Part shown: positions 1 to 64,000 of the stretch, piece by piece
How the letters are laid out: every line of letters begins with the position of its first letter
How positions within the stretch are numbered: position 1 is the stretch's first letter
Source of the DNA: Mucilaginibacter sp. dw_454
GTDB taxonomy: Bacteria; Bacteroidota; Bacteroidia; Sphingobacteriales; Sphingobacteriaceae
Assembly (NCBI RefSeq): GCF_018449775.1
Contig: NZ_JAAVVB010000001.1
Coordinates: forward strand, 558,001-622,000
Direction: 5' to 3'
Length of the DNA stretch: 64,000 nucleotides
Made by a program: the position numbers and the translations under genes
Notes under the pieces: model-generated
Databases searched by the model: none
Seen by the model: only the letters and a program-made list of their open reading frames with translations
What the model was told of the DNA's origin: nothing

Positions 1-8
1 AGATACTT

Positions 9-112
9 CCACCACGTCATCGTGAGCGTAGCGTGACGATCTCTGACCGGCGTGCTAACCCCGCTTGTCTGGAGATCGTCACGCTCGTACCTCGCTCACG
101 ATGACGTGGTGG
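9..112. repeat. Long imperfect inverted repeat
   Basis: The arms at 9-43 and 72-112 are inverted copies built around CCACCACGTCATCGTGAGCG. The right arm carries about 6 extra bases and the loop is about 28 nt. There is no coding potential. It looks like a dispersed intergenic palindromic repeat, and lies downstream of the leftward rnhA. Confidence 0.7.
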
Positions 113-180
113 GGAGGGCTAAATAAATAGTTCTGAACTTGCCCATTATCCACCCCATTCGATTACCTATTTGTTAATCT

Positions 181-261
181 GTCATTGCGAGGAGGGACGA
201 CGAAGCAATCGCACGCGTTCAACTTTTCTCCTTGCGATTGCCGCGCTACGCTCGCAATGAC
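181..261. repeat. REP-like palindrome, GTCATTGCGAG family (copy 1)
   Basis: This element starts GTCATTGCGAG and ends CTCGCAATGAC, with inner GCAATCGC and GCGATTGC segments. The same outer and inner motifs recur at 60251-60321, so it is a dispersed family. The arms here are imperfect. Sequences of this kind are common between genes in Bacteroidota genomes. Confidence 0.8.
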
Positions 262-270
262 AAATTTGAT

Positions 271-744
271 TTAAAACATGTTAGTCTTAGCCGCTTCCAT
301 TTCAAATACCGAATCTATCAGTAATTGTTCTTTACGCTTGCCGGCCGCAACAGCCAGTTCGTCGCAACGCTCATTTTCGGGGTGGCCGTTGTGGCCGCGT
401 ACCCAGGTGAATTTGATGTTATGCAGTTTGCTGATGTCGAGATAACGCAGCCAAAGATCCTTATTCTTTTTATCCTTAAAACCTTTTTGGAGCCAGCCGT
501 ATACCCAGCGCTTTTCTATGGCGTCGATAACGTATTTGGAGTCGGAGAAGATGGTAACGTCCTGGTTGGGTTTGGTTATAGCTTCCAGCCCTTTGATAAC
601 GGCCAGTAGCTCCATGCGATTATTGGTAGTCTTTCTGAATCCTTCCGACAGTTCTTTATAATGCTGCCCCGAACGTAATATCACCCCATATCCACCCGGA
701 CCCGGGTTACCACTTGAAGCGCCGTCTGTGTAAATTTCAATCAT
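271..744 (-). CDS. rnhA: Ribonuclease HI
   Basis: A 157-aa protein of the normal length for bacterial RNase HI, the cytoplasmic endonuclease that removes RNA from RNA-DNA hybrids. The fold's opening motif YTDGASSGNPGPGG is intact. The expected catalytic residues are visible: Asp7, Glu45 in NRMELLAVI, Asp68 in FSDSKYV, His118 in VRGHNGH and Asp128 in ERCDELA. The gene is read leftward, stands about 60 bp downstream of copA, and is followed by two intergenic palindromic repeats. No basic N-terminal hybrid-binding domain is present. Confidence 0.96.
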   Translation of the reverse strand: MIEIYTDGASSGNPGPGGYGVILRSGQHYKELSEGFRKTTNNRMELLAVIKGLEAITKPNQDVTIFSDSKYVIDAIEKRWVYGWLQKGFKDKKNKDLWLRYLDISKLHNIKFTWVRGHNGHPENERCDELAVAAGKRKEQLLIDSVFEMEAAKTNMF

Positions 745-801
745 TAGTTAGTCCATAGACCACGGTCGATAGTCCATAGCCTGGGTTCAAAAATAGAAAA
801 A

Positions 802-2892
802 TTAATCTAAGCGTTTACGTTTTAAACGCAGCGAATTGCCGATGACCACAACATCGGAAAATGCCATGGTGAAGGCACCCATCATAGGATTAAGGAAACC
901 TAAGGCCGCGACGGGAATAGCTATGATATTATAAGCAAATGCCCAAAATAAGTTTTGTTTGATGGTGACCAATGTATGCTTGCTGATCTGCAGGAACTTA
1001 ACCACTGATTGCAAATCGGTATTCAACAAAATAACACGGGCTGATTGTATGGCTATCTGGCTGGCGTCATTCATCGAAACCCCAACGTCGGCTTTGGTAA
1101 GGGCAGGAGCATCGTTAATGCCATCGCCAATCATTACCGTTTTGCCCTTTTGTTTATAGATGTCGATGACGGTTAGTTTTTCATCGGGTAGCTTTTCGGC
1201 ATGTACTTCGGTTATCCCGATAGCTTTGGCCACTTTCTGGCAGCGATTTTGGCGGTCGCCGCTTAGTAGCACCGGTATAATACCCATAGCTTTCAACTCA
1301 CTAATCAAATTAACGGCTTCGGGTTTGATGCTGTCATCAATAGCGATCTGCGCCAGGGGTTTTTGATTTTTGAAAAGCGATAAGTTAAAATTACCATCGG
1401 CAGCCGTTTTACCTGCACCTAAGAAGTAGGTGTTGCCTTCCACATCTTCGGCCCGCATACCCAATCCTCTTTCTTCTGACACGGCTTTTAATATCACCTT
1501 GTTCTGTGGCAAGCTTTTTAACTCGCTTACCAGCGATTTAGCAATAGGGTGGTTAGATCGTTCCTCGATAGCTATAATAATGCCTCTAATCTGCTCTATG
1601 GTTGCATCAGCCTCAATTTTGATCTCATCTATACTAAACTTGCCGGTGGTTAGGGTTCCGGTTTTGTCAAATACTACATATTTGGTATTAGCAACGGCTT
1701 CAATAGTGTCGCCACCTTTTATTAATATGCCGCCCTTGGCCGCACGACCCAATCCCACCATAACTGCCGTAGGCGTAGCTAAACCCATAGCACAAGGACA
1801 GGAGATAACCAATACGGCTATGGCGTTCATTAAAGATTGCTGTAAGCCTTTATCGCTCAAAAAGTAAGTGAGCACGAAGGTGAATAATGAAATTAATATC
1901 ACCGTTGGGACAAATATAGCCGCTACTTTGTCACCCAGTTTTTGAACCGGTGGCTTGGCGGCTTGTGCTTTTTTCATCAGTTCGATGATTTGCGACAGTA
2001 CGGTATTTGATCCGGTTTTAGTAGCTATCATTCTAAAATTACCCTGAACCAAAATAGTCCCGCCAATAACCTTGTCATATTTAGCTTTATCAACCGGGAT
2101 GCTTTCGCCGGTGAGCATAGATTCATCTACCGAGGCATCACCCTCTAAAATATCGCCGTCAACCGGTACTTTATCGCCATGATTTACAATCAGGACATCG
2201 CCCGGCTTCACGTCGCGCGCGCTGATCACGTCTACAGTGCCATCAATTATACGGTTAGCATTAACCTGTTGAAATTTCACCAGGTCTTTTACTGCTGATG
2301 TGGTTTGACTAACCGAGCGCTTCTCGAACACGTTACCCAGCAACACCAACGTGATAATAGTAGCACAGGTTTCGTAAAATTGATATTGCTCGCCCAGGTT
2401 TTGCACGGTGCCCACCAAACTATAAACAAATGCCGAGGTTGAGCCGATAAAGATCAACACATCCATATTAGGTACGCCTCCTTTAACCGAATGAAAGGCG
2501 CTTTTGCCAAAATGCAGGCATCCCACAATAAAAACAGGCAGGCAAAGCAGCAGCTGCACCATAGGCATATGCAATACATGCCACGGGAAGATCATATGTA
2601 AAAGGAGGGGAGCGGTGAAGATGGCGCAGAACAAAAACTTGTTTTCTACCTTCTCATAGAACTTTGGCGCATGCAATGCAGGGTCGTCAACCACTTTAAA
2701 ACCTAATTGCTCTATACCCTTAATAATCTCTGGCAATTGGGTGTTATTGTCATTGCTGAATTTTACTTCCTCGCCGGCAAAATCAACCAATATGTTATGC
2801 AAGCCTTTCTTTTCGAGTAATTTATGTATAGACAGGGCACAGTTATTACAGTGCATCCCGGTTACGTTCAGTTCAATCAGTTGTTCTGTCAT
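802..2892 (-). CDS. copA: Copper-translocating P1B-type ATPase
   Basis: A 696-aa heavy-metal P-type ATPase that should export Cu(I) across the inner membrane. It has one N-terminal HMA domain with GMHCNNC (Cys15, Cys18), TGES at 261-264 in the actuator domain, the CPC transmembrane metal site at 365-367, the phosphorylated Asp409 in DKTGTLT, the P1B HP dipeptide at 448-449 and GDGINDAP from 589. The length is slightly short for CopA but no motif is missing. A likely promoter abuts the start codon and a TTTAGA-N5-TCTAAA inverted repeat lies just behind it, so metal-responsive control is likely. A CcoI-like role in cytochrome oxidase assembly cannot be excluded. Confidence 0.93.
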   Translation of the reverse strand: MTEQLIELNVTGMHCNNCALSIHKLLEKKGLHNILVDFAGEEVKFSNDNNTQLPEIIKGIEQLGFKVVDDPALHAPKFYEKVENKFLFCAIFTAPLLLHMIFPWHVLHMPMVQLLLCLPVFIVGCLHFGKSAFHSVKGGVPNMDVLIFIGSTSAFVYSLVGTVQNLGEQYQFYETCATIITLVLLGNVFEKRSVSQTTSAVKDLVKFQQVNANRIIDGTVDVISARDVKPGDVLIVNHGDKVPVDGDILEGDASVDESMLTGESIPVDKAKYDKVIGGTILVQGNFRMIATKTGSNTVLSQIIELMKKAQAAKPPVQKLGDKVAAIFVPTVILISLFTFVLTYFLSDKGLQQSLMNAIAVLVISCPCAMGLATPTAVMVGLGRAAKGGILIKGGDTIEAVANTKYVVFDKTGTLTTGKFSIDEIKIEADATIEQIRGIIIAIEERSNHPIAKSLVSELKSLPQNKVILKAVSEERGLGMRAEDVEGNTYFLGAGKTAADGNFNLSLFKNQKPLAQIAIDDSIKPEAVNLISELKAMGIIPVLLSGDRQNRCQKVAKAIGITEVHAEKLPDEKLTVIDIYKQKGKTVMIGDGINDAPALTKADVGVSMNDASQIAIQSARVILLNTDLQSVVKFLQISKHTLVTIKQNLFWAFAYNIIAIPVAALGFLNPMMGAFTMAFSDVVVIGNSLRLKRKRLD

Positions 2893-2899
2893 GATGTAT

Positions 2900-2933
2900 C
2901 AAATTTACCTTATTATTTAGAGCCATTCTAAAT
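2900..2933 (-). promoter_or_regulatory. copA promoter with inverted-repeat operator
   Basis: On the minus strand TAAATTTG (plus 2900-2907) matches the Bacteroidota -7 box TAnnTTTG and leaves almost no 5' UTR before the ATG at 2892. Immediately upstream lies ATTTAGA-N5-TCTAAAT (2915-2933), a perfect 7-bp inverted repeat covering the -33 region. Its form resembles operators of DtxR/Fur-like metal regulators; that identity is inference. Confidence 0.55.
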
Positions 2934-2968
2934 GTTAGGGTAACCAAATTGTAATTTTAAATTTTACC

Positions 2969-2998
2969 TTGATATTAATGACCAAATTTATACATTTG
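2969..2998 (+). promoter_or_regulatory. tRNA-His promoter
   Basis: TTG at 2969-2971 and TACATTTG at 2991-2998 are separated by 19 bp, an exact fit to the Bacteroidota housekeeping promoter. The tRNA begins 13 bp after the -7 box. Confidence 0.75.
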
Positions 2999-3010
2999 CA
3001 CTCCCAACAC

Positions 3011-3085
3011 GGTAGATGTAGCTCAGTTGGTTAGAGCATCGGTTTGTGGTACCGAGGGTCGTGGGTTCGAGCCCCATCATTTACC
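3011..3085 (+). tRNA. tRNA-His (GTG)
   Basis: The cloverleaf folds fully: acceptor GTAGATG/CATTTAC, D stem GCTC/GAGC, anticodon stem TCGGT/ACCGA with loop TTGTGGT giving anticodon GTG, and T stem GTGGG/CCCAT. The extra 5' G at 3011 faces C73 at 3085, the hallmark of tRNA-His. The CCA end is not encoded. Confidence 0.97.
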
Positions 3086-3090
3086 CGGAA

Positions 3091-3119
3091 GCCTCTCATG
3101 AAAATGAGAGGCTTTTTTT
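3091..3119 (+). terminator. Terminator of tRNA-His
   Basis: A 9-bp stem GCCTCTCAT/ATGAGAGGC with loop GAAA is followed by seven T. It begins 5 nt after the tRNA. Its core is almost identical to the terminator after GAPDH. Confidence 0.9.
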
Positions 3120-3223
3120 GTACTATGAAGACCACGCGCCTAATTGTTCGATTTATAGACTGCGGACAGTGCTGCCACCAACAAGTACCAGAAAAATAAA
3201 CTTTGATTGACTACCTTAGCTTA

Positions 3224-4246
3224 ATGGGGCGTAAACATATACTTACATTTTGCTTTTTTCTGTTTTCGTGCCAATTGTACGCTCAAACAAACGGTAATTC
3301 GTTTTATGTTAAAACTAAATTAGGTATTTCAGAAAGCACATTTACCATCAATGATCAGCTTGCATTTCTTTACGGCATCAGTTATTATGGTGCGCTGGGA
3401 GCCAGCCGCCGGTCAATCAGGCAAGATCTTACAGATATAAAAAGATATAAATTTAATTGGATACGTGTGTGGGTTAATTGGGCCGGTGGCAATACCGACA
3501 TAAGCGCCGTTGACGACGAAGGCTTTGCAGTTAAACCATATATGGACAAATTGAAATGGCTGGTAGGACAGTGCAATCGGCGTGGTATTATTGTTGACAT
3601 AACACTTGCACATGGGAACAATAAAGATGGCCGTTCATTAAAAACTATCGAGGCTCATCAACACGCTGTAAAGTCTGTTATATCTGCTTTGGGTTTGTAC
3701 AAAAACTGGTATCTGGATCTTGCCAATGAGCATGATGTAAAAGATGACAGGTATGTAAGTTTTAACGATCTGAAAGACCTGCGAGCGCTGTGCCAGGCGC
3801 TCGATAATGATTTGCCGGTTACTGCTTCGGCGGGCGACGATATCAGCAATGCAGATCTGGAAGCTTACCTGGAAACTGTTAAAGTTGATTTTATCAGTCC
3901 ACACAGGCCAAGAAATGAAGGTTCGGCAATGCAAACCGCATCAAAAACACGTGAATACATTCGTGAAATGGAAGCTTACGGCCATGTAATTCCGGTACAT
4001 TATCAAGAACCTTTTCGCCGCGGCTATACCATTTGGCAGCCTGACGTAGATGACTACATTGCAGATTTGAAGGGGGCTATAACGGGCGGTGCCGGCGGCT
4101 GGTGTTTCCATAACGGCGACCAAAAAGCAGGTAAAGATCAACAACCCCAACGCTCATTTGATATGCACAAACAACGCTTGTTTGGCCAATTGGATAAGGT
4201 AGAGTTACTGGCTATTCAAACCATAGCCAGGCAAATTATAAAATAA
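3224..4246 (+). CDS. Secreted GH-A clan (GH5-like) glycoside hydrolase, putative
   Basis: A 340-aa secreted protein. I start it at ATG 3224, because the in-frame TTG at 3203 adds seven residues ahead of the signal peptide MGRKHILTFCFFLFSCQLYAQ. The body looks like a TIM barrel of clan GH-A: FNWIRVWVNW near the N-terminus, LANEHD as the usual NE acid/base motif after strand 4, a candidate nucleophile Glu in PVHYQEPF, and GGWCFHNGDQ near the last strand. The substrate cannot be told. The gene stands alone behind tRNA-His. A catalytically inactive relative is possible. Confidence 0.7.
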   Translation: MGRKHILTFCFFLFSCQLYAQTNGNSFYVKTKLGISESTFTINDQLAFLYGISYYGALGASRRSIRQDLTDIKRYKFNWIRVWVNWAGGNTDISAVDDEGFAVKPYMDKLKWLVGQCNRRGIIVDITLAHGNNKDGRSLKTIEAHQHAVKSVISALGLYKNWYLDLANEHDVKDDRYVSFNDLKDLRALCQALDNDLPVTASAGDDISNADLEAYLETVKVDFISPHRPRNEGSAMQTASKTREYIREMEAYGHVIPVHYQEPFRRGYTIWQPDVDDYIADLKGAITGGAGGWCFHNGDQKAGKDQQPQRSFDMHKQRLFGQLDKVELLAIQTIARQIIK

Positions 4247-4299
4247 TCAAGGTGTAAATCAAACCTGATACAGCCGTTGTTCTGCCGTTCTTGTTAACA

Positions 4300-4800
4300 T
4301 TATTTGGTGGTGATACTGCCCATTTTAGCATATTCCACATCATTAGGTTCCCATAGTTCGATTTTATTACCTTCCGGGTCCATCAGGTGTACAAATTTAC
4401 CGTAGCTTACTTTTTGTACGGTATCAACCGGCACAATGCCTGAGGTTTTCATTTGAGCCAACAGCTGATCTAACCCTTCTACCCGGTAATTGATCATGAA
4501 TTGTTTATCAGAAGGGGCAAAGTACGTGGTAGTTTCTTTAAATGCCGCCCATGCGGTAAAACCCTTCTTTGTGCTGTCCATGCCCTGGTGCCATTCAAAT
4601 GTCGAACCATATGGACTCATTTTGATACCTAAGTTCTTGCTATACCAGGCTTTCAGCGCCTTCGGATCTTTTGCTTTAAAAAAGATCCCGCCAATGCCTG
4701 TTACCCTGGGGCCGCTATTGGCCGGGCTGGTTAACCGGCTAAAACCATATCCCAACAAAAAGGCCATACAAAGCAAGCCTATTAATGTTAATTTTTTCAT
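4300..4800 (-). CDS. VOC (glyoxalase/bleomycin-resistance) superfamily protein, exported or anchored
   Basis: A 166-aa protein with an N-terminal hydrophobic segment (MKKLTLIGLLCMAFLLGYGF) and a single VOC domain. The domain shows GIGGIFFKAKDPKALKAWYSKNLGI at its start and LMDPEGNKIELWEP at its end, the usual glyoxalase-fold signature including the C-terminal Glu. Cytoplasmic VOC proteins lack a leader, so this one probably acts in the periplasm or anchored to the inner membrane. It is divergent from a GlxA-type regulator. The reaction is unknown. Confidence 0.8.
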   Translation of the reverse strand: MKKLTLIGLLCMAFLLGYGFSRLTSPANSGPRVTGIGGIFFKAKDPKALKAWYSKNLGIKMSPYGSTFEWHQGMDSTKKGFTAWAAFKETTTYFAPSDKQFMINYRVEGLDQLLAQMKTSGIVPVDTVQKVSYGKFVHLMDPEGNKIELWEPNDVEYAKMGSITTK

Positions 4801-4919
4801 CGTAATCGTTTTAGTCTAAGATAATAAATATTCCTGTTTGTAGTGTGGATAGTCAACTTGGCCTAAATTGTATAATTAATGTCCTTTGAGACAAGTGCGG
4901 CAATGTGTAAATTTGATTT

Positions 4920-5975
4920 ATGAATATCAAGGAAGATAGAAAGAAAGTAGTTATAGTTGTCATGACAGCCAATATGCTGCTTGATTTTGCCGGTCCGTCT
5001 GATGTTTTTACCAACGCTAACAACATTTTGCAGAGCGTACAAGGTGTAGCTGGTTATGAAGTGCTAATTGTTGCGCCTACAGCAAATCGTAAAGTTGTTG
5101 CAGCTACGGGGGTTGAAATCCATTGCCCGTATTCTGTAATGGATATAACAACACCAATTGATACGCTGATCATCGCCGGCAATGATTTCCGCGAAAGTAG
5201 TGTTGAATCATTTAGGGAATTCTATCAATGGCTTTCAAAGATCAATGTTTCTAATACGCGGCGAATAGGGTCTGTATGCGGTGGTGCTTTTACGCTGGCA
5301 AAAGCTGGTTTATTAGATGGTAAAAAAGTTACCACTCATTGGGATTTGAGTGAGAGACTGAAAAAAGAGTATCCATTGGTGCAGGTGAATGCCAATCATT
5401 TCTTTACTAATGATGGCAATATTTATAGCTCGGCAGGGGTGTCTTCGGGTATCGACCTGTCCCTGGCCATGGTTGAAGAAGATTTCGGAAAAGATGTGGC
5501 CATACGCGTGGCCCGGAAATTGGTTTTTTACCTAAGCAGGCCAGGCTTTCAAACACAATTTGGCAATCTGCTGCCGGTTTATGAAAGCGAAAACATCGCC
5601 AAAAAAATACAGAATTGGTTAAATGAACATCTGCATGAGTCGCTGGATGTTAGCAGAATGGCTGGACATATGAATATGAGTACACGCAATTTCACCCGTG
5701 TATTCCATAAAGAAACGGGTATGCCACCCGCCAAATTCATTGAAAAGGTGCGGGTAGAGAAAGCCCGGAAATATTTGGAAGATACAGATATCTCATTAGA
5801 AAGAATTGCAGAACAATGCGGCCTGGGTAACCTGGTATCTATGCGCCGAACGTTTTTAAGGCATTTAATGACCACACCATCCGATTATCGGCGGGTATTC
5901 CGCACCGCGTTAAAGGACGCAGGAATAGAGGACCTGCTGATACACCCAGGGATAGAAGACGGCAACACCGTTTAA
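4920..5975 (+). CDS. GlxA-family transcriptional regulator (DJ-1/PfpI + AraC HTH)
   Basis: A 351-aa regulator. Residues 1 to about 190 form a DJ-1/PfpI-like domain (VVIVVMTANMLLDFAGPSDVF, and RRIGSVCGGAFTLAKAGLLDG with the nucleophile-elbow Cys). Residues about 225-330 hold an AraC-type double helix-turn-helix (MNMSTRNFTRVFHKETGMPP and the second-helix segment SLERIAEQCGLGN). The family senses small molecules and activates nearby genes. The divergent VOC gene 119 bp away is a plausible target. GAPDH follows closely. Confidence 0.9.
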   Translation: MNIKEDRKKVVIVVMTANMLLDFAGPSDVFTNANNILQSVQGVAGYEVLIVAPTANRKVVAATGVEIHCPYSVMDITTPIDTLIIAGNDFRESSVESFREFYQWLSKINVSNTRRIGSVCGGAFTLAKAGLLDGKKVTTHWDLSERLKKEYPLVQVNANHFFTNDGNIYSSAGVSSGIDLSLAMVEEDFGKDVAIRVARKLVFYLSRPGFQTQFGNLLPVYESENIAKKIQNWLNEHLHESLDVSRMAGHMNMSTRNFTRVFHKETGMPPAKFIEKVRVEKARKYLEDTDISLERIAEQCGLGNLVSMRRTFLRHLMTTPSDYRRVFRTALKDAGIEDLLIHPGIEDGNTV

Positions 5976-6066
5976 TTATTTTACAGGCAAAATGCCTAAA
6001 GCGCACCAGTTAGCAATGGGCGCCAAAGGGCGGGTATTAACTTTTTTACCATTAAATATAAAGAAT

Positions 6067-7044
6067 ATGAAAATTGCAATCAATGGATTCGGCCGGATAG
6101 GCAGAATGACTTTAAGAGCTTTACAGCAGCAATCGGCTGTTGAAGTTGTAGCTATAAACGATCTTACCGATGTGCAAACACTGGCACATTTATTAAAATA
6201 TGATACCGCACATGGTCGTTTTCCCGGCGATATTGCCACCGAGGGCGATACGCTGATAGTTAACGGAAAATCGATAACCATGCTCAAAGAAAAAGACCCT
6301 GAGAAATTACCATGGGCATCGCTTGGGATTGATGTGGTGATCGAGTCGACCGGGCGTTTTACGGATAAAAGCAGTGCACAATCACATATCAATGCCGGTG
6401 CGAAAAAGGTATTGATAACTGCGCCTGCAACAGGCGGTGTAAAAACTATTGTACATGGCGTTAATAATGAGTTAATTGGTGGAGATCAGATCTATTCGAC
6501 CGCCTCTTGTACAACGGGTAGTATAGCCCCGGTGTTAGCGATATTGGATAAAGAATATGGCGTAGAATCGGGTTTTATGGTGACAGTTCACGCTTTTACA
6601 TCAGATCAGAATTTACAGGACGCACCCCATAAGGACTTGCGCCGTGCCAGGGCGGCCTCTTATTCTATCATCCCCACAACTACCGGTGCAGCTAAAGCCA
6701 TAGGCAATGTTTTGCCAAACCTGCTGGGAAAAATGGATGGTTATTCGTACCGGGTGCCGGTTATTGATGCTTCTATTGTCGATCTTTCTATCAACCTCAA
6801 AAAAGAAGTAACTATTGACGAGATCAATACCAAGTTTAAAGAGTACGCCGGTGGCTCTCTTAAAGGTATTCTGGAGTATACCGAAGAACAATTGGTCTCG
6901 TCTGATATATTAGGTAATACGCATTCTTCAATCGTCGACGGCAGTTTAACCAAGGTGTTGGGCAAAATGGTTAAAGTAGTGGCCTGGTATGATAATGAAG
7001 TAGGTATATCCAACCGGATTGCCGAATTGGTGTCGCTGATATAA
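6067..7044 (+). CDS. gap: Glyceraldehyde-3-phosphate dehydrogenase, type I
   Basis: A 325-aa glycolytic enzyme that oxidises glyceraldehyde 3-phosphate with NAD(P)+ and phosphate. I start it at ATG 6067 (MKIAINGFGRIGR) because the upstream in-frame extension from 5992 is not homologous to the family. The Rossmann motif GFGRIG, catalytic Cys in STASCTTG, and the C-terminal WYDNEVGISNR are present. The usual SCTTNC is SCTTGS here, a minor change next to the active Cys. A strong bidirectional terminator follows. Whether this is the only GAPDH copy cannot be seen. Confidence 0.93.
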   Translation: MKIAINGFGRIGRMTLRALQQQSAVEVVAINDLTDVQTLAHLLKYDTAHGRFPGDIATEGDTLIVNGKSITMLKEKDPEKLPWASLGIDVVIESTGRFTDKSSAQSHINAGAKKVLITAPATGGVKTIVHGVNNELIGGDQIYSTASCTTGSIAPVLAILDKEYGVESGFMVTVHAFTSDQNLQDAPHKDLRRARAASYSIIPTTTGAAKAIGNVLPNLLGKMDGYSYRVPVIDASIVDLSINLKKEVTIDEINTKFKEYAGGSLKGILEYTEEQLVSSDILGNTHSSIVDGSLTKVLGKMVKVVAWYDNEVGISNRIAELVSLI

Positions 7045-7045
7045 T

Positions 7046-7080
7046 AAAAAAGCCTCTCCTGAAAATGAGAGGCTTTTTTT
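7046..7080. terminator. Bidirectional terminator between gap and the HxlR gene
   Basis: GCCTCTC/GAGAGGC forms a 7-bp stem, extended by A-run/T-run pairing, with poly-A on the left and poly-T on the right. It can therefore end both convergent transcripts. It is one base different from the tRNA-His terminator across the hairpin core. Confidence 0.88.
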
Positions 7081-7087
7081 ATGTGGT

Positions 7088-7489
7088 CTATTTGGCGCTT
7101 TTTCTGTTGGCTACAATGCGCTCGCGGTGTTGTGTGCCCCATTCCTTAAGCTCGTGTAATACGTTATATAGTGTACGGCTATAGCCGGTCAATTCGTAAG
7201 TAACCATAACCGGTGTGGTAGAATATACATTACGCACAACAAACTCATTTAGCTCCAGTTCTTTTAATTCTTTAGATAATATCTTAGGGGTGATATCGCC
7301 TAACGAGCGTTGCAGATCTTTAAAACGTGCAGGCCCCTCTGTAAGCGCAAATATCAATGGCAGTTTCCACTTGCCATTCAATACATACAATGCATCCCGT
7401 ATACGTGCTACACCATCGGCGCAGTTGATTTCAACGCAGGGGCTGGCAACCTCTTCTTGTGTTTCAGCATCAGTTTTCATACCTGGCAA
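7088..7489 (-). CDS. HxlR (DUF24) family winged-helix regulator
   Basis: A 133-aa regulator with the family motif RDALYVLNGKWKLPLIFAL followed by ARFKDLQRSLGDITPKILSKELKELEL, the winged helix. The N-terminal extension carries Cys18 and Cys23; redox-sensing HxlR proteins such as YodB use an N-terminal Cys, so oxidant or quinone sensing is plausible. The gene is divergent from an azoreductase, and a 36-bp perfect palindrome lies 9 bp before its start codon. It very likely represses both itself and the azoreductase. Confidence 0.92.
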   Translation of the reverse strand: MPGMKTDAETQEEVASPCVEINCADGVARIRDALYVLNGKWKLPLIFALTEGPARFKDLQRSLGDITPKILSKELKELELNEFVVRNVYSTTPVMVTYELTGYSRTLYNVLHELKEWGTQHRERIVANRKSAK

Positions 7490-7497
7490 AGATAAGC

Positions 7498-7533
7498 ACT
7501 ATCCCAAAGGATACCGGTATCCTTTGGGATAGT
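7498..7533. promoter_or_regulatory. 36-bp perfect palindrome, candidate HxlR operator
   Basis: ACTATCCCAAAGGATACC is followed at once by its exact reverse complement (18+18 bp, no spacer). It lies in the 102-bp gap between the divergent HxlR regulator and azoreductase genes. No other strong palindrome is in this gap, so it is the obvious operator. Confidence 0.8.
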
Positions 7534-7591
7534 AGTATCTTTTTGAAAGCTGGGGTAGGTAGGTTTGTCTTGTACAAATAAAAAATACATT

Positions 7592-8191
7592 ATGAAAAAG
7601 ATCTTGCATATCATCTCAAGCCCTAAAGGCGAAAATTCATTCAGCATTAAATTAGGAAATGCTATTGTAGATAAAATTATAGCTGCCAATCCGGGTAGTA
7701 CCGTAAAAATTAAGGACCTCACTAAAAATCCTTTTCCGCACCTGGAAGAAGCAACGCTTGCTGCGTTTTACACCCCGGCCGAGAATCAAACACCCCAAAG
7801 TAAGGAAGCACTCAAACACTCTGACGAAGCTATTGCAGAAATTAAGGACGCGGATATCATTGTAATTGGTGCACCGTTATGGAATTTTGGTATCCCATCG
7901 GTACTAAAAGCATGGATAGATCATATCGCTCGTGCCAATGTCACTTTTAAATATGATGAAAATGGGGCAGAGGGTTTGATCAAAGGCAAAATAGTATACG
8001 TTGCTATGTCATCGGGTGCCATCTATTCTGACGGACCTATGCAACCTTACGATTTTGTTTCAAGCTATCTGAAAAGTTTACTGGGCTTTTTGGGGATGAC
8101 CGACTTAACAATCTTCCGTGTGGAAGGATCTGCTTATCCCGGCCAGGCAGAAGCAGCTTTGCAAAAAGGCATCGACAGTATCACCGTGTAA
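7592..8191 (+). CDS. azoR: FMN-dependent NADH-azoreductase
   Basis: A 199-aa flavodoxin-fold quinone/azo reductase. I start it at ATG 7592 (MKKILHIISSPKG), where homology to AzoR begins. Visible features are the FMN phosphate loop SSPKGENSFS, the isoalloxazine-binding PLWNFGIPSVLKAWIDHI and the conserved ATSSGAIYS-like loop (MSSGAIYS). The enzyme carries out two-electron reduction of quinones and azo compounds in the cytoplasm. Expression is probably controlled by the adjacent HxlR regulator through the palindrome, a layout known for YodB and AzoR1 in Bacillus. Confidence 0.92.
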   Translation: MKKILHIISSPKGENSFSIKLGNAIVDKIIAANPGSTVKIKDLTKNPFPHLEEATLAAFYTPAENQTPQSKEALKHSDEAIAEIKDADIIVIGAPLWNFGIPSVLKAWIDHIARANVTFKYDENGAEGLIKGKIVYVAMSSGAIYSDGPMQPYDFVSSYLKSLLGFLGMTDLTIFRVEGSAYPGQAEAALQKGIDSITV

Positions 8192-8469
8192 CAGCAATTA
8201 ATGGCGAGCGACTGCGTATCCGGTCGTTCGCCTTTATTCGCTATAAAACCAGCCGAAGTCTTATCAACATATGTCAACAATTCGTCGCTGGTAAACAGTT
8301 TGTCGGGAAAATAACACAATATATTTTTTGGAGATATATAAAATAATATTATGTTTTACGCCAATTTTTATCTTAATAAAATAATTTTTTGTTGTTTTTA
8401 GCTTTAGGGCCGGGTTATTGTTTATTGCTCTGCGTTGCACATAAGTGTAACTAGACAAATAATAATAAC
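8192..8469. other. Intergenic region upstream of the OmpA-family gene
   Basis: These 278 bp are AT-rich in the second half and hold no recognisable RNA, repeat or ORF. The OmpA-family promoter must lie here, but I cannot pick a convincing -33/-7 pair. Confidence 0.5.
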
Positions 8470-9807
8470 ATGAATAACAAATTTACAAAATCGCTGCTTG
8501 CCCTTTCATTAGTGGGTTTATCGGTTGCAGCGTCTGCTCAGGACATGGGAGCTGATTCAACAACTCGTTTTCAAAAAAAATCATTTCGTACCTGGTCTAT
8601 AGGCCTAAATGGTGGCATATTGAGCCACTACACTCCGTTTAACGGAGAAAGCAATGGCGACTATAAAAGCCCGCAAATAAGCTGGGGTTATGGTGGCTAC
8701 ATTAAAAAACAAATTTTACCAGGATTTGGTATCCAGGCTGATTTCTTAGCCGGTACTATCAAAGGTGATAATGCTAACTCTTTGCCTGCAGGATCTGTAG
8801 CTCAAGGTAACAGCAGTTTTGCTACCCGCATTCAATGGTCTGGAGATGTTGTAGCTAATTTTACTATTGCTAACGTAAGCTTAAATCAAAAACGTAATTT
8901 CTTGTCGCCTTATTTAACTGCAGGTGCAGGTTATTTATCATCAAGCGCACATGATTTCAATACGCCGGACGGTATTAACACCAGCTATCACGAAAATTGG
9001 TTTATTCCAATTGGTGCCGGTTTTAAATTCGGTTTGTCCCGTGCAGTTAACCTTGATTTAGGTTATACCGTTTCTTTCATGAAATCTCGTGATTTTGATG
9101 GGGTAACAAGTGCCTTGAATGATCGTTATTCTTATGCCCACGCAGGTATTGAAATTGCCTTGGGTAAAAGAAAAAGTTCTCAATTACAAAATTACAGCGC
9201 TATTGCCGCTTTACGCGAAGAGAGTGCAGCCGAAAGCAACGAACTGCGTAACCGTTTAGCTATTGCAGAACAAAACAGATTGCGTGACGAAGAAGCTTAT
9301 GCCGCGTTCACTAAAGATTTTGGTGATGATGATGGCGATGGCGTAGCTAACAAATACGACAAATGCCCGGGCACTCCGTCTGGCACAGTAGTAGATGGAG
9401 CTGGCTGTCCGTTAAAAGTTCCTGCACCGGTTATCCGCGAGAAAGTGATCGTTACCGAAGCTGACCGTAAGGTTGTTGGCGAAGCCATCAAAAACCTGGA
9501 GTTTGAATTAGGTAAAGCTACTATCAAAGAAAGATCTTATCCAACGCTTGACCGTGTTGCTGACCTATTGGTTCAGAAAAACTTTAGCTTAAAATTAGCT
9601 GGTCATACTGATAATACCGGTTCAATGCAATTAAACCTGGCTTTATCTAAAGACAGAGCAGAAGCTGTTAAAGCGTATTTAGTATCAAAGGGTGCTAACG
9701 CATCAACTATAGAAGCAACAGGTTACGGCCCTAACCAACCTATTGCTACTAATAAAACTGCCGCAGGTCGTCAACAAAACCGTCGCGTCGAGTTCTCTTT
9801 ATTCTAA
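8470..9807 (+). CDS. OmpA-family outer membrane protein
   Basis: A 445-aa outer-membrane protein. It has a signal peptide ending ASAQD, an N-terminal beta-barrel of roughly residues 35-230, a short coiled region (AALREESAAESNELRNRLAIAEQNRLRDEEA), one thrombospondin type 3 calcium-binding repeat (DDDGDGVANKYDKCPGTPSG), and a C-terminal OmpA peptidoglycan-binding domain with GHTDNTGS and LSKDRAEAVKAYL. The architecture anchors the outer membrane to peptidoglycan and is typical of abundant Bacteroidota porin-like proteins. It is monocistronic, with a terminator after it. Confidence 0.93.
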   Translation: MNNKFTKSLLALSLVGLSVAASAQDMGADSTTRFQKKSFRTWSIGLNGGILSHYTPFNGESNGDYKSPQISWGYGGYIKKQILPGFGIQADFLAGTIKGDNANSLPAGSVAQGNSSFATRIQWSGDVVANFTIANVSLNQKRNFLSPYLTAGAGYLSSSAHDFNTPDGINTSYHENWFIPIGAGFKFGLSRAVNLDLGYTVSFMKSRDFDGVTSALNDRYSYAHAGIEIALGKRKSSQLQNYSAIAALREESAAESNELRNRLAIAEQNRLRDEEAYAAFTKDFGDDDGDGVANKYDKCPGTPSGTVVDGAGCPLKVPAPVIREKVIVTEADRKVVGEAIKNLEFELGKATIKERSYPTLDRVADLLVQKNFSLKLAGHTDNTGSMQLNLALSKDRAEAVKAYLVSKGANASTIEATGYGPNQPIATNKTAAGRQQNRRVEFSLF

Positions 9808-9832
9808 CAGATGTTGTGATGTTGAATAGTGA

Positions 9833-9860
9833 AGGCCGTCCCTATTGGGGCGGCTTTTTT
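9833..9860 (+). terminator. Terminator of the OmpA-family gene
   Basis: GCCGTCCC/GGGGCGGC (8 bp, one G-T pair) with loop TATT is followed by six T. Confidence 0.85.
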
Positions 9861-9910
9861 GTTTTAAGATGACGAGAAATATCTATTCAAACCTAAAAGA
9901 CTTTTAAGGC

Positions 9911-10297
9911 TTATTTGATAACCAACACCGGCTTCTTATGCTCATCAATGGCCACTAACGTAAAACTACCACGTATAGCAAGCTCTCTGCCCTCTGCGTA
10001 CATTTGCTCGATATAGATTTCTACATCCACTTTTAAACTGGTATTGCCAACATGGCCCACCCGTGCAACCAATTCAATGATAGTTCCCGCCGGGATGGAC
10101 TTCTTAAAGTCGATCTTATCGCTACTTACGGTTACCATTACCTGTCTGCTGAAGCGGGTGGCCGCAATAAACGCTACTTCATCCATCATATGCATAGCAG
10201 TGCCGCCAAATAATGTGTCGTAATGATTAGTAGAATTGGGGAATACCGCTTTAAAAATGCGTGTCTCTGATTGTTGTATGCGTTCTTCTAGCGTCAT
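9911..10297 (-). CDS. Acyl-CoA thioesterase, hotdog fold (YciA/BFIT type)
   Basis: A 128-aa cytoplasmic hotdog thioesterase. It shows PNSTNHYDTLFGGTAMHMMDEVAFIAATRFS, the usual G-G...D active-site helix of the YciA/BACH group, and the beta-sheet segment VTVSSDKIDFKKSIPAG. It should hydrolyse acyl-CoA to free acid and CoA; chain length is unknown. It stands alone between the OmpA-family gene and metE. Confidence 0.9.
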   Translation of the reverse strand: MTLEERIQQSETRIFKAVFPNSTNHYDTLFGGTAMHMMDEVAFIAATRFSRQVMVTVSSDKIDFKKSIPAGTIIELVARVGHVGNTSLKVDVEIYIEQMYAEGRELAIRGSFTLVAIDEHKKPVLVIK

Positions 10298-10382
10298 TTT
10301 TTTTGTAGAGGTGAGTATAAATTGAACATTTGCCGGCGCGCAAGTTAAGCAATCATAGATAGCTTAAGGTTTAAAATAAGAA

Positions 10383-10401
10383 AGCGGGCTAATCGCCCGC
10401 T
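10383..10401 (-). terminator. Terminator of metE
   Basis: On the minus strand AGCGGGC-GATTA-GCCCGCT forms a 7-bp stem followed by TTCTTATTTT. It begins 16 bp after the metE stop codon. Confidence 0.7.
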
Positions 10402-10416
10402 GTTCTTGTTATTTAA

Positions 10417-12717
10417 TTACGCTTCTATGCTAATTTGCTCTCTGGCTTGCCTGGCTGCGGCAACCATGTTTTCCAGGGCCGCTTTAGTTTCCGGCCATTT
10501 ACGTGTTTTTAACCCGCAGTCTGGATTTACCCATAGGTTTTGTGCAGGCAATAAGTCTGCTGCTTTAGTCAAAAGAGATACCATTTCCTCGGTAGTTGGT
10601 ACGCGCGGCGAATGAATATCGTACACACCGGGGCCAATCTCATTAGGATATTCAAAATGCGCGAATGCATGCAATAGTTCCATTTGAGAGCGTGAGGTTT
10701 CTATCGTGATCACATCGGCATCCATGGCAGCGATATGCTCAATAATATCATTAAATTCGCTATAGCACATGTGCGTATGGATCTGTGTATTATCCTGAAC
10801 GCCACTTGCAGTAACACGGAAGGCTTTTACTGCCCAATCCAGGTAATGCGGGCGTTTTGCTTTACGCAATGGCAAGCCTTCGCGAATAGCGGCCTCGTCT
10901 ATCTGAACAATTCCTACGCCGGCTTTTTCCAACGCCAACACTTCGTCGTGAATTGCTAACGCAATTTGGTTAGTCGTTACATCACGTGGTTGATCGTCGC
11001 GAACAAACGACCATTGTAAAATAGTTACGGGTCCGGTTAACATACCCTTCATTGGCTTGTCGGTTTGCGCGGCAGCAAACTGTGTCCAGCGTACGGTCAT
11101 GTCTTTCGGGCGACTAACATCGCCAAAAATAACCGGCGGTTTTACGCAGCGGCTGCCATAGCTTTGTACCCAGCCATTTTTGGTGAACAGAAATCCATCC
11201 AATTGTTCGCCAAAATATTCAACCATATCGTTACGCTCAAACTCGCCATGTACCAGTACGTCCAGGCCAATCTCTTCCTGCCAGCGGATAGCATCAATAG
11301 TTGCTTGTTCTATTTCCTTTTCGTATTGCTCAAGCGTCAAATCACCTTTTTTGAATTTAGCGCGCAATTGGCGGATATCATCTGTTTGTGGGAATGAGCC
11401 AATGGTAGTAGTAGGGAATGATGGCAAATTGAAACGTTCGCGTTGTATTTGCTGACGTACCGGGAAAGCGCTGTTACGGGCAGCATCTGCATCTGTGATA
11501 GCCGATACGCGGTCCTTCACCACTTGTTTGTGAACTTTTTGCGATGAACGCCTGCTTGCAATGGCTTTTTTATTAGCATCCAGTAATTCGTTGTTTCCTT
11601 CCGCTATTTGCTTTAATGCTGCAACTTCAGTCAATTTCTGTTTAGCAAACGCCATCCAGTTTTTAATTTCCGGATCAATCGCAGTCTCCAGCTCAAGATC
11701 GATCGGGCTATGTAGCAGCGAACATGATGGCGCGATAATTACACGATCTGCGCCTAATTTTTCAATGGCTTTGTTAATCTGTTGCAATGATTTTTCGTAA
11801 TCATTCTTCCAAACATTACGGCCGTCTATTACACCTACAGAAAGTTGAAGCTGGTCTGGAATTAAGCTTAATACTTCATCTAATTGTTCTGGTGCACGTA
11901 CCAGATCCACGTGCAAAGCTGTAACCGGAAGGTTTACGGCTAATTGGGTGTTGTCTAAAAGAGCCTCAAAATAAGTTGCAACTAATATTTTAACGCCACT
12001 TACGCGGTTGGCAATAGCGCGGTAAGCAAACTCAAAAGCTTCTTTTTCTTTTTTTGAAAGATCAAGCGCCAGGCATGGCTCGTCCAATTGTACCCATTCT
12101 GCACCTAATTGCTTAAGGCGGTTAATAATCTCCACATAAACAGGAACCAGTTTTTTAATGAGGTCTATGCGGTCAAATCCTTCTTCTTTTTCTTTGCCTA
12201 ACAACAAATAACTTACAGGGCCAACCAATACAGGCTTAGCTTTTTTGCCGAGTGCTTTTTGGGCACTATGGTATTCGCCATAAACGTTTTCATAAAAAAC
12301 GCTGAATTCCTGTTTGGCAGTAAATTCAGGAACTATATAATGGTAGTTGGTATCCAGCCATTTGGTCATTTCCATAGCTGTGATATCCAAACCATCTTTT
12401 TGGTAGCCACGGGCCATGGCGAAATAGAGATCAATTTCTCCGTTTGTTTTTACTTGCGACAGCACTTGCGTATAGCGTTGCGGGATAACTCCGAGCATCA
12501 GGCTGGTATCCAATACCTGGTCGTAAAAACTAAAATCGTTGCAAGGAATCAGGTCAATGCCTGCGTCTAGTTGTGTTTGCCAGTTTGCTTCTTTGATCGC
12601 ACGGGCAACCTCTTTCAATTCGCTTAGATCGATTTTGCCTGCCCAATAGTTTTCACAGGCTTTTTTAAGTTGTCTTTGGCTACCAATACGCGGGTAGCCC
12701 AGGTTTTGCGTTAGCAT
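10417..12717 (-). CDS. metE: Cobalamin-independent methionine synthase
   Basis: A 766-aa enzyme of normal full length that transfers a methyl group from 5-methyltetrahydropteroyl-triglutamate to homocysteine. The N-terminal half opens with [21 protein letters not shown], and the C-terminal catalytic half has [13 protein letters not shown], the zinc-ligand segment [12 protein letters not shown] and the second zinc Cys in [10 protein letters not shown] cobalamin riboswitch lies in its leader, so it should be off when B12 is available. That implies a B12-dependent MetH elsewhere in the genome. Confidence 0.97.
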
Positions 12718-12885
12718 TTCTTTAAAGATTTAATGATGAATACTGTTTAAAGCGCTTTTGAAAAACTTTACAAAACTTCACGAAAATGGGCATGCAGCAG
12801 TATTTAAGCAGGCAGAATGCCAGCCGTTTATACTATCAGATCAGACCATTTGCTTTATTTCGCGAAAGCATTGTCCTTCCAGAAC

Positions 12886-13046
12886 AGGCAGGTCTCCTGA
12901 CTTATAACATTCTAGCCGTCCTTCCCGTCTGCAGACAGTGGACATTGCTGGCTAAAACTTTTTTTTGTTACTTACAGTTGCGCGACAGCCCGTGATTTGC
13001 ACACGGTTCCCTTTTAATTTCCGTCATCAAAGACGGGAAACCTTTT
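12886..13046 (-). ncRNA. Cobalamin riboswitch in the metE leader
   Basis: Read on the minus strand, the leader contains GGTTTCCCGTC, then GGGAACCGTGTGCAAATCACG, then the B12-box core GGGCTGTCGCGCAACTGTAA, and ends with AAGTCAGGAGACCTGCC. These are the conserved blocks of the cobalamin aptamer in correct order. It starts about 60 nt after a minus-strand -7 box TAGCTTTG (plus 13112-13119). About 170 nt separate it from the metE start and should contain the expression platform. Confidence 0.93.
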
Positions 13047-13111
13047 CTGGTAGATAAAGTATAGAAAAGAACGCTGAGTTGTTGTAGTCCATTATAGGAC
13101 TAAATTCCAAA

Positions 13112-13119
13112 CAAAGCTA
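13112..13119 (-). promoter_or_regulatory. metE -7 box
   Basis: The minus strand reads TAGCTTTG, matching TAnnTTTG, just upstream of the cobalamin riboswitch. A clear -33 partner is not visible. Confidence 0.45.
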
Positions 13120-13170
13120 CTAAGTAAGATTTAATAACTGTATATATAATAATAGTTAAGTATAAAATTC

Positions 13171-13178
13171 TAATTTTG
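13171..13178 (+). promoter_or_regulatory. lrp-like gene -7 box
   Basis: TAATTTTG matches TAnnTTTG and lies 65 bp before the ATG at 13244. This supports the internal start over the TTG at 13202. Confidence 0.45.
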
Positions 13179-13243
13179 CGGTAAAATTAGGATTTTTAAG
13201 CTTGGTAAGCTATCTAAACCATAACCTCAAAGAAAATTATTCT

Positions 13244-13705
13244 ATGGAAGAACTGGACCATACAGATATCCAATTACTGACATTGCTTGGACAAGACTCG
13301 GGAATTACCATTAAAGAACTGGCAGCACGTGTAAATCTTTCACCGTCGCCGGTTTTTGAAAGGGTAAAGAGGCTAAAGACCAACGGTTACATCAAGAAGT
13401 ATATAGCGTTGATAGATGCTGAACAGCTAGGCTATGGGTTGATTGTGTTTTGTAATATTAAGCTAAAACAGCACGACAAAAGCATAGGGCATGAGTTTGT
13501 TACTGACATTATGCAATTGAAAGAAGTAGTTGAATGCTACAACATTTCGGGCGATTTTGATTTTCTCTTAAAAGTTTACGCGAGAGACATGAAACACTAC
13601 CAGGATTTTGTTTTTAACAAGTTGGGGTCGGTAACAAGTATTGGTAGCACGCACAGCACTTTTGTTATGTGCGAGAATAAAAACTCGTATAATATCAATC
13701 TTTAG
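13244..13705 (+). CDS. Lrp/AsnC family transcriptional regulator
   Basis: A 153-aa regulator. I use ATG 13244 (MEELDHTDIQLLTLLGQDSG), because the in-frame TTG at 13202 adds non-conserved residues. The N-terminal HTH is ITIKELAARVNLSPSPVFERVKRLKTNGYIKKY. The C-terminal RAM ligand-binding domain includes VVECYNISGDFDFLLKVYARDMKHYQDFV. Lrp proteins sense amino acids, often leucine or methionine. It sits between metE and the SusCD locus, so a role in amino-acid or sulfur control is possible but not shown. Confidence 0.92.
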   Translation: MEELDHTDIQLLTLLGQDSGITIKELAARVNLSPSPVFERVKRLKTNGYIKKYIALIDAEQLGYGLIVFCNIKLKQHDKSIGHEFVTDIMQLKEVVECYNISGDFDFLLKVYARDMKHYQDFVFNKLGSVTSIGSTHSTFVMCENKNSYNINL

Positions 13706-13731
13706 TATCAATTATTGCAAAAAAAAACAAA

Positions 13732-13771
13732 AAAGGCTAAATGGTTTATAAACCATTTAGCCTTTTTTGTT
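13732..13771 (+). terminator. Terminator after the Lrp-family gene
   Basis: AAAAAAGGCTAAATGGTTTA is followed directly by its reverse complement and then T-rich sequence, giving a strong symmetric hairpin. It separates the regulator from the SusCD leader. Confidence 0.9.
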
Positions 13772-13895
13772 TGTAAAGAAATAGGGATTCGATTCTTGTA
13801 ATATTGGAGGTACCGGTAGCCTGATTCAAGTATAAGGACCATTATTTAAGGTTGTTAAATGTTGAATTCAGAATATAATATACTTTGTCTATGGA

Positions 13896-13927
13896 TTTGG
13901 TAGATTAAATAATAATTTATATGTTTG
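13896..13927 (+). promoter_or_regulatory. Promoter of the SusCD/DoxX locus leader
   Basis: TTTG at 13896-13899 and TATGTTTG at 13920-13927 are 20 bp apart, matching the Bacteroidota promoter. Transcription would begin at about 13934, the A of the leader-ORF start codon, so the leader may be leaderless. Confidence 0.6.
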
Positions 13928-13933
13928 GCGAGA

Positions 13934-14041
13934 ATGTTTACAACAGCAACAAATAACAACCATAAACCCGCTTCGCCAGAAGCTGCAGGTTTATATTCAG
14001 AAATGTCTATTTCTTTTGGGGAATGGATGTGTTGTTGTTAA
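13934..14041 (+). CDS. Leader peptide ending in Cys-Cys-Cys (uORF 1)
   Basis: A 35-codon ORF that begins MFTTATNNNHKP and ends SFGEWMCCC followed by TAA. The three Cys codons are all TGT and stand directly before the stop. It begins at or next to the predicted transcription start and ends 209 nt before the SusC-like gene. A shorter version from ATG 14003 (MSISFGEWMCCC) resembles in length and ending the leader at 29558. No known protein matches by eye; the position and Cys run suggest a translated sensor of cysteinyl-tRNA supply. Function is inference. Confidence 0.6.
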   Translation: MFTTATNNNHKPASPEAAGLYSEMSISFGEWMCCC

Positions 14042-14127
14042 TGGTGCTCATTTTTCTTAACAATTTTTTTAAGTAATCCCCCTGTCCCCCCAATAAGCAT
14101 ATGTGTTGAAAAAAAACTGAAATTAGA

Positions 14128-14153
14128 AAACCGGCAAGGTAGCCTCGCCGGTT
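14128..14153 (+). promoter_or_regulatory. Hairpin in the SusC leader
   Basis: AAACCGGC pairs with GCCGGTTT; after one mismatch AGG pairs with CCT around a TAG loop. It lies between the Cys leader ORF and the SusC-like gene. There is no T-run after it, so it is not a simple terminator. It could be part of an attenuation structure. Confidence 0.45.
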
Positions 14154-14250
14154 TAGCAGAATGAATGATCAGCGGTAACGGCAAATCACTTACTGATCCT
14201 CATTTCCAGATTCCATTTAAGATTAATCAAAAACAAAACCCACTAAATGT

Positions 14251-17200
14251 ATGAAAATATTTATACGTAAGAAACATCTATACTCCATTGTCACAAAACT
14301 GTTTCTTGTCCTCCTCTCCACTGCCACTTTCGCGCAGCAAGGATCATTACCTCCTAATAATTCAAAACTTCTAGGTGTAGTTACAGATGCTGTGACTAAA
14401 CAAACCATTCCCGGGGCGGTGGTTGCAATAAAGGGAACTACTCACGTGGTAGCTACTGATGAAAAAGGCAGGTTTGAATTTATTACTGCCCAAAAATATC
14501 CTTACACCCTTGTTGTAACCTACGTAGGTTATAAAACTACAGAAGTTGTTGCAGATGGCAGCCCAATAGAAATACAGTTGCAGGAGGATATCAATAATCT
14601 GAACGACGTAGTTGTAGTTGGTTACGGCTCAAGTACCCGTAAAAACCTGGTTAGCGCCCAATCAACCATTAAAGCCGACGAGGTAAAAAGCATACCGGTG
14701 GCAAGCTTTGATGCACAACTGCAGGGTAAAGCGGCCGGCTTGCAAATCAATTCAAATACAGGTACACCCGGCGACGGTATATTTGTCCGCGTACGTGGTA
14801 CTACGTCTATCAATGCGTCTAACGACCCTTTGTATGTAGTTGACGGTGTGTTTCTAAATAATACCAGTTTGCAAACTGTAAATACCGGCGGACGGGCAAC
14901 GTCACCAATTGCGGATATCAATCCCAGTGATATAGAAAGCTTTGAAGTATTGAAAGATGCAAGCGCAACCGCTATTTACGGATCAAGGGGGGCAAACGGC
15001 GTGGTAATTATAACCACTAAACGCGGCAAGTTTAACGACAAGCCAAAAATAGACTTTAGTGTCACCCAAGGTGTTGCCTATGAGCCTAAAGGCGATTTGT
15101 GGAAGCTGACTACCGGACCTGAGCATGCTGAAATTGTTAATGAGTTCTATACAAATTCTGAAGCGGATGCCATTGCGGCCGGAAATACTGCGGGTGCAGC
15201 AACTTACAAATATCTGCCTTTCAGAGCACTTACAGATAATCCTACAGCTACCCCTGCGCCGCGTGGCTTGCCGGGCGACCAACATACTTACGACCGTTTG
15301 GACGAGTTGTTTCGCACCGGTGCGTTGCGCGATTACAGCCTTTCTATAAGCGGCGGCTCTAAAGACACTAAATATTATATCGGTGCCGGATATAACTACC
15401 AGGATGCGGATATTAAACCTATTTATTTTGACAGAGGCGATCTACGTGTAAACATCGACCAAAAAGTTAATGACTTTATACAAGTTGGTGTAACCAATAG
15501 CTTGTCAAGATCATTCAGAAACCAGGCACGTGCCGGTGACGGGCCTGCCGGTGGTTTGTTCCAATCTGCTTTGCATACGCCAACTTACCTGCCCGAGGTT
15601 AATGCCGATGGTACGCCTGCCCGCTGGGCTGGTTTTGATAATCTGCAGGTATTGTTAAATAATTATAAAGTAGGTACTACAAGTTTACGCTATGTAGGCA
15701 ATTTTTATGCTGATGTTAAACTGGCAAAAGGATTAACCTTTAAAACAAGCTGGAGCCTTGATTATAATAACTATAACGAATCTGAATATTGGAACGACAA
15801 GACCCAGCTAGGCGCCGCACCTACCAATGGTTTGGCAACATCGTCTATTACAGATGCCAGTGCCTGGGTAAATGAGCAAACTATAAACTACCATACGCTA
15901 TTTGCCAGCAAGCATACCTTAGATGTGGTGGTTGGTAATACTATACAAAATAACGTTAGTAAAAACACCTTTGCACAAGGTTCAGGCTTCCCTAATAATG
16001 CTTATACAGATATTACGTCTGCGGCTACCCGTACAGCATCTCAAACCTGGACAAAATCAGACCTCGCTTCATTTTTCTCAAGAGTATCGTATAACTATGA
16101 TAGCAGATATTATTTAGAGGCCAGCGCCAGGGCAGATGGTTCATCAAAATTTGGTACTAACAATAAATGGGGATATTTTCCGGCAGTAGGCGCAGCATGG
16201 CGTTTAAAAGATGAAGATTTCTTGCGTGATGTTAGTGCTGTAAGCGACTTGAAACTTCGTGCCAGCTACGGAACTACCGGTAACTCTAACGGCATTAGCA
16301 ATTTTGCATCTCAGGGACTTTGGACTGGCGGAGCAGGTTATCCGGATATTACCTCAGGTGGCGATAAGGCTGGTACAGCCCCTCAACAGTTGCCTAATAA
16401 AGACCTGAAATGGGAGAGTACTACGCAATTTGACGTAGGTGCGGACTTAGGTTTGTTAAATAACCGCTTGAGTTTAACGTTTGATGTTTATTCAAAAATA
16501 ACCAATAACGTACTCTTACAAACTCCTGTTCCGGAAATTACAGGGTTTAGCACTGTTTACAGCAATGCCGGAAAAGTAAGTAATAAAGGTTATGAATTTG
16601 GCATTGATGCCCATATCGTTAGAACGAAAGAATTTAGCTGGAATTCTGAATTTAATATTTCAGGCAACGTAAACAAAGTGATCACATTACCTGCGCCTAT
16701 TTCTGAATATAGCCGCGACTGGATAACACTAAGACAAGGTTCTTCTATGTATTCTTTCTGGATGTATAAACAACTTTATGTTGATCCCGCTACCGGTAAT
16801 GCTATATTCCAGCATGCCGATGGCACTAAAGGACCTACTGTAACTACTGCAGACAGGCAGATTGTTGGAAATGCACTTCCTAAATTCCAGGGTGGTTTTA
16901 CCAATAACTTCACTTATCACGCATTTGATGCCGGCTTACTATTTACTTACGAGTACGGTAATAAAGTGTTGAATATGAATAAATTCTTTGGTGAAGGTGG
17001 TGGTACCCGCGATGCAAACCGGGTAATTTTTGCCGACCAGCTAAACCGTTGGACACATCCTGGCCAAATTACCGATGTACCAAGAGTAACTGCTTATGGT
17101 AATAACTATACGTTAGATCAAAACAGCCGCTTTTTAGAGGATGGCTCATTCATAAGGTTGAAATCATTGACCATTGGTTATACATTGCCTGCAGAAATTT

Positions 17201-17385
17201 CGCGTAAAATCGATATTCAAAAACTACGTGTATTCGCGTCGGCATCTAATCTCTTCATCATCACCAAATACACCGGGCCAGATCCTGAAGCTAACGTAAC
17301 CAGTGGCTCACAAACACAAGGACTTGATTTGGGTACGCCGCCACAGCCGCATACCATCCAGATTGGTGTAAATCTTACATTATAA
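14251..17385 (+). CDS. SusC/RagA-family TonB-dependent outer membrane receptor
   Basis: A 1044-aa outer-membrane importer. It has a signal peptide (LFLVLLSTATFAQQ), a carboxypeptidase-regulatory-like domain at about 38-110 (LLGVVTDAVTKQTIPGAVVAIKGT), a plug with NNLNDVVVVGYGSSTRKNL and VRVRGTTSINASNDPLYVVDG, the SusC signature ASATAIYGSRGANGVVIITTKRG, and a C-terminal 22-strand-type barrel ending IQIGVNLTL. It works with the SusD lipoprotein 12 bp downstream. The substrate is unknown; no polysaccharide enzymes are nearby, and the Cys leader plus DoxX-like partners suggest a sulfur compound. Confidence 0.95.
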   Translation: MKIFIRKKHLYSIVTKLFLVLLSTATFAQQGSLPPNNSKLLGVVTDAVTKQTIPGAVVAIKGTTHVVATDEKGRFEFITAQKYPYTLVVTYVGYKTTEVVADGSPIEIQLQEDINNLNDVVVVGYGSSTRKNLVSAQSTIKADEVKSIPVASFDAQLQGKAAGLQINSNTGTPGDGIFVRVRGTTSINASNDPLYVVDGVFLNNTSLQTVNTGGRATSPIADINPSDIESFEVLKDASATAIYGSRGANGVVIITTKRGKFNDKPKIDFSVTQGVAYEPKGDLWKLTTGPEHAEIVNEFYTNSEADAIAAGNTAGAATYKYLPFRALTDNPTATPAPRGLPGDQHTYDRLDELFRTGALRDYSLSISGGSKDTKYYIGAGYNYQDADIKPIYFDRGDLRVNIDQKVNDFIQVGVTNSLSRSFRNQARAGDGPAGGLFQSALHTPTYLPEVNADGTPARWAGFDNLQVLLNNYKVGTTSLRYVGNFYADVKLAKGLTFKTSWSLDYNNYNESEYWNDKTQLGAAPTNGLATSSITDASAWVNEQTINYHTLFASKHTLDVVVGNTIQNNVSKNTFAQGSGFPNNAYTDITSAATRTASQTWTKSDLASFFSRVSYNYDSRYYLEASARADGSSKFGTNNKWGYFPAVGAAWRLKDEDFLRDVSAVSDLKLRASYGTTGNSNGISNFASQGLWTGGAGYPDITSGGDKAGTAPQQLPNKDLKWESTTQFDVGADLGLLNNRLSLTFDVYSKITNNVLLQTPVPEITGFSTVYSNAGKVSNKGYEFGIDAHIVRTKEFSWNSEFNISGNVNKVITLPAPISEYSRDWITLRQGSSMYSFWMYKQLYVDPATGNAIFQHADGTKGPTVTTADRQIVGNALPKFQGGFTNNFTYHAFDAGLLFTYEYGNKVLNMNKFFGEGGGTRDANRVIFADQLNRWTHPGQITDVPRVTAYGNNYTLDQNSRFLEDGSFIRLKSLTIGYTLPAEISRKIDIQKLRVFASASNLFIITKYTGPDPEANVTSGSQTQGLDLGTPPQPHTIQIGVNLTL

Positions 17386-17397
17386 TTATTACGCTAT

Positions 17398-18762
17398 ATG
17401 AAAACGTTTAAAAAAATTACCTATATAATTCCGGCGATGCTGGTGATTACCGGGATCCAATCCTGCAAGAAATTCCTGGACGTTAAGCCTAAGGATGCAG
17501 TTTCTGACGATCAAACTATTTTTGATAAATCATCCTCCGAAACGGCTGTTCGTGGTATATACCGCGGATTGGCGGGCGACAGTTATTACGGCTCAAGCTT
17601 TGTGTCGATAGGTTACTTCGGTGGTGATAATGTGCAATGGACGGGTTCTCAATCCATTGTGCAAGATTTTATCTCTCATAACGTAAAGACGGATAATGCC
17701 ACTGTTGAAGGTGTTTGGTCGGGCATCTACAGCACCATTAACCGGGCAAATAATGCTATAGCGAAAATCCCTGCAGTTAATGATATTGCGCTTACTGCAA
17801 CTGAAAAGAACCAGTTAATTGGCGAGGCCTATTTTATAAGGGCACTAAGCTATTTTGATTTGGCCCGCACATGGGGTGGGGTACCTATAGTAACTACTCC
17901 AACAGTGACATCTTCCGACGGAAATAATATTAAACGCAGCAGCCTGGCAGATACCTACGCGCAGGTATTGAGTGACCTGAACGCAGCCGAGCCTTTGTTG
18001 CCTTTGCCAACTGTTCAAAACCCTGTAAGGGCTAATCGCGAAACGGCATGGGCGCTTAAAGCCAGGTATTATCTATACCAAAAAGACTGGGTAAACGCCG
18101 AAAAATATGCTACCCAAGTGTTGGGCGACGTCACCAATTACAGTTTATTAAAACCTTATAGTGCGTGGTTTGCCAATAATGCGGTAGCTACCAAAGAATC
18201 TGTTTTTGAATTAGCTTACAGCGCCACCTATACCAATGGCGAGCGCGGAAGCTGGCAGCCGCCTGCGAATGGTGGTACACGCCAATGGGCGCCAAGCCCG
18301 GCGTTTATTACGTTGGTTAATGATCCTACCATAGGTGGAAATCGCAACACCATCATTGCTAAAACTTCTGCCGGTTTATGGTATGGTAATCTTTACTATC
18401 GCAGTCCGGCTACAGACCCGGCCTACGTTATACGTATTGCCGAGGTGTATCTGATCCGTGCCGAAGCCCGTGCGCAACAAAATAATCTGATAGGAGCAGG
18501 CAGTGCATCTACTGATTTGAACGCTGTGCGTGATCGTGCAGGATTACCGCCTACAACAGCAATCAGCCAGGCAGATATATTACTGGCAATTGAAAACGAG
18601 AACCGCCTGGAGTTTTCTGAAGAAGGCCATCGTTGGTTTGACCTGGTACGCACAGGCAGAGCAGCCGCAGTTTTAGGTATCACAGATCCTAATAAATTCC
18701 TTTTGCCTATTCCGTTTGACCAGGTAACCGCTAATATACCTCAAAATCCAGGGTACCATTAA
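17398..18762 (+). CDS. SusD/RagB-family surface lipoprotein
   Basis: A 454-aa nutrient-binding lipoprotein that caps the SusC barrel. The lipobox is ITGIQSC with Cys23. Family features include KKFLDVKPKD at the N-terminus, the TPR-like helices (GEAYFIRALSYFDLARTWGGVPIV) and the C-terminal RLEFSEEGHRWFDLVRTGRA and FLLPIPFDQVTANIPQNPGY. It follows SusC by 12 bp and precedes the first DoxX-like gene by 11 bp, so the four genes are one operon. Confidence 0.95.
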   Translation: MKTFKKITYIIPAMLVITGIQSCKKFLDVKPKDAVSDDQTIFDKSSSETAVRGIYRGLAGDSYYGSSFVSIGYFGGDNVQWTGSQSIVQDFISHNVKTDNATVEGVWSGIYSTINRANNAIAKIPAVNDIALTATEKNQLIGEAYFIRALSYFDLARTWGGVPIVTTPTVTSSDGNNIKRSSLADTYAQVLSDLNAAEPLLPLPTVQNPVRANRETAWALKARYYLYQKDWVNAEKYATQVLGDVTNYSLLKPYSAWFANNAVATKESVFELAYSATYTNGERGSWQPPANGGTRQWAPSPAFITLVNDPTIGGNRNTIIAKTSAGLWYGNLYYRSPATDPAYVIRIAEVYLIRAEARAQQNNLIGAGSASTDLNAVRDRAGLPPTTAISQADILLAIENENRLEFSEEGHRWFDLVRTGRAAAVLGITDPNKFLLPIPFDQVTANIPQNPGYH

Positions 18763-18773
18763 TTAACGAAACA

Positions 18774-20138
18774 ATGAGTAAAGTAATAACATCCTCACAC
18801 CAGTCGGATTGGTCTGGTTTTGAGAAGGCGATATTTCGTATTGCGTTCATTTACTTCATATTGCAAGCTGTACCGTTCGACTGGAAATATTACCGCAATT
18901 TGTTTTCCATCAATTGGTTACATCTTCAGTTTAGTGATATATTTTATATTAGCCGTTATACTCCTCAGATCATTGGCAGCCATGCTGCCAGTGGCTGGGG
19001 ACTTAACACCTATATCGATTGGGTTGTGCTGTTGGTTCTTGCAGGAATAGGTGCGGTAATCTGGTCGTTTCGAGAACAGAAAACACTTGATTACGATAAG
19101 CTATATTACTGGCTGCGGGTGATTGTGCGCTACCGTTTGGCGATAGGTATTATCGCTTACGGTTTTATCAAGTTTTTCCCGTTGCAGGCGCCGTTTCCAT
19201 CTATCAGTAACTTAAATACACCTTACGGATACTTTACCCGTTGGAAAATATTTTCATTAAGCCTGGGCATTGTACCTACTTATGAATCGTTTTTGGGCTT
19301 GGTGGAGATAGTGGGTGGTTTGCTTTTGCTATTTAGGAAAACTGCAACTATAGGTGCATTGATCATCGTGGTCTTTCTAGGCAACGTATTCTTTTCAAAT
19401 TTGGCTTATGATGGGGGCGAGGCTATTTATGCCTTGTATCTGATCTCCCTTGGTCTGTTGTTATTATCATTCGATATCATTCGCTTAGTTAACCTGATTG
19501 GTTTTGAACGACCTACCCAGCCTAATCACTTTCAGCCATCGTTACCAAAAAAATGGCAACCCGCGCGTTTGGTACTTAAAAGTGTATTCATTTTATTTTT
19601 TGTTGTGATCTACGGATTTAAAACCTACTCGGCTTATCATAATGATGTTTATCAATTTCCGAAAGCAGCAGGATTAAAAGACGCTGCCGGGTTTTATAAT
19701 GTAAGCAGTTTCAAATTGAATAAAGATACGCTGGCTTATTCGGCTACCGACACCTCGCGTTGGACAAACCTTGTGTTCGAGAAATGGGCTACTATCAGCA
19801 TTGCAGTAAATAAACCTGTCAAATTAGATTCGGCACTTACTGAAGAAGTTAACTACAAAGACCCGGAAAGGAACTATGAATTAGCAGGCTCTACCGGCAG
19901 GCAATACTACAGCTACGTTGTAGACAGCGTAAACCAGGTGCTTAAACTGCAAAACAAAAACAGTAACTATAAAAACGACCAGATCATATTACACTATACA
20001 CAGCCTGATAGTACCAGATTCGTACTGTCGGGTGTTGAAGGTAAGGATTCGGTTTATGCTGTTTTAGATAAGATTGATAAAAAGTATCTGTTGCAGGAAG
20101 TTGCCAAAAAGGGCCGCGATAAGTCAATCAAACTCTAA
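18774..20138 (+). CDS. DoxX-like integral membrane protein (paralogue 1)
   Basis: A 454-aa inner-membrane protein. Several membrane helices lie in the first 275 residues, around the core LYYWLRVIVRYRLAIGIIAYGFIKFFPLQAPFPS and a second block SFLGLVEIVGGLLLLFRKTATIGALIIVVFLGNVFF. This pattern resembles the DoxX/DoxD superfamily, which includes subunits of thiosulfate:quinone oxidoreductase. After a further helix near 285-300 a soluble domain of about 150 residues follows. The next gene is a clear paralogue. The link to sulfur rests on family resemblance and context only. Confidence 0.65.
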   Translation: MSKVITSSHQSDWSGFEKAIFRIAFIYFILQAVPFDWKYYRNLFSINWLHLQFSDIFYISRYTPQIIGSHAASGWGLNTYIDWVVLLVLAGIGAVIWSFREQKTLDYDKLYYWLRVIVRYRLAIGIIAYGFIKFFPLQAPFPSISNLNTPYGYFTRWKIFSLSLGIVPTYESFLGLVEIVGGLLLLFRKTATIGALIIVVFLGNVFFSNLAYDGGEAIYALYLISLGLLLLSFDIIRLVNLIGFERPTQPNHFQPSLPKKWQPARLVLKSVFILFFVVIYGFKTYSAYHNDVYQFPKAAGLKDAAGFYNVSSFKLNKDTLAYSATDTSRWTNLVFEKWATISIAVNKPVKLDSALTEEVNYKDPERNYELAGSTGRQYYSYVVDSVNQVLKLQNKNSNYKNDQIILHYTQPDSTRFVLSGVEGKDSVYAVLDKIDKKYLLQEVAKKGRDKSIKL

Positions 20139-20172
20139 TCAGTCCATTTCATCATCATAAAAAGAAATTATT

Positions 20173-21774
20173 ATGTCAACAGAAAATGAAACTGTTATAG
20201 CAACACCGACGCAGGTGGTTAAGCCGACTGGAGGAAAAAAATTGACCATAGCGTCCAAAACACCGGTACCCTGGAAACCTTATCAAAGAGTTTTATTCAG
20301 GATAGCGTTTGTGTTCTTTTTGATCATGTCTTTGCCTTTTACGGCGGCATGGTATAAAACCCTTTTTACAATAGATTGGTTTAACCTGCATTACCGCGAC
20401 CTTTATGATTTAACCCTATACTCGCCGTCAATTTACCGGTTCTCAAATCCGGCTTATAACCTGTTAGGTTACATTGATTGGGTTGAGGCTTTCGCCATAG
20501 GTATAATAGGTGGTTTGATTTGGAGCGCTATTGATAACAAAAATAAATCATACGACAGGTTATATTACTGGTTGCGTGTTATCGTACGTTATCGTGCTGC
20601 TATCGGTATTATAGGCTTTGGTTTTACCAAGTTTTTGCCGGTACAATTGCCTTATCCTTCATTAGGGGTTTTAAATACAAATTTTGGCGATATCACCGCT
20701 CAAAAAATTTACTGGCTGCAAGTGGGTATTGTACCCTGGTATGAGATATTTGCCGGTGTAGTAGAAGTTGCTGCCGGCGCGTTGCTCTTTTTCAGAAGAA
20801 CAACCTTATTAGGCTCAGTATTGCTTTTTGGCGCATTGGCCGACATTACTTTTGTTAATTTTTCTTACAATGGCGGTGTGCATGTGTACGCTTCATTCTT
20901 TGTATTAACCTCGTCGTTTTTGATTATTTATGATGTACCGAAAATATACAGCCTTTTGGTATTGGAAAAGTATACGATTCCGCAGAACTTTTATCCTGAT
21001 CTGTCGGCCAAATGGATTAAGTACACACGTATTGGTGTAAAAACAGCCTTCATCTATGTATTCCTGATCTTGTTTTTCTACCTGCAGTTCATCAACTGGA
21101 AATACGACCCGTATAAACAACCATCTACCAGTGGTATTAAAACTCTGCGTGGAAACTACAATGTAACTGAGTTTAAGATCAACAATCACGAAATCCCTTA
21201 CAATCCTCAAGATTCTGTACGCTGGAGCGCTGTGACTTTTGAAAAATGGTCGACATTAACTTACCGGGTTAATAAACCGGTTTGGCTTGACCTTTCTAAC
21301 GGTGGTGGCGCGCCTATGCGCGATATTAACCGTACGTTCGAACTCTCGGGCGTAGGTGGTGGCCAACGTGTGTTTTATTACGATGCTGATACAGTTAACC
21401 ATACTTTGTATCTGCAGGATAAAAATACACGTGCACTTGGCTCGGGTGGTGTAAGGAGTAAGAACACTGTTTTGAAACGTAAGAAAGAAGTTGTTCAAAA
21501 CCGGATCCCTAAGGAAGCCCTGGCTAACATCCGCGATGAAAATACGGCAATTAACAAAATCGCTCAGTCAACCCGCCGCACACGTGGTATAGCTGCCGAG
21601 AAAAAGGATCCGTTTAAGCGCGACCACATGATTCTGACCTATAGTACCACTGATGGTTCGCATGTGATCCTGAAAGGAATCAACGAGAAAAAGGATTCTA
21701 TTTATGTAGTGCTTGACAGGATTAATAAACCCTATGCGTTAACGCCAAGCAAATTACAGGCTGGTAGCTACTAG
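20173..21774 (+). CDS. DoxX-like integral membrane protein (paralogue 2)
   Basis: A 533-aa paralogue of the preceding protein; both share YDRLYYWLRVIVRYR, the AIGIIGFGFTKFLPVQLPYPS-type loop and the C-terminal soluble domain (VRWSAVTFEKWSTLTYRVNKPVWLDLS against TSRWTNLVFEKWATISIAVNKPVKLDS). It differs by about 30 extra N-terminal residues and an insertion of about 60 mostly basic and polar residues near 425-490 (KKEVVQNRIPKEALANI and onward). Last gene of the operon; a terminator follows. Probably a membrane complex with paralogue 1. Confidence 0.65.
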   Translation: MSTENETVIATPTQVVKPTGGKKLTIASKTPVPWKPYQRVLFRIAFVFFLIMSLPFTAAWYKTLFTIDWFNLHYRDLYDLTLYSPSIYRFSNPAYNLLGYIDWVEAFAIGIIGGLIWSAIDNKNKSYDRLYYWLRVIVRYRAAIGIIGFGFTKFLPVQLPYPSLGVLNTNFGDITAQKIYWLQVGIVPWYEIFAGVVEVAAGALLFFRRTTLLGSVLLFGALADITFVNFSYNGGVHVYASFFVLTSSFLIIYDVPKIYSLLVLEKYTIPQNFYPDLSAKWIKYTRIGVKTAFIYVFLILFFYLQFINWKYDPYKQPSTSGIKTLRGNYNVTEFKINNHEIPYNPQDSVRWSAVTFEKWSTLTYRVNKPVWLDLSNGGGAPMRDINRTFELSGVGGGQRVFYYDADTVNHTLYLQDKNTRALGSGGVRSKNTVLKRKKEVVQNRIPKEALANIRDENTAINKIAQSTRRTRGIAAEKKDPFKRDHMILTYSTTDGSHVILKGINEKKDSIYVVLDRINKPYALTPSKLQAGSY

Positions 21775-21821
21775 CCCTCTATTTAAGTTCTTCAGCGTTT
21801 TAGTTTCTGATTCGTTGCGTA

Positions 21822-21855
21822 AGCCCCCTTTGGCGTAGGGGGCTTTGCTTTTTAA
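21822..21855 (+). terminator. Terminator of the SusCD/DoxX operon
   Basis: AAGCCCCC/GGGGGCTT with a 9-nt loop, followed by TGCTTTTTAAA. Confidence 0.8.
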
Positions 21856-21918
21856 AATCATTATTAAAAAAAAGCTTTTTAAGTTAGCGTTTAGTAACTC
21901 AGCAGCAATAAACGGAAC

Positions 21919-23400
21919 TTATTTGCCGGATACTTTTAAACTTCCATATAGCATCTGGCTGTATAACCCATAAGCTGCCAGTAACACCAGGAAGGATACG
22001 ATCACCAGTAAAAAGCCGCTTCGCATCATATCTTTTATGGAGACGTTACCGGTTGTAAAAACAATGGCATTAGGGGGAGTTGACATGGGCAACATATATG
22101 CACAACTGCAGGCCAGGGTAACCGGGGCGCCCAACAAAATTGGATTGATACCGGTTGCGTTTGCTACACCGAATGCCATAGGCAGCATGATGGTTGCCAG
22201 CGCTGTATTGCCTATAAATTGCTTTAATAATAAGGTTACAACTATTAATATCGCCACTAAAATAAACGTGCCGCTAATGCCGTTTGCAGTAATGGCATGA
22301 CCAACCAATTTAATAATTCCCGAGTTTTCCAGGGCCTTTGCAAGGGCCAGCCCGCCACCTATCAGAAATAAAATGCCCCATGACAATTTCTTCATACTGC
22401 CCCAGTCAAACAAAAAACGAGTGTCGCTGGCAGGGTCAGGAATCATGAAAAGCAGTAAAGCTCCGGATAGCCCTATGATGGTATCATTCAAAAAGTTTAA
22501 ACCAAACCATTCTATAAACGGCGTTCGCAGTACCCAGCCCAGGGCAGTGATAATAAACACCGTGCTTATGGCATATTCCTGGAAAGACATTTTACCAAGC
22601 TCGTTGATTTTAGCATCGAGCATATTTTGCGTGCCGGGTAATGATTGAGTTTTTACCTTAAACAAAAGCTTAACTATAATAAAATAAGCAGCAATAAGCA
22701 TAACAACGGATACCGGGAAACCAACCAAAAACCATCCTGCAAAAGATATATCTATTTGATAGAATTGCTTGAAGAAGGTGATCAAAACGGCGTTGGTTGG
22801 CGTGCCAATGATGGTGGCCATGCCGCCTATACTGGCGCAATAGGCCACACTGAGCAATACACTTTTAGCAAAATTTTTATAATCGCTTTCCAGTCCTGCG
22901 CTTAAAAATTCGTCTTCCATTAGTGTCAATACCGAGGTTGCAATGGGTAGCATCATTAACGTGGTGGCAGTATTATTAACCCACATGCTAATAAAAGCTG
23001 TGGCAATCATAAAACCCAATACAATCCGGTTACTTTTGGTGCCTACAAAGCGCACAATGTATAAAGCTATCCGGATGTGGAGTTTATGCTTTTCCATGGC
23101 CAGGGCAAATATAAAGCCGGCCATATACAGAAATATAGTAGGGTTGGCGTAGTTAACCGCGGTAGCGTTCAGATCGAGTACCCTCATAATTGGAAACAAC
23201 ACCAGCGGCAACAAAGCTGTAACCGGGATGGGTACTGCTTCTGTAACCCACCAGATCAAAATCCATCCCGCTACGGCTACTGTGTTACGGATATGCGCAT
23301 CGGCAGAGACCAGTTTGAATAATACGATGATGCCAAACAGCAGCGGACCGGCTATTAAAGAAATATAACTTTTCCAGGAAGCCTTTGTAAGCGATGTCAT
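21919..23400 (-). CDS. DASS/SLC13 family sodium:anion symporter
   Basis: A 493-aa polytopic transporter with about 12 hydrophobic segments. The first half has WWVTEAVPIPVTALLPLVLFP and the S-x-x-T-x loop MATIIGTPTNAVLI; the second half repeats the motif as MSTPPNAIVFTTGN, the paired substrate and sodium loops of the DASS family. Family members import di- and tricarboxylates or sulfate; the specificity cannot be read here. It is the last gene of a leftward operon whose leader carries a five-Cys uORF, so an acidic sulfur compound is a possible cargo. Confidence 0.88.
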   Translation of the reverse strand: MTSLTKASWKSYISLIAGPLLFGIIVLFKLVSADAHIRNTVAVAGWILIWWVTEAVPIPVTALLPLVLFPIMRVLDLNATAVNYANPTIFLYMAGFIFALAMEKHKLHIRIALYIVRFVGTKSNRIVLGFMIATAFISMWVNNTATTLMMLPIATSVLTLMEDEFLSAGLESDYKNFAKSVLLSVAYCASIGGMATIIGTPTNAVLITFFKQFYQIDISFAGWFLVGFPVSVVMLIAAYFIIVKLLFKVKTQSLPGTQNMLDAKINELGKMSFQEYAISTVFIITALGWVLRTPFIEWFGLNFLNDTIIGLSGALLLFMIPDPASDTRFLFDWGSMKKLSWGILFLIGGGLALAKALENSGIIKLVGHAITANGISGTFILVAILIVVTLLLKQFIGNTALATIMLPMAFGVANATGINPILLGAPVTLACSCAYMLPMSTPPNAIVFTTGNVSIKDMMRSGFLLVIVSFLVLLAAYGLYSQMLYGSLKVSGK

Positions 23401-23401
23401 T

Positions 23402-24571
23402 TTACTGTTCGCTTAATGCCTTTTGCACGTGCTTCACTACAATATCTGCCTGGTAGTCGACTATCTTTTTACCCATTTCAACCGTTTTTTCAACCGGGGC
23501 AAGCTGCACACCATTAATTGAAAAATGACCGGTTTCTATACGCTGCTGCGCTCTGACAAGGGCCGGGTCAAGCACCATGATTTGTGATTCGACTTTATAG
23601 TTATCATGTATCCCTTCATTACCTTCTTCTATGCCCTGCGTTTTCAACCAGGCAGACAGGCGGTTATTGTCATAATACTCAGGCACGAATATCACGTGGG
23701 TACCGTCGCCTTTCCATTTGTCGTTTAGCGCTTTAGTAACCCGGTACATGCCCCATTGATTACCGCCGCTATCGCCAAAAAAAACAATGGTTTTAAAGCC
23801 TTCCACCTTGTAGCTTGTAGCGATATCGCTTAACAGGTTTTCGTAGGTGTCTTCACGTACACTGATGGTGCCGGGATATTTAACGTGCCCGGTTGGCGGA
23901 TAAAAACCGCCTTCGGGTACAAACGGTACTATCGGCGCAACTAATGCATTTCCTAACTTTTCGGCAATGCGTTTAGCAAGCACCCTGGTTATGTAAGTAT
24001 GTTTTCCTGTCGGGATGTACGGGCCCGATTGTTCAACGCCGCCCGTACCTATGATGATAGTGTTTTTTCCTTCGCGCAAATTGTCCCGAACATCCAGCCA
24101 GGTAAGTTCTTCTATAAAAAGTGAAGCAGATTTGGGGATCACCCTTTTGGTATCCGGATCTGGCGACATGGATTTATCGGAAAATTCGACGTCCGGTCCA
24201 CCTCGTTTTTTTTCGAGCGTAGCGGCTTCAATCTTATTTTTTGTAAAGATTATGGCATAAGGCTTGCCGCTGTAAATAACATTGCCTACCAGTTCGGCCT
24301 TATCGTTTAGCGTACCTTCTATCGCTATTTCGCGTTCGGGCAATACCAGGTAAATTGATTTGTCGTTGATGTCGACCTCTGATGGTTTCTGATCATTTTT
24401 TTGTTCGGACAGAAAATCTACAGTGGCATTCTTGCCCTTTAAATGCAAAGCTAATACGCTGCCTGTTCGTCCGTTTCTGGATACAGACCCATACCAGTCG
24501 CCATCGGTTTGCGCGTAGGTTGTCGAAGTAAAAGCAAATAAAATAATTGTGAGAAAGTTGAATTTTGTCAT
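23402..24571 (-). CDS. Secreted creatininase-family protein, divergent metal site
   Basis: A 389-aa protein with a signal peptide (FLTIILFAFTSTTYAQ), an N-terminal beta-rich region of about 120 residues and a C-terminal creatininase-like amidohydrolase domain. The family's EQHGPHLP...D becomes EQSGPYIPTGKH, NGHGGN becomes FGDSGGNQ, and the D-x-HAGE block becomes IHDNYKVESQ. Several usual metal ligands are therefore replaced, some by other potential ligands. It may use a different metal set or bind without hydrolysis. It ends one base before the DASS gene starts. Confidence 0.75.
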   Translation of the reverse strand: MTKFNFLTIILFAFTSTTYAQTDGDWYGSVSRNGRTGSVLALHLKGKNATVDFLSEQKNDQKPSEVDINDKSIYLVLPEREIAIEGTLNDKAELVGNVIYSGKPYAIIFTKNKIEAATLEKKRGGPDVEFSDKSMSPDPDTKRVIPKSASLFIEELTWLDVRDNLREGKNTIIIGTGGVEQSGPYIPTGKHTYITRVLAKRIAEKLGNALVAPIVPFVPEGGFYPPTGHVKYPGTISVREDTYENLLSDIATSYKVEGFKTIVFFGDSGGNQWGMYRVTKALNDKWKGDGTHVIFVPEYYDNNRLSAWLKTQGIEEGNEGIHDNYKVESQIMVLDPALVRAQQRIETGHFSINGVQLAPVEKTVEMGKKIVDYQADIVVKHVQKALSEQ

Positions 24572-24613
24572 AGTATATAATTGATTTAAATATTTCCTGA
24601 GATAAGCCAGGTT

Positions 24614-25642
24614 TTAATTTTTATTGAGATTGATTGGAATAGTCTGGGCCGTATCGATGTATAACTGGTCTAAGTTTCCGGTATCTGCGTTGCTAAATTT
24701 GCCCAGCAGGATACTCTCGCCGGTGTTAGCCGGATTATTGCCGCCACCCAATAGCCAGGTACCTTTGGTATCACTTATATTAAGTCCCGCCATTTGGGCG
24801 GCTTTTAAACCAAAATCTGTGCAGTTGTTAGTGCTGAGGTGATAAGCAAGCCCGTCGTATTGGTGGGTTAGTTCCAGGATCTTTTCAAACCGGCGTTTCG
24901 AAATAAATTTACCAACCACCTCGTCCCACTCATGGCTACCATCGTCTGTAAACTTTGACGAGGTTGAAGGTATCAGCGGCGTAGCCGAAAGCAGGTTGTC
25001 TTTACGCGGCCCAAAACCAAAGGACAAGGTTGTGTAAGATGAATCTGTATTAAACTTAATCAATGTAATAAAGGTATGCCCGGTGTTGGCCAGTTTATGC
25101 ACCCTGGTGGTGCCGCGAATAGGTTGTTTAACATGCAGGATCATAGCATAGGCAAGCGCGGACTTGCCGTCGTGAAACGTTTCCAGGATATGATTAACCT
25201 GTATGATGCTGGAGTTTGCAGCTTTCGTGTTCTTTCCAAGTTGTTTGAGCTGACTTGCCACACTTAACTGGTCATCGCCCGTTACAGGGATATCGTCATT
25301 AACCAAACTGTCGGGAGTTAAAGTTTTTAAGTAGCATTTCATTGCCAGTGGATACAGCTTTAACCGGGTAAACAGCCCGGCTAATTTGTTCCATTGTTTA
25401 TCGGCAGGTTCATTGTAGGGTACGGCCGGTACGTTCAGCTCTTTTAGGAAGTCAAGAAGTCGCTGTTTTTCAGCTCTTCTGGTCAATCCGGCAACAGTAG
25501 GCGGGGTCGATATTTTTTCTGTATTATGATAACGCTCAAAGTGCGCCGCTAATTCTTGTTGCGCATTTGCTTTCTGAACGGTTAACAGGCATACAGCGGT
25601 GATCAATGTATATCTAAGGTGTACGGGTAGATGTGTTTTCAT
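24614..25642 (-). CDS. Secreted protein with permuted papain-like (NlpC/P60-related) fold, putative
   Basis: A 342-aa exported protein. ATG 25642 starts MKTHLPVHLRYTLITAVCLLTVQKANAQQ, a good signal peptide; an upstream ATG at 25666 would add eight residues and overlap the neighbour. A helical N-terminal half is followed by a domain with a candidate His in LANTGHTFITLIKFN and then a candidate Cys in HLSTNNCTDFGLKAAQMAGL. The His-before-Cys order is that of circularly permuted papain-like proteins. Function is not established; amide or peptide hydrolysis is a reasonable guess. Confidence 0.6.
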   Translation of the reverse strand: MKTHLPVHLRYTLITAVCLLTVQKANAQQELAAHFERYHNTEKISTPPTVAGLTRRAEKQRLLDFLKELNVPAVPYNEPADKQWNKLAGLFTRLKLYPLAMKCYLKTLTPDSLVNDDIPVTGDDQLSVASQLKQLGKNTKAANSSIIQVNHILETFHDGKSALAYAMILHVKQPIRGTTRVHKLANTGHTFITLIKFNTDSSYTTLSFGFGPRKDNLLSATPLIPSTSSKFTDDGSHEWDEVVGKFISKRRFEKILELTHQYDGLAYHLSTNNCTDFGLKAAQMAGLNISDTKGTWLLGGGNNPANTGESILLGKFSNADTGNLDQLYIDTAQTIPINLNKN

Positions 25643-25649
25643 CGGAAAT

Positions 25650-26585
25650 TTATTGTTTATAAGCAAGCGAATTTATTGGCGCGCTGCTAACTTTAGTTTT
25701 GTAAGGCGATTGACACAAACGGGCGAATAAAGTGTCAGCCTCAACTTTTTTGTCTGTATTGTTAATAGAAAAACTCCAAAACTCTTCCAGATCACCATCG
25801 TTTATAGTCATTTGCGTAGCGCCCTGGCTTTTGTGTGCGGCCAATTCCCAGTTAGCTATGATCTTGTAGTTGATACGATTTTGGTAGCTAAAACTTACTG
25901 TACGGTCTATCACGAAAGAGGGTAGCGGATTATCTGTACGTGTCAACTGATAGGTGCCCAAGCCATTAAATGTCCTGGCGTTGTCTGTTTTATCCCGCAA
26001 AGCGGCACCAAAAATAAGCGGACGTTGATTGGCAGGTAATGCTGCTACAGCGTCTAAAGCTAATAGGGTAGCAGCTTTGTGCCCGCCATGCGTATCGGCT
26101 TCGGGTAAAAGACAGAATACATCATCGTAATGATTACGCACTAAAATATCATGCAACCGCTTCTTTACTTTGGCTACCTGCCAGCTGGTGTCTAAGGATT
26201 CGTGCTCGTTTAACGTATAATGGCTGTCCGGCTGGTCGGCAAAATAATAGTTAGTAATGCCGATAACTTTACCGGCTTCGCGAAGCTCTTTTTTACGGAT
26301 GGCAGGCAGTCTCTTTTTAGCATCGGCTGCGGTGGTTAATTTGCAGCCATAATACTGCTCGGCCAGCGTTGAATACTTGTAACCGCCTTCGCCATTAGTA
26401 ATCACGAAAAGGTCGACCGTGGTGTGCTGCTCTTTAGCCAGCTTATATAACGTTACTGAGAGTATGCTTTCATCGTCAGGGTGGGCAATTACGACAAGCA
26501 CACGATGACCCGATTGAGCCAATAACTTTATCGGCGATAGTAGCATCAGCAATAACAATAAATAGTTTATTCTATTATTTTTCAT
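25650..26585 (-). CDS. Secreted PIG-L family (LmbE-like) deacetylase
   Basis: A 311-aa protein with signal peptide MKNNRINYLLLLLMLLSPIKLLAQ; I start it at ATG 26585, not the upstream ATG at 26612, for that reason. The zinc site shows HPDDES in VLVVIAHPDDESILS and HGGH in EADTHGGHKAATLLALDAV. PIG-L enzymes remove acetyl groups from GlcNAc-inositol, GlcNAc-malate and similar thiol precursors, or cleave mycothiol conjugates. First gene of the operon behind the five-Cys leader. Location in the periplasm suggests scavenging, not biosynthesis. Confidence 0.88.
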   Translation of the reverse strand: MKNNRINYLLLLLMLLSPIKLLAQSGHRVLVVIAHPDDESILSVTLYKLAKEQHTTVDLFVITNGEGGYKYSTLAEQYYGCKLTTAADAKKRLPAIRKKELREAGKVIGITNYYFADQPDSHYTLNEHESLDTSWQVAKVKKRLHDILVRNHYDDVFCLLPEADTHGGHKAATLLALDAVAALPANQRPLIFGAALRDKTDNARTFNGLGTYQLTRTDNPLPSFVIDRTVSFSYQNRINYKIIANWELAAHKSQGATQMTINDGDLEEFWSFSINNTDKKVEADTLFARLCQSPYKTKVSSAPINSLAYKQ

Positions 26586-26651
26586 GGGGACAGATTTAAA
26601 GTAATGAGGCACAGCGCGTGCTAAAAGATAGGGGGCAAGGTAACGCGGGTA

Positions 26652-26735
26652 TTAACGGCAGCAACAACAGCAGCCCGGCGCATTCTGTATAAAAACGGTA
26701 TCGATCGATATGATTTGAGCTGTTTTTTGCGACAT
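26652..26735 (-). CDS. Leader peptide with five consecutive Cys (uORF 2)
   Basis: A 27-codon ORF reading MSQKTAQIISID..., then ...QNAPGCCCCCR and TAA. The Cys codons are TGC TGT TGT TGC TGC, so the run is not a simple trinucleotide repeat. It starts about 14 nt after the predicted transcription start and ends 66 nt before the PIG-L start codon. Placement, size and ending match the two other Cys leaders in this window. It is best read as a translated attenuator or sensor of Cys-tRNA; this is inference. Confidence 0.65.
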   Translation of the reverse strand: MSQKTAQIISIDTVFIQNAPGCCCCCR

Positions 26736-26754
26736 CTAAATTTGCTTAACAGCA

Positions 26755-26785
26755 CAAACGTAACCGATAATTTTGTCTTTTCAAA
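26755..26785 (-). promoter_or_regulatory. Promoter of the deacetylase-DASS operon
   Basis: On the minus strand TTTG (plus 26782-26785) and TACGTTTG (plus 26755-26762) are 19 bp apart, an exact consensus match. The start point would be near 26749, just before the five-Cys leader ORF. Confidence 0.75.
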
Positions 26786-26823
26786 AAATATCTATAAATT
26801 CTATAGGAATTATAGATTAATTG

Positions 26824-26831
26824 TATATTTG
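26824..26831 (+). promoter_or_regulatory. -7 box of the cysteine desulfurase transcript
   Basis: TATATTTG matches TAnnTTTG and places the start point about 10 nt before the SAM riboswitch. Confidence 0.55.
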
Positions 26832-26849
26832 CAGCAGTTCTTTAATAAA

Positions 26850-26960
26850 ATTTATCCAGAAAGACCGAGGGAAAGGCCCGATGACGTCTTGGCAACCTGT
26901 AACATTTTACCATGCTAAAAGGTGCCAAATCCTACTCCGAAAAAAGGAGAAAGATAAGAT
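26850..26960 (+). ncRNA. SAM-I (S-box) riboswitch
   Basis: The P1 stem TTATC/GATAA encloses the conserved blocks AGACCGAGGGAAAGGCCCG, ATGACGTCTTGGCAACCTG, AAGGTGCCAAATCC and the CTCC-GAAAAAA-GGAG hairpin, all in SAM-I order. It ends about 60 nt before the cysteine desulfurase start codon. The downstream gene should be reduced when S-adenosylmethionine is plentiful. Confidence 0.92.
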
Positions 26961-27021
26961 TGAATGATTAAACAGGCAGCCGCCCGGCGCTTTCTGGAAA
27001 TAAACATTTAAAATAAAAATT

Positions 27022-28152
27022 ATGAGTATTTACCTGGATAACGCAGCAACCACACCATTAGAGCCGGCAGTATTAACCGCCATGACACCTTATTTATTAA
27101 ATCATTTTGGTAACCCTTCATCGCACCATCAATTTGGGCGCGAGGCTAAGGCTACATTGGAAGCCTGCCGCAAAACCATAGCTAATTTGATTGGGGCTGA
27201 TGCCGAAGAAATTGTTTTTACGTCAGGCGGTACTGAGGCAGATAACCTGGCTATCGTGTCGGCAGTAACTTGCGGGCAGATTGATCATGTTATTACCACA
27301 TCTTTCGAGCACCCCGCTGTATTGCAAACTTTGAAAGCATTGAGCCGTCAATACCATACACGTATAAGTTTTATTAAACACGATACATCAGGCAACCTTG
27401 ATCTGCATCATTTGGAATACTTATTACGCACCAATACCCGTAACCTGGTATCGGTAATGCATGGTAATAACGAGGTGGGTAATTTGAATGATATTGAAAC
27501 AATTGGACAATTGTGCCAAAAATATAAAGTGGTTTTTCATACCGATGCCGTTCAAACAATGGGGCACTACGCCTTTGATCTGTCACAACTAAAAGTGGAT
27601 TACCTGGCCGCTTCTGCACATAAATTTCATGGTCCAAAAGGTGTGGGATTTTTGTATTGCCGTAAAGGCCAGGGGTTGACAAGATTAATTCATGGTGGAG
27701 GGCAGGAAAAACAGTCGAGGGCGGGCACCGAAAATTTACCGGGTATTGTGGGCATGACCAAAGCGCTGCAGCTCGCAAACGAGAAACTCGCTTCGCATCA
27801 AAGCTATGTTCAACAATTAAAAAGCAAGCTTATTGACAAACTAACTGAGCTTTTGCCCGAAGTACAATTCAACGGTCAATCTGCAATAGCAAATAAAAGT
27901 ATTTATACGGTGCTTAGTGCAAGTCTTCCGGCTGCCGGTGTAGATTTGTTGCGTTATCTGGATACCGAAGGGATTGCGGTATCGGGCGGCAGTGCGTGTT
28001 GTACAGGTTCGGTATCGCCGGTATTGCAGGCTTTGGGGGTAGATCCGGATCGTACGGCTATCCGTTTTTCATTTTCGCATTTTAATACTGCAGAAGAGAT
28101 TGACCAGGTTGCCGGGAAATTGGCTGTAGTATATCAGGCTGTAGCTGCATAA
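27022..28152 (+). CDS. Cysteine desulfurase (NifS/IscS-like)
   Basis: A 376-aa PLP enzyme that moves sulfur from cysteine to an enzyme persulfide. Visible features: IYLDNAATTPLEP at the N-terminus, VFTSGGTEADNLAI, the cofactor region VVFHTDAVQTMGHYAFD, the PLP Lys in AASAHKFHGPKG, and the catalytic Cys loop SGGSACCTGSVSP, which has two adjacent Cys. It is preceded by a SAM-I riboswitch, unusual for a housekeeping Fe-S enzyme; together with the context this favours a role in sulfur supply or cysteine breakdown. No scaffold or sigma partner is adjacent. Confidence 0.93.
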   Translation: MSIYLDNAATTPLEPAVLTAMTPYLLNHFGNPSSHHQFGREAKATLEACRKTIANLIGADAEEIVFTSGGTEADNLAIVSAVTCGQIDHVITTSFEHPAVLQTLKALSRQYHTRISFIKHDTSGNLDLHHLEYLLRTNTRNLVSVMHGNNEVGNLNDIETIGQLCQKYKVVFHTDAVQTMGHYAFDLSQLKVDYLAASAHKFHGPKGVGFLYCRKGQGLTRLIHGGGQEKQSRAGTENLPGIVGMTKALQLANEKLASHQSYVQQLKSKLIDKLTELLPEVQFNGQSAIANKSIYTVLSASLPAAGVDLLRYLDTEGIAVSGGSACCTGSVSPVLQALGVDPDRTAIRFSFSHFNTAEEIDQVAGKLAVVYQAVAA

Positions 28153-28160
28153 TAAAATAA

Positions 28161-28233
28161 GGTGGAGTGGCCGAGTGGTTAGGCGGAGGTTTGCAAAAGC
28201 TCAATATGGCGGTTCGATCCCGCCCTCACACCT
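28161..28233 (+). tRNA. tRNA-Cys (GCA), structurally damaged or pseudogene
   Basis: The order GGTGGAG-TG-GCC...GGC-G-GAGGT-TTGCAAA-AGCTC-AATAT-GGCGG-TTCGATC-CCGCC-CTCACACC-T gives anticodon GCA and U73, both right for Cys. Two defects stand out. The 3' acceptor strand has an extra A (28228), which must bulge, and the anticodon stem has a G89-G99 clash (28189/28199). The D and T arms are perfect. It ends 1 nt before the next gene's start codon. It may be a decayed copy or still work poorly. Confidence 0.75.
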
Positions 28234-28234
28234 C

Positions 28235-28654
28235 ATGAAAAAAATAATAATTATAGCGTGCCTGTTGCTTAGCAGCGTGTCTGTTTTTGCGCAAACCGAC
28301 AAACCTTTAACCATTGAAAGCTATTATAAAGTGAAGTGGGGGTATAGCGATGAGTTTATAGCGCTGTGGAAGAAAAATCATTATCCGTTGCTTAAAAAAC
28401 TACAAGAAAAAGGTGATGTAATAAGCATCAAAGCAGAGACGCCCATAGTTCATAGCGGCGAGGATACTCGTTGGGATTTTAAAGTAGTCATTACTTTCAA
28501 AACAGAACACCTGGCCCTGGATTACAGCATTGTCGACCCGTATAAAAAGCAACTCTTTCCGGATAAGGAAGTTTATGAAAAAGCAGAGCAACACCGCTTT
28601 GAATTAGTTATAGCCCATTGGGATGTATTGGTTGAGGCCTTACCTTTAAATTAA
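28235..28654 (+). CDS. Small secreted protein of unknown function
   Basis: A 139-aa protein starting MKKIIIIACLLLSSVSVFAQTD, a clear signal peptide, so ATG 28235 is used in place of the longer frame through the tRNA. The mature part is about 118 residues, acidic to neutral, with IESYYKVKWGYSDEFIALWKKNHYPLLKKLQEKG, which resembles ferredoxin-like dimeric alpha-beta barrel proteins. No catalytic motif is recognised. It begins immediately after the tRNA-Cys-like element and precedes the SDR gene by 12 bp. Confidence 0.75.
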   Translation: MKKIIIIACLLLSSVSVFAQTDKPLTIESYYKVKWGYSDEFIALWKKNHYPLLKKLQEKGDVISIKAETPIVHSGEDTRWDFKVVITFKTEHLALDYSIVDPYKKQLFPDKEVYEKAEQHRFELVIAHWDVLVEALPLN

Positions 28655-28666
28655 ATAAAGAGCAGT

Positions 28667-29443
28667 ATGTCAGATTTTGCGTTAGTTACGGGTGCAAGCG
28701 GTGGTATAGGCAGGTCAATAGCTTTAACGTTAGCGAAACGGGGATATAATTTGCTGCTGGTTTCAAGATCGACAACTGAGCTTGAATTGCTTGCCGAAAC
28801 GCTCAAAAAAGATTATAGCGTGCAAGCCGTTTATTATACTGCCGACCTGGCCGGAACCAAAGGCATTGACGAGGTTGTGCAGTGGATAAAAGATCTCAAT
28901 TACCCCCTCTCTATTTTAGTTAATAATGCGGGCTTTGGCTTATGGGGTAAATTTGCAGAATTGTCACTCGATACTCAACTACAGATGTTAAGATTGAATA
29001 TTGATGCTGTAGTTTCTTTAAGTCATCAGCTACTGCCGTTGCTGTCAAAGCAAAAACAAGCGTATATCCTGAATGTGGCCAGTACTGCCGCTTACCAGGC
29101 CGTACCGACGCTGGCATTATACTCGGCGAGTAAGGCTGCTGTGCTGTCTTTTAGTCGGGCATTGCGCTATGAATTAAGAAAAGGCCCCGTTGGTGTTAGT
29201 TGTTTATGCCCCGGCCCCACAGATACCGGTTTTGCCAAACGTGCGGGCATGGATAAACTTGCAGACCTTGCAGAGAAGTTTAACATGAGTCCTGATGAGG
29301 TAGCTAACGTAGCGGTAAAAGGCTTATTTGCAAAAAAAGCAGAGATAATACCCGGAACACTTAACAAGCTATCTGCCTTTGCGGTTAGGTTGGTAAGCAA
29401 GAGTTTTGTAGAACGGATAGGTGGTGGTTTGTATGAAAAATAA
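28667..29443 (+). CDS. Short-chain dehydrogenase/reductase
   Basis: A 258-aa classical SDR. The nucleotide motif TGASGGIGRSIA, the NNAG motif in LVNNAGFGLWG, the catalytic Ser in NVASTAAYQ and YSASKAA (Tyr and Lys) are all present. The C-terminal part resembles the subgroup related to DltE/YqjQ oxidoreductases. The substrate is unknown. It forms a short unit with the preceding secreted protein; the intergenic region after it holds the next promoter and Cys leader. Confidence 0.9.
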   Translation: MSDFALVTGASGGIGRSIALTLAKRGYNLLLVSRSTTELELLAETLKKDYSVQAVYYTADLAGTKGIDEVVQWIKDLNYPLSILVNNAGFGLWGKFAELSLDTQLQMLRLNIDAVVSLSHQLLPLLSKQKQAYILNVASTAAYQAVPTLALYSASKAAVLSFSRALRYELRKGPVGVSCLCPGPTDTGFAKRAGMDKLADLAEKFNMSPDEVANVAVKGLFAKKAEIIPGTLNKLSAFAVRLVSKSFVERIGGGLYEK

Positions 29444-29457
29444 TTATTCAATTTTTA

Positions 29458-29487
29458 TTTGATTATTTAATATTATAATTATCTTTA
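29458..29487 (+). promoter_or_regulatory. Candidate promoter of the PhyH transcript
   Basis: TTTG at 29458-29461 and TATCTTTA at 29480-29487, 18 bp apart, fit the Bacteroidota promoter with one mismatch in the -7 box. The start would be near 29494, about 64 nt before the Cys leader. Confidence 0.4.
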
Positions 29488-29557
29488 CTTAATCTATAGA
29501 CTTAATAGATATTAATGAATTTAAAAAAACAATATATCCTTTAAACATTTCGGGCCA

Positions 29558-29602
29558 ATGTTCTTCGCCCAGGAGAACGCCTGTATGTGTTGTTGTTGTT
29601 AA
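29558..29602 (+). CDS. Leader peptide MFFAQENACMCCCC (uORF 3)
   Basis: A 14-codon ORF with five Cys codons, four of them in a run directly before TAA. It ends 84 nt before the PhyH dioxygenase gene. The ending MCCCC-stop is close to the MCCC-stop of the leader at 13934. A 7-bp hairpin AATTCGA-TC-TCGAATT follows near 29613, and its flanks could also pair with the sequence around the stop codon. A cysteine-sensing leader is the simplest reading; the ORF is otherwise too short to support by coding statistics. Confidence 0.6.
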   Translation: MFFAQENACMCCCC

Positions 29603-29686
29603 TTGATCATCTCAATTCGATCTCGAATTAATAGTGGCCTCAGCTTGCGGGCTATAATTTTCTTACGTTAATATTTCTCCATTTTT

Positions 29687-30493
29687 ATGAACAATACTTA
29701 TTCAAGGTATAGCCTTGGCGGCTTAATTACCGCCGAACAAAAACAATTTTTTAACGAAAACGGGTATATCCATTTTCAGAATTTTTTCGAAAAAGAAACC
29801 GTCGACCAATTAATAGATGCTTCATTAGCTGTGCAGCAAAAACTGCTGATAAACAACACTAAAAAAATAAATGGCGTGCCCATTAAATATGGTTATGACG
29901 TGGATGGCGCTCCAATTGTACAACGTTTTGCCTTTATTAACCAACAACATCCAGCTTTTGAAGAGCTAACCAGAGATGACCGGTTTAAATTACTGCTTAA
30001 ATTAATTGGCCCCGATGCACGCTTGGGTATAAATGAGAAAGATGGTATGGTGTTAAATCACTACATTAATGGCCCGCTAAGTAAGTTCACCAAAATGGGT
30101 TGGCATACCGATGGTTTGCGCGACATATTTTTAGGTCAAAAATTAAGCCCGATGCTGAATGTCGGCATTCATTTAAGTGATGCCCGTCCTGAAAATGGGG
30201 GATTACGTCTGTTGCCGGGCACACATCAGCAAAGCATCTATAAACTTTTGTTCCGAAAAAAGTATTTCCTTGACCACGATACCGATAAAGACGAAATAGC
30301 CATTTTACCAAAAGCCGGAGATTTGACCATCCACGATGGCAGATTATGGCACCGCGTAGCGCAGTCATCTATAGTTGGCGAGGCCAGCCGCAGGCGCGTG
30401 ATATATATTCCAATTATTGCCGGAAAATATCAACCTAAGCATGCCGATAGTACGACGGCTTTTTATCAACGTTTTGCAGGTATAGTTAAATAA
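29687..30493 (+). CDS. Phytanoyl-CoA dioxygenase (PhyH) family protein
   Basis: A 268-aa Fe(II)/2-oxoglutarate dioxygenase. The iron ligands are visible as His140 and Asp142 in MGWHTDGLRD and the distal His222 in DGRLWHRVAQSS, with Arg235-237 available for 2-oxoglutarate. The length and the N-terminal FNENGYIHFQNFF are typical of PhyH proteins. Members hydroxylate lipids, alkaloids or phosphonates; the true substrate is unknown. The Cys leader upstream suggests control by sulfur status, and release of sulfur from an organic compound is a possible but unproved role. Confidence 0.85.
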   Translation: MNNTYSRYSLGGLITAEQKQFFNENGYIHFQNFFEKETVDQLIDASLAVQQKLLINNTKKINGVPIKYGYDVDGAPIVQRFAFINQQHPAFEELTRDDRFKLLLKLIGPDARLGINEKDGMVLNHYINGPLSKFTKMGWHTDGLRDIFLGQKLSPMLNVGIHLSDARPENGGLRLLPGTHQQSIYKLLFRKKYFLDHDTDKDEIAILPKAGDLTIHDGRLWHRVAQSSIVGEASRRRVIYIPIIAGKYQPKHADSTTAFYQRFAGIVK

Positions 30494-30499
30494 GTAGTT

Positions 30500-30577
30500 A
30501 TGTTGATAGCGTTGATCATAGGCTACTTCGTCAGAAAAAAAGCCTTGCAAGTACCCGTAGCACAGACAATCAAATAG
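30500..30577 (+). CDS. Possible 25-aa membrane miniprotein
   Basis: ATG to TAG encodes MLIALIIGYFVRKKALQVPVAQTIK: a hydrophobic first half, then RKK, the layout of a tiny inner-membrane protein. It fits neatly between the PhyH stop (6 bp away) and the thioredoxin ATG (4 bp away), so translational coupling is possible. Evidence is only position and composition. Confidence 0.3.
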   Translation: MLIALIIGYFVRKKALQVPVAQTIK

Positions 30578-30581
30578 TACC

Positions 30582-30899
30582 ATGGCAATCGTAATAACAG
30601 ATGAAAACTTCGAGGAATTGGTGCTTCGGTCGACAAAACCGGTATTGCTTGATTTTTGGGCCGACTGGTGTAGCCCCTGTAAAATGATCAGTCCGGTTAT
30701 AGATGAAATGTACACTGATTATAAAGAAGTGGCTATAATCGCTAAGATCGATGCTGAGCGAAATCCTTTAACCGCCAAGCGCTATAAAGTTTCGCATGTG
30801 CCAGCGTTACTGTTTTTTAAGTCAGGGGAGTTAGTCGATAGACAAGCTGGTCCGGTACCTAAGAATATTTTAGCTGAAAAACTTAATCGGTTTGTTTAA
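30582..30899 (+). CDS. Thioredoxin
   Basis: A 105-aa single-domain thioredoxin, the usual length, acting as a cytoplasmic dithiol reductant. The active site is DFWADWCSPCK (Cys30, Cys33), with Ser in place of the common Gly, and the cis-Pro loop is SHVPALLFF. It follows the PhyH gene in the same direction. Thioredoxin could supply electrons for sulfur assimilation, but it is also a general housekeeping protein. Confidence 0.93.
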   Translation: MAIVITDENFEELVLRSTKPVLLDFWADWCSPCKMISPVIDEMYTDYKEVAIIAKIDAERNPLTAKRYKVSHVPALLFFKSGELVDRQAGPVPKNILAEKLNRFV

Positions 30900-30925
30900 T
30901 AATAGTTCTTTCGCTTTTGTAATGG

Positions 30926-32317
30926 TTATTTAAAATATTTTTTCGCGAATTCAACAAAAGTCGGCCAATCCAGCGAGTCAGTATGGCCGCCTGCATGTTC
31001 ACGAAATGCCAATTCGCCATTAAGCAATGCGACATCCGGTGCCGGCAGTTCCTTGGAAACGATCCCTGTTTTACCTAATAACGTATACACAGGCGTTGCT
31101 GCAACGCAAGCTTTGAACTCGCCCAAAGGATCAGCCCAGATATCTTGTGTTCCGCCGGTGATAAATAATGGTCTTGGTGCTACCAGAGCCATCATTTCAT
31201 GCGCATCAACCGGGAACGCTTTCCAGTCGCCGCCATATTTGATGAAATTTGGAGCCATCCAATGATATTCGTTTTCGGCGGCAATCAAACCCAGGTTTTC
31301 GCCAAAGTTTCTTTTTTCCAATGATGCGCCGCCCGATCCTGAACAACTGGCAAATACAATGACCCAACGGGTGTCCATCGCGCCGGCTAACAAGGCTGTT
31401 TTTCCCCAGCGTGAATGCCCTTCAATGCCAATTTGTTTAGGATTGATGGTTTTGTCGGTTTCAAAGTAATCTAATGCCCGGCTTAAGCCCCAGGCCCATG
31501 CTCTCAAAACACCCCAATCTTCCGGGCTTCTTAATTTGCCATGGTTCACCAACCCGATGATTCCCTCACTTAATCCGGCCCCGTTATCGGCCTGTACTGA
31601 ATTGGTATCAAAATAGGCTATTGCCCAACCAGCGTTGATTAAAAGTTTGATGGTCTCGTTATTTCCTTTTGTATTCGAAGAGGCTATCACCATCAACGGC
31701 ACCGCACCGGTTGCCCTGGCAGGCAGGTATAGTGCGACATTAATTTGCGGTTTTGCAGCAGGGTAGGCCGAATTATCAATGTGGCCGGTAATAGTTTTTT
31801 TTATCGTGGTACCATCCAAAGCTGTTTTATCGATATCGCTTACCTTAAAAGTAACTTTAGGGGTATTTTTAGGCACGCGACCAAATACCTGGCTTTCATA
31901 ATCGTCCACAATTTCCGGGCGACGTTGCTGCCACCATATTTTAGCGCTGGTAACCGGTTTTCCATTTTTTAATACCAATGGATCGGGCAGGGTATAGTCA
32001 TTCGCTTTATCTTCATCATAATTAACCCAGGTACCCCATAGCGTGCGATGGAGTGATTGGCCGTGAGCATCAGTATAGCCACTGCCATCACTTCTTGAAA
32101 TTGAATTTTTAGGCCGGTTTGGATCGTCTGCCATAGATGGAAGTATCGGTAACTTAATGCCTAAGCTTTGCAGTGTCTCCCGGTAATTAACTTTCGTCAA
32201 TGAATCTGTTTTAGCTCTCTCCATGGCTGCTTGCTGTTTTGGAGTAACCTGGGCCAAAGAGCTGTTTGCAACCAGCGCTATTAAAGCGAACAGGCAAATT
32301 TTAAGATAACTTTTCAT
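30926..32317 (-). CDS. Secreted CE15-like glucuronoyl esterase
   Basis: A 463-aa secreted alpha/beta hydrolase with signal peptide ending NSSLAQ. The nucleophile elbow IGIEGHSRWGKTALLAGAMD matches the G-x-S-R-x-G-K pattern of carbohydrate esterase family 15, which cleaves esters between lignin and glucuronoxylan. Further support comes from PLVLKNGKPVTSAKIWWQQRRPEI near the N-terminus and the C-terminal REHAGGHTDSLDW with a candidate catalytic His. It starts 4 bp after the glycosidase gene ends, so the two form an operon for plant glycans. Confidence 0.85.
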   Translation of the reverse strand: MKSYLKICLFALIALVANSSLAQVTPKQQAAMERAKTDSLTKVNYRETLQSLGIKLPILPSMADDPNRPKNSISRSDGSGYTDAHGQSLHRTLWGTWVNYDEDKANDYTLPDPLVLKNGKPVTSAKIWWQQRRPEIVDDYESQVFGRVPKNTPKVTFKVSDIDKTALDGTTIKKTITGHIDNSAYPAAKPQINVALYLPARATGAVPLMVIASSNTKGNNETIKLLINAGWAIAYFDTNSVQADNGAGLSEGIIGLVNHGKLRSPEDWGVLRAWAWGLSRALDYFETDKTINPKQIGIEGHSRWGKTALLAGAMDTRWVIVFASCSGSGGASLEKRNFGENLGLIAAENEYHWMAPNFIKYGGDWKAFPVDAHEMMALVAPRPLFITGGTQDIWADPLGEFKACVAATPVYTLLGKTGIVSKELPAPDVALLNGELAFREHAGGHTDSLDWPTFVEFAKKYFK

Positions 32318-32321
32318 GATT

Positions 32322-33833
32322 TTATTGTTTGAATATTAATACCAACCCCGGTTCAGATTGATCGTTCTTTGATGCCGCGGCCAAACCTACCTTGTCAATG
32401 ATAGCTCCGGGAAGCGTGAACTTATTTCCTTTACGTAAAACCTGGGCTGTAATGTCGGTTGGTACATTGCCGGCCAGATCTTGAGCATATACGTGTTTAA
32501 ATTTTGTAGGGTGTTCAACCTGTAACGTAAGGCTATTATAATGACCGAATATCCCGAATGGTTTATCGATACCTTCGACCTTTAATAATACATCGGCACG
32601 AGGCGTAAGGTATTCCCGGCCAATAGTGCGGCCAATAGATGCTATGGCGATAGCGCCATCAGGATATCTTGATGCCAGGATATAAGGCGGTATGCTGTCG
32701 CCTTTTTTCAAGGTAACGATTGGTTTTTCCAGTCCGCGGGTAATAATTGCAGGGGCTTGAAAGGCATTGTTATACCCTTCACCATGGTTACTCATCCATG
32801 ATTCGCGGCTTTTCATCAACCAGTGATCGTACAATAAGGTGGTATCGATATAAAAGTCTGTTTTATTAATGCCAAATGGTGCTGCTATTTTATGCCACAT
32901 TACACAGCGCGTTACCTCATCAAGCCTGCTTTTTAAATCTCTGCCCACCGGAGGAAAGGTATAGTCCTGCGTGCCATCCGGTAAATTGCCATTGAATTCG
33001 TGACGCATAATGCCGATAGCGCAGCCTGTGCCGGCAGCTATATAAGGTTCGTCTTCACAGTTAATGATACTCACCGCCTGACCTTTTGGAAGCGCAGTCA
33101 ATAACTTGCCAATCCTGTCAATGGTATGCGGAACAGCGATAATGTTCTCCACATCATAAGTACGGTAAGTTTCTGCTGTTGATAATACAGACGATGTCAT
33201 AGCTTGTTCAATAATGAGATTTGGAGCCACCTGTTTGCCCAATTTTGTTAACCAGGCCCTCCAGGCTGCTTTTTTTGAATCGTTTCCCCAATCTACCTTC
33301 CAGTAACGGATATCTGCGTCTCTCATCCAGTTAAAACGATCCGTCCAATAGGCTATACTATCGTCGGTTTTATATTTTGGTGCTTGTTGCGCACAGATCC
33401 AAAGCCCTAAACCCTTCCAGCCTAATGCCTTTGTTTTTTTTGATAAGGAAGCTAATTTTTGCTCAGGCGGCAAGCCTTTCACAGACGGGAACCGTCCATC
33501 ATCAACAATTAAGCTTCCATAATAGCTTTTGTCGCCGTTTAGCGGTGTTTCCCAATCGTCATCTAAAACTAAATAAAGGTCTTTATGCAATTTAGAAAAC
33601 ATGGCAGCCCAACGCTCATATGTGCCAGAACCAAAAATATTTTGTTCGATCATGGCCTTCCTCATTACCGTTGACGGCCCGTAACTGGTTACATAGCCCT
33701 GAACATTCCAGGTACAGAAATAATCTGGAGCCTGCGACGGTTTATCAGGAACTAATGAAACTTGCTTTTTTTGACAATAACCTGCTAAAGAAAAGAGGCA
33801 AAAGAATCCGGATAATATAAGCTTGGGTTTCAT
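32322..33833 (-). CDS. Secreted glycoside hydrolase, clan GH-D-like (GH27/GH36)
   Basis: A 503-aa secreted protein with signal MKPKLILSGFFCLFSLAGYCQ. The TIM-barrel signposts resemble alpha-galactosidases: LYLVLDDDWETPL, WKGLGLWICAQQAP, and ADIRYWKVDWGND with a likely nucleophile Asp. A C-terminal beta-sandwich (about residues 390-503) follows. The pairing with a CE15 esterase indicates plant cell-wall glycans. The exact family and linkage are not certain. Confidence 0.7.
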   Translation of the reverse strand: MKPKLILSGFFCLFSLAGYCQKKQVSLVPDKPSQAPDYFCTWNVQGYVTSYGPSTVMRKAMIEQNIFGSGTYERWAAMFSKLHKDLYLVLDDDWETPLNGDKSYYGSLIVDDGRFPSVKGLPPEQKLASLSKKTKALGWKGLGLWICAQQAPKYKTDDSIAYWTDRFNWMRDADIRYWKVDWGNDSKKAAWRAWLTKLGKQVAPNLIIEQAMTSSVLSTAETYRTYDVENIIAVPHTIDRIGKLLTALPKGQAVSIINCEDEPYIAAGTGCAIGIMRHEFNGNLPDGTQDYTFPPVGRDLKSRLDEVTRCVMWHKIAAPFGINKTDFYIDTTLLYDHWLMKSRESWMSNHGEGYNNAFQAPAIITRGLEKPIVTLKKGDSIPPYILASRYPDGAIAIASIGRTIGREYLTPRADVLLKVEGIDKPFGIFGHYNSLTLQVEHPTKFKHVYAQDLAGNVPTDITAQVLRKGNKFTLPGAIIDKVGLAAASKNDQSEPGLVLIFKQ

Positions 33834-33846
33834 GATTTATTATTGG

Positions 33847-33878
33847 TCATTAACAATGATAGAAATCTTTGTTAATGA
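33847..33878. promoter_or_regulatory. Inverted repeat upstream of the glycosidase-esterase operon
   Basis: TCATTAACAA and TTGTTAATGA are perfect 10-bp inverted copies separated by 12 bp, 13 bp before the start codon of the leftward glycosidase gene. A repressor site is likely; the regulator is not next to it. Confidence 0.5.
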
Positions 33879-34248
33879 AAACTAAAATGAACCATGAAAA
33901 ATTTACGCAATCGAAATAGTTATTTACTATCAATTCGCCGAATACATGTAAGAGATATGAATATAAAGAGTGTAGTGATAGGAGAGGCTTGAACCAGGTG
34001 GTAATTGCAGTCCAATTTGCGCCCTATGTAAAAATAAAATCCCAACTAATTGATTTTAAATTCGTTGAGGTTTTTATTTGCGGGGTTAAGGAGATCAGGA
34101 TTGAACACCTTTCTGCGATTTTGGCAGTAGTTAAAGATGTTTTTCAAAAAGGGACATTGTCTTTAAGGTATATTAAGATTGTAAACTTCGACTTAACCAC
34201 TTCTCCAAAATATCTCCAATATTTATATTTATTTTCACAAAAAAACTC
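33879..34248. other. Gap between divergent glycosidase operon and two-component system
   Basis: About 370 bp of AT-rich sequence. A short open frame from a TTG at 33989 runs into the response regulator start and has no recognisable features, so I do not call it. The promoter of the two-component system is presumably here. Confidence 0.4.
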
Positions 34249-34926
34249 GTGAAAATACTGATTGTAGAAGATGAGCAAGCCCTGCGCGAAAGTATTGAAG
34301 ATTACTTTTCTGAAGCGGGAAATGTTTGTGAGATTGCCGGGAATTACGCCGATGCCTTGACCAAAATAAATCTTTACCGATACGACTGTATCTTACTGGA
34401 TATAACCTTGCCTGGGGGCAGTGGTATAAATTTGCTTAAAAATTTAAAGGAAAATAATCACCCGGATGGCGTGCTTATCATATCGGCTAAAAACTCACTG
34501 GATGATAAGTTAGAAGGACTGGACCTGGGTGCTGATGATTACCTGGTTAAACCGTTCCATCTTTCCGAATTGAAATCCAGGGTCACCGCAATAATACGTC
34601 GAAAATCATTTAACGGCAGTAATTTGCTTAAGTTTAATGAGATTAGTATCGACTTATTGGGAAAACAAGTAAAAGTGGGCCGGCAGATTGTAAAGCTCAC
34701 TCCAAAAGAATACGGGCTATTGCTCTATTTTATAGCTAATAAAGATAAGGTTGTCTCAAAGAATGCTATTGCGGAACATCTTTGGGGTGATCGTATTGAC
34801 ATAGCCGACAACTTCAAATTTATCTACTCGCATATCAAAAACACCCGTAAAAAACTGATGGAAGCTGGGTGTAAAGATTATATACAAGCCGCGTACGGCA
34901 CAGGGTATAAATTCTCAGAAGAATGA
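34249..34926 (+). CDS. OmpR-family response regulator
   Basis: A 225-aa regulator that starts with GTG. The receiver domain has the acidic pocket VEDE (8-9), phospho-acceptor Asp51 in CILLDITLPG, and Lys101 in YLVKPF. A winged-helix DNA-binding domain occupies about 130-225 (KLTPKEYGLLLYFIANKDKVVSKNAIAEHLWG and AAYGTGYKFSEE). It overlaps the kinase gene by 4 bp, giving coupled translation. The adjacent TonB receptor/phosphatase module is a likely target. OmpR/PhoB-type regulators bind direct repeats with 10-11 bp spacing. Confidence 0.95.
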   Translation: MKILIVEDEQALRESIEDYFSEAGNVCEIAGNYADALTKINLYRYDCILLDITLPGGSGINLLKNLKENNHPDGVLIISAKNSLDDKLEGLDLGADDYLVKPFHLSELKSRVTAIIRRKSFNGSNLLKFNEISIDLLGKQVKVGRQIVKLTPKEYGLLLYFIANKDKVVSKNAIAEHLWGDRIDIADNFKFIYSHIKNTRKKLMEAGCKDYIQAAYGTGYKFSEE

Positions 34927-36209
34927 AGCTATTTGACCGATATAATCAGGTAAACCTAATTGCTTATATTGTACTTACGCTTATTACCGGCATTGCTTAT
35001 TATCAGGCTATCAGTTGGGTGCTTACGCGTCAAAAAGATAAAGATCTGCAAAACGAGGAAATGGAGATAGCGGAGCATGTGCACGTTAATCAACAATTAC
35101 CCCAGATTTTTGACTCGAAGTATCTACAAATAGGTTTTAAGAAAGCCACTCCAAATTCTATAAAACGCAAATTTGTTGATACGCTGTATTTTAAAAAATG
35201 GGGCAAGGATAATCCTAAAAGATTAGCCTATCATCGTGACGGTAATCTTGAACCCGGCAGAGGGCTGATTACATCGGTAACCTTAGGGGGCCAGTATTAT
35301 AAAGTAGTGATCGTCGAATCAAAAGTTGAAACCGAAGATTTGATCCGGATTATTTTTCTCATCACTGCCGGCGTCATTCTTCTTCTGCTGCTGGCATTGT
35401 TTTTAACCGGCCGTTTGATGTTAAACCGGTTATGGCGTCCATTTCATAGCATTATGCATGAGCTAAACCTGTTCAATATCACCGAACCGTCTACTATTCC
35501 GATGTTAGACACGCAAATCGATGAATTCAGAGCCATGAATATCGCAGTAACAAAAATGGCCGCTAAAGCAAAGCAAGATTATAGCACATTGAAAACTTTT
35601 ACAGAGAATGCGTCTCATGAGTTTTTAACGCCCATATCGATAGTCAACTCTAAATTAGACTCTTTGTTGCAAACCGATAACTTCAGCGAGAAACAAAGCA
35701 AGTTGCTGGATGATCTTTACAGTGGCGTTTCCAGATTAAACCGGTTAAACCAGTCTTTGTTGCTGTTAGTGAAAATTGAGAACCGGTTGTTCCAGGAATG
35801 GCAGTCGATTGATTTAAAAATGATGATCGAAGAAATGATCGTCCAGTTTGAAGAAATATACCAGGACAAGCAACTCACACTTACCTGCCATTTCGAAGCC
35901 AAAGAAATACTGGCCAGCCCTTATCTGATAGAAGTTTTATTAAGCAACCTGATCACCAATGCTATCAGACATAACTACGAGGGTGGATCGATCCGGATTG
36001 AACTGACACCAGCACATTTTATAATTAGTAACACTGGTGCCAGGGAACCCTTACCCGTTGAAGATATTTTTACCAGGTTTCATAAATCTTCCGGGTCAGA
36101 AGGCAGTGGTTTAGGGTTAACCATATCCCGCCAGATCTGCGAGAACTTTGATTTGTTATTAACCTACAGATTTGATTCGCCCTACCATCAGTTTATAATT
36201 AATTTTTAG
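34923..36209 (+). CDS. Sensor histidine kinase
   Basis: A 428-aa inner-membrane kinase, partner of the overlapping response regulator. Transmembrane segments lie near 12-34 and 141-163 and enclose a periplasmic sensor of about 105 residues. The phospho-acceptor is His232 in TENASHEFLTPISI, followed by the N-box LLSNLITNAIRH, an NTG-type G1 box (IISNTGAREPL) and GSGLGLTI. The stimulus is unknown. No gene intervenes before the TonB receptor 174 bp downstream. Confidence 0.94.
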   Translation: MKLFDRYNQVNLIAYIVLTLITGIAYYQAISWVLTRQKDKDLQNEEMEIAEHVHVNQQLPQIFDSKYLQIGFKKATPNSIKRKFVDTLYFKKWGKDNPKRLAYHRDGNLEPGRGLITSVTLGGQYYKVVIVESKVETEDLIRIIFLITAGVILLLLLALFLTGRLMLNRLWRPFHSIMHELNLFNITEPSTIPMLDTQIDEFRAMNIAVTKMAAKAKQDYSTLKTFTENASHEFLTPISIVNSKLDSLLQTDNFSEKQSKLLDDLYSGVSRLNRLNQSLLLLVKIENRLFQEWQSIDLKMMIEEMIVQFEEIYQDKQLTLTCHFEAKEILASPYLIEVLLSNLITNAIRHNYEGGSIRIELTPAHFIISNTGAREPLPVEDIFTRFHKSSGSEGSGLGLTISRQICENFDLLLTYRFDSPYHQFIINF

Positions 36210-36383
36210 CGGCAAGCTTTAAGTAATTGTTAATTTTGTCTGATTTAAAGTTACCACATCTGCTTCATAACTAGTTGTTTATTAACTTTATATTACGATT
36301 TAATTAAACATCGGGTTATACACTCATAATCCAATCTTCCTCCAACATTGGCCGGCTTTTTTGCTCTTAAATGAGCTAAACAC

Positions 36384-39098
36384 ATGGTCAAAAAACTTTA
36401 TTTTTTTATACTTCTTATATTCTCTACCACGATAGTTTGTGCACAAAACGCAACACTTAGAGGGCAGATCACCAATACAAAAACACGCGAACGCTTACAA
36501 GGTGCTACCGTGCGTTTTGATGAAGAAAAGCACGCTGTAATAACTGACGAAAATGGTAACTACATCTTATCGGTAGCTGCCGGCGAGTATAAGATCAAGG
36601 TGAAATATGTTGGCTACGCAGAGTTTGAGAAGAAAATCAAACTTAGCCCCGGCCAAACCGTGGTCTTGAACATCACCATGGAGCAAAAAGAGGAAAATCT
36701 TCAGGCTGTGAGTGTATTCGGAAGGCTGGATAAAGAGTCGGAGGCTGCAGGCAGAACGGCTGAAAAGGATGCCAACAACATTACTAACGTAGTCACTGCA
36801 AAAGTTATGGAGCGTTCGCCGGATATTAACGCGGCCAATGTACTGTCACGCGTTTCTGGTGTGACTATTCAACGTAATACAGGTGGCAGCGAAGCCTATG
36901 CCATGATCAGAGGACTGGAACCGCGATATAATAACACATTGATAAATGGGGTAAAAGTTACAAGCCCTGATGAAAAATCAAGATACGTGTCACTTGACGT
37001 AGTGCCGTCGGACTTATTGCAGAAGATAGAAGTAAGTAAATCATTGCTTCCGGAAATGGAGGGCGATGCTATTGGCGGTACAATAAATATGGTGTTTAAA
37101 GACGCGCCGGATACCATGTTAATTAAAGCGAACGCGCAAATTGGATATAGCCAGATATTCCTTGACCGCAAGTTTCAGAGCTTCTCGACAGCAGATATCA
37201 GCTCTAAAAGTCCGTTGGCAATCAATGGCGACGACTATAAAGCACAGCCCGGAGATTTTAGCCGCTCAAATCTTGACTTTAAACAGAAAACAGCCTTGCC
37301 TTCGGCAGTAGCCGGACTAACTTACGGTAATAGGTACCTGGATGGCAAGCTCGGGATTATGATAGCGGATAACTATCAAAATCAATATTTCGGTACCAAT
37401 TCGCAGTTTAACCCGGTTGTGGCTAATCCGCAGGATGATTTTAAGCCGGGTATAACCGATTTCTCTAACCTGACTTATTCTAATCACCAAATCAATAATG
37501 GGCTTGCCGTACATGCAGATTATATCATTGACAAACGTAACAAGATCTTATTTAATAACGTTTTTCTCTATAGCTACCTTGCGCAAGCTCGTTTAGGGAT
37601 AGATACTGCTATTGTTGGCGGAAATGGCGGTCGTAATGGTCCCGGCACTGGTACGGTGACCGATGACAATAGGTCCCTGGTACAAAAAGAATTATTGGAG
37701 AATTTCAAATTGGAGGGTAAGCACATCCTTTCTAAACATTTATTGTTTGATTGGGCCGGTGTGTTTTCGGTTTCTACCAAGAAGATGCCCGATGAGGCAG
37801 ATATCTCCATCAATCACCTCATCAAAACAGACTTTACCAGCACGCCCGATTACTTCGACGGTATTACACATACCTGGCAGCATAACAATGATAAGGATGA
37901 GGATGGAATTGCCAATTTGACCTATAAAGGGAAAATAAATGATCATACGCTTGAATTAAAAGTTGGGGGATTATACCGCCACAAGGATAGATTTAATGAA
38001 CAGGATCAATATCAGCTTAAACCTTTGGCAGGAGCCGATGGTGGCAAGCAAATTTATACCGGCATAGAGAACGCAAGTTGGAGTGTTTATAATGCCAAGG
38101 GCACAGCCGACTATGATGTGAATAATTACACGGCCTTTGAAGATATCACAGCAGGCTACGCCGAATTTAAATTGTCATTAAACAAACTGGATATTTTTGG
38201 CGGCGTTAGGGAAGAAAATACCTCTCAGGGATTTGACTATGCCACTTTTATTCCGACAGCTGAAAACGCGGTACGGAAAAACTATACCGATGTGTTGCCT
38301 AGTTTACAGCTGAATTATAAATTAAACGCTAAAACCAATATTCGAGCGTCTTATTTCAAATCGCTTTCAAGACCTAACTATTATGAGTTAGTGCCTTACA
38401 ATATACAGGGAACTAATGGTACCAGCGAAACGGGTAACCCCAACCTGAAACATGCCACAGCAGACAATTTCGACCTGCGATATGAGCTTTACCCGAAAGA
38501 TGACGAACAGCTTTTTATAAGCGGTTTCTATAAAAAATTATATGACCCAATAGAACTGGAGTTGACTGGCTTTGGTGGCGGAGACATCACCTACAAGCCA
38601 ACCAACATTGCCCCGGAAGCCACTATTGAAGGCGTAGAGCTGGTATATACCAAATATTTTGGGCGAATTGGCGTATCGGCTAATTACGCTTATATCTACT
38701 CGAATGTAACGTCGTTAAAAGATTTCCCCGATACTACTCAAAAAAATACTGCTGTTGGCAAACTGGAAAGTCGCCCGCTGCAGGGACAGACTAAAAATTC
38801 TGCTAATGCATCTTTGATGTATCGCGACGGAGCGCATAAAGTCTTTGTTCAACTAGCTTATCAATATATAGGCACCACTCTTTCGCAAGTGTATAATAAT
38901 TATGGTTACGATTATTATCATCAACCTCAATCCTTCCTTGCGCTATCCGGCGAAAAAGGTGTGGGTAAGCATTTTACGCTATTCGGAAAATTCAATAATC
39001 TGTTAAATACGCCCACCACCACCACCATCAACAACATCACGGTAGGCCGTGACATCTATAAAGCAAACTATAATATCGGGTTACGATATGTCAACTAA
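36384..39098 (+). CDS. TonB-dependent receptor (module A)
   Basis: A 904-aa outer-membrane receptor with a signal peptide (FFILLIFSTTIVCAQ), a carboxypeptidase-regulatory-like domain (ATLRGQITNTKTRERLQGATVRF), a plug with NVLSRVSGVTIQRNTGGSEAYAMIRGL and SLLPEMEGDAIGGTINMV, and a barrel ending IYKANYNIGLRYVN. It is closely related in layout to the receptor at 46422, including the DMEGDA-type segment. It heads a run of a beta-helix lipoprotein, a beta-propeller and a phosphatase, and lies behind a two-component system. The substrate may be a phosphorylated organic compound; this is inference. Confidence 0.93.
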   Translation: MVKKLYFFILLIFSTTIVCAQNATLRGQITNTKTRERLQGATVRFDEEKHAVITDENGNYILSVAAGEYKIKVKYVGYAEFEKKIKLSPGQTVVLNITMEQKEENLQAVSVFGRLDKESEAAGRTAEKDANNITNVVTAKVMERSPDINAANVLSRVSGVTIQRNTGGSEAYAMIRGLEPRYNNTLINGVKVTSPDEKSRYVSLDVVPSDLLQKIEVSKSLLPEMEGDAIGGTINMVFKDAPDTMLIKANAQIGYSQIFLDRKFQSFSTADISSKSPLAINGDDYKAQPGDFSRSNLDFKQKTALPSAVAGLTYGNRYLDGKLGIMIADNYQNQYFGTNSQFNPVVANPQDDFKPGITDFSNLTYSNHQINNGLAVHADYIIDKRNKILFNNVFLYSYLAQARLGIDTAIVGGNGGRNGPGTGTVTDDNRSLVQKELLENFKLEGKHILSKHLLFDWAGVFSVSTKKMPDEADISINHLIKTDFTSTPDYFDGITHTWQHNNDKDEDGIANLTYKGKINDHTLELKVGGLYRHKDRFNEQDQYQLKPLAGADGGKQIYTGIENASWSVYNAKGTADYDVNNYTAFEDITAGYAEFKLSLNKLDIFGGVREENTSQGFDYATFIPTAENAVRKNYTDVLPSLQLNYKLNAKTNIRASYFKSLSRPNYYELVPYNIQGTNGTSETGNPNLKHATADNFDLRYELYPKDDEQLFISGFYKKLYDPIELELTGFGGGDITYKPTNIAPEATIEGVELVYTKYFGRIGVSANYAYIYSNVTSLKDFPDTTQKNTAVGKLESRPLQGQTKNSANASLMYRDGAHKVFVQLAYQYIGTTLSQVYNNYGYDYYHQPQSFLALSGEKGVGKHFTLFGKFNNLLNTPTTTTINNITVGRDIYKANYNIGLRYVN

Positions 39099-39119
39099 AA
39101 AACAATTAACAATAAACTC

Positions 39120-40304
39120 ATGAAAAAAAACACGCTTTCTTTATTGGTAACGGGCTTGGCCTTTGTTTCCATACTGGCCTCTTGCAGCAAAAAAGAGTCT
39201 ACAAACAACATCACCCCGGTAATACCACCATCGCATCCTATTGCGGCCGGTAATATCAGCGGTTTTGTAAAAGGTACTTTATTAACCGGCAGCACTTACA
39301 CAATTACTGCAGATTTGACCGTTAAAAAAGGCGATACATTGGCTGCCCAACCTGGTGCTATCGTAGTTATAAAAAACGATGCTCAAATTAATATTAACGG
39401 TGTTTTGCAAGTATTAGGCAGTCAAAACAACCCTGTTACTTTCGACTCTGATTCACAGCAACCAGGTTCTTGGGGTGGTTTTGCCTGCGACAGCGCGCAA
39501 GCTGTAACTATAAAATGGGCTCACGTTAACAATACCGGCGGCCCAGACCCAAGCGGCGATCCGCGTAAATCAGTAAGTGTTGCAGTAGCCATCAATGTTG
39601 ATATTGAAGACTCATGGTTCACTAACGGTCAAGACGACTTGATGGGTATCAAATTAGCGCATGTTACTATATTACGTAATACTATTCAATCATCAGGCAG
39701 TACAGATGGCGAAGCCATTAACCTTAAAGCTGGTGTAACCGGCGACGTTGCTTATAACGTAATCTATAATCAAGCCGGCTCTGGTGTTAAATTAGAAACC
39801 AGCAGCAGCGTGCCTTTCCCGCAAACCGTGGTGAATGTTTACAACAACACCATGGTTGCTAACGGTTGGAGAAGAGGTGCAGCAGAACCAGGCAGAGGGG
39901 TATCTGTAGGTGTAAATGCAATTGGCCACATCTACAATAATTTAATGGTGAACAACTACCAGGGCGTTGATATTTTCCCTGACGGTGATACCAAAAACAC
40001 CACTTATGGAAACAATCTTTTCTATGCTTCTGCAGCAACATTTACTGATAATGCCAATGTGGTGATTAACCTGGCTGCTAACTTTTACCCAAGCGACGGT
40101 GTAGGTACAGCTCAAACCAGCGACGTAATCAGCAAAGACCCATTGTTTGTTTCATTCGATGGTTCTTTTATTAAACCAAACGGCGCCGCTAATCCTTATG
40201 ATTTCCATGTTAAAACAGGCTCGCCTGCAATAGGTAAAGGTAACGCTACCTACAACGCAGATATCGGTGCTTATACTTCTGACGGTAAAGGCAACAAACA
40301 CTAA
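39120..40304 (+). CDS. Right-handed beta-helix lipoprotein (module A)
   Basis: A 394-aa lipoprotein with lipobox SILASC. After a low-complexity linker it has repeated strand-turn units (TITADLTVKKGDTLAAQPGAIVVIKNDAQININGVLQVLGSQNNPVTF) followed by parallel beta-helix coils rich in NN and YN turns. A paralogue is at 49356 with the same opening (TYTIGGDITVNAGDTLLIQKG). It is 21 bp behind the TonB receptor and probably sits at the cell surface as its partner. No catalytic residues can be assigned. Confidence 0.85.
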   Translation: MKKNTLSLLVTGLAFVSILASCSKKESTNNITPVIPPSHPIAAGNISGFVKGTLLTGSTYTITADLTVKKGDTLAAQPGAIVVIKNDAQININGVLQVLGSQNNPVTFDSDSQQPGSWGGFACDSAQAVTIKWAHVNNTGGPDPSGDPRKSVSVAVAINVDIEDSWFTNGQDDLMGIKLAHVTILRNTIQSSGSTDGEAINLKAGVTGDVAYNVIYNQAGSGVKLETSSSVPFPQTVVNVYNNTMVANGWRRGAAEPGRGVSVGVNAIGHIYNNLMVNNYQGVDIFPDGDTKNTTYGNNLFYASAATFTDNANVVINLAANFYPSDGVGTAQTSDVISKDPLFVSFDGSFIKPNGAANPYDFHVKTGSPAIGKGNATYNADIGAYTSDGKGNKH

Positions 40305-40379
40305 TTAATTTGATACACCATATTAAGCAGGAATTTGTGCAAACAGATTTCTGCTTATTTATATCCTGATTTTATTATT

Positions 40380-41384
40380 ATGAAAAAGAATATCTTGTTT
40401 CTTCTTTTTACGATGGCGCTATTTTGCAATGCATTTAACGCATCGGCACAAAAATATGTACTCGAAAAAAGTATTGCCCTGCCTGGCGATGGCGGTAATG
40501 ATTATGTTTTTATAGACCAGACTGCCAAACGCCTGTATGCATCGCACGGCACCGCGGTAAACGTAGTTGACCTGTCTACCGAAAAGGTAATTGGCACCAT
40601 CAGCGGTATGAAAGGCGTACACGGCATTGCTATTGTAAGCGACCTTAACAAAGGCTTTATTACTGATGGCAAAGGAACTGCCGTAGTTGCTTTTGATACC
40701 AAAACGCTGCAAGTTGTTAAAACCATCGCGGTTACCGGTAAAGGTCCGGACGGTATTATTTATGACCCGTTCTCAAAAAAAATCTTTGCTTTTGAAGGCG
40801 ACAGCAATGCCGCTGTAGTTGTCGACCCGCAAAGTTTGACGCAGGTTGGTACAGTGGATTTAGGTGGAGCGCCTGAATTTGCAGTGGCCGACGGCAAGGG
40901 AATGATTTACAACAATCTGGAAGACAAAAGCAAGCTGGCCATTATTGACACTAAAACCTTAAAATTAGTAAAAAGCTTCCCGCTTAATCCTTGTGGTGGC
41001 CCAACTGGTTTAGCTATTGATAAAGCCAACCAACGCTTGTTCACCGTATGCCGCGAGAATAAGGGGATGAGCGTGATTGATATCGCCAGCGGTAAAGTGA
41101 TACAAACATTGCCTATCGGATCGGGTGTTGACGCTGTAGTTTATGACGCAGTAAATAAACTGATCATCGCATCTAACGGCGACGGCACAGCCAGCGTTTT
41201 TAAACAAAACGGCCCTGATGCTTATACCGCTTTGCAAACGATCACCACCCAATACCATGCTAAAACTATGGCGCTGGACGCGTCTACGCACAAGATCTAT
41301 TTCCCGGTATCTGATTATAAAGAAGGCACTAAAACGCAGCTGCCAAACTCTTTCAAGCTATTGGTTTACGAATTAAAAAATTAA
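40380..41384 (+). CDS. Secreted YncE-like beta-propeller protein (module A)
   Basis: A 334-aa exported protein; ATG 40380 begins the signal peptide MKKNILFLLFTMALFCNAFNASAQ, so the upstream start at 40335 is not used. The mature protein is a run of propeller blades of the YncE type (RLYASHGTAVNVVDLSTEKVIGTISG, KGFITDGKGTAVVAFDTKTLQVVKTI and similar repeats, about seven). Such proteins bind ligands or partner proteins and are often found with TonB receptors. It is 4 bp before the phosphatase gene. Confidence 0.9.
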   Translation: MKKNILFLLFTMALFCNAFNASAQKYVLEKSIALPGDGGNDYVFIDQTAKRLYASHGTAVNVVDLSTEKVIGTISGMKGVHGIAIVSDLNKGFITDGKGTAVVAFDTKTLQVVKTIAVTGKGPDGIIYDPFSKKIFAFEGDSNAAVVVDPQSLTQVGTVDLGGAPEFAVADGKGMIYNNLEDKSKLAIIDTKTLKLVKSFPLNPCGGPTGLAIDKANQRLFTVCRENKGMSVIDIASGKVIQTLPIGSGVDAVVYDAVNKLIIASNGDGTASVFKQNGPDAYTALQTITTQYHAKTMALDASTHKIYFPVSDYKEGTKTQLPNSFKLLVYELKN

Positions 41385-41388
41385 CAAT

Positions 41389-42405
41389 ATGGAGCGTAGA
41401 GATTTTGTAAAAAACACGGCCATTGCCGCCCTGGGTGCATCATTGATTGGCCCCGCGGCAGCTTTTGCCGACGAAAAAGTAACCTACCTGGATAGTAAGG
41501 ACCTAACCTTATTACCAAAGGTAAAAGACGATTTTGCCCTGCATTTTATGGCATTGGGAGATTGGGGCCGAAATGGCGAGTACGACCAGTTGGAGGTTGC
41601 CAAACAAATGGGCCAATGGGCCACAGATCATCCAAATAACTTTGTGATATCATGCGGCGATAATTTTTATCCCTCGGGTGTGGTGAGCGAGGAAGATCCC
41701 TTATTCAACTTTTCGTTTGAAAACATTTACACGGCTCATTCGCTGCAATGCGACTGGCATATTGTGGTAGGCAATCATGACCATCATACAGATGTTGACG
41801 CACAGATCCGTTACAGTAAAATAAGCCGCCGTTGGAACATGCCGGCACGCTATTACTCGAAAGAGGTAAGCCTGAATAAGGATGCCGACAAAGAGATAAA
41901 GGAGCCTGGAAAAGTAAAAACCAAAGACAAAGTGCTTTTTGTGATGATGGATACCGACCCTTTTCAACACGAAGACCAAGCCGATTATGTAGCCAAACAA
42001 ATGAAATGGTTAAACGAAACACTTGCTGCTGCATCGGCCGATGTGAAATGGAAAATTGTAGTTGGCCATCACCCAATGTACACGGTAGGGCCACGTATTA
42101 CAAACCTTGAAACTTTGACCATGCGCAAAGCGCTTACTAAAACTTTCGAAGATCATAAAGTTGACGTTTACCTTTCAGGCCATGAACATTCTTTACAGCA
42201 TCTTAAAGGAGAGGGGCATACTAACCAGATCATATCAGGTGCAGGTTCTGAATTGACCAAGGTTACTGAAGGCGCGGCCTTTAGCCGTTTTGCAGCTTCG
42301 GCTCATGGGTTTATGTATTTTTCGGTAGACTCAACCCGGTTAAATATTAAAGCTGTAGACCTTACCGGTAAAGTACTGTATGAAACAGAGTTGAAAAACG
42401 CGTAG
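41389..42405 (+). CDS. Calcineurin-like (purple acid) phosphatase, Tat-type signal (module A)
   Basis: A 338-aa metallophosphoesterase related to tartrate-resistant acid phosphatase. The N-terminus MERRDFVKNTAIAALGASLIGPAAAFA resembles a twin-arginine signal. The metal-binding motifs are in order: GDWG, CGDNFYPSG, VVGNHDHH, VVGHHPMYT and SGHEHSLQH. It should release phosphate from organic esters in the periplasm or outside. It ends module A and is followed by a strong terminator. Confidence 0.93.
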   Translation: MERRDFVKNTAIAALGASLIGPAAAFADEKVTYLDSKDLTLLPKVKDDFALHFMALGDWGRNGEYDQLEVAKQMGQWATDHPNNFVISCGDNFYPSGVVSEEDPLFNFSFENIYTAHSLQCDWHIVVGNHDHHTDVDAQIRYSKISRRWNMPARYYSKEVSLNKDADKEIKEPGKVKTKDKVLFVMMDTDPFQHEDQADYVAKQMKWLNETLAAASADVKWKIVVGHHPMYTVGPRITNLETLTMRKALTKTFEDHKVDVYLSGHEHSLQHLKGEGHTNQIISGAGSELTKVTEGAAFSRFAASAHGFMYFSVDSTRLNIKAVDLTGKVLYETELKNA

Positions 42406-42426
42406 GTCAATCCTGATCAGCATATC

Positions 42427-42460
42427 AAAAAAAGCCGTGCATTATTGCATGGCTTTTTTT
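42427..42460 (+). terminator. Terminator of module A
   Basis: AAAAAAAGCCGTGCA and TGCATGGCTTTTTTT pair (one G-T) around TTAT, 22 bp after the phosphatase stop. Confidence 0.9.
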
Positions 42461-42479
42461 ATTTACTGTTATTGTAACC

Positions 42480-42520
42480 TTAATTCAGAATTAATTCAGC
42501 ATTGACTGCCATTTTTGCGC
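42480..42520 (+). promoter_or_regulatory. Promoter with two 11-bp direct repeats (TTAATTCAG)
   Basis: TTAATTCAGAA and TTAATTCAGCA follow one another at 42480-42501. TTTGCGC begins at 42514 and would serve as the -7 region. The same arrangement, TCAG repeats 11 bp apart and TTTGCGC 32 bp after the repeat start, precedes the receptor gene at 46422. This looks like an OmpR/PhoB-type activator site. Confidence 0.6.
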
Positions 42521-42539
42521 GATATAGCTGAATTATTGC

Positions 42540-44996
42540 ATGAAAAGAATTTGTCTCCTGTTTATATTAATTGTCTCTTTTATCAGGGTAAATGCCCAAG
42601 CCAATGGCCGGGTAAGCGGCAAAATAATTGATGCCGATACTAAACAGCCTATTGAGTATGTAAGTATCAGCATTTTCAAAATCGGGGTAGCCAGTCCGTT
42701 TAATGGTTCGGTGTCTCATACTAAAGGAAATTTCGTTATCAGTAATATCCCCAACGGCGAGTATTCAATCAGGATTGATTTTATGGGATATAAATCTGCC
42801 ACTATCGATCATATTGCACTGAGTAATAGCGTGCGCGCCATTTCTTTAAATACCATATCGTTTGTTCCTGCACAAACACAGCTTCAAAACGTCACCATAG
42901 TGGGTAAAGCCCCCATGGTTGAAAATAAGATCGACAAACTGGTGTACAATGCTGCTAATGATCTTACCTCGCAAGGTGGCGCCGCGCTGGACGTGTTGAA
43001 GAAGGTACCCCAGGTTACGGTGGACATTGATGGCAATGTCGAGTTGCAGGGCAACGCCAATATCCGCTTTCTAATTAACGGAAAGCCATCAAGCATTTTC
43101 GGTGCCAGCCTTACCGATGCCTTGCAATCTATCCCCGCAAGCCAGATAAAAAGTATAGAGGTGGTAACCAGCCCCGGCGCTAAATACGATGCTAACGGTA
43201 CCGGAGGCATCATCAACATTATTTTAAAGGATAGTAAAGTTCAGGGCATTAATGGCGCTGTCAATCTATCGGCCGGCACGCGTTTAAATACAGCATCGGT
43301 TAATTTAGGTGTACGCAAGGGTAATATTGGCGTTAACGCTTTTTTTAGCGGGAATGATCAATTTAATACCACCACCATAACAACCAACGACCGTTATACC
43401 ACAGACAATACGCTGAATAACACAACCCACCTCTACCAAAAAGGCAGCGGCAATTTTGCAAGAAGCGGTTATCAATCGGGCTTAAGTTTCAATTGGAACA
43501 TCAGCAAAAAAGATGAATTGACTGCGTCGGTTGGGTTTAACCATTTTGGTAATCATACCAATGGTATAACCAATCAAGATCAAATGGTCAATGAAAGCCC
43601 ATCTGAAAATTCAATTTCAGATCTCTTGTCGTTACGAAACTCAAACAGCAGGTTCAATGCAAATGCCATAGACTACAGCCTCGCTTATAAAAAGACTTTT
43701 AAAAAGGAGGGCCAGGAGCTGGACGTTTTATACAACAGCAGCCAAAGTAAAAATAACTCATACTCTTTTCAGCAGCAAGATTATCAAACCGGCAATTTCC
43801 CTTCATCGGGCACCATGAACACCAACCCGGGTAAAGACCGGGAGACCGATATTGCTATAGATTATGTGCAACCTATCAGCAAAAACTTCAGCTTAGAAAC
43901 CGGGGTTAAAGGTGTTTTTGAAAACATCAACAATAATGTAGTTACAGATACACTGGCGGCTGGTGGTTTTGTGCCTAATGCTGATCAAACCTATGGTTTT
44001 AATTACAAACGCAATGTTTATGCTTACTACCTGTCTGCACAATTTTCTTTGTTCGGTTTTTTTGATGCTAAGGCAGGCTTACGTGACGAGTACACCAACA
44101 CGAGATCAGATTTCCCCAATGCGCACATACCTGGGTATAATATCCTGGCGCCGTCGGCCATATTATCGCACAAAATAGACCCAACACAATCTATCAAAGT
44201 AAGCTACAGCTATCGTATTGAGCGGCCGGATTATAATGACCTTAACCCATTTTATAACATCAGCGACCCCCATAACATTAGCACGGGTAACCCAAACCTG
44301 CGGCCCGAAATTGGGCATAATTACGAATTGGGTTATAACAAATCTTACAACTCGGGGGCTAATTTTTATGCGGGAGTATTTTATCGTTATAATACCAACG
44401 ATATACAATCGTACACAACACAGTTTGATACCCTTAATGTTGGCGGTACAAAATACACCAATGTGTTTTTAAATCAGCGGTACAATGTCGGTACAGAAAC
44501 TACCGAGGGCTTAAGCCTGTTCGGATCGGTACCTGTGGGCAATAAACTAAACTTGCGCGCCAACACCATGTTTGCCGATAGGATAACCACCAATCCGGGT
44601 AATCCAAAAGTTAGCGGGTTTACGTACCGGTTAAACTTAAATACAACTTATCAGTTCGATCAAAACCTGGTGGCCGAGGTTTTCGGAAATTACAATTCGT
44701 CACAACGAACTATCCAGGGAACGCGGCCGGCTTTCTTTTCCTATAATTTAGCCATCCGCAAGTTGTTTTTTAATAAAAACGCCAGCATAGGTTTTACCAC
44801 TGCAGATCCGTTTACCAAGTATGTTGATCAACGCTCCCTCACATCGGGCACTAATTTTACGCAAAGCAGTTTGCGTCAGGTACCCTTTCGCACATTTGGC
44901 TTGAGCCTGAGCTATAAATTCGGGAAGCTGGAGTTTAAGAAAGAAAAAGAAAACGACGATAACAACGGTGGCTTACAGGCCCCGCCGGAGAATTAA
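42540..44996 (+). CDS. TonB-dependent receptor, outer-membrane barrel family
   Basis: An 818-aa receptor with signal ICLLFILIVSFIRVNAQ, a carboxypeptidase-regulatory-like domain (GRVSGKIIDADTKQPIEYVSISIF), a plug (GAALDVLKKVPQVTVDIDGNVELQGNANIRFLINGKPSS and GAKYDANGTGGIINIILK) and a barrel with IERPDYNDLNPFYNISDPHNISTGNPNLRPE. This is the subgroup often associated with two-component-controlled or signalling operons. It precedes a PepSY-like protein and a TetR gene. Ligand unknown; promoter layout links it to module B. Confidence 0.92.
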   Translation: MKRICLLFILIVSFIRVNAQANGRVSGKIIDADTKQPIEYVSISIFKIGVASPFNGSVSHTKGNFVISNIPNGEYSIRIDFMGYKSATIDHIALSNSVRAISLNTISFVPAQTQLQNVTIVGKAPMVENKIDKLVYNAANDLTSQGGAALDVLKKVPQVTVDIDGNVELQGNANIRFLINGKPSSIFGASLTDALQSIPASQIKSIEVVTSPGAKYDANGTGGIINIILKDSKVQGINGAVNLSAGTRLNTASVNLGVRKGNIGVNAFFSGNDQFNTTTITTNDRYTTDNTLNNTTHLYQKGSGNFARSGYQSGLSFNWNISKKDELTASVGFNHFGNHTNGITNQDQMVNESPSENSISDLLSLRNSNSRFNANAIDYSLAYKKTFKKEGQELDVLYNSSQSKNNSYSFQQQDYQTGNFPSSGTMNTNPGKDRETDIAIDYVQPISKNFSLETGVKGVFENINNNVVTDTLAAGGFVPNADQTYGFNYKRNVYAYYLSAQFSLFGFFDAKAGLRDEYTNTRSDFPNAHIPGYNILAPSAILSHKIDPTQSIKVSYSYRIERPDYNDLNPFYNISDPHNISTGNPNLRPEIGHNYELGYNKSYNSGANFYAGVFYRYNTNDIQSYTTQFDTLNVGGTKYTNVFLNQRYNVGTETTEGLSLFGSVPVGNKLNLRANTMFADRITTNPGNPKVSGFTYRLNLNTTYQFDQNLVAEVFGNYNSSQRTIQGTRPAFFSYNLAIRKLFFNKNASIGFTTADPFTKYVDQRSLTSGTNFTQSSLRQVPFRTFGLSLSYKFGKLEFKKEKENDDNNGGLQAPPEN

Positions 44997-45073
44997 AATT
45001 AACTCAGTTTTACTACAGAATGTGTTCTGATTGTCTACAGAATGACTTTTTAACTTGACAAAAATTCAAGACC

Positions 45074-45499
45074 ATGAAAAAGATCTTATTGACAGCAGCA
45101 GGTATAGTTTTAACTGTCAGCGTTATGGCGCAGGACATTAAAAGCACCGCTGTGCCCGAACCCGTTAAAGCCGCTTTAAAGGCCAAATACCCGGAAGCAA
45201 CCAAAGTATCCTGGGAAAAAGAAAAGGGTAATTACGAGGCCAATTGGGGTGGTAAATCGGGCGAGGATAATTCTGTGATGTTTACCCCGGCCGGTGTTTT
45301 TATTGAAATAGTTAAGGCCATTAGCGTAAATGATTTACCTAAGGCCGTTGCACCCTATGTAGCTGCACATTACAAAGGCGCCAAAATAAAAGAGGCGGGC
45401 CTTGTTACCGATGCTGCACACAAAGTAACCTACGAGGCTGAAGTTAAAGGGGGCGATTTGATATTTGACGAAAAAGGCAATTTCATTAAAAAGGATTAA
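45074..45499 (+). CDS. Secreted PepSY-like protein
   Basis: A 141-aa exported protein (signal MKKILLTAAGIVLTVSVMAQ) with two small alpha-beta repeats: VPEPVKAALKAKYPEATKVSWEKEKGNYEANW, then LPKAVAPYVAAHYKGAKIKEAGLVTDAAHKVTYEAEV. This is the PepSY-like family common in Bacteroidota periplasm, whose role is not well defined. It lies 77 bp after the receptor and 11 bp before a TetR gene. Confidence 0.85.
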   Translation: MKKILLTAAGIVLTVSVMAQDIKSTAVPEPVKAALKAKYPEATKVSWEKEKGNYEANWGGKSGEDNSVMFTPAGVFIEIVKAISVNDLPKAVAPYVAAHYKGAKIKEAGLVTDAAHKVTYEAEVKGGDLIFDEKGNFIKKD

Positions 45500-45510
45500 T
45501 TGCCCACCCG

Positions 45511-46113
45511 ATGACGTTAATTGCCAGATCTAAGGCCAGGATTGAAACCCGCGAAAAAATTATCAAAGATTGCGCAGCCTTAATGGCAGAGCAAGGCTAT
45601 TGCAATGTTTCCGTACCTGAAATAGAAAAAGCTACGGGCAAAACCAAAGCGGTATTGTATGGCTATTTTAACAACCGGTATGATATTACCATGGCTGTGT
45701 TGGATCATAACCTGCAACAAAGCAAAAAGGCAATTGACGAGTTGGTTAGCGGCTGTACAGATAACAGATCGAAACTAAATGCGCATATCCAGTTCCATCA
45801 CCCTAAAACAGAGTATACGTTGGTTGGCAACGGCTGCCCTTTATTTAGCCTGGCTATTGAAGCCGGCGCTGTTCATGAAGAGATGAGGAAAAAGGTTGCC
45901 AAGGCCCTTTTGTTGTGGAAGCAGGAGCTAGCAGAGATTATTCAAACTGGTATAAACAATCAGGAATTTAGAGAGGACTTGTCAGCAGAAGACATTGCCT
46001 GGCAATTGATTAGCCTGATTGAAAGTGCAAGCATTATCAGTAAAACCACACAGAGCCTAAAACCGGGTGTGAAACTATTGAACCAGGCAAAAAACCTTGT
46101 AGCTAACTTATAA
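45511..46113 (+). CDS. TetR/AcrR family transcriptional regulator
   Basis: A 200-aa regulator. The N-terminal HTH runs REKIIKDCAALMAEQGYCNVSVPEIEKATGKTKAVLYGYFNNRYDI; the rest is the helical ligand-binding domain (NGCPLFSLAIEAGAVHEEMRKKV). Inducer unknown. Candidate operators TTGATAA-TG-TTATCAA (46261-46276) and ATCAATTTAAAATTGAT (about 46232) lie downstream, before the module B receptor, but no binding can be asserted. A terminator follows the gene. Confidence 0.92.
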   Translation: MTLIARSKARIETREKIIKDCAALMAEQGYCNVSVPEIEKATGKTKAVLYGYFNNRYDITMAVLDHNLQQSKKAIDELVSGCTDNRSKLNAHIQFHHPKTEYTLVGNGCPLFSLAIEAGAVHEEMRKKVAKALLLWKQELAEIIQTGINNQEFREDLSAEDIAWQLISLIESASIISKTTQSLKPGVKLLNQAKNLVANL

Positions 46114-46128
46114 GCACCGCGTGCTGGC

Positions 46129-46162
46129 AAAAAAGCCTCGCCATAATTGGCGGGGCTTTTTT
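46129..46162 (+). terminator. Terminator after the TetR gene
   Basis: AAAAAGCCTCGCCA and TGGCGGGGCTTTTTT pair around TAAT, followed by T-rich sequence. Confidence 0.88.
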
Positions 46163-46336
46163 GTGTGATAAATAGCTGTTAATCTCAGGGCTTTAGTTTG
46201 ATTACATTATTTTAATACGAGCAGTATAACAAAGCCATCAATTTAAAATTGATTTAAGCCTTGATAATGTTATCAAAACGTGTCAAATATTAACATAAAA
46301 AAATCATTGCGTTAACTCATTTAAATCAGTTGTAAA

Positions 46337-46375
46337 ACTCAGGATTCACTCAGAATTGAGGCGGTTTCTTTGCGC
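46337..46375 (+). promoter_or_regulatory. Module B promoter with two 11-bp direct repeats (ACTCAG)
   Basis: ACTCAGGATTC and ACTCAGAATTG follow one another at 46337-46358, and TTTGCGC lies at 46369-46375. The layout matches the promoter at 42480. It also shows that the ATG at 46356 lies inside the promoter and cannot be the start of the receptor. Confidence 0.6.
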
Positions 46376-46421
46376 TTTATTAAAAAAGCATCGCAAAACG
46401 TTACATCATAAGCCCCTGTTC

Positions 46422-49313
46422 ATGAAATTAATCTTACTACCTAAATCTTACCTTTTTACAATTTTTTTATTAACCGCAATTTGTCTTCCGTCTTTTGCTC
46501 AAACCATTTTGAGAGGGCATGTTACCGATTCAAAAACCGGCGAAACACTGATTGGCGCCGCCGTGCATCTTGAAAATGGCGCCGCTACAATAAATACTTC
46601 GGTTAAACTAGATGGTACCTACACTTTTAATAACATGGCGGCCGGCAACTATAAGCTACATGTAACTTATGTCGGCTACAAAACAACTAAAGAATATGAT
46701 GTAGATGTGCCGGCAGACAAAGCAACTGTATTAAATATTGCCATGATTGATAATACCACCGCAATAAACGAAGTGGCAGTTATAGAATATGTAAGTAAGG
46801 CAACCGACTATTCCGCAAGAAACACAGAGAAAGTTTCTAATAACACCATGAATGTGGTTTCGGCACAGTCAATTGCTATCTCTCCCGATGTGCTGGTGTC
46901 AAATGTACTGGGGCGTGTATCGGGTATTTCTATAGACCGCAGCAATACCGGCGACGCGCAACATGTCATCATTCGCGGTATGGATAAGCAGTATAACACC
47001 ACGCTCATAAATGGTATTAAAATACCAAGCCCGGATAACAAAAACAGGTACGTGCCTTTGGATATATTCCCCGCTGGTTTAGTGGATAGGATTGAGGTAT
47101 TCAAGACGCTTACCCCGGACATGGAAGGCGACGCCTCGGGCGGTGTAGTTAACCTGGTGATGAAGACTGCACCGGATAGGCTAAAAGTTGACGGAGAGTT
47201 TGGTACAGGTTACAGTCAGATATTTTTTGACAGGCCATTGGCCAGTTTTGATCATAGCACAGTAAACAGTAAATCGCCCGGCGAAATTAATCCTGGTGGA
47301 ATTGCAACTGCTAATGATTTTCCTTATCAAAACCTGGTTACCAAAACAGCCAACGCTACACCAAATCTTAATGCCAGCCTTACTATCGGCAACCGTTACT
47401 TAAACGGAAAATTAGGAGTGCTTTTTTCTGGTAGCTATCAAGATTTATACCAGGGCGCTAACAGCTTTGCTGTAATACAGACAAACACTGTAGGTCCGCC
47501 GGTAGGTAGTGCCCAACAAAACGAAGAAACTGCTTTTCAAAGTTCATACAATCGTCAGTATTCTACCCAGTTACAGCGTTTAGGTACCATTGCCTCTATC
47601 GATTATAAGTTTAACAGTAACAACACCGTGCAATTGTTTGCCAGCTATCTACAGTTAAACCAATATCGCGTTAGACAGACGCAGGACAATACCTACGGCG
47701 GTTATACTTACCAGGGCTATCGCGGCACTTTTCAGGTAGATAACCTGACCGAAACCCGTACCGATAAGCAAGATATTTATAACATTACGCTAAATGGTAA
47801 GCATAAAATATTAAAACCGTTATCTCTCGACTGGACGATTGCCAGCTCACAGGCAACGCATAAAATGCCCGATGATGCAGAATTTGACACTCAATACAGC
47901 ACTGCTGACGATCCAAGTACCACTACCAGCGCAAACACCTCTAACCCCCAGGAGCCAACTGTTTCGGTTGCCCATAACATTACAACCGGGCCAACTTATG
48001 TTCAAAACGAATCGAGAGTTTGGTCACACAACACTGATAAAGATATTTCTGCTTATTTAAACCTGCATTATAACGCCAGGTTATTTGGGCGTGATATTAC
48101 TTTCTCGGCAGGTGGCATGTTCAGGCATAAAACCAGGGATAATTATAATAACAGCTACAGTTTACCGAATACGATTGTTGACGGTTTGCCAGAAACGTAC
48201 ACCACCATACCAAATGCCAGGTTCTTGTTTATAGGTGCTGATACGGTAAATGCCAAAGGCTCATCGGCTCACGACCCGGGTGTATACACTTTCACTGAAA
48301 ATATCCAGGGAGCTTATGGCATGTTCAAGTATTATATCACAGATCGTTTGGATGTGGTGGCCGGCGTCAGAACCGAACATACTTATCAAACTTATCTTTC
48401 ACAACTGCCGGTTACCTTTCCGGGTAAAACAGCGACCATAGATTATACAGATTACCTGCCCAGCATCAATATTAAATATGCGTTGACTAATGAGCAAGCT
48501 TTAAGAGCATCTTATTATATATCTATCCTTAGGCCTGCATTTGCAGATTTGATCCCTTTCCCTGATCAAACAGCCGATGAATATTACCAGCATATTGGCA
48601 GCCCGTATTTACAGCATACCGTTATTGATAACTATGATTTAAGATACGAGTTTTTCCCGCGGGTATTTGATGAGTTTATGGCAGGCGGCTTCTATAAGCA
48701 CCTGGTTAACCCGATAGAGACCGAGCTGCAACAAGCTTCGGGCGGCGCCAACTTATACCTTACACCAAACAATTTTGGTAATGCCACCAATTACGGCTTA
48801 GAATTAGAGGCTAAAAAATATTTTGGCAACATTGGCGCATCAATTAATTACACCTACACTAAATCGCAGATTACCACTGCAAAAAGTATTGTGCTTGACA
48901 ACCAGGTGACCCATATTGATCAAACAAGGCCACTGCAGGGACAGGCAGCCAATATAGGCAACGCATCGCTACTGTATAAAGATCAAAAAAATGGCATAGA
49001 TGCCCAGTTATCGCTTTCTTATATCGGTGAAAGGATAGAAGCGGTATCTAACTACTATGGCCTGGATACCTGGGAAAGGCCTTCAACATTCCTTGACTTT
49101 TCTGCTCAGAAGAAGCTTGGCAAACACTTCATTGTTTATGCAAAAGCTAATAATCTGTTAAACACGCCTTACGAGCTGGTTATCAAACAAAACAACACTT
49201 ACAACTACTCAGGGATAGCCAAATATCCCCATCAGGAAAGTGCAGCCTATACTACGGTTCAGTATGACCAATATTATGCCCGCTACAACCTGGGTGTGAA
49301 GTACAATTTTTAA
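46422..49313 (+). CDS. TonB-dependent receptor (module B)
   Basis: A 963-aa receptor starting at ATG 46422 (MKLILLPKSYLFTIFLLTAI, signal ending SFAQT). It has a carboxypeptidase-regulatory-like domain (TILRGHVTDSKTGETLIGAAVHL), plug motifs NVLGRVSGISIDRSNTGDAQHVIIRGM and TLTPDMEGDASGGVVNLVM, and a barrel ending YYARYNLGVKYNF. It matches the module A receptor segment by segment. The in-frame ATG at 46356 is rejected because the direct-repeat promoter covers it. Confidence 0.93.
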   Translation: MKLILLPKSYLFTIFLLTAICLPSFAQTILRGHVTDSKTGETLIGAAVHLENGAATINTSVKLDGTYTFNNMAAGNYKLHVTYVGYKTTKEYDVDVPADKATVLNIAMIDNTTAINEVAVIEYVSKATDYSARNTEKVSNNTMNVVSAQSIAISPDVLVSNVLGRVSGISIDRSNTGDAQHVIIRGMDKQYNTTLINGIKIPSPDNKNRYVPLDIFPAGLVDRIEVFKTLTPDMEGDASGGVVNLVMKTAPDRLKVDGEFGTGYSQIFFDRPLASFDHSTVNSKSPGEINPGGIATANDFPYQNLVTKTANATPNLNASLTIGNRYLNGKLGVLFSGSYQDLYQGANSFAVIQTNTVGPPVGSAQQNEETAFQSSYNRQYSTQLQRLGTIASIDYKFNSNNTVQLFASYLQLNQYRVRQTQDNTYGGYTYQGYRGTFQVDNLTETRTDKQDIYNITLNGKHKILKPLSLDWTIASSQATHKMPDDAEFDTQYSTADDPSTTTSANTSNPQEPTVSVAHNITTGPTYVQNESRVWSHNTDKDISAYLNLHYNARLFGRDITFSAGGMFRHKTRDNYNNSYSLPNTIVDGLPETYTTIPNARFLFIGADTVNAKGSSAHDPGVYTFTENIQGAYGMFKYYITDRLDVVAGVRTEHTYQTYLSQLPVTFPGKTATIDYTDYLPSINIKYALTNEQALRASYYISILRPAFADLIPFPDQTADEYYQHIGSPYLQHTVIDNYDLRYEFFPRVFDEFMAGGFYKHLVNPIETELQQASGGANLYLTPNNFGNATNYGLELEAKKYFGNIGASINYTYTKSQITTAKSIVLDNQVTHIDQTRPLQGQAANIGNASLLYKDQKNGIDAQLSLSYIGERIEAVSNYYGLDTWERPSTFLDFSAQKKLGKHFIVYAKANNLLNTPYELVIKQNNTYNYSGIAKYPHQESAAYTTVQYDQYYARYNLGVKYNF

Positions 49314-49355
49314 ACAATTAACAATTAAACAAATAATTAACCTCGATTTATTTTT

Positions 49356-50801
49356 ATGAAAAAGTTACAAATCATTACACTAGGAATATCGCTTTTAGCG
49401 CTTGCTGCATGCAGTAAGAAAGGCGGCGATAATGCGATTGTATCTCAACCCCAGATACAGGTAGGGAAAGCGATACCCAACTCGGGCATCTTACCTGCCG
49501 GAACTTACAAAGGCACATTCCTGGCCAACCAAACTTACACCATTGGTGGAGATATCACGGTAAATGCGGGTGATACATTATTGATTCAGAAGGGTGTAAA
49601 GCTAAACATGACTAACGGTGCCAACATCATCGTAAACGGCGATTTGATAAGCCTTGGCACTCAAGACGCGCCGATTACTATTACCGATCCGCGCAGAAGC
49701 AAAACTACCGGCACATCAACCGTAGGTGTTGATTCGGCTTACGTTGGTGGCTGGGGCGGTATATATGCAGGCCCTACCAGCAAGTTAGTTGTTATTAAAT
49801 GGACACACCTTGACTTTGGTGGCGCAACGTTGAAAGCCCTTCCTTTCCCTAACGGAAACTCGCTAAAAACCGGCGCTCAGTATATCCTTTATTTTACTAA
49901 TCCTACCGGTGTGTTTATTATGGAAGATTCATGGATGTATGGTTCGCCCGATGACGCAACACGTTTTTATGGCGGTTTCTATAACATTATGCGCAACACA
50001 ATGGAAAAATGCGGAAGCAACGGTGGTGACGGCTTTAACGCCAAAGGCAGTGCTGTAGGTAATATGGCCTATAACCTGATTATTGGTGGCGCTACCAACG
50101 GTACTAAAACAGCAAGCGATGGCACCACTGCAGGCGAATGCCAGTTTACCATGTATAACAACACTTATGTGAATGACGGTTTCAGAAACAATGGTGTTTT
50201 CGGTGCACGAAGCGGCTCTGTTGAAATTGAAAACAATTCAAGGGCGCTTGTATACAACAACCTTATCGTTAACTGCGATTTTGGTGTACGTATAGCCGGC
50301 GGCCCGGGCGGTGCAAAAGTTTATTTAGCAGATACCACTTACAGTTCATCATCCTTAATTAAACAAACTGCTTACGGCTACAATTATTATTATGCTGATA
50401 ACGCCGCCATGGCAGGCCAGTTTGTGCCTACCAACGTGGCACAGCCGGTAGTAACACATCCGCAAGCAACTGACATTCCTAACATGGCAGCCTTCCTTGG
50501 CTCAAAATATGCTTTTGGTCTTGTTTATGACGGTAGCTCATTAGTTGGCAAAAATAACCCAATGTTCGCCAATTTTCCACTGCCTGCTGTTGCCGGTTCA
50601 TGGATAACCCAGTGCTCTGTAGATGGTTATAACTTTCGTTTACAAAGTGGTTCGCCTGCCCTTGGTAAAGGCACAACAACAGCTTTTCAGCCAATTACTG
50701 CCGGAATCCCTATGGATCCTAACTTTGGATCAAGTGGCATAACAGCGCCAGGAAAAGATATGGGATGCTATCAATCAGACGGTACCGGTAACCATCATTA
50801 A
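49356..50801 (+). CDS. Right-handed beta-helix lipoprotein (module B)
   Basis: A 481-aa lipoprotein with lipobox LLALAAC, paralogous to the module A protein at 39120 (TYTIGGDITVNAGDTLLIQKGVKLNMTNGANIIVNGDLISLGTQDAPITI). The middle is parallel beta-helix; the C-terminus has SGSPALGKGTTT and GCYQSDGTGNHH, like SGSPAIGKGNATY and GAYTSDGKGNKH in the paralogue. It is about 85 residues longer because of an insertion before the C-terminal part. Surface partner of the receptor is the likely role. Confidence 0.85.
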   Translation: MKKLQIITLGISLLALAACSKKGGDNAIVSQPQIQVGKAIPNSGILPAGTYKGTFLANQTYTIGGDITVNAGDTLLIQKGVKLNMTNGANIIVNGDLISLGTQDAPITITDPRRSKTTGTSTVGVDSAYVGGWGGIYAGPTSKLVVIKWTHLDFGGATLKALPFPNGNSLKTGAQYILYFTNPTGVFIMEDSWMYGSPDDATRFYGGFYNIMRNTMEKCGSNGGDGFNAKGSAVGNMAYNLIIGGATNGTKTASDGTTAGECQFTMYNNTYVNDGFRNNGVFGARSGSVEIENNSRALVYNNLIVNCDFGVRIAGGPGGAKVYLADTTYSSSSLIKQTAYGYNYYYADNAAMAGQFVPTNVAQPVVTHPQATDIPNMAAFLGSKYAFGLVYDGSSLVGKNNPMFANFPLPAVAGSWITQCSVDGYNFRLQSGSPALGKGTTTAFQPITAGIPMDPNFGSSGITAPGKDMGCYQSDGTGNHH

Positions 50802-50844
50802 TAGCTGTCAATAATTAATGAGATCTTATATAACACCTCATTTT

Positions 50845-50876
50845 AGTAACAACCCCATGAAAATGGGGTTGTTACT
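50845..50876 (+). promoter_or_regulatory. Perfect stem-loop over the start codon of the module B propeller gene
   Basis: AGTAACAACCCCAT, loop GAAA, then ATGGGGTTGTTACT: 14 perfect pairs. The ATG at 50857 is split between stem and loop. This should limit translation of the gene or partly terminate transcription. Confidence 0.7.
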
Positions 50877-51837
50877 ATTTATAATATTTTTTTGTTTTTC
50901 GTGCAAAAAGACACAGGTTACAACTTCGCCTAATACCGATACTGTTGCAGCAGTCAAACCACCTGTAACGGTCAATTTTATTACCCCGTCTTACAGCCCA
51001 TCGTTGTTAGATACCTGTAAATTATTTAATGCTATACCTGTTACCAATAAGCTTTCGAGGACAGATCTTCTTGAAATATCGGGCGTTGCGGCCAGCCGGA
51101 TCAATCCGGGTGTGCTTTATATCCATAATGATAGTGGTAACGCTGCCCAGGTGTATTTAACAGACGGAACGGGTGCCGATAAGGGAACATTGACACTTAC
51201 TAGTGTAGGTAACCGGGATTGGGAAGATATAGCGGTTGGACCAGGCCCTGTGGCCGGTGTAAGTTATATTTATATAGCCGAAATAGGCGATAATAAATCG
51301 GTTTACAGCTCTGTGTTTATTTATCGCTTCCCTGAACCAGACCTGACCGGCAAAACATTGCCTTACGTAGCCGATATTAACAGTGTTGATATCATTCAAT
51401 TAAAATATCCGGATGGGCCGCGCAATGCCGAAACGCTTATGATTGACCCGTCAACAAAAGATATTTATATAGCCAGTAAGGAAAGTAATTTTTCAAAAAT
51501 ATACGTTGCACGTTACCCACAAAGTTTAACTTCGACAACGGTTTTATCGCCGGTAGCGCAGTTGTTTTTTAATAAAGCAACAGGTGGCGATATATCTCCA
51601 GACGGTACAGAGATCTTGCTTAGAAGTAATGAATTGATCTGGTATTGGAAACTTGCGGCGGGAACCACTATATCAAGCGGCTTCTTAACCCAGCCACAGG
51701 TTGCACCTTATGCTGATAATGAACCACAAGGAGAGGGGGTAGGCTTTGCTGCCGATGGATCTGGTTATTATACAGACACAGAGATAAAAGGTTACCCTGG
51801 AAAACTTGCTACTATATCTTATTATAAAAGAAAATAA
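50857..51837 (+). CDS. Beta-propeller-like lipoprotein (module B)
   Basis: A 326-aa lipoprotein from ATG 50857 (MKMGLLLFIIFFCFSCKK, lipobox CFSC); an upstream in-frame ATG at 50818 would put 13 polar residues before the signal. The mature part has LLEISGVAASRINPGVLYIHNDSGNAAQVYL, NRDWEDIAVGPG and NAETLMIDPSTKDIYIASKE, a propeller-like family of unknown activity. It takes the position held by the YncE propeller in module A. A perfect 14-bp stem with a GAAA loop covers the start codon. Confidence 0.75.
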   Translation: MKMGLLLFIIFFCFSCKKTQVTTSPNTDTVAAVKPPVTVNFITPSYSPSLLDTCKLFNAIPVTNKLSRTDLLEISGVAASRINPGVLYIHNDSGNAAQVYLTDGTGADKGTLTLTSVGNRDWEDIAVGPGPVAGVSYIYIAEIGDNKSVYSSVFIYRFPEPDLTGKTLPYVADINSVDIIQLKYPDGPRNAETLMIDPSTKDIYIASKESNFSKIYVARYPQSLTSTTVLSPVAQLFFNKATGGDISPDGTEILLRSNELIWYWKLAAGTTISSGFLTQPQVAPYADNEPQGEGVGFAADGSGYYTDTEIKGYPGKLATISYYKRK

Positions 51838-51845
51838 AACCTGTT

Positions 51846-53009
51846 ATGCAACGTCATCTTAAAATTGCGCTTCTTCTTGGTCTGTTGATTGGCCTTGGTT
51901 ATCCTTCTATTACATTTGGCCAAATTGTACAAATGGTTTATACGTCAGACGCCCATTATGGCATCACCAGAAAGAATTTTAAAGGCGATACGGCCGTAAA
52001 TGCTAAAATTGTGAATGCGGCCATGATCAAGGCCATTAATACGGTGCCGGCATTAACGTTGCCGGATGATGGCGGAATAGCATCGGGCAAAAAAGTAACT
52101 GCGGTAGATTACCTGATACAAAGCGGCGATATTGCCAATCGTATGGAGATTCCGTATCAAAGCGCAGCTACCAGTTGGGCGCAGTTTGAACACGATTATA
52201 GGTATGGGGTAACTTTGAAAGATCATCAGCACAAACCTGCTAAACTTTTGCTTGCTCCGGGAAATCACGACATATCAAATGCAATAGGTTATAGTAAACC
52301 AATGAATCCAAAAACAGACCCAACTGCTATGGTGAAAATCTATAACCTGATGATGAAACCGGCTCAGCCCAAAACCAACGAAAATTATAACTATACAACA
52401 GATAAGGTCAACTACTCATTAAACATAAAGGGGATACATGTAATATTTATTACCCTTTGGCCAGACTCTGCCGAGCGCATCTGGATGCAAAAAGATCTGC
52501 AAAAGGTAGCTAACACCACACCTGTTATTGTGTTTTGCCATGACCAGCCAACCTGCGAATCAAAGCATTTTACCAACCCGGTACCGCCGTATAATATGAC
52601 ACTCGATAATAAATTTGAGAACTTAACCGCCGAACATTATAAAGAAGGGCACGTAGCGGCAAAAAATGACGGCGCAACCGATATCGAACAGCGCGGCTGG
52701 GTGGCTTTTTTGAGGGCGCACCCTAACATCAAAGCGTATTTTCATGGCAATAGCAACTGGAATGAGTTCTATGTTTACAGAGGCCCGGATAATGATGTGG
52801 CATTAAATACATTTCGTGTTGATTCGCCAATGAAGGGTGAATATTCATCTAAAGACGAAACTAAATTGTCATTTCAATTGATTTCGCTCGATGCGGTAAA
52901 ACAGGAGCTTACCGTAAGAGAATGTTTGTGGGATACAGAACCAACTAGCCAGCTGCCCAAAGTGGTTTTTGGCGATTCTAAGACGATTTCTTTAGTAGTA
53001 AAAAGGTAA
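51846..53009 (+). CDS. Secreted metallophosphoesterase (module B)
   Basis: A 387-aa calcineurin-like phosphoesterase with a signal peptide ending ITFGQ. The metal-site motifs are VYTSDAHYG, LIQSGDIANRM, LAPGNHDIS, VIFCHDQP and AYFHGNSNWNEF. The first motif is D-x-H as in the family. It is only distantly like the module A phosphatase, so the two modules carry different phosphoesterases at the same place. Last gene of module B; a terminator follows at 53159. Confidence 0.9.
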   Translation: MQRHLKIALLLGLLIGLGYPSITFGQIVQMVYTSDAHYGITRKNFKGDTAVNAKIVNAAMIKAINTVPALTLPDDGGIASGKKVTAVDYLIQSGDIANRMEIPYQSAATSWAQFEHDYRYGVTLKDHQHKPAKLLLAPGNHDISNAIGYSKPMNPKTDPTAMVKIYNLMMKPAQPKTNENYNYTTDKVNYSLNIKGIHVIFITLWPDSAERIWMQKDLQKVANTTPVIVFCHDQPTCESKHFTNPVPPYNMTLDNKFENLTAEHYKEGHVAAKNDGATDIEQRGWVAFLRAHPNIKAYFHGNSNWNEFYVYRGPDNDVALNTFRVDSPMKGEYSSKDETKLSFQLISLDAVKQELTVRECLWDTEPTSQLPKVVFGDSKTISLVVKR

Positions 53010-53158
53010 ATGAACCTTATTCGCAACCAAACCCCCGGTTTATAAGACTTTCCAAAGATCATACTGATACTGGTACGAGCATATGGATTAGAACCTTTGG
53101 TTTGAAACTGCAAACGGCTTGAACAACTTTTTGCTTGAATTTAATTTATTGTAAATTA

Positions 53159-53187
53159 TGCCCTTTGGTAGAGCGAAGGGCTTTTTT
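53159..53187 (+). terminator. Terminator of module B
   Basis: GCCCTTTG-GTAGAG-CGAAGGGC followed by six T, about 150 bp after the phosphoesterase stop. Confidence 0.75.
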
Positions 53188-53228
53188 GCGTTGATAAACT
53201 TAGGAAACGAACCGTGCTGAAATAAAAA

Positions 53229-53254
53229 ATGCCACCCACTATAGTGGGTGGCAT
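53229..53254. repeat. 26-bp perfect palindrome
   Basis: ATGCCACCCACT-AT-AGTGGGTGGCAT is a perfect palindrome with A-rich sequence on the left and T-rich on the right. It could be a second terminator for the leftward or rightward unit. The remaining sequence of the 470-bp gap (53010-53479) shows nothing else. Confidence 0.7.
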
Positions 53255-53479
53255 TTGTGTTTGCGGGGTGAATGGGAACCTATTAGAACACCTTGAGGGG
53301 ATTTTGGAAATAGTGAAGAATATTCTCGAAAACAGGATTGAAACAAAAGATATTTAAGTAAAATAGCATTAAATGAAAAAGCCGGAATGATCGGACTTTT
53401 CAGTAAGCCTGTAACAGATACAAATCTTCCTGATTGCACTACTGATTAATGCTATACTTTGAATTTAAATTTTCAAATG

Positions 53480-54934
53480 TTACTTACCGCCGTTTTTATT
53501 AAACGATGGTAATATGTACTTCCTGATTAATTCGTCTGCAGGCGACTGTGTGTTATAATTACCGCCAGTGGTCACTACTACAAGGTCCAGATCACGGAAT
53601 ACATATATCTTCTGTCCACCATTTCCCTGTGCTGCAAAACCGTAGTACCTTATGCCATCCGCATCCAGATATTTTAACCACCATAAATAACCATAATCGA
53701 CACCTTGCACAACTGAATGTTTTGCTGTCGATTCAGCTACCCATGCTGTTGGTATAACCTGTTTACCATTCCATAAACCTTTATTCAGATACAATAAGCC
53801 GAATTTTGCCATATCTCTTGGACTCAGGATGACCTGGCAAAAATTAGCAGCGTTGGAAGGGTCTGGTCTGAAATCCCATTTGAAATTCGTTATGCCTAAG
53901 GGTCCGAACAAATTTTTTGCTGCAAAATCATGTATTGGCATTTGTGCATATTGTTGAATTATCCATCCCGCAGTTATAGAGTTTCCCGAATTGTATCGGC
54001 CAATTTTACCGGGCGTATCAATCATCGGAAGATCAAAAGTATATTTTACCCAATCTTTTGAAATACCCATATCTGTTTCGTTTCCCATAGATTTAGGCCA
54101 TGCCTCATCATAGTTGACACCGCTTTGATTATCAAGTAAATCCTGAAGATTGATAGCATCTTTCAAAGGTGACGGGTTGGCAAAATGATACGAAGGTAAA
54201 AGGTCTTGTAATTTTTCGTTAACGCTTTTGATCAAACCCTGTTGAATGGCAATTCCCGTTAGCGCTGATATGACGCTTTTGGAAGCGGATCGCATTTCCT
54301 GTAGCGAATCTCGGGTGTATTCGTAAAAATATTCCTCAAACACCAGCTTCTTATTTTTGATGATCAAAATGCTGTGTACATCCGGGTATTTACCTGCAAC
54401 AATATAATGCATCATATCAGCAAGTAATTGAGGATTTAGGCCCGTTCCCTTCAGCGTGCCAGTTTGTAGGGCATCATTAAGTTGTGCCGGTTGCTGATAA
54501 CGGTAAACGAATTTATCCGGGTTATCGACCATCCTCGGAGACCACATTTTTACCGGAAAACTAACATTTTGGCTAAGGAGTTTAAAAGTATCCCTGTCGA
54601 TGGTATAGCCTTTAATCTTTCCGTTTTGATCTTTTAAAAACGTTACCGGCTGGTTAGTGCTATTCAGGAAAACATTATTTCCCTGCGGTCTCAATTTATA
54701 CCTTGACAGATTGATAATTGCGTAAAGATTGGTATCTTTTGGCGAAGCTGCGATTTTTAATGTGGTATTATTTACAGACTGATAAAGCCCTTCATACGTT
54801 TTCAGCTGTTGATAGGTTACTTTTTGCGCATTTGTAAGAACCGGTAAAATCAAAAACATACAAAAAAATGTGGTAGCGAAAGATAAATTGCTGTTTTTAA
54901 GATTTGAATGTAATTGTGCTTTAATGTTCTTCAT
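53480..54934 (-). CDS. Secreted serine hydrolase, beta-lactamase class C family
   Basis: A 484-aa exported protein with signal FATTFFCMFLILPVLTNAQ, an N-terminal beta domain of about 130 residues and a C-terminal penicillin-binding/class C-like domain. The nucleophile motif is MRSASKSV (Ser216, Lys219), with GRYNSGNSI as the second motif. Such proteins are esterases, D-aminopeptidases or peptidases and seldom true beta-lactamases. It stands alone between two intergenic regions. Confidence 0.88.
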   Translation of the reverse strand: MKNIKAQLHSNLKNSNLSFATTFFCMFLILPVLTNAQKVTYQQLKTYEGLYQSVNNTTLKIAASPKDTNLYAIINLSRYKLRPQGNNVFLNSTNQPVTFLKDQNGKIKGYTIDRDTFKLLSQNVSFPVKMWSPRMVDNPDKFVYRYQQPAQLNDALQTGTLKGTGLNPQLLADMMHYIVAGKYPDVHSILIIKNKKLVFEEYFYEYTRDSLQEMRSASKSVISALTGIAIQQGLIKSVNEKLQDLLPSYHFANPSPLKDAINLQDLLDNQSGVNYDEAWPKSMGNETDMGISKDWVKYTFDLPMIDTPGKIGRYNSGNSITAGWIIQQYAQMPIHDFAAKNLFGPLGITNFKWDFRPDPSNAANFCQVILSPRDMAKFGLLYLNKGLWNGKQVIPTAWVAESTAKHSVVQGVDYGYLWWLKYLDADGIRYYGFAAQGNGGQKIYVFRDLDLVVVTTGGNYNTQSPADELIRKYILPSFNKNGGK

Positions 54935-55139
54935 TGGTTAAAGGTTAATTGGTATGCAAAATTATTTTTGAAATCCATTTGTTTGTTGCAAATGACATTT
55001 AAAAGTATGTTGCTTTTAAAATGCAGACAATAACAAGTCGGTCAACCATAATAAAAAATCGGTATATACATTTACTTTTTCGGTTAAGTTACCGAAACCG
55101 AATTAAACATAAGGTTTAGTAGGATTTTTTCCTAAAAAC

Positions 55140-55173
55140 AAAAGCCTGCAATCATTTGATTTGCAGGCTTTTG
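55140..55173 (-). terminator. Terminator after tRNA-Ser
   Basis: AAAAGCCTGCAA and TTGCAGGCTTTT form a strong hairpin with T-rich flank on both strands. It lies 24 bp after the end of tRNA-Ser (leftward). Confidence 0.8.
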
Positions 55174-55196
55174 TTGTGTTTTGTTATCAAAATTTG

Positions 55197-55281
55197 CGGA
55201 GAGCTAGGGATTCGAACCCCAGGACCTGTTACAGTCAACAGTTTTCAAGACTGCCGCAATCGACCACTCTGCCAGCTCTCC
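55197..55281 (-). tRNA. tRNA-Ser (TGA)
   Basis: On the minus strand the acceptor stem GGAGAGC/GCTCTCC, D arm GGCAGAGTGGTCGATTGC, anticodon loop CTTGAAA (anticodon TGA), a long variable arm (GACTGTAACAGGTC) and T arm CTGGGGTTCGAATCCCTAG are all present, with G73. The long variable arm is specific to class II tRNA such as Ser. Confidence 0.96.
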
Positions 55282-55376
55282 GGGGACAAAAGTACAAATC
55301 CGGCCCGAATTGGCAAATCGGAATTTCACTTTTTTTAACATTGTGTTAAAATGCTGTTAAGTGGTTGAAAATGAAC

Positions 55377-56360
55377 TTAATTATTTTTCTGTTCGATGAA
55401 TTTTTCGGTCTTAAAGCTGTTAATACGCTTTTTTACCACCTTGATATTCCGCTTAGAAAGGTCAATGCTGGCATTTAATTCAAAGCCGATGAGCAAAATT
55501 GCAGAGTTTAGGAACAGCCATAACATCACTACGATGACAGTACCGATGGAGCCATAGACCTTATTGTATGATGCAAAATGATTAATGTAAAAAGTAAACC
55601 CGGCCGAGGTAAGGATTGCTAATCCGGTAGCCAATATTGAACCCGGGCTTAAGAATGGCCACTTTAACTTGTGCGATGGCCCGTATTTATACAGCAAAGA
55701 TATCGTCACAAAAAATATACTGACGATGATGAGCCACCGCGACAGTATCAATACATAGATCCAAAAATGACTTTTACTGGCTATATGCACCTGTAGATAC
55801 CCAATTACGCTCTCGCCGGCAATCATGATGGCTATAGCTATAATTAGCGCAATGGTAATAACTATGGTAAGCACCATGGCTATAAAGCGCCTTTTTAACC
55901 AGGTACGTTTTTCTAATATTAACGACGAGTTGTTGAAGGCCCGCATCAGGTTGCTTACACCATTGGTAGCGAAGTATAAGGCCGTCAGGAAGCCTAAAGA
56001 TAATAAGCCGGCATTTCTATGCTTAACAATGTCTACAATGGTTGCCTGGAATGCCAGGTAGGCGTAGGTAGGCAATACCGTATGAATCAGCTCCAGTAGC
56101 TTTTCCTGGAACTTATCGCCGGGGATGTAAGCTATCAGCGTAAATAAAAACAGCGTACCGGGAAAAAGCGCGAGTAAAAAGTTATAGGCTAACGCCGATG
56201 CTTTGTTAAGCAACGAATCTTCTAAAATTTCGTTGAGCAGCGAAATCGTAACTGCATATACCGACAGGTTACCAAAACCGGGTAATACAATAGACTTGGT
56301 CCATTTTATAAATGTACGGTAAAGCTTAATCCGTAAAAGTAAGCGGTGCACCCATCTCAT
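55377..56360 (-). CDS. YihY/BrkB family inner membrane protein
   Basis: A 327-aa polytopic protein with six or seven hydrophobic segments, including NKASALAYNFLLALFPGTLFLFTLIAYIPG, the family signature, and YGSIGTVIVVMLWLFLNSAILLIGFELNA near the C-terminus. Members have been linked to membrane and envelope functions; the activity is not settled. It is last in a leftward run of five genes spaced 0-16 bp apart. Confidence 0.93.
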   Translation of the reverse strand: MRWVHRLLLRIKLYRTFIKWTKSIVLPGFGNLSVYAVTISLLNEILEDSLLNKASALAYNFLLALFPGTLFLFTLIAYIPGDKFQEKLLELIHTVLPTYAYLAFQATIVDIVKHRNAGLLSLGFLTALYFATNGVSNLMRAFNNSSLILEKRTWLKRRFIAMVLTIVITIALIIAIAIMIAGESVIGYLQVHIASKSHFWIYVLILSRWLIIVSIFFVTISLLYKYGPSHKLKWPFLSPGSILATGLAILTSAGFTFYINHFASYNKVYGSIGTVIVVMLWLFLNSAILLIGFELNASIDLSKRNIKVVKKRINSFKTEKFIEQKNN

Positions 56361-56372
56361 CAGTGCTGTAAT

Positions 56373-56780
56373 TTACTCAAAAAATGGTTTTAATTTCTCC
56401 AAAAACTCAGTGGACGGGAGGCAAGGGCGATTGGTGGTCATATTAACAAATACCAGTAACGTCTCGCCCTGGTTAATAAGCTCGTCCTTCTCATTGAATA
56501 ACTCGTACCTGAAATGGATTTTCACCCCCGGCATTTTATCCATGATAACGTTGACGGTGATCTCTTCGTCGTAACGGGCTGGCTTTAGGTACTTGCATTT
56601 CATCTCTAGTACCGGCATCATTATGCCTGATTCTTCCATGCCACTATAAGTAAGGCCTAAACTACGCAGCATTTCTACGCGGCCAACCTCGTAAAACTCG
56701 GCATAGTTGCCGTAGTACATATAGCCCATCTGGTCGGTTTCGCCGTAACGGACACGTATTTTTGTTGAATGCTCGAACAT
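56373..56780 (-). CDS. Acyl-CoA thioesterase, YbgC/FadM type
   Basis: A 135-aa hotdog thioesterase. The motif RVRYGETDQMGYMYYGNYAEFYEVGRVEML contains the catalytic Asp of the 4-hydroxybenzoyl-CoA thioesterase group (Y-x-E-T-D-x-M-G). Its ATG overlaps the mltG stop codon as TAATG, so translation is coupled. YbgC enzymes often sit in envelope gene clusters, as here. Confidence 0.93.
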   Translation of the reverse strand: MFEHSTKIRVRYGETDQMGYMYYGNYAEFYEVGRVEMLRSLGLTYSGMEESGIMMPVLEMKCKYLKPARYDEEITVNVIMDKMPGVKIHFRYELFNEKDELINQGETLLVFVNMTTNRPCLPSTEFLEKLKPFFE

Positions 56781-57835
56781 TATTTCATGATCTTACGCTC
56801 GGTGAGTGCCTTGCGGAACTTAGCGGCATTGATATTATGCTGCGCGACGTTGGTAGCAAAATTATGGCGATTAGAGAAATCCTCTTTTGCAACCATATAC
56901 AGGTAATCATTCTTTTGATAGTTCAACACCGCCTTAACCGCCGCTACCGATGGCAACATAACCGGGCCCGGAGGCAGGCCGGTGTGCATGTAGGTATTGT
57001 AAGGCGAGTTAACTGTCAAATATTTGTTTAACACGCGGTGGATAGTAAAATCATTCATCGCGAAGATAATGGTAGGGTCAGACTCCAGTTTCATGCCCTT
57101 CCGCAGCCTGTTAAGGTACAAACCGGCTATGGTTGGCATCTCATCATCATAAACTGCTTCTGCATCAACTATAGAGGCTAAAATAGATACCTGCGGTACG
57201 GTCAGGTTAATATCCGCTGCTTGTTTCTTGTGCTCGTCTGTCCAAAAGGCTTCGTAATGCTTATACATGCGTTTGTAGAACTTTTCCGGCGATATGTCCC
57301 AGTTTATTTTGTACGAATCGGGCATCACCATTACAAATGCATTGTCGGTATCAAAGCCAAATTGTTTTACAAAATCGGCAGAGTCAATATAGCGTAGCAG
57401 GGTCAATGAATCGGCTTCTAATTTTTTACTCACAAAGCCGGCAAATTGCTCTTTAGTTCTGAATACGTGGAACGACAGGTCAACCGGGTCCTGTTCACCC
57501 AGTTGCAACATCCGGATAAACTTGCGATTACTCATGCCTTCGTGCAAGCGGTAACGGCCGGGTTTTACATGCTCAGCATATTTCATTTGATGGGCAGCCC
57601 AGGCAAAAGTAGCGGTGTCCTGAACTATGTTTTTATCTCTGATGGTTTTATAAACGTCGTCGAAATTTGAGCCGGTGCGTATGTAAAGATATTCTTCGTT
57701 ACCTGTTACTTGTGGGCCAAAGTAGCGCAGGTAATAAAATACCAATGTGCCGCCTAAACCAAGTATTACCAAAATTACCAGGGCGATGATGAATTTTTTG
57801 AAAGTACCGCCTGATGATGCTTGTTTTTTAGCCAT
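56780..57835 (-). CDS. mltG: Endolytic murein transglycosylase MltG
   Basis: A 351-aa YceG-family protein with one N-terminal membrane helix (about residues 14-32) and a periplasmic lytic transglycosylase domain that ends nascent peptidoglycan strands. The family segment ASIVDAEAVYDDEMPTIAGLYLNRLRKGMKLESDPTIIFA is clear. The usual E-x-E at its start is D-x-E here. The neighbours (PASTA, YihY) agree with a cell-envelope role. Confidence 0.93.
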   Translation of the reverse strand: MAKKQASSGGTFKKFIIALVILVILGLGGTLVFYYLRYFGPQVTGNEEYLYIRTGSNFDDVYKTIRDKNIVQDTATFAWAAHQMKYAEHVKPGRYRLHEGMSNRKFIRMLQLGEQDPVDLSFHVFRTKEQFAGFVSKKLEADSLTLLRYIDSADFVKQFGFDTDNAFVMVMPDSYKINWDISPEKFYKRMYKHYEAFWTDEHKKQAADINLTVPQVSILASIVDAEAVYDDEMPTIAGLYLNRLRKGMKLESDPTIIFAMNDFTIHRVLNKYLTVNSPYNTYMHTGLPPGPVMLPSVAAVKAVLNYQKNDYLYMVAKEDFSNRHNFATNVAQHNINAAKFRKALTERKIMK

Positions 57836-57851
57836 GATATTATAAAAATTA

Positions 57852-58154
57852 TTACGCCTGTAGTCGTTGCAGCGCTAACAGCCCGCCAGTTAAGTTTGTT
57901 ACGTTGGTAAAGCCGTTTCGTGTTAAAATTGTTTGCGCTGTCTGGCTGCGCAAACCGGCTTTGCATATAACAATAATCTCGTCGGTTTTGTTAGGATGCA
58001 CCAGGCTAAGTTTTTCAATCAGTTTAGATAGCGGGATGTTTTTGCCGCCTATGTTGTAGGTATGATATTCAATTTCTTCGCGCACATCCAACAAATTAAG
58101 CGGCTGGCCGCTTTGTAATTTGTTGTTAAAGCTTTGTGCACTAATTTCTTGCAT
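57852..58154 (-). CDS. Rhodanese-like sulfurtransferase, single domain
   Basis: A 100-aa single rhodanese domain, similar in size to GlpE/PspE. It has LLDVREEIEYHTYNIGGKNIPL and the active loop VICKAGLRSQTA with the persulfide-forming Cys. It moves sulfane sulfur from thiosulfate or a partner to an acceptor. Its ATG overlaps the PASTA gene stop codon as TAATG. Its presence in a cell-wall operon is common in Bacteroidota and does not by itself tie it to the sulfur genes at 13-31 kb. Confidence 0.93.
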   Translation of the reverse strand: MQEISAQSFNNKLQSGQPLNLLDVREEIEYHTYNIGGKNIPLSKLIEKLSLVHPNKTDEIIVICKAGLRSQTAQTILTRNGFTNVTNLTGGLLALQRLQA

Positions 58155-58924
58155 TATTTTTTTGCCTGCTCAACAGTCAGGTTGATTTTTGTGCCGATGC
58201 TGACCTTGCTGACAGAATCAGTCTTCATAGGGAACTGGCTTACCACTACCACATTGCTCGAGTCGGTAATAACACCCTGGTAGGTAATGGTACCTATGCC
58301 CAGGTTGGCATTCTTTAATACAAAACGCACGGCATCCAGATCCTGGTTAGTCAAATCGGGTACATCCACCTCGCTGGCGCCTACGCCATCGCCCAATACC
58401 AGGTCAATGCGCGAACCTTTTGGAATACGCTGGCCGGTTTTGATGGCTTGTCCACCCATTTTGGTTTCTAATACTACATTTAGCGCTATATCTGCACGGT
58501 AACTGGTATCGCCAACTTTAAGGCCTGCATTTGATAGCGTGGCCACCGCCTGTATATAAGGCATCTGGTCAATATCAGGCAAAGCCACCGGCGGCGCCTT
58601 CAGCGTAACCATGGTAAGGTAGATCTTTCTATTTTCTTTTACGTTGGTACCCGGGTCAGGGTCTTGCTCTACCACGGTACCCGGAGGAGCATCGCCCACA
58701 TACACAGAATCAACCTGATAATCAAAGCCCTGATCTTTTAAAATATCGATAGCCTTGTCAATAGGCATGCCTTTTAATTTGGGTACCGGTATGCCCGAGC
58801 CATGATTAGTGTAAAAGCTAAGGCTGAAAAAGGCAATCAAAACAACGGCTATAACAGCGCCAATGGCCATTAAAAGCGTGTTGCGGAAAGAGGTAGTTTT
58901 TAAATAAGAACCAAATTTACTCAT
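58154..58924 (-). CDS. PASTA-domain membrane protein
   Basis: A 256-aa protein with a membrane helix near residues 15-34 and three PASTA domains (GIPVPKLKGMPIDKAIDILKDQGF, ALPDIDQMPYIQAVATLSNAGLKVGDTSY, EVDVPDLTNQDLDAVRFVLKNANLGIGTI). PASTA domains bind peptidoglycan or muropeptides. No kinase domain is attached, as usual in this phylum. First gene of the envelope operon; a -7 box TATGTTTG lies on the minus strand at 58960-58967. Confidence 0.93.
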   Translation of the reverse strand: MSKFGSYLKTTSFRNTLLMAIGAVIAVVLIAFFSLSFYTNHGSGIPVPKLKGMPIDKAIDILKDQGFDYQVDSVYVGDAPPGTVVEQDPDPGTNVKENRKIYLTMVTLKAPPVALPDIDQMPYIQAVATLSNAGLKVGDTSYRADIALNVVLETKMGGQAIKTGQRIPKGSRIDLVLGDGVGASEVDVPDLTNQDLDAVRFVLKNANLGIGTITYQGVITDSSNVVVVSQFPMKTDSVSKVSIGTKINLTVEQAKK

Positions 58925-59009
58925 TGGTGGGTTTGGTGATATTATACTTAATTATGCATCAAACATAAGGATAATTTCGCATTTATAAGTTTGAAATACT
59001 AATGTATTA

Positions 59010-59155
59010 AATGCTCCATAGGAGCAAAACGTTGGTAGAATTAATTATAGCGTCATATCTGTCAGCTCCGTAGGTGCTGCACAAGTAGCGTACCTAACGG
59101 CACGCCATTTTTGGGCCAAATATTTCTACCGGCGTTTAACCCCGATGGGGTTGTA
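59010..59155. repeat. Complex intergenic foldback repeat
   Basis: It contains TGCTCCATAGGAGCA, AAACGTTGGTAGAA with its near-reverse-complement TTCTACCGGCGTTT about 85 bp away, AGCTCCGTAGGTGCT and AACCCCGATGGGGTT. Nothing codes here. Elements with the CTCCGTAGGAG, TTTCTACC and CCCCGACGGGG modules are frequent between genes in Bacteroidota; only one copy is in this window. Confidence 0.6.
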
Positions 59156-59208
59156 ATTGGTTACTGATAAATAAATAGGGTTAGGAATACGGCCTAAAAA
59201 AAATATTT

Positions 59209-59216
59209 ATCTTTGG
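59209..59216 (+). promoter_or_regulatory. ddl -7 box
   Basis: TATCTTTG matches TAnnTTTG and would start transcription near 59222. That is after the first ATG (59221) and just before the second (59227), so the second is preferred and the mRNA has almost no leader. Confidence 0.55.
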
Positions 59217-59226
59217 CCGTATGACG

Positions 59227-60204
59227 ATGAAAAACATAGCACTTTTGGCGGGCGGCTTTACCGGCGAGTACGAGGTATCTTTAAACAGCGCCGGCAATAT
59301 TGCCAATAATTTAGATAAGACAAAGTATAACGTTTATATCATTCTGATCAACCGCGACCGCTGGTTTTACGAGCGCGGCAGCGAACGTTTTGACGTAGAT
59401 AAAAACGATTTCAGCCTGACCTTAGACGGCCAAAAGATCAAGTTTGATTTTGCCTTCATCACTATACACGGCACCCCCGGCGAGGACGGTAAAATGCAGG
59501 GCTATCTGGATATTATAGGCGTACCATATAATACCTGCGATGTTACTACATCGGCCATTACTATGAATAAGGCTTATACCAAAACTATCGTTCATGGTAT
59601 CCACGGGTTGAATACCGCCAAATCTATCCGCCTGTTTAAAAAGGACGGACATGATATAGGCACTATCGCATCAGCCTTAAAATTCCCATTATTTATTAAG
59701 CCTAATAATGGCGGCAGCAGTGTAGGCATGAGCAAAGTGCATACAGTAGGAGAGTTGCCTGCTGCTATCGATAAAGCTTTTCATGAAGACAGTGAGATTT
59801 TGATCGAGGAGTTTATTAAGGGCCGCGAATTTAGCAGGGGCATAGCCCGGTTAAATGGCAAAGTAGTTGTATTACCGGCAACGGAGATTATCAGCAAAAC
59901 AGAATTTTTTGATTACGAGGCTAAGTATACCGCTGGTGCATCGGAAGAGATAACACCGGCCGATTTGAGCCAGGCTAAAGATGCGCAGATTGCTGAGATC
60001 ATTACCGAGGTATACCTGCGCTTAAATTGCCGCGGCATGGCACGGGTAGACTTTATTTTACTGGACGATACGCAGGAGTTTTATTTTATTGAGATCAATA
60101 CCACGCCGGGCCAATCATCCGCCAGCTTAATACCACAGCAGGTGAGGGCAGCGGGTATGGATTTGGGTGAGTTTTATGGGGAGTTAATTGAGGGTGGTTT
60201 GTAA
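59227..60204 (+). CDS. ddl: D-alanine--D-alanine ligase
   Basis: A 325-aa ATP-grasp enzyme that makes D-Ala-D-Ala for peptidoglycan. It opens MKNIALLAGGFTGEYEVSLNSAG; the ATP-grasp motifs include FPLFIKPNNGGSSVGMSK, LIEEFIKGREFSRG, RMARVDFIL-like GMARVDFILLDD and the C-terminal FIEINTTPGQSSASLIPQQ. The start at 59227 is chosen over 59221 from promoter position. The PASTA/MltG operon is divergent across a repeat. Confidence 0.95.
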   Translation: MKNIALLAGGFTGEYEVSLNSAGNIANNLDKTKYNVYIILINRDRWFYERGSERFDVDKNDFSLTLDGQKIKFDFAFITIHGTPGEDGKMQGYLDIIGVPYNTCDVTTSAITMNKAYTKTIVHGIHGLNTAKSIRLFKKDGHDIGTIASALKFPLFIKPNNGGSSVGMSKVHTVGELPAAIDKAFHEDSEILIEEFIKGREFSRGIARLNGKVVVLPATEIISKTEFFDYEAKYTAGASEEITPADLSQAKDAQIAEIITEVYLRLNCRGMARVDFILLDDTQEFYFIEINTTPGQSSASLIPQQVRAAGMDLGEFYGELIEGGL

Positions 60205-60250
60205 AGATAGCTACACAAGCCTTCAAAGCATGCCACCAATATAACAAATT

Positions 60251-60321
60251 GTCATTGCGAGCGAAGCGTGGCAATCGCAAGAATGCGATGTTCGCGATTG
60301 CCACGCTTCGCTCGCAATGAC
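60251..60321. repeat. REP-like palindrome, GTCATTGCGAG family (copy 2)
   Basis: The arms 60251-60278 and 60294-60321 are perfect 28-bp inverted copies with a 15-nt loop. They open with GTCATTGCGAGCGAAGCG and share both outer and inner motifs with the element at 181-261. Perfect arms suggest a recent copy. Confidence 0.85.
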
Positions 60322-60357
60322 AAATGGATTTAAAGAGCAAGAAAACGAGAACGAGTG

Positions 60358-60792
60358 TTAGGCTTTCTTGAACGATGTATAGTGTTCAATCACCTCCTCA
60401 GAGATTTTAGACGCTTTACCATCGGCCAGGGTAATCATTACAAAATCAAACCAGCCATCGCAGCAAATTTTATTGGTAACCTTGTTTTTGATGTTGAATT
60501 TTACACGGCAGATCTTGTCGTCGATACTTTCGATACCTGTAGTTACTACGAAGTAATCGCCTAATATGAGCGGGCGTTTATAATCTACAAACACGCTGCG
60601 CACCAGCCAGCCGTATCCATCGGCCAGGAATTTCTCCATCGACATACCGTAGCAGCGCTCCATCTGGTCGTAACGGGCAGCCAATACGTAGTCAAAATAT
60701 TTGCTATTGTGCACGTGCCGATACATATCTATATCGTCCGGGCGAACGCGGTATTCGGTTTCGAAGGTGGCGTATTGGGTGGTTGCAGTCAT
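60358..60792 (-). CDS. Acyl-CoA thioesterase, hotdog fold
   Basis: A 144-aa thioesterase of the YbgC/FadM-like group. I start it at ATG 60792 (MTATTQYATFETEYRVRPDDID); the frame stays open to 60951 through a palindromic repeat, which is not conserved protein. The active-site region is YRVRPDDIDMYRHVHNSKYFDYVLAARYDQM. It resembles the thioesterase at 56373 only in fold. Substrate unknown. Confidence 0.9.
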   Translation of the reverse strand: MTATTQYATFETEYRVRPDDIDMYRHVHNSKYFDYVLAARYDQMERCYGMSMEKFLADGYGWLVRSVFVDYKRPLILGDYFVVTTGIESIDDKICRVKFNIKNKVTNKICCDGWFDFVMITLADGKASKISEEVIEHYTSFKKA

Positions 60793-60874
60793 AAATCTAT
60801 ATAGCAAACATAGTAATTTTGCGTTAGGGATTGAAGCGGATACCGGCCCGCGCTTAAGGCCTTGTGGCGTATGA

Positions 60875-60890
60875 TCCGCCTTAAGGCGGA
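60875..60890. repeat. Short perfect palindrome
   Basis: TCCGCCTTAAGGCGGA sits in a GC-rich block (about 60835-60910) with related CGCTTAAGGC and CGGCCCG pieces. It looks like a small repeat inserted upstream of the thioesterase. Confidence 0.5.
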
Positions 60891-60959
60891 CCGGCCCGAA
60901 GGGAACGCCATTAGTGACATCGGCCAATTGTACTAATGCATTAATAATCAAAACAACAC

Positions 60960-60990
60960 TTGTATATATATAACAGTTTGCCTACCTTTG
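60960..60990 (+). promoter_or_regulatory. rpsO promoter
   Basis: TTG at 60960-60962 and TACCTTTG at 60983-60990, 20 bp apart. The start would be near 60997, giving a 40-nt leader for rpsO. Confidence 0.65.
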
Positions 60991-61036
60991 CCCCACAATT
61001 AACAAAAATTAGTAACGCTTTAATATTATTTACGTA

Positions 61037-61315
61037 ATGTATTTAAGTACAGAAGAAAAACAAGAAATCTTCGCAAAACACGGTAAAAACGCAGCCGACA
61101 CCGGAACAACCGAAGGTCAGGTAGCATTGTTCACTTACCGTATCGCACATTTAACAGGGCATTTGAAAAAAAACAAACATGATTTTTCAACCCAATTGTC
61201 ACTGCAAAAACTAGTAGGTAAACGCCGCGGATTGCTGGCTTACCTTTACAAAAAAGATATTGGAAGATACCGTGCCATCATCAAAGCATTAGCGCTGAGA
61301 GATATCATTAAGTAA
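61037..61315 (+). CDS. rpsO: 30S ribosomal protein S15
   Basis: A 92-aa ribosomal protein, slightly longer than the common 89. It has the family core GTTEGQVALFTYRIAHLTGHLKKNKHDFSTQLSLQKLVGKRRGLLAYL. S15 binds 16S rRNA early in assembly. The rpsO-pnp order is conserved across many bacteria, but a strong terminator separates the two here. Confidence 0.97.
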   Translation: MYLSTEEKQEIFAKHGKNAADTGTTEGQVALFTYRIAHLTGHLKKNKHDFSTQLSLQKLVGKRRGLLAYLYKKDIGRYRAIIKALALRDIIK

Positions 61316-61333
61316 CTAAAACTTATTTTTTAT

Positions 61334-61371
61334 AAAAAGCCGTCCGCCATCCAGGCGGATGGCTTTTTTTC
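61334..61371 (+). terminator. Terminator between rpsO and pnp
   Basis: AAAAAGCCGTCCGCC and GGCGGATGGCTTTTTTT pair (one G-T) around ATCCA. Confidence 0.9.
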
Positions 61372-61448
61372 TTTACGAAACAAAAATTACACACATAAAA
61401 AAACCGATGTGCTCTAAAAGATGAAAAGCATATCACAACACAAACAAA

Positions 61449-63575
61449 ATGAGTTTAAACGTAATTAAAAAAGTAATCGATTTAGGTGACGGCCGCACCA
61501 TTGAGATCGAAACTGGAAAACTGGCCAAACAAGCTGATGGCTCTGTAGTAATTAAAATGGGTGATACCATGTTATTGGCTACTGTAGTATCGTCTAAAGA
61601 AGCTAAAGAAGGGGTAGATTTTTTACCACTTTCTGTAGACTATCAAGAAAAATACGCTGCTACCGGTCGTATCCCCGGTGGGTTTTTACGCCGCGAGGCT
61701 CGTTTATCAGACTATGAGGTTTTGATCTCTCGTTTGGTTGACCGTGCATTGCGCCCAATGTTCCCTGAAGATTATCACGCAGATACTCAGGTAATGATTA
61801 CCTTAATATCAGCTGATAAAGATATCATGCCTGATTGTTTAGCAGGTTTGGCAGCATCTGCCGCTTTATCTGTTTCTGATATCCCTTTCAATGGCCCAAT
61901 ATCAGAAGTTCGCGTAGCTAAAGTTGATGGTAAATTAGTTATCAACCCAACTTTAACGCAATTGCAAACAGCAACTTTAGAGTTTATTGTTGCAGGTAGC
62001 GAGCATGACATCAACATGGTGGAAGGCGAAAGTGCTGAAATACAAGAAGCTGAATTGGTTGAAGCAATTAAATTTGCGCACGAAGCTATTAAAGTACAGT
62101 GCTTTATACAAAAACAATTAACTATCGAAGTTGGTAAAACCGAGAAACGTGTTTACAGCCATGAGCACAGCAATGACGAGCTTGAAAAAGCTATCTACGC
62201 TGCTACTTATGATAAAGTTTACGCTATTGCAGGCGAGGCTTCTGGTAAAGACGAACGTGGTGCTAAATTTAAAGCAGTGCGTGACGAGTACATAGCAACT
62301 TTAGGCGAGATTGATGATATCACCAAATTCTTAGCTAAAAAATATTACCATGATGTTGAGTATGACGCTATCCGTAACCTGGTATTAGACGAAGGTAAAC
62401 GTTTAGACGGCCGTACTACTACGCAAATCCGCCCGATATGGAGCGAAGTAGGTTATTTACCTGCTGCTCACGGTTCGGCTGTATTTACACGTGGCGAAAC
62501 TCAATCATTAACTACCGTTACTTTAGGTGCTAAAGACGATGAGCAAATGATTGATGGTGCATTCATCAACGGATACCAAAAATTCTTATTGCATTATAAC
62601 TTCCCAGGTTTCTCAACCGGCGAGGTTCGTCCTAACAGAGGTGCAGGCCGTCGTGAAATTGGTCACGGTAACCTGGCTATGCGTTCATTAAAACGCGTAT
62701 TACCTGCTGATGACGCAAATCCATACACTATCCGTATCGTTTCTGATATCTTAGAATCAAACGGTTCATCATCAATGGCTACGGTTTGTGCCGGTACATT
62801 GGCTTTGATGGATGCCGGTGTTAAAATCACTAACCCGGTATCTGGTATCGCAATGGGATTGATCACTAACGAAATGGGTACCAAATACGCTATCCTTTCT
62901 GACATCCTTGGCGACGAAGATCACCTGGGCGATATGGACTTTAAAGTAACAGGTACTAAAAACGGTATCGTTGCAGTACAAATGGACCTGAAAATTAACG
63001 GTCTGTCGTACGAAGTATTAACCAACGCGTTAAATCAGGCTAAAGAGGGCCGTTTACATATCCTTGGCGAAATGGCTAAAACCATTACAGAGGCCCGCGA
63101 AGATTACAAACCACACGCTCCGCGTATCATCACCATCAAAATCGACAAAGAGTTTATTGGTGCGGTTATCGGTCCCGGTGGCAAGATCATTCAAGAAATG
63201 CAACGCGAAACCGGTGCTACTATCTCTATCGAGGAAGTTGGCAACCAGGGTATCGTACAAATCTTTGCCGATAATAAAGAAGCTATTGATAAAGCGGTTA
63301 CCCGTATCAAAAACATTGCTTCTAAACCAGAAGTAGGCGAGATTTACGAAGGTAAAGTGAAATCAATTATGCCTTTTGGTGCATTTGTTGAGATCATGCC
63401 TGGTAAAGACGGTTTATTACACATTTCAGAAATTGACCACAAACGTTTCGAAACCATGGACGGTATCTTTAACGTAGGCGACGAAGTGCGTGTTAAATTG
63501 CTGGAAGTTGACAAGCAAGGTAAATTAAAACTTTCTCGTAAAGCTTTATTGCCTAAGCCGGAAGTTAACAGCTAA
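61449..63575 (+). CDS. pnp: Polyribonucleotide nucleotidyltransferase (PNPase)
   Basis: A 708-aa phosphorolytic 3'-5' exoribonuclease. It has two RNase PH domains (first with [31 protein letters not shown]; second with [30 protein letters not shown] and [22 protein letters not shown]), then a KH domain ([27 protein letters not shown]) and an S1 domain ([33 protein letters not shown]). Full length and all domains in order. RNA decay and quality control in the cytoplasm. Confidence 0.98.
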
Positions 63576-63589
63576 CACCCCTCTAAATC

Positions 63590-63661
63590 TTCCGCCGGTT
63601 GGCGGAGAGACTTAAAATACAAGCCTCTTATAGCCCTCTCCTTTGGGGAGGGTTGGGAGGG
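63590..63661. repeat. GC-rich intergenic repeat after pnp
   Basis: It holds TCTTCCGCCGGTTGGCGGAGA, a short hairpin, and GCCCTCTCC-TTT-GGGGAGGGTTGGGAGGG, a sequence type frequent between Bacteroidota genes. No coding signal. Confidence 0.5.
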
Positions 63662-63689
63662 GTAAAAGCCTTAGAAATAAGGCTTTTAC
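63662..63689 (+). terminator. Terminator of pnp
   Basis: GTAAAAGCCTTA, loop GAAA, then TAAGGCTTTTAC: 12 perfect pairs, followed by TATTTAACAC. Confidence 0.75.
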
Positions 63690-63806
63690 TATTTAACACT
63701 GATTTTGTTTTAATTATTTAAAAATATTTAAAACAAAATTTGTGTATACAACTTTATAGTTTTGAAGTTGATTGATAAAAGCTAAAGGCAGATCTGAATT
63801 TTGACG

Positions 63807-64000
63807 ATGAATTCTATTTCTAACGATCCCTTAGATTTTCTCAATAGCGGCAATAATTCAGGTAAACCCGGTGGCCCCCACACCGACCTGGTTCAGCAGC
63901 TATTGTACGAAATTATAAGGGTGAAAGAACTTATTGCTTATTACGACTCTATCCCAAATGGAGGCGGTCAACTTGGCTCGTCTATACTTACCGAACTGGT
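63807..64000 (+). CDS. Hypothetical protein, 5' part only
   Basis: An open frame from ATG 63807 to the window end, at least 64 codons: MNSISNDPLDFLNSGNNSGKPGG, then a helical part QQLLYEIIRVKELIAYYDSIPNGGGQ. It is not recognised. The low-complexity Asn/Gly/Pro start and helical segment suggest a small soluble protein. Truncated by the window. Confidence 0.6.
   Translation, partial: MNSISNDPLDFLNSGNNSGKPGGPHTDLVQQLLYEIIRVKELIAYYDSIPNGGGQLGSSILTEL

What the first reader, a model, noticed from the sequence alone, without database searches (positions are those of the whole stretch)
13896..30899. Three Cys-run leaders, a SAM riboswitch, a B12 riboswitch and a tRNA-Cys-like element within 18 kb: a candidate sulfur regulon
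Three separate transcription units have Cys-ending leader ORFs; between two of them sits a SAM-I riboswitch on a cysteine desulfurase, and metE with a cobalamin riboswitch lies just before. The downstream genes (SusCD, DoxX-like proteins, PIG-L deacetylase, DASS symporter, PhyH dioxygenase, thioredoxin) could import and break down organosulfur compounds. The leaders are seen in sequence; a shared cysteine signal and sulfur substrates are inference.
Basis: inference. Interest (0 to 1): 0.93.

Follow-up and report, generated by a model that had tools for sequence, protein, structure and literature searches.

The report
Cysteine-starvation regulon with spare tRNA-Cys genes
This bacterium has a set of operons that share one DNA site, short upstream reading frames ending in runs of cysteine codons, and extra, oddly built cysteine-tRNA genes, and together they are predicted to switch on sulfur scavenging when cysteine runs short.

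Summary
In detail: three Cys-run leader ORFs, a SAM-I riboswitch, a cobalamin riboswitch and a tRNA-Cys gene. The sulfur-regulon reading is supported by independent tests. (1) The PhyH leader is conserved: 72 of 80 named loci (Mucilaginibacter, Pedobacter, Flavobacterium, Chitinophaga and others) against 0-3 of 76-79 at control positions. (2) A 19-bp dyad, GTCTA-N9-TAGAC, lies at the promoter of these leaders. The window's genome has six perfect sites: five before Cys-run leaders, one before a YeiH-type (PF03601) gene. In relatives it precedes, among others, APS kinase, a cysteine-synthase-type enzyme and a sulfatase. (3) The main operon is sulfur-sparing: 1 Cys and 7 Met in 2481 residues (about 16.5 and 48 expected). 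(4) New: the genome has one ordinary tRNA-Cys plus four extra copies, all in these operons. In relatives 22 of 29 extra units carry the operator (0.2 expected), against 1 of 29 ordinary ones. Many extra copies have a bulged acceptor stem or an A1-G72 mispair. Inferred, untested: Cys-tRNA-dependent ribosome stalling, an Rrf2-type regulator, the sulfur substrates, and what the extra tRNAs do. The PIG-L/DASS unit is the weakest member.

The parts
10417..12717 (-). metE, cobalamin-independent methionine synthase (neighbour; own control)
   Evidence: PF01717 and PF08267; normal Cys/Met content
12870..13060 (-). cobalamin riboswitch before metE (neighbour)
   Evidence: RF00174, 105.4 bits
13887..13905 (.). 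operator dyad GTCTATGGATTTGGTAGAT of the L1 unit
   Evidence: one of six perfect sites in the genome; PWM 20.8
13934..14041 (+). leader ORF L1, ends ...GEWMCCC*
14251..17385 (+). SusC-type TonB-linked receptor
   Evidence: TIGR04056; 0 Cys, 3 Met in 1043 residues
17398..18762 (+). SusD-type lipoprotein
   Evidence: PF14322, PF07980
18774..20138 (+). membrane protein, weakly DoxX-like; no Cys and no Met after the start
   Evidence: PF07681 at E 0.47
20173..21774 (+). second membrane protein, weakly MauE/DoxX-like
   Evidence: PF07291 at E 0.041; 0 Cys, 3 Met in 532
21919..23400 (-). DASS-family symporter
   Evidence: TIGR00785 over its cut-off
23402..24571 (-). creatininase-family protein
   Evidence: PF02633
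24614..25666 (-). protein of unknown family
   Evidence: only a sub-threshold PF05903 match
25650..26585 (-). PIG-L-type deacetylase, ATG start at 26585
   Evidence: PF02585; frame read
26652..26735 (-). leader ORF L2, ends ...APGCCCCCR*
26790..26817 (.). two overlapping weak operator matches in the divergent L2 / SAM promoter region
   Evidence: PWM 14.9 and 12.3; resembles variant sites in L259, L263, L265, L272
26849..26960 (+). SAM-I riboswitch
   Evidence: RF00162, 79.4 bits
27022..28152 (+). cysteine desulfurase, NifS/IscS type
   Evidence: PF00266; TIGR03402 best but below its cut-off
28161..28234 (+). extra tRNA-Cys(GCA), bulged acceptor class, 8 nt after the desulfurase stop
   Evidence: ARAGORN, Rfam, model R1 80.3 bits
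28235..28654 (+). hypothetical secreted protein (139 aa)
   Evidence: no Pfam family
28667..29443 (+). short-chain dehydrogenase
   Evidence: PF00106
29492..29510 (.). operator dyad ATCTATAGACTTAATAGAT of the L3 unit
   Evidence: perfect site; PWM 20.7
29558..29602 (+). leader ORF L3, MFFAQENACMCCCC*
29687..30493 (+). PhyH-type dioxygenase
   Evidence: PF05721
30582..30899 (+). thioredoxin
   Evidence: PF00085

Best explanation
The operons share an operator dyad and Cys-run leader ORFs, hold extra tRNA-Cys genes, and likely form a cysteine-limitation regulon with up to three predicted control layers: a regulator, probably of the Rrf2 family, at the dyad; ribosome stalling at the leader's terminal Cys codons when Cys-tRNA is short; and, for the desulfurase unit, a SAM riboswitch. 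Shown by sequence: the parts, their spacing, their conservation, and the link of the operator to sulfur genes and to extra tRNA-Cys copies. Inferred: the direction of control (on when cysteine is short), the regulator, and how a stalled ribosome raises expression; since few leaders have a terminator-like hairpin before the gene, relief of translation or of Rho is more likely than a terminator switch. The products would import and oxidise sulfur compounds (SusCD, DoxX-like proteins, sulfite-oxidase-type enzyme, PhyH dioxygenase) and handle thiols (thioredoxin, peroxiredoxin), and the extra tRNA-Cys genes would be made in the same condition.
For: Leader conserved in 72 of 80 PhyH loci, controls 0-3 of 76-79. 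Last Cys is the final residue in 63 of 72 leaders and next to final in 9; TGT 248 to TGC 85 in leaders, 730 to 628 in long ORFs. Dyad at spacing 9: 45 of 80 loci with at least 9 of 10 arm bases, 0 of 80 shuffled, 0-2 at other spacings. Six perfect operator sites in the own genome, five before Cys-run leaders. In 7 other genomes 18 sites; all 15 held as loci are intergenic, 5 with a Cys-run leader; genes include APS kinase, PALP-CBS, sulfatase, redoxin. L1 operon 1 Cys and 7 Met in 2481 residues, expected 16.5 and 48.2. Extra tRNA-Cys units: 22 of 29 with the operator, 0.2 expected in simulated sequence. Covarying hairpin just before the Cys codons in the Pedobacter set, 94.4% of cells paired against 17-48% when slid. 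Rrf2 homologues in seven fetched loci of the regulon, with an operator score of 15 or more upstream in three.
Against: No expression data. The L2 operon and L118 are not sulfur-poor, and neither is the assimilation operon; L2's operator is weak. Of 15 operator loci in other genomes about six precede genes with no plain sulfur link (L362, L364, L367, L368, L369, L371). No terminator switch: terminator-like hairpins in 8 of 72 leaders, 1 of 72 shuffled. The own-genome operator pattern was relaxed to fit the window's L1 and L3 sites, so those two of the six are not independent. The Rrf2 gene's own promoter has only a 13.2-bit match in this genome, and 2 of 7 homologues have none. Window leader RNAs do not fold better than shuffles (z -1.2, -0.9, +1.6). 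The species are related, so counts are not independent events.
Confidence: 0.75

Rival explanations
1. It is a redox or thiol-stress regulon rather than a cysteine-starvation regulon: a sensor, perhaps an Fe-S Rrf2 protein, turns on peroxiredoxins, thioredoxin-like proteins and PhyH, and the Cys-run leaders sense loss of usable cysteine by oxidation.
For: Peroxiredoxin or AhpC/TlpA-like genes sit in several units (L260-L265, L272, L353, L355, L365). The abstract start of PMC12581299 says sulfur starvation in Pseudomonas aeruginosa induces antioxidant defences, so the two states may overlap (listing).
Against: APS kinase, cysteine-synthase-type and sulfatase genes under the operator and sulfur-poor proteins point to sulfur supply.
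Confidence: 0.15
2. The extra tRNA-Cys genes are decaying copies carried along behind operons, with no function of their own; the regulon works by operator and leader alone.
For: The window copy has a G.G pair in the anticodon stem and the L117 copy has C33; positions and numbers differ between genomes.
Against: Stems covary across 53 aligned copies (acceptor pair 6: GC 17, AT 14, CG 13, TA 7; one non-standard cell of 265 in the T stem). U73 in 53 of 53 and anticodon GCA in 52 of 53. Two or more copies in 13 of 13 genomes of the genus. Operator in 22 of 29 units.
Confidence: 0.2
3. The Cys-run ORFs encode working small peptides (metal- or thiol-binding, or precursors of modified peptides), not regulatory leaders.
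For: ORFs conserved next to an enzyme gene.
Against: Sequence and length vary while the terminal Cys run, its place just before the stop and its distance to the gene (48-127 nt) are kept; different leaders precede unrelated genes.
Confidence: 0.05

Closest known systems
Polycysteine short ORFs as cysteine-responsive attenuators in mycobacteria (Canestrari et al. 2020; not held; recalled, and seen as cited in passages of PMC13236596)
   Same: Short ORFs with Cys codon runs upstream of cysteine and sulfur genes; translation-level attenuation there
   Different: Here in Bacteroidota, with a shared promoter-proximal operator, a hairpin before the Cys codons, TonB/SusCD operons and extra tRNA-Cys genes; the switch is untested
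selC* tRNA-Cys and other tRNAs with unusual acceptor branches (PMC7609411, passages)
   Same: Minor tRNA-Cys species with a changed acceptor branch including a bulged base, U73 and GCA anticodon
   Different: Those are described from anaerobic Firmicutes, Proteobacteria and others, with a bulge in the T stem and a long variable arm; these have a short variable arm and a bulge in the acceptor 3' strand or a 1:72 mispair, and lie in operator-controlled operons
CymR-type Rrf2 cysteine regulators of Firmicutes (recalled; no call)
   Same: A dyad operator controlling sulfur genes, with an Rrf2 gene near regulon members
   Different: The regulator here is only inferred from neighbourhood; the dyad sequence was derived here
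SAM-I riboswitch (RF00162)
   Same: Aptamer before a cysteine desulfurase
   Different: A tRNA-Cys gene lies 8-13 nt after the desulfurase, same strand, in the window, L267 and L268, three genomes of one genus

Membership tests
Amino-acid leader-peptide attenuator (Cys-specific) | Short upstream ORF rich in codons of one amino acid, conserved before the gene | tested here: met
   72 of 80 loci against 0-3 of 76-79 controls
Amino-acid leader-peptide attenuator (Cys-specific) | Downstream genes tied to that amino acid's supply | tested here: met
   operator-linked sulfur genes and sulfur-poor proteins; indirect for PhyH and SusCD
Amino-acid leader-peptide attenuator (Cys-specific) | Intrinsic terminator between leader and gene (trp-type transcription attenuation) | tested here: not met
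   8 of 72 terminator-like, 1 of 72 shuffled; so not filed as the trp type
Amino-acid leader-peptide attenuator (Cys-specific) | Response to charging of the cognate tRNA | not testable with these tools
   needs an experiment
Rrf2 (CymR-like) cysteine regulon | Shared operator before sulfur genes | tested here: met
Rrf2 (CymR-like) cysteine regulon | Rrf2 protein binds that operator | tested here: inconclusive
   neighbourhood only: Rrf2 homologues in L186, L244, L278-L282; score of 15 or more upstream in L278, L279, L282; 13.9 in L280, L281; none in L186, L244; 13.2 in the own genome
tRNA-Cys | Cloverleaf with covarying stems, GCA anticodon, U73 | tested here: met
   53 aligned copies: U73 in 53, GCA in 52
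tRNA-Cys | Charged with cysteine and used in translation | not testable with these tools
   needs an experiment
selC* tRNA-Cys | 8/4 acceptor branch with bulge in the T stem and long variable arm | tested here: not met
   5-bp T stem, short variable arm; bulge in the acceptor 3' strand in 12 of 53; definition from PMC7609411
SAM-I riboswitch | Covariance-model match over the gathering score | tested here: met
   79.4 bits against 44.4

The most novel reading that the evidence does not exclude
The extra tRNA-Cys genes are a dedicated part of the switch: a starvation-induced, structurally altered tRNA-Cys pool (bulged acceptor or A1.G72) whose charging, EF-Tu use or turnover differs from the ordinary tRNA, so that the cell separates sensing tRNA-Cys, read at the leader Cys runs, from housekeeping tRNA-Cys, or feeds cysteine from tRNA into a non-ribosomal reaction. 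It would be a regulon that makes its own variant of the very tRNA it senses.
Probability: 0.35. Interest if true: 0.95.

Novelty: new variant of a known kind. Interest (0 to 1): 0.86.

Why it matters
A sulfur regulon defined by operator, Cys-run leader and SAM riboswitch would give Bacteroidota a map of sulfur-scavenging genes, including SusCD systems that may import sulfur compounds rather than sugars, and dioxygenases and membrane proteins of unknown substrate. The extra tRNA-Cys genes raise a general question: why should a starvation regulon contain variant copies of the tRNA whose charging signals the starvation? The site is short and the genes are small, so it can be tested directly in laboratory species of Mucilaginibacter and Pedobacter.

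Tried and rejected
Leader count by CCC-stop alone is noisy. In one search, 7 CCC-stop matches were marked intergenic; 5 of the 7 have the operator upstream. The other two (L002, L034) and two CCCR-stop matches inside genes (L115, L116) were judged chance. Of 102 CCC-codon-stop matches (list cut at 100), only the three ending CGTTAA were followed up.

Transcription attenuation by intrinsic terminators: tested, not general.

Pairing between the start of the leader and the Cys codons: a tendency only (best helices 81-83% of cells; longest match 5.6 against 4.7 shuffled), not used.

Hairpin before the Cys codons: covarying in the Pedobacter set; the consensus fold of the Mucilaginibacter set shows only another short hairpin without two-sided changes.

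Leader upstream of each tRNA-Cys by a strict same-strand chain: 6 of 33 extra rows, 2 of 33 ordinary rows, duplicates included; weak. The operator test scanned more bases for extra units (17,715) than for ordinary ones (3,410), so I added a control: simulated sequence of the same make-up gives 0.2 and 0.0 hits per round; a fixed, unmasked 800 nt gives 8 of 29 against 0 of 29.

A first operator pattern (two mismatches allowed) gave 977 sites per strand, fewer than its reversed control (2223), and was replaced.

In one search the PIG-L row was out of frame and its rank tests include it; one search has the corrected counts and those rank tests are not used.

Structure of the first DoxX-like protein: mean pLDDT 39.9 with 3 sequences, discarded; no fold search was run. 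PhyH against solved structures: only EctD at E 2.5e-4, so no substrate is inferred.
Full report
OBSERVATION. The three Cys-ending leader ORFs are real: L1 13934-14041, L2 26652-26735 on the minus strand, L3 29558-29602. The window has 3 such ORFs; simulated windows have 0.22 on average and at most 2 in 60. The SAM-I riboswitch (26849-26960), the cobalamin riboswitch before metE (12870-13060) and the tRNA-Cys (28161-28234) are found by Rfam and ARAGORN.

LEADER CONSERVATION. PhyH matches were found in 19 of 121 family genomes, the own one included. The 13 at 65% identity or more all have a Cys-run leader upstream; the 6 at 51-53% have no clear one. 72 of 80 have the leader; control positions give 0-3 of 76-79. 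The 8 misses are L225, L237, L239, L240, L246, L248, L254, L256. The peptides differ in length and sequence but end in Cys runs (for example MRMCCCCA, MRMPFPKRVMCSCCC, AGCCYCCC); the last Cys is the final residue in 63 of 72 and next to final in 9, and the stop lies 48-127 nt before the gene, median 91. In the Pedobacter set (18 sequences) a hairpin lies just before the Cys codons with two-sided changes: 94.4% of cells paired against 17-48% when slid. The Mucilaginibacter set (20 sequences) did not give it in its consensus fold.

OPERATOR. A dyad GTCTA-N9-TAGAC lies most often 4 nt after a TTTG-type box (41 of 79 loci scored), which fits the Bacteroidota promoter TAnnTTTG (recalled). 45 of 80 loci reach 9 of 10 arm bases at spacing 9, 0 of 80 shuffled; other spacings give 0-2. 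In the own genome RTCTAYNNANTNNRTAGAY has 6 perfect sites: before L1; before L3; before a leader ending QQACCC ahead of a TonB receptor (L132); before the leader ending VMCMCCC of a SusC, SusD, S51 peptidase, tRNA-Cys, DoxX-like, DoxX-like, cytochrome c, sulfite-oxidase-type operon (L117); before the leader ending AVMCCCC of an S10 peptidase followed by two tRNA-Cys genes (L118); and before a PF03601 (YeiH-type) gene without a leader (L348). The pattern was relaxed to fit the window's two sites; the other four are independent. Eleven further sites have one mismatch; nine were looked at and five of the nine lie inside ORFs, but one precedes a peroxiredoxin (L353) and one an AhpC-type gene with a leader ending MCCY (L355). 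The reversed-pattern control had 4 sites at up to one mismatch. In 7 other genomes there are 18 perfect sites, in 6 of the 7 (reversed control: 2, both in one genome). The 15 held as loci are all intergenic; 5 of 15 have a Cys-run leader. Pfam names APS kinase (L360), sulfatase (L372), PALP-CBS, that is cysteine-synthase type (L373), redoxin (L365), a CN hydrolase (L368) and an M28 peptidase (L369); three are PhyH; L362, L364, L367 and L371 have no plain sulfur link.

SULFUR LINKS. The leader of the TonB receptor lies about 4 kb from an operon with Rrf2, a sulfite/nitrite-reductase-type protein, two PAPS-reductase-family proteins and a GTPase of the EF-Tu superfamily; I read it as the sulfate assimilation operon. 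The L1 operon has 1 Cys and 7 Met in 2481 residues, against 16.5 and 48.2 expected from 188 other own-genome ORFs (binomial P about 1e-6 and 1e-13). The L117 operon, the TonB receptor and, for Met, the PF03601 protein are depleted too; the L2 operon, L118, the assimilation operon and MetE are not, and the window's PhyH-thioredoxin pair is not significantly so. 76 of 80 PhyH proteins have no Cys. Proteins made in sulfur starvation are known to be poor in sulfur (recalled).

EXTRA tRNA-Cys. The own genome has 5 tRNA-Cys genes: one ordinary (C11:458745) and four in these operons. In the 30 other tRNA loci read, only the anticodons GCC (2) and CAT (3) recur (the Rfam search scored 150 of 301 candidates and missed one of the Cys copies). 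In 121 family genomes 26 have two or more matches to a tRNA-Cys core pattern, among them 13 of 13 of the own genus (the pattern misses some copies). In 295 genomes of the class, 158 of the 285 outside the family match and 1 of those 285 has two. Extra copies lie 2-20 nt behind a 211-aa peroxiredoxin (L261-L265, L272), a desulfurase (window, L267, L268), a PF03601 transporter (L278, L280-L282), PhyH (L313, L314), AhpC/TlpA-like proteins (L260, L133), L266's 387-aa protein, or an S10 peptidase (L118); others stand alone or at larger distance, for example L259, L269-L271, L273-L277, L279. Ordinary copies mostly follow one ORF of about 250 aa. Operator score of 15 or more: 22 of 29 extra units and 1 of 29 ordinary units, that one (L315) being the PhyH-linked copy with an ordinary core; simulation gives 0.2 and 0.0. 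Of 53 aligned copies, 12 have a bulged base in the acceptor 3' strand and 26 lack a Watson-Crick pair at 1:72 (22 A.G, 2 A.A, 1 U.G, 1 G.G); U73 is kept in 53, GCA in 52. Among the 80 named PhyH loci ARAGORN found 13 tRNAs, 7 of them Cys. In the window, L267 and L268, three genomes of one genus, the order is SAM riboswitch, desulfurase, tRNA-Cys.

MECHANISM. Terminator-like hairpins occur in 8 of 72 leader-to-gene stretches (1 of 72 shuffled), so the switch is probably not trp-like. I commit to this: low Cys-tRNA stalls the ribosome on the terminal Cys codons, which keeps the leader RNA open and raises expression by relief of translation or Rho control; the dyad gives the first layer. The regulator is likely an Rrf2 protein: homologues lie in seven fetched regulon loci, with an operator score of 15 or more upstream in three (L278, L279, L282), 13.9 in two and none in two; the own gene heads the assimilation operon with a 13.2-bit match. 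None of this mechanism is shown.

NOVELTY. Cys-run leaders are known from mycobacteria (cited in PMC13236596, passages). Minor tRNA-Cys with unusual acceptor branches are reviewed in PMC7609411 (passages). A flavobacterial transcriptome paper mentions leader-peptide attenuation before amino-acid operons in general (PMC9723704, passages); a Streptomyces reannotation lists leaders for other amino acids and a SAM-IV riboswitch before a desulfurase (PMC8079986, passages). Searches of the open library (listings of at most 20 papers read) showed nothing that describes this combination; most subscription papers are not in that library.

TAXON.

Noticed in passing
L137:8530-8601 (-), apparently the same gene as L207:4819-4890: A tRNA with a Cys-type body (A1.G72, U73) but a CAU anticodon beside a SAM-riboswitch desulfurase, called tRNA-Met by ARAGORN; possibly a recoded tRNA.
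   Followed up: partly
L117:12576-12647: Extra tRNA-Cys with C at position 33 and a U1.G72 pair, inside the sulfite-oxidase-type operon.
   Followed up: partly
window 18774-20138: A 454-aa membrane protein with no Cys and no Met after its start residue.
   Followed up: partly
L273:7618-11613 and L271:3441-7379: Large ORFs of 1331 and 1312 aa, by their start possibly adenylation-type enzymes (my reading), 378-404 nt before an extra tRNA-Cys in two genomes of the genus.
   Followed up: no
window 13202-13705: An Lrp/AsnC-family regulator between metE and the L1 unit; its role here was not tested.
   Followed up: no
L258, L259, L370 (genome G001): Further SusC genes with Cys-run leaders (ending MYMFGSCCC and CCRCWCCCRM) and two extra tRNA-Cys copies, one bulged.
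   Followed up: partly
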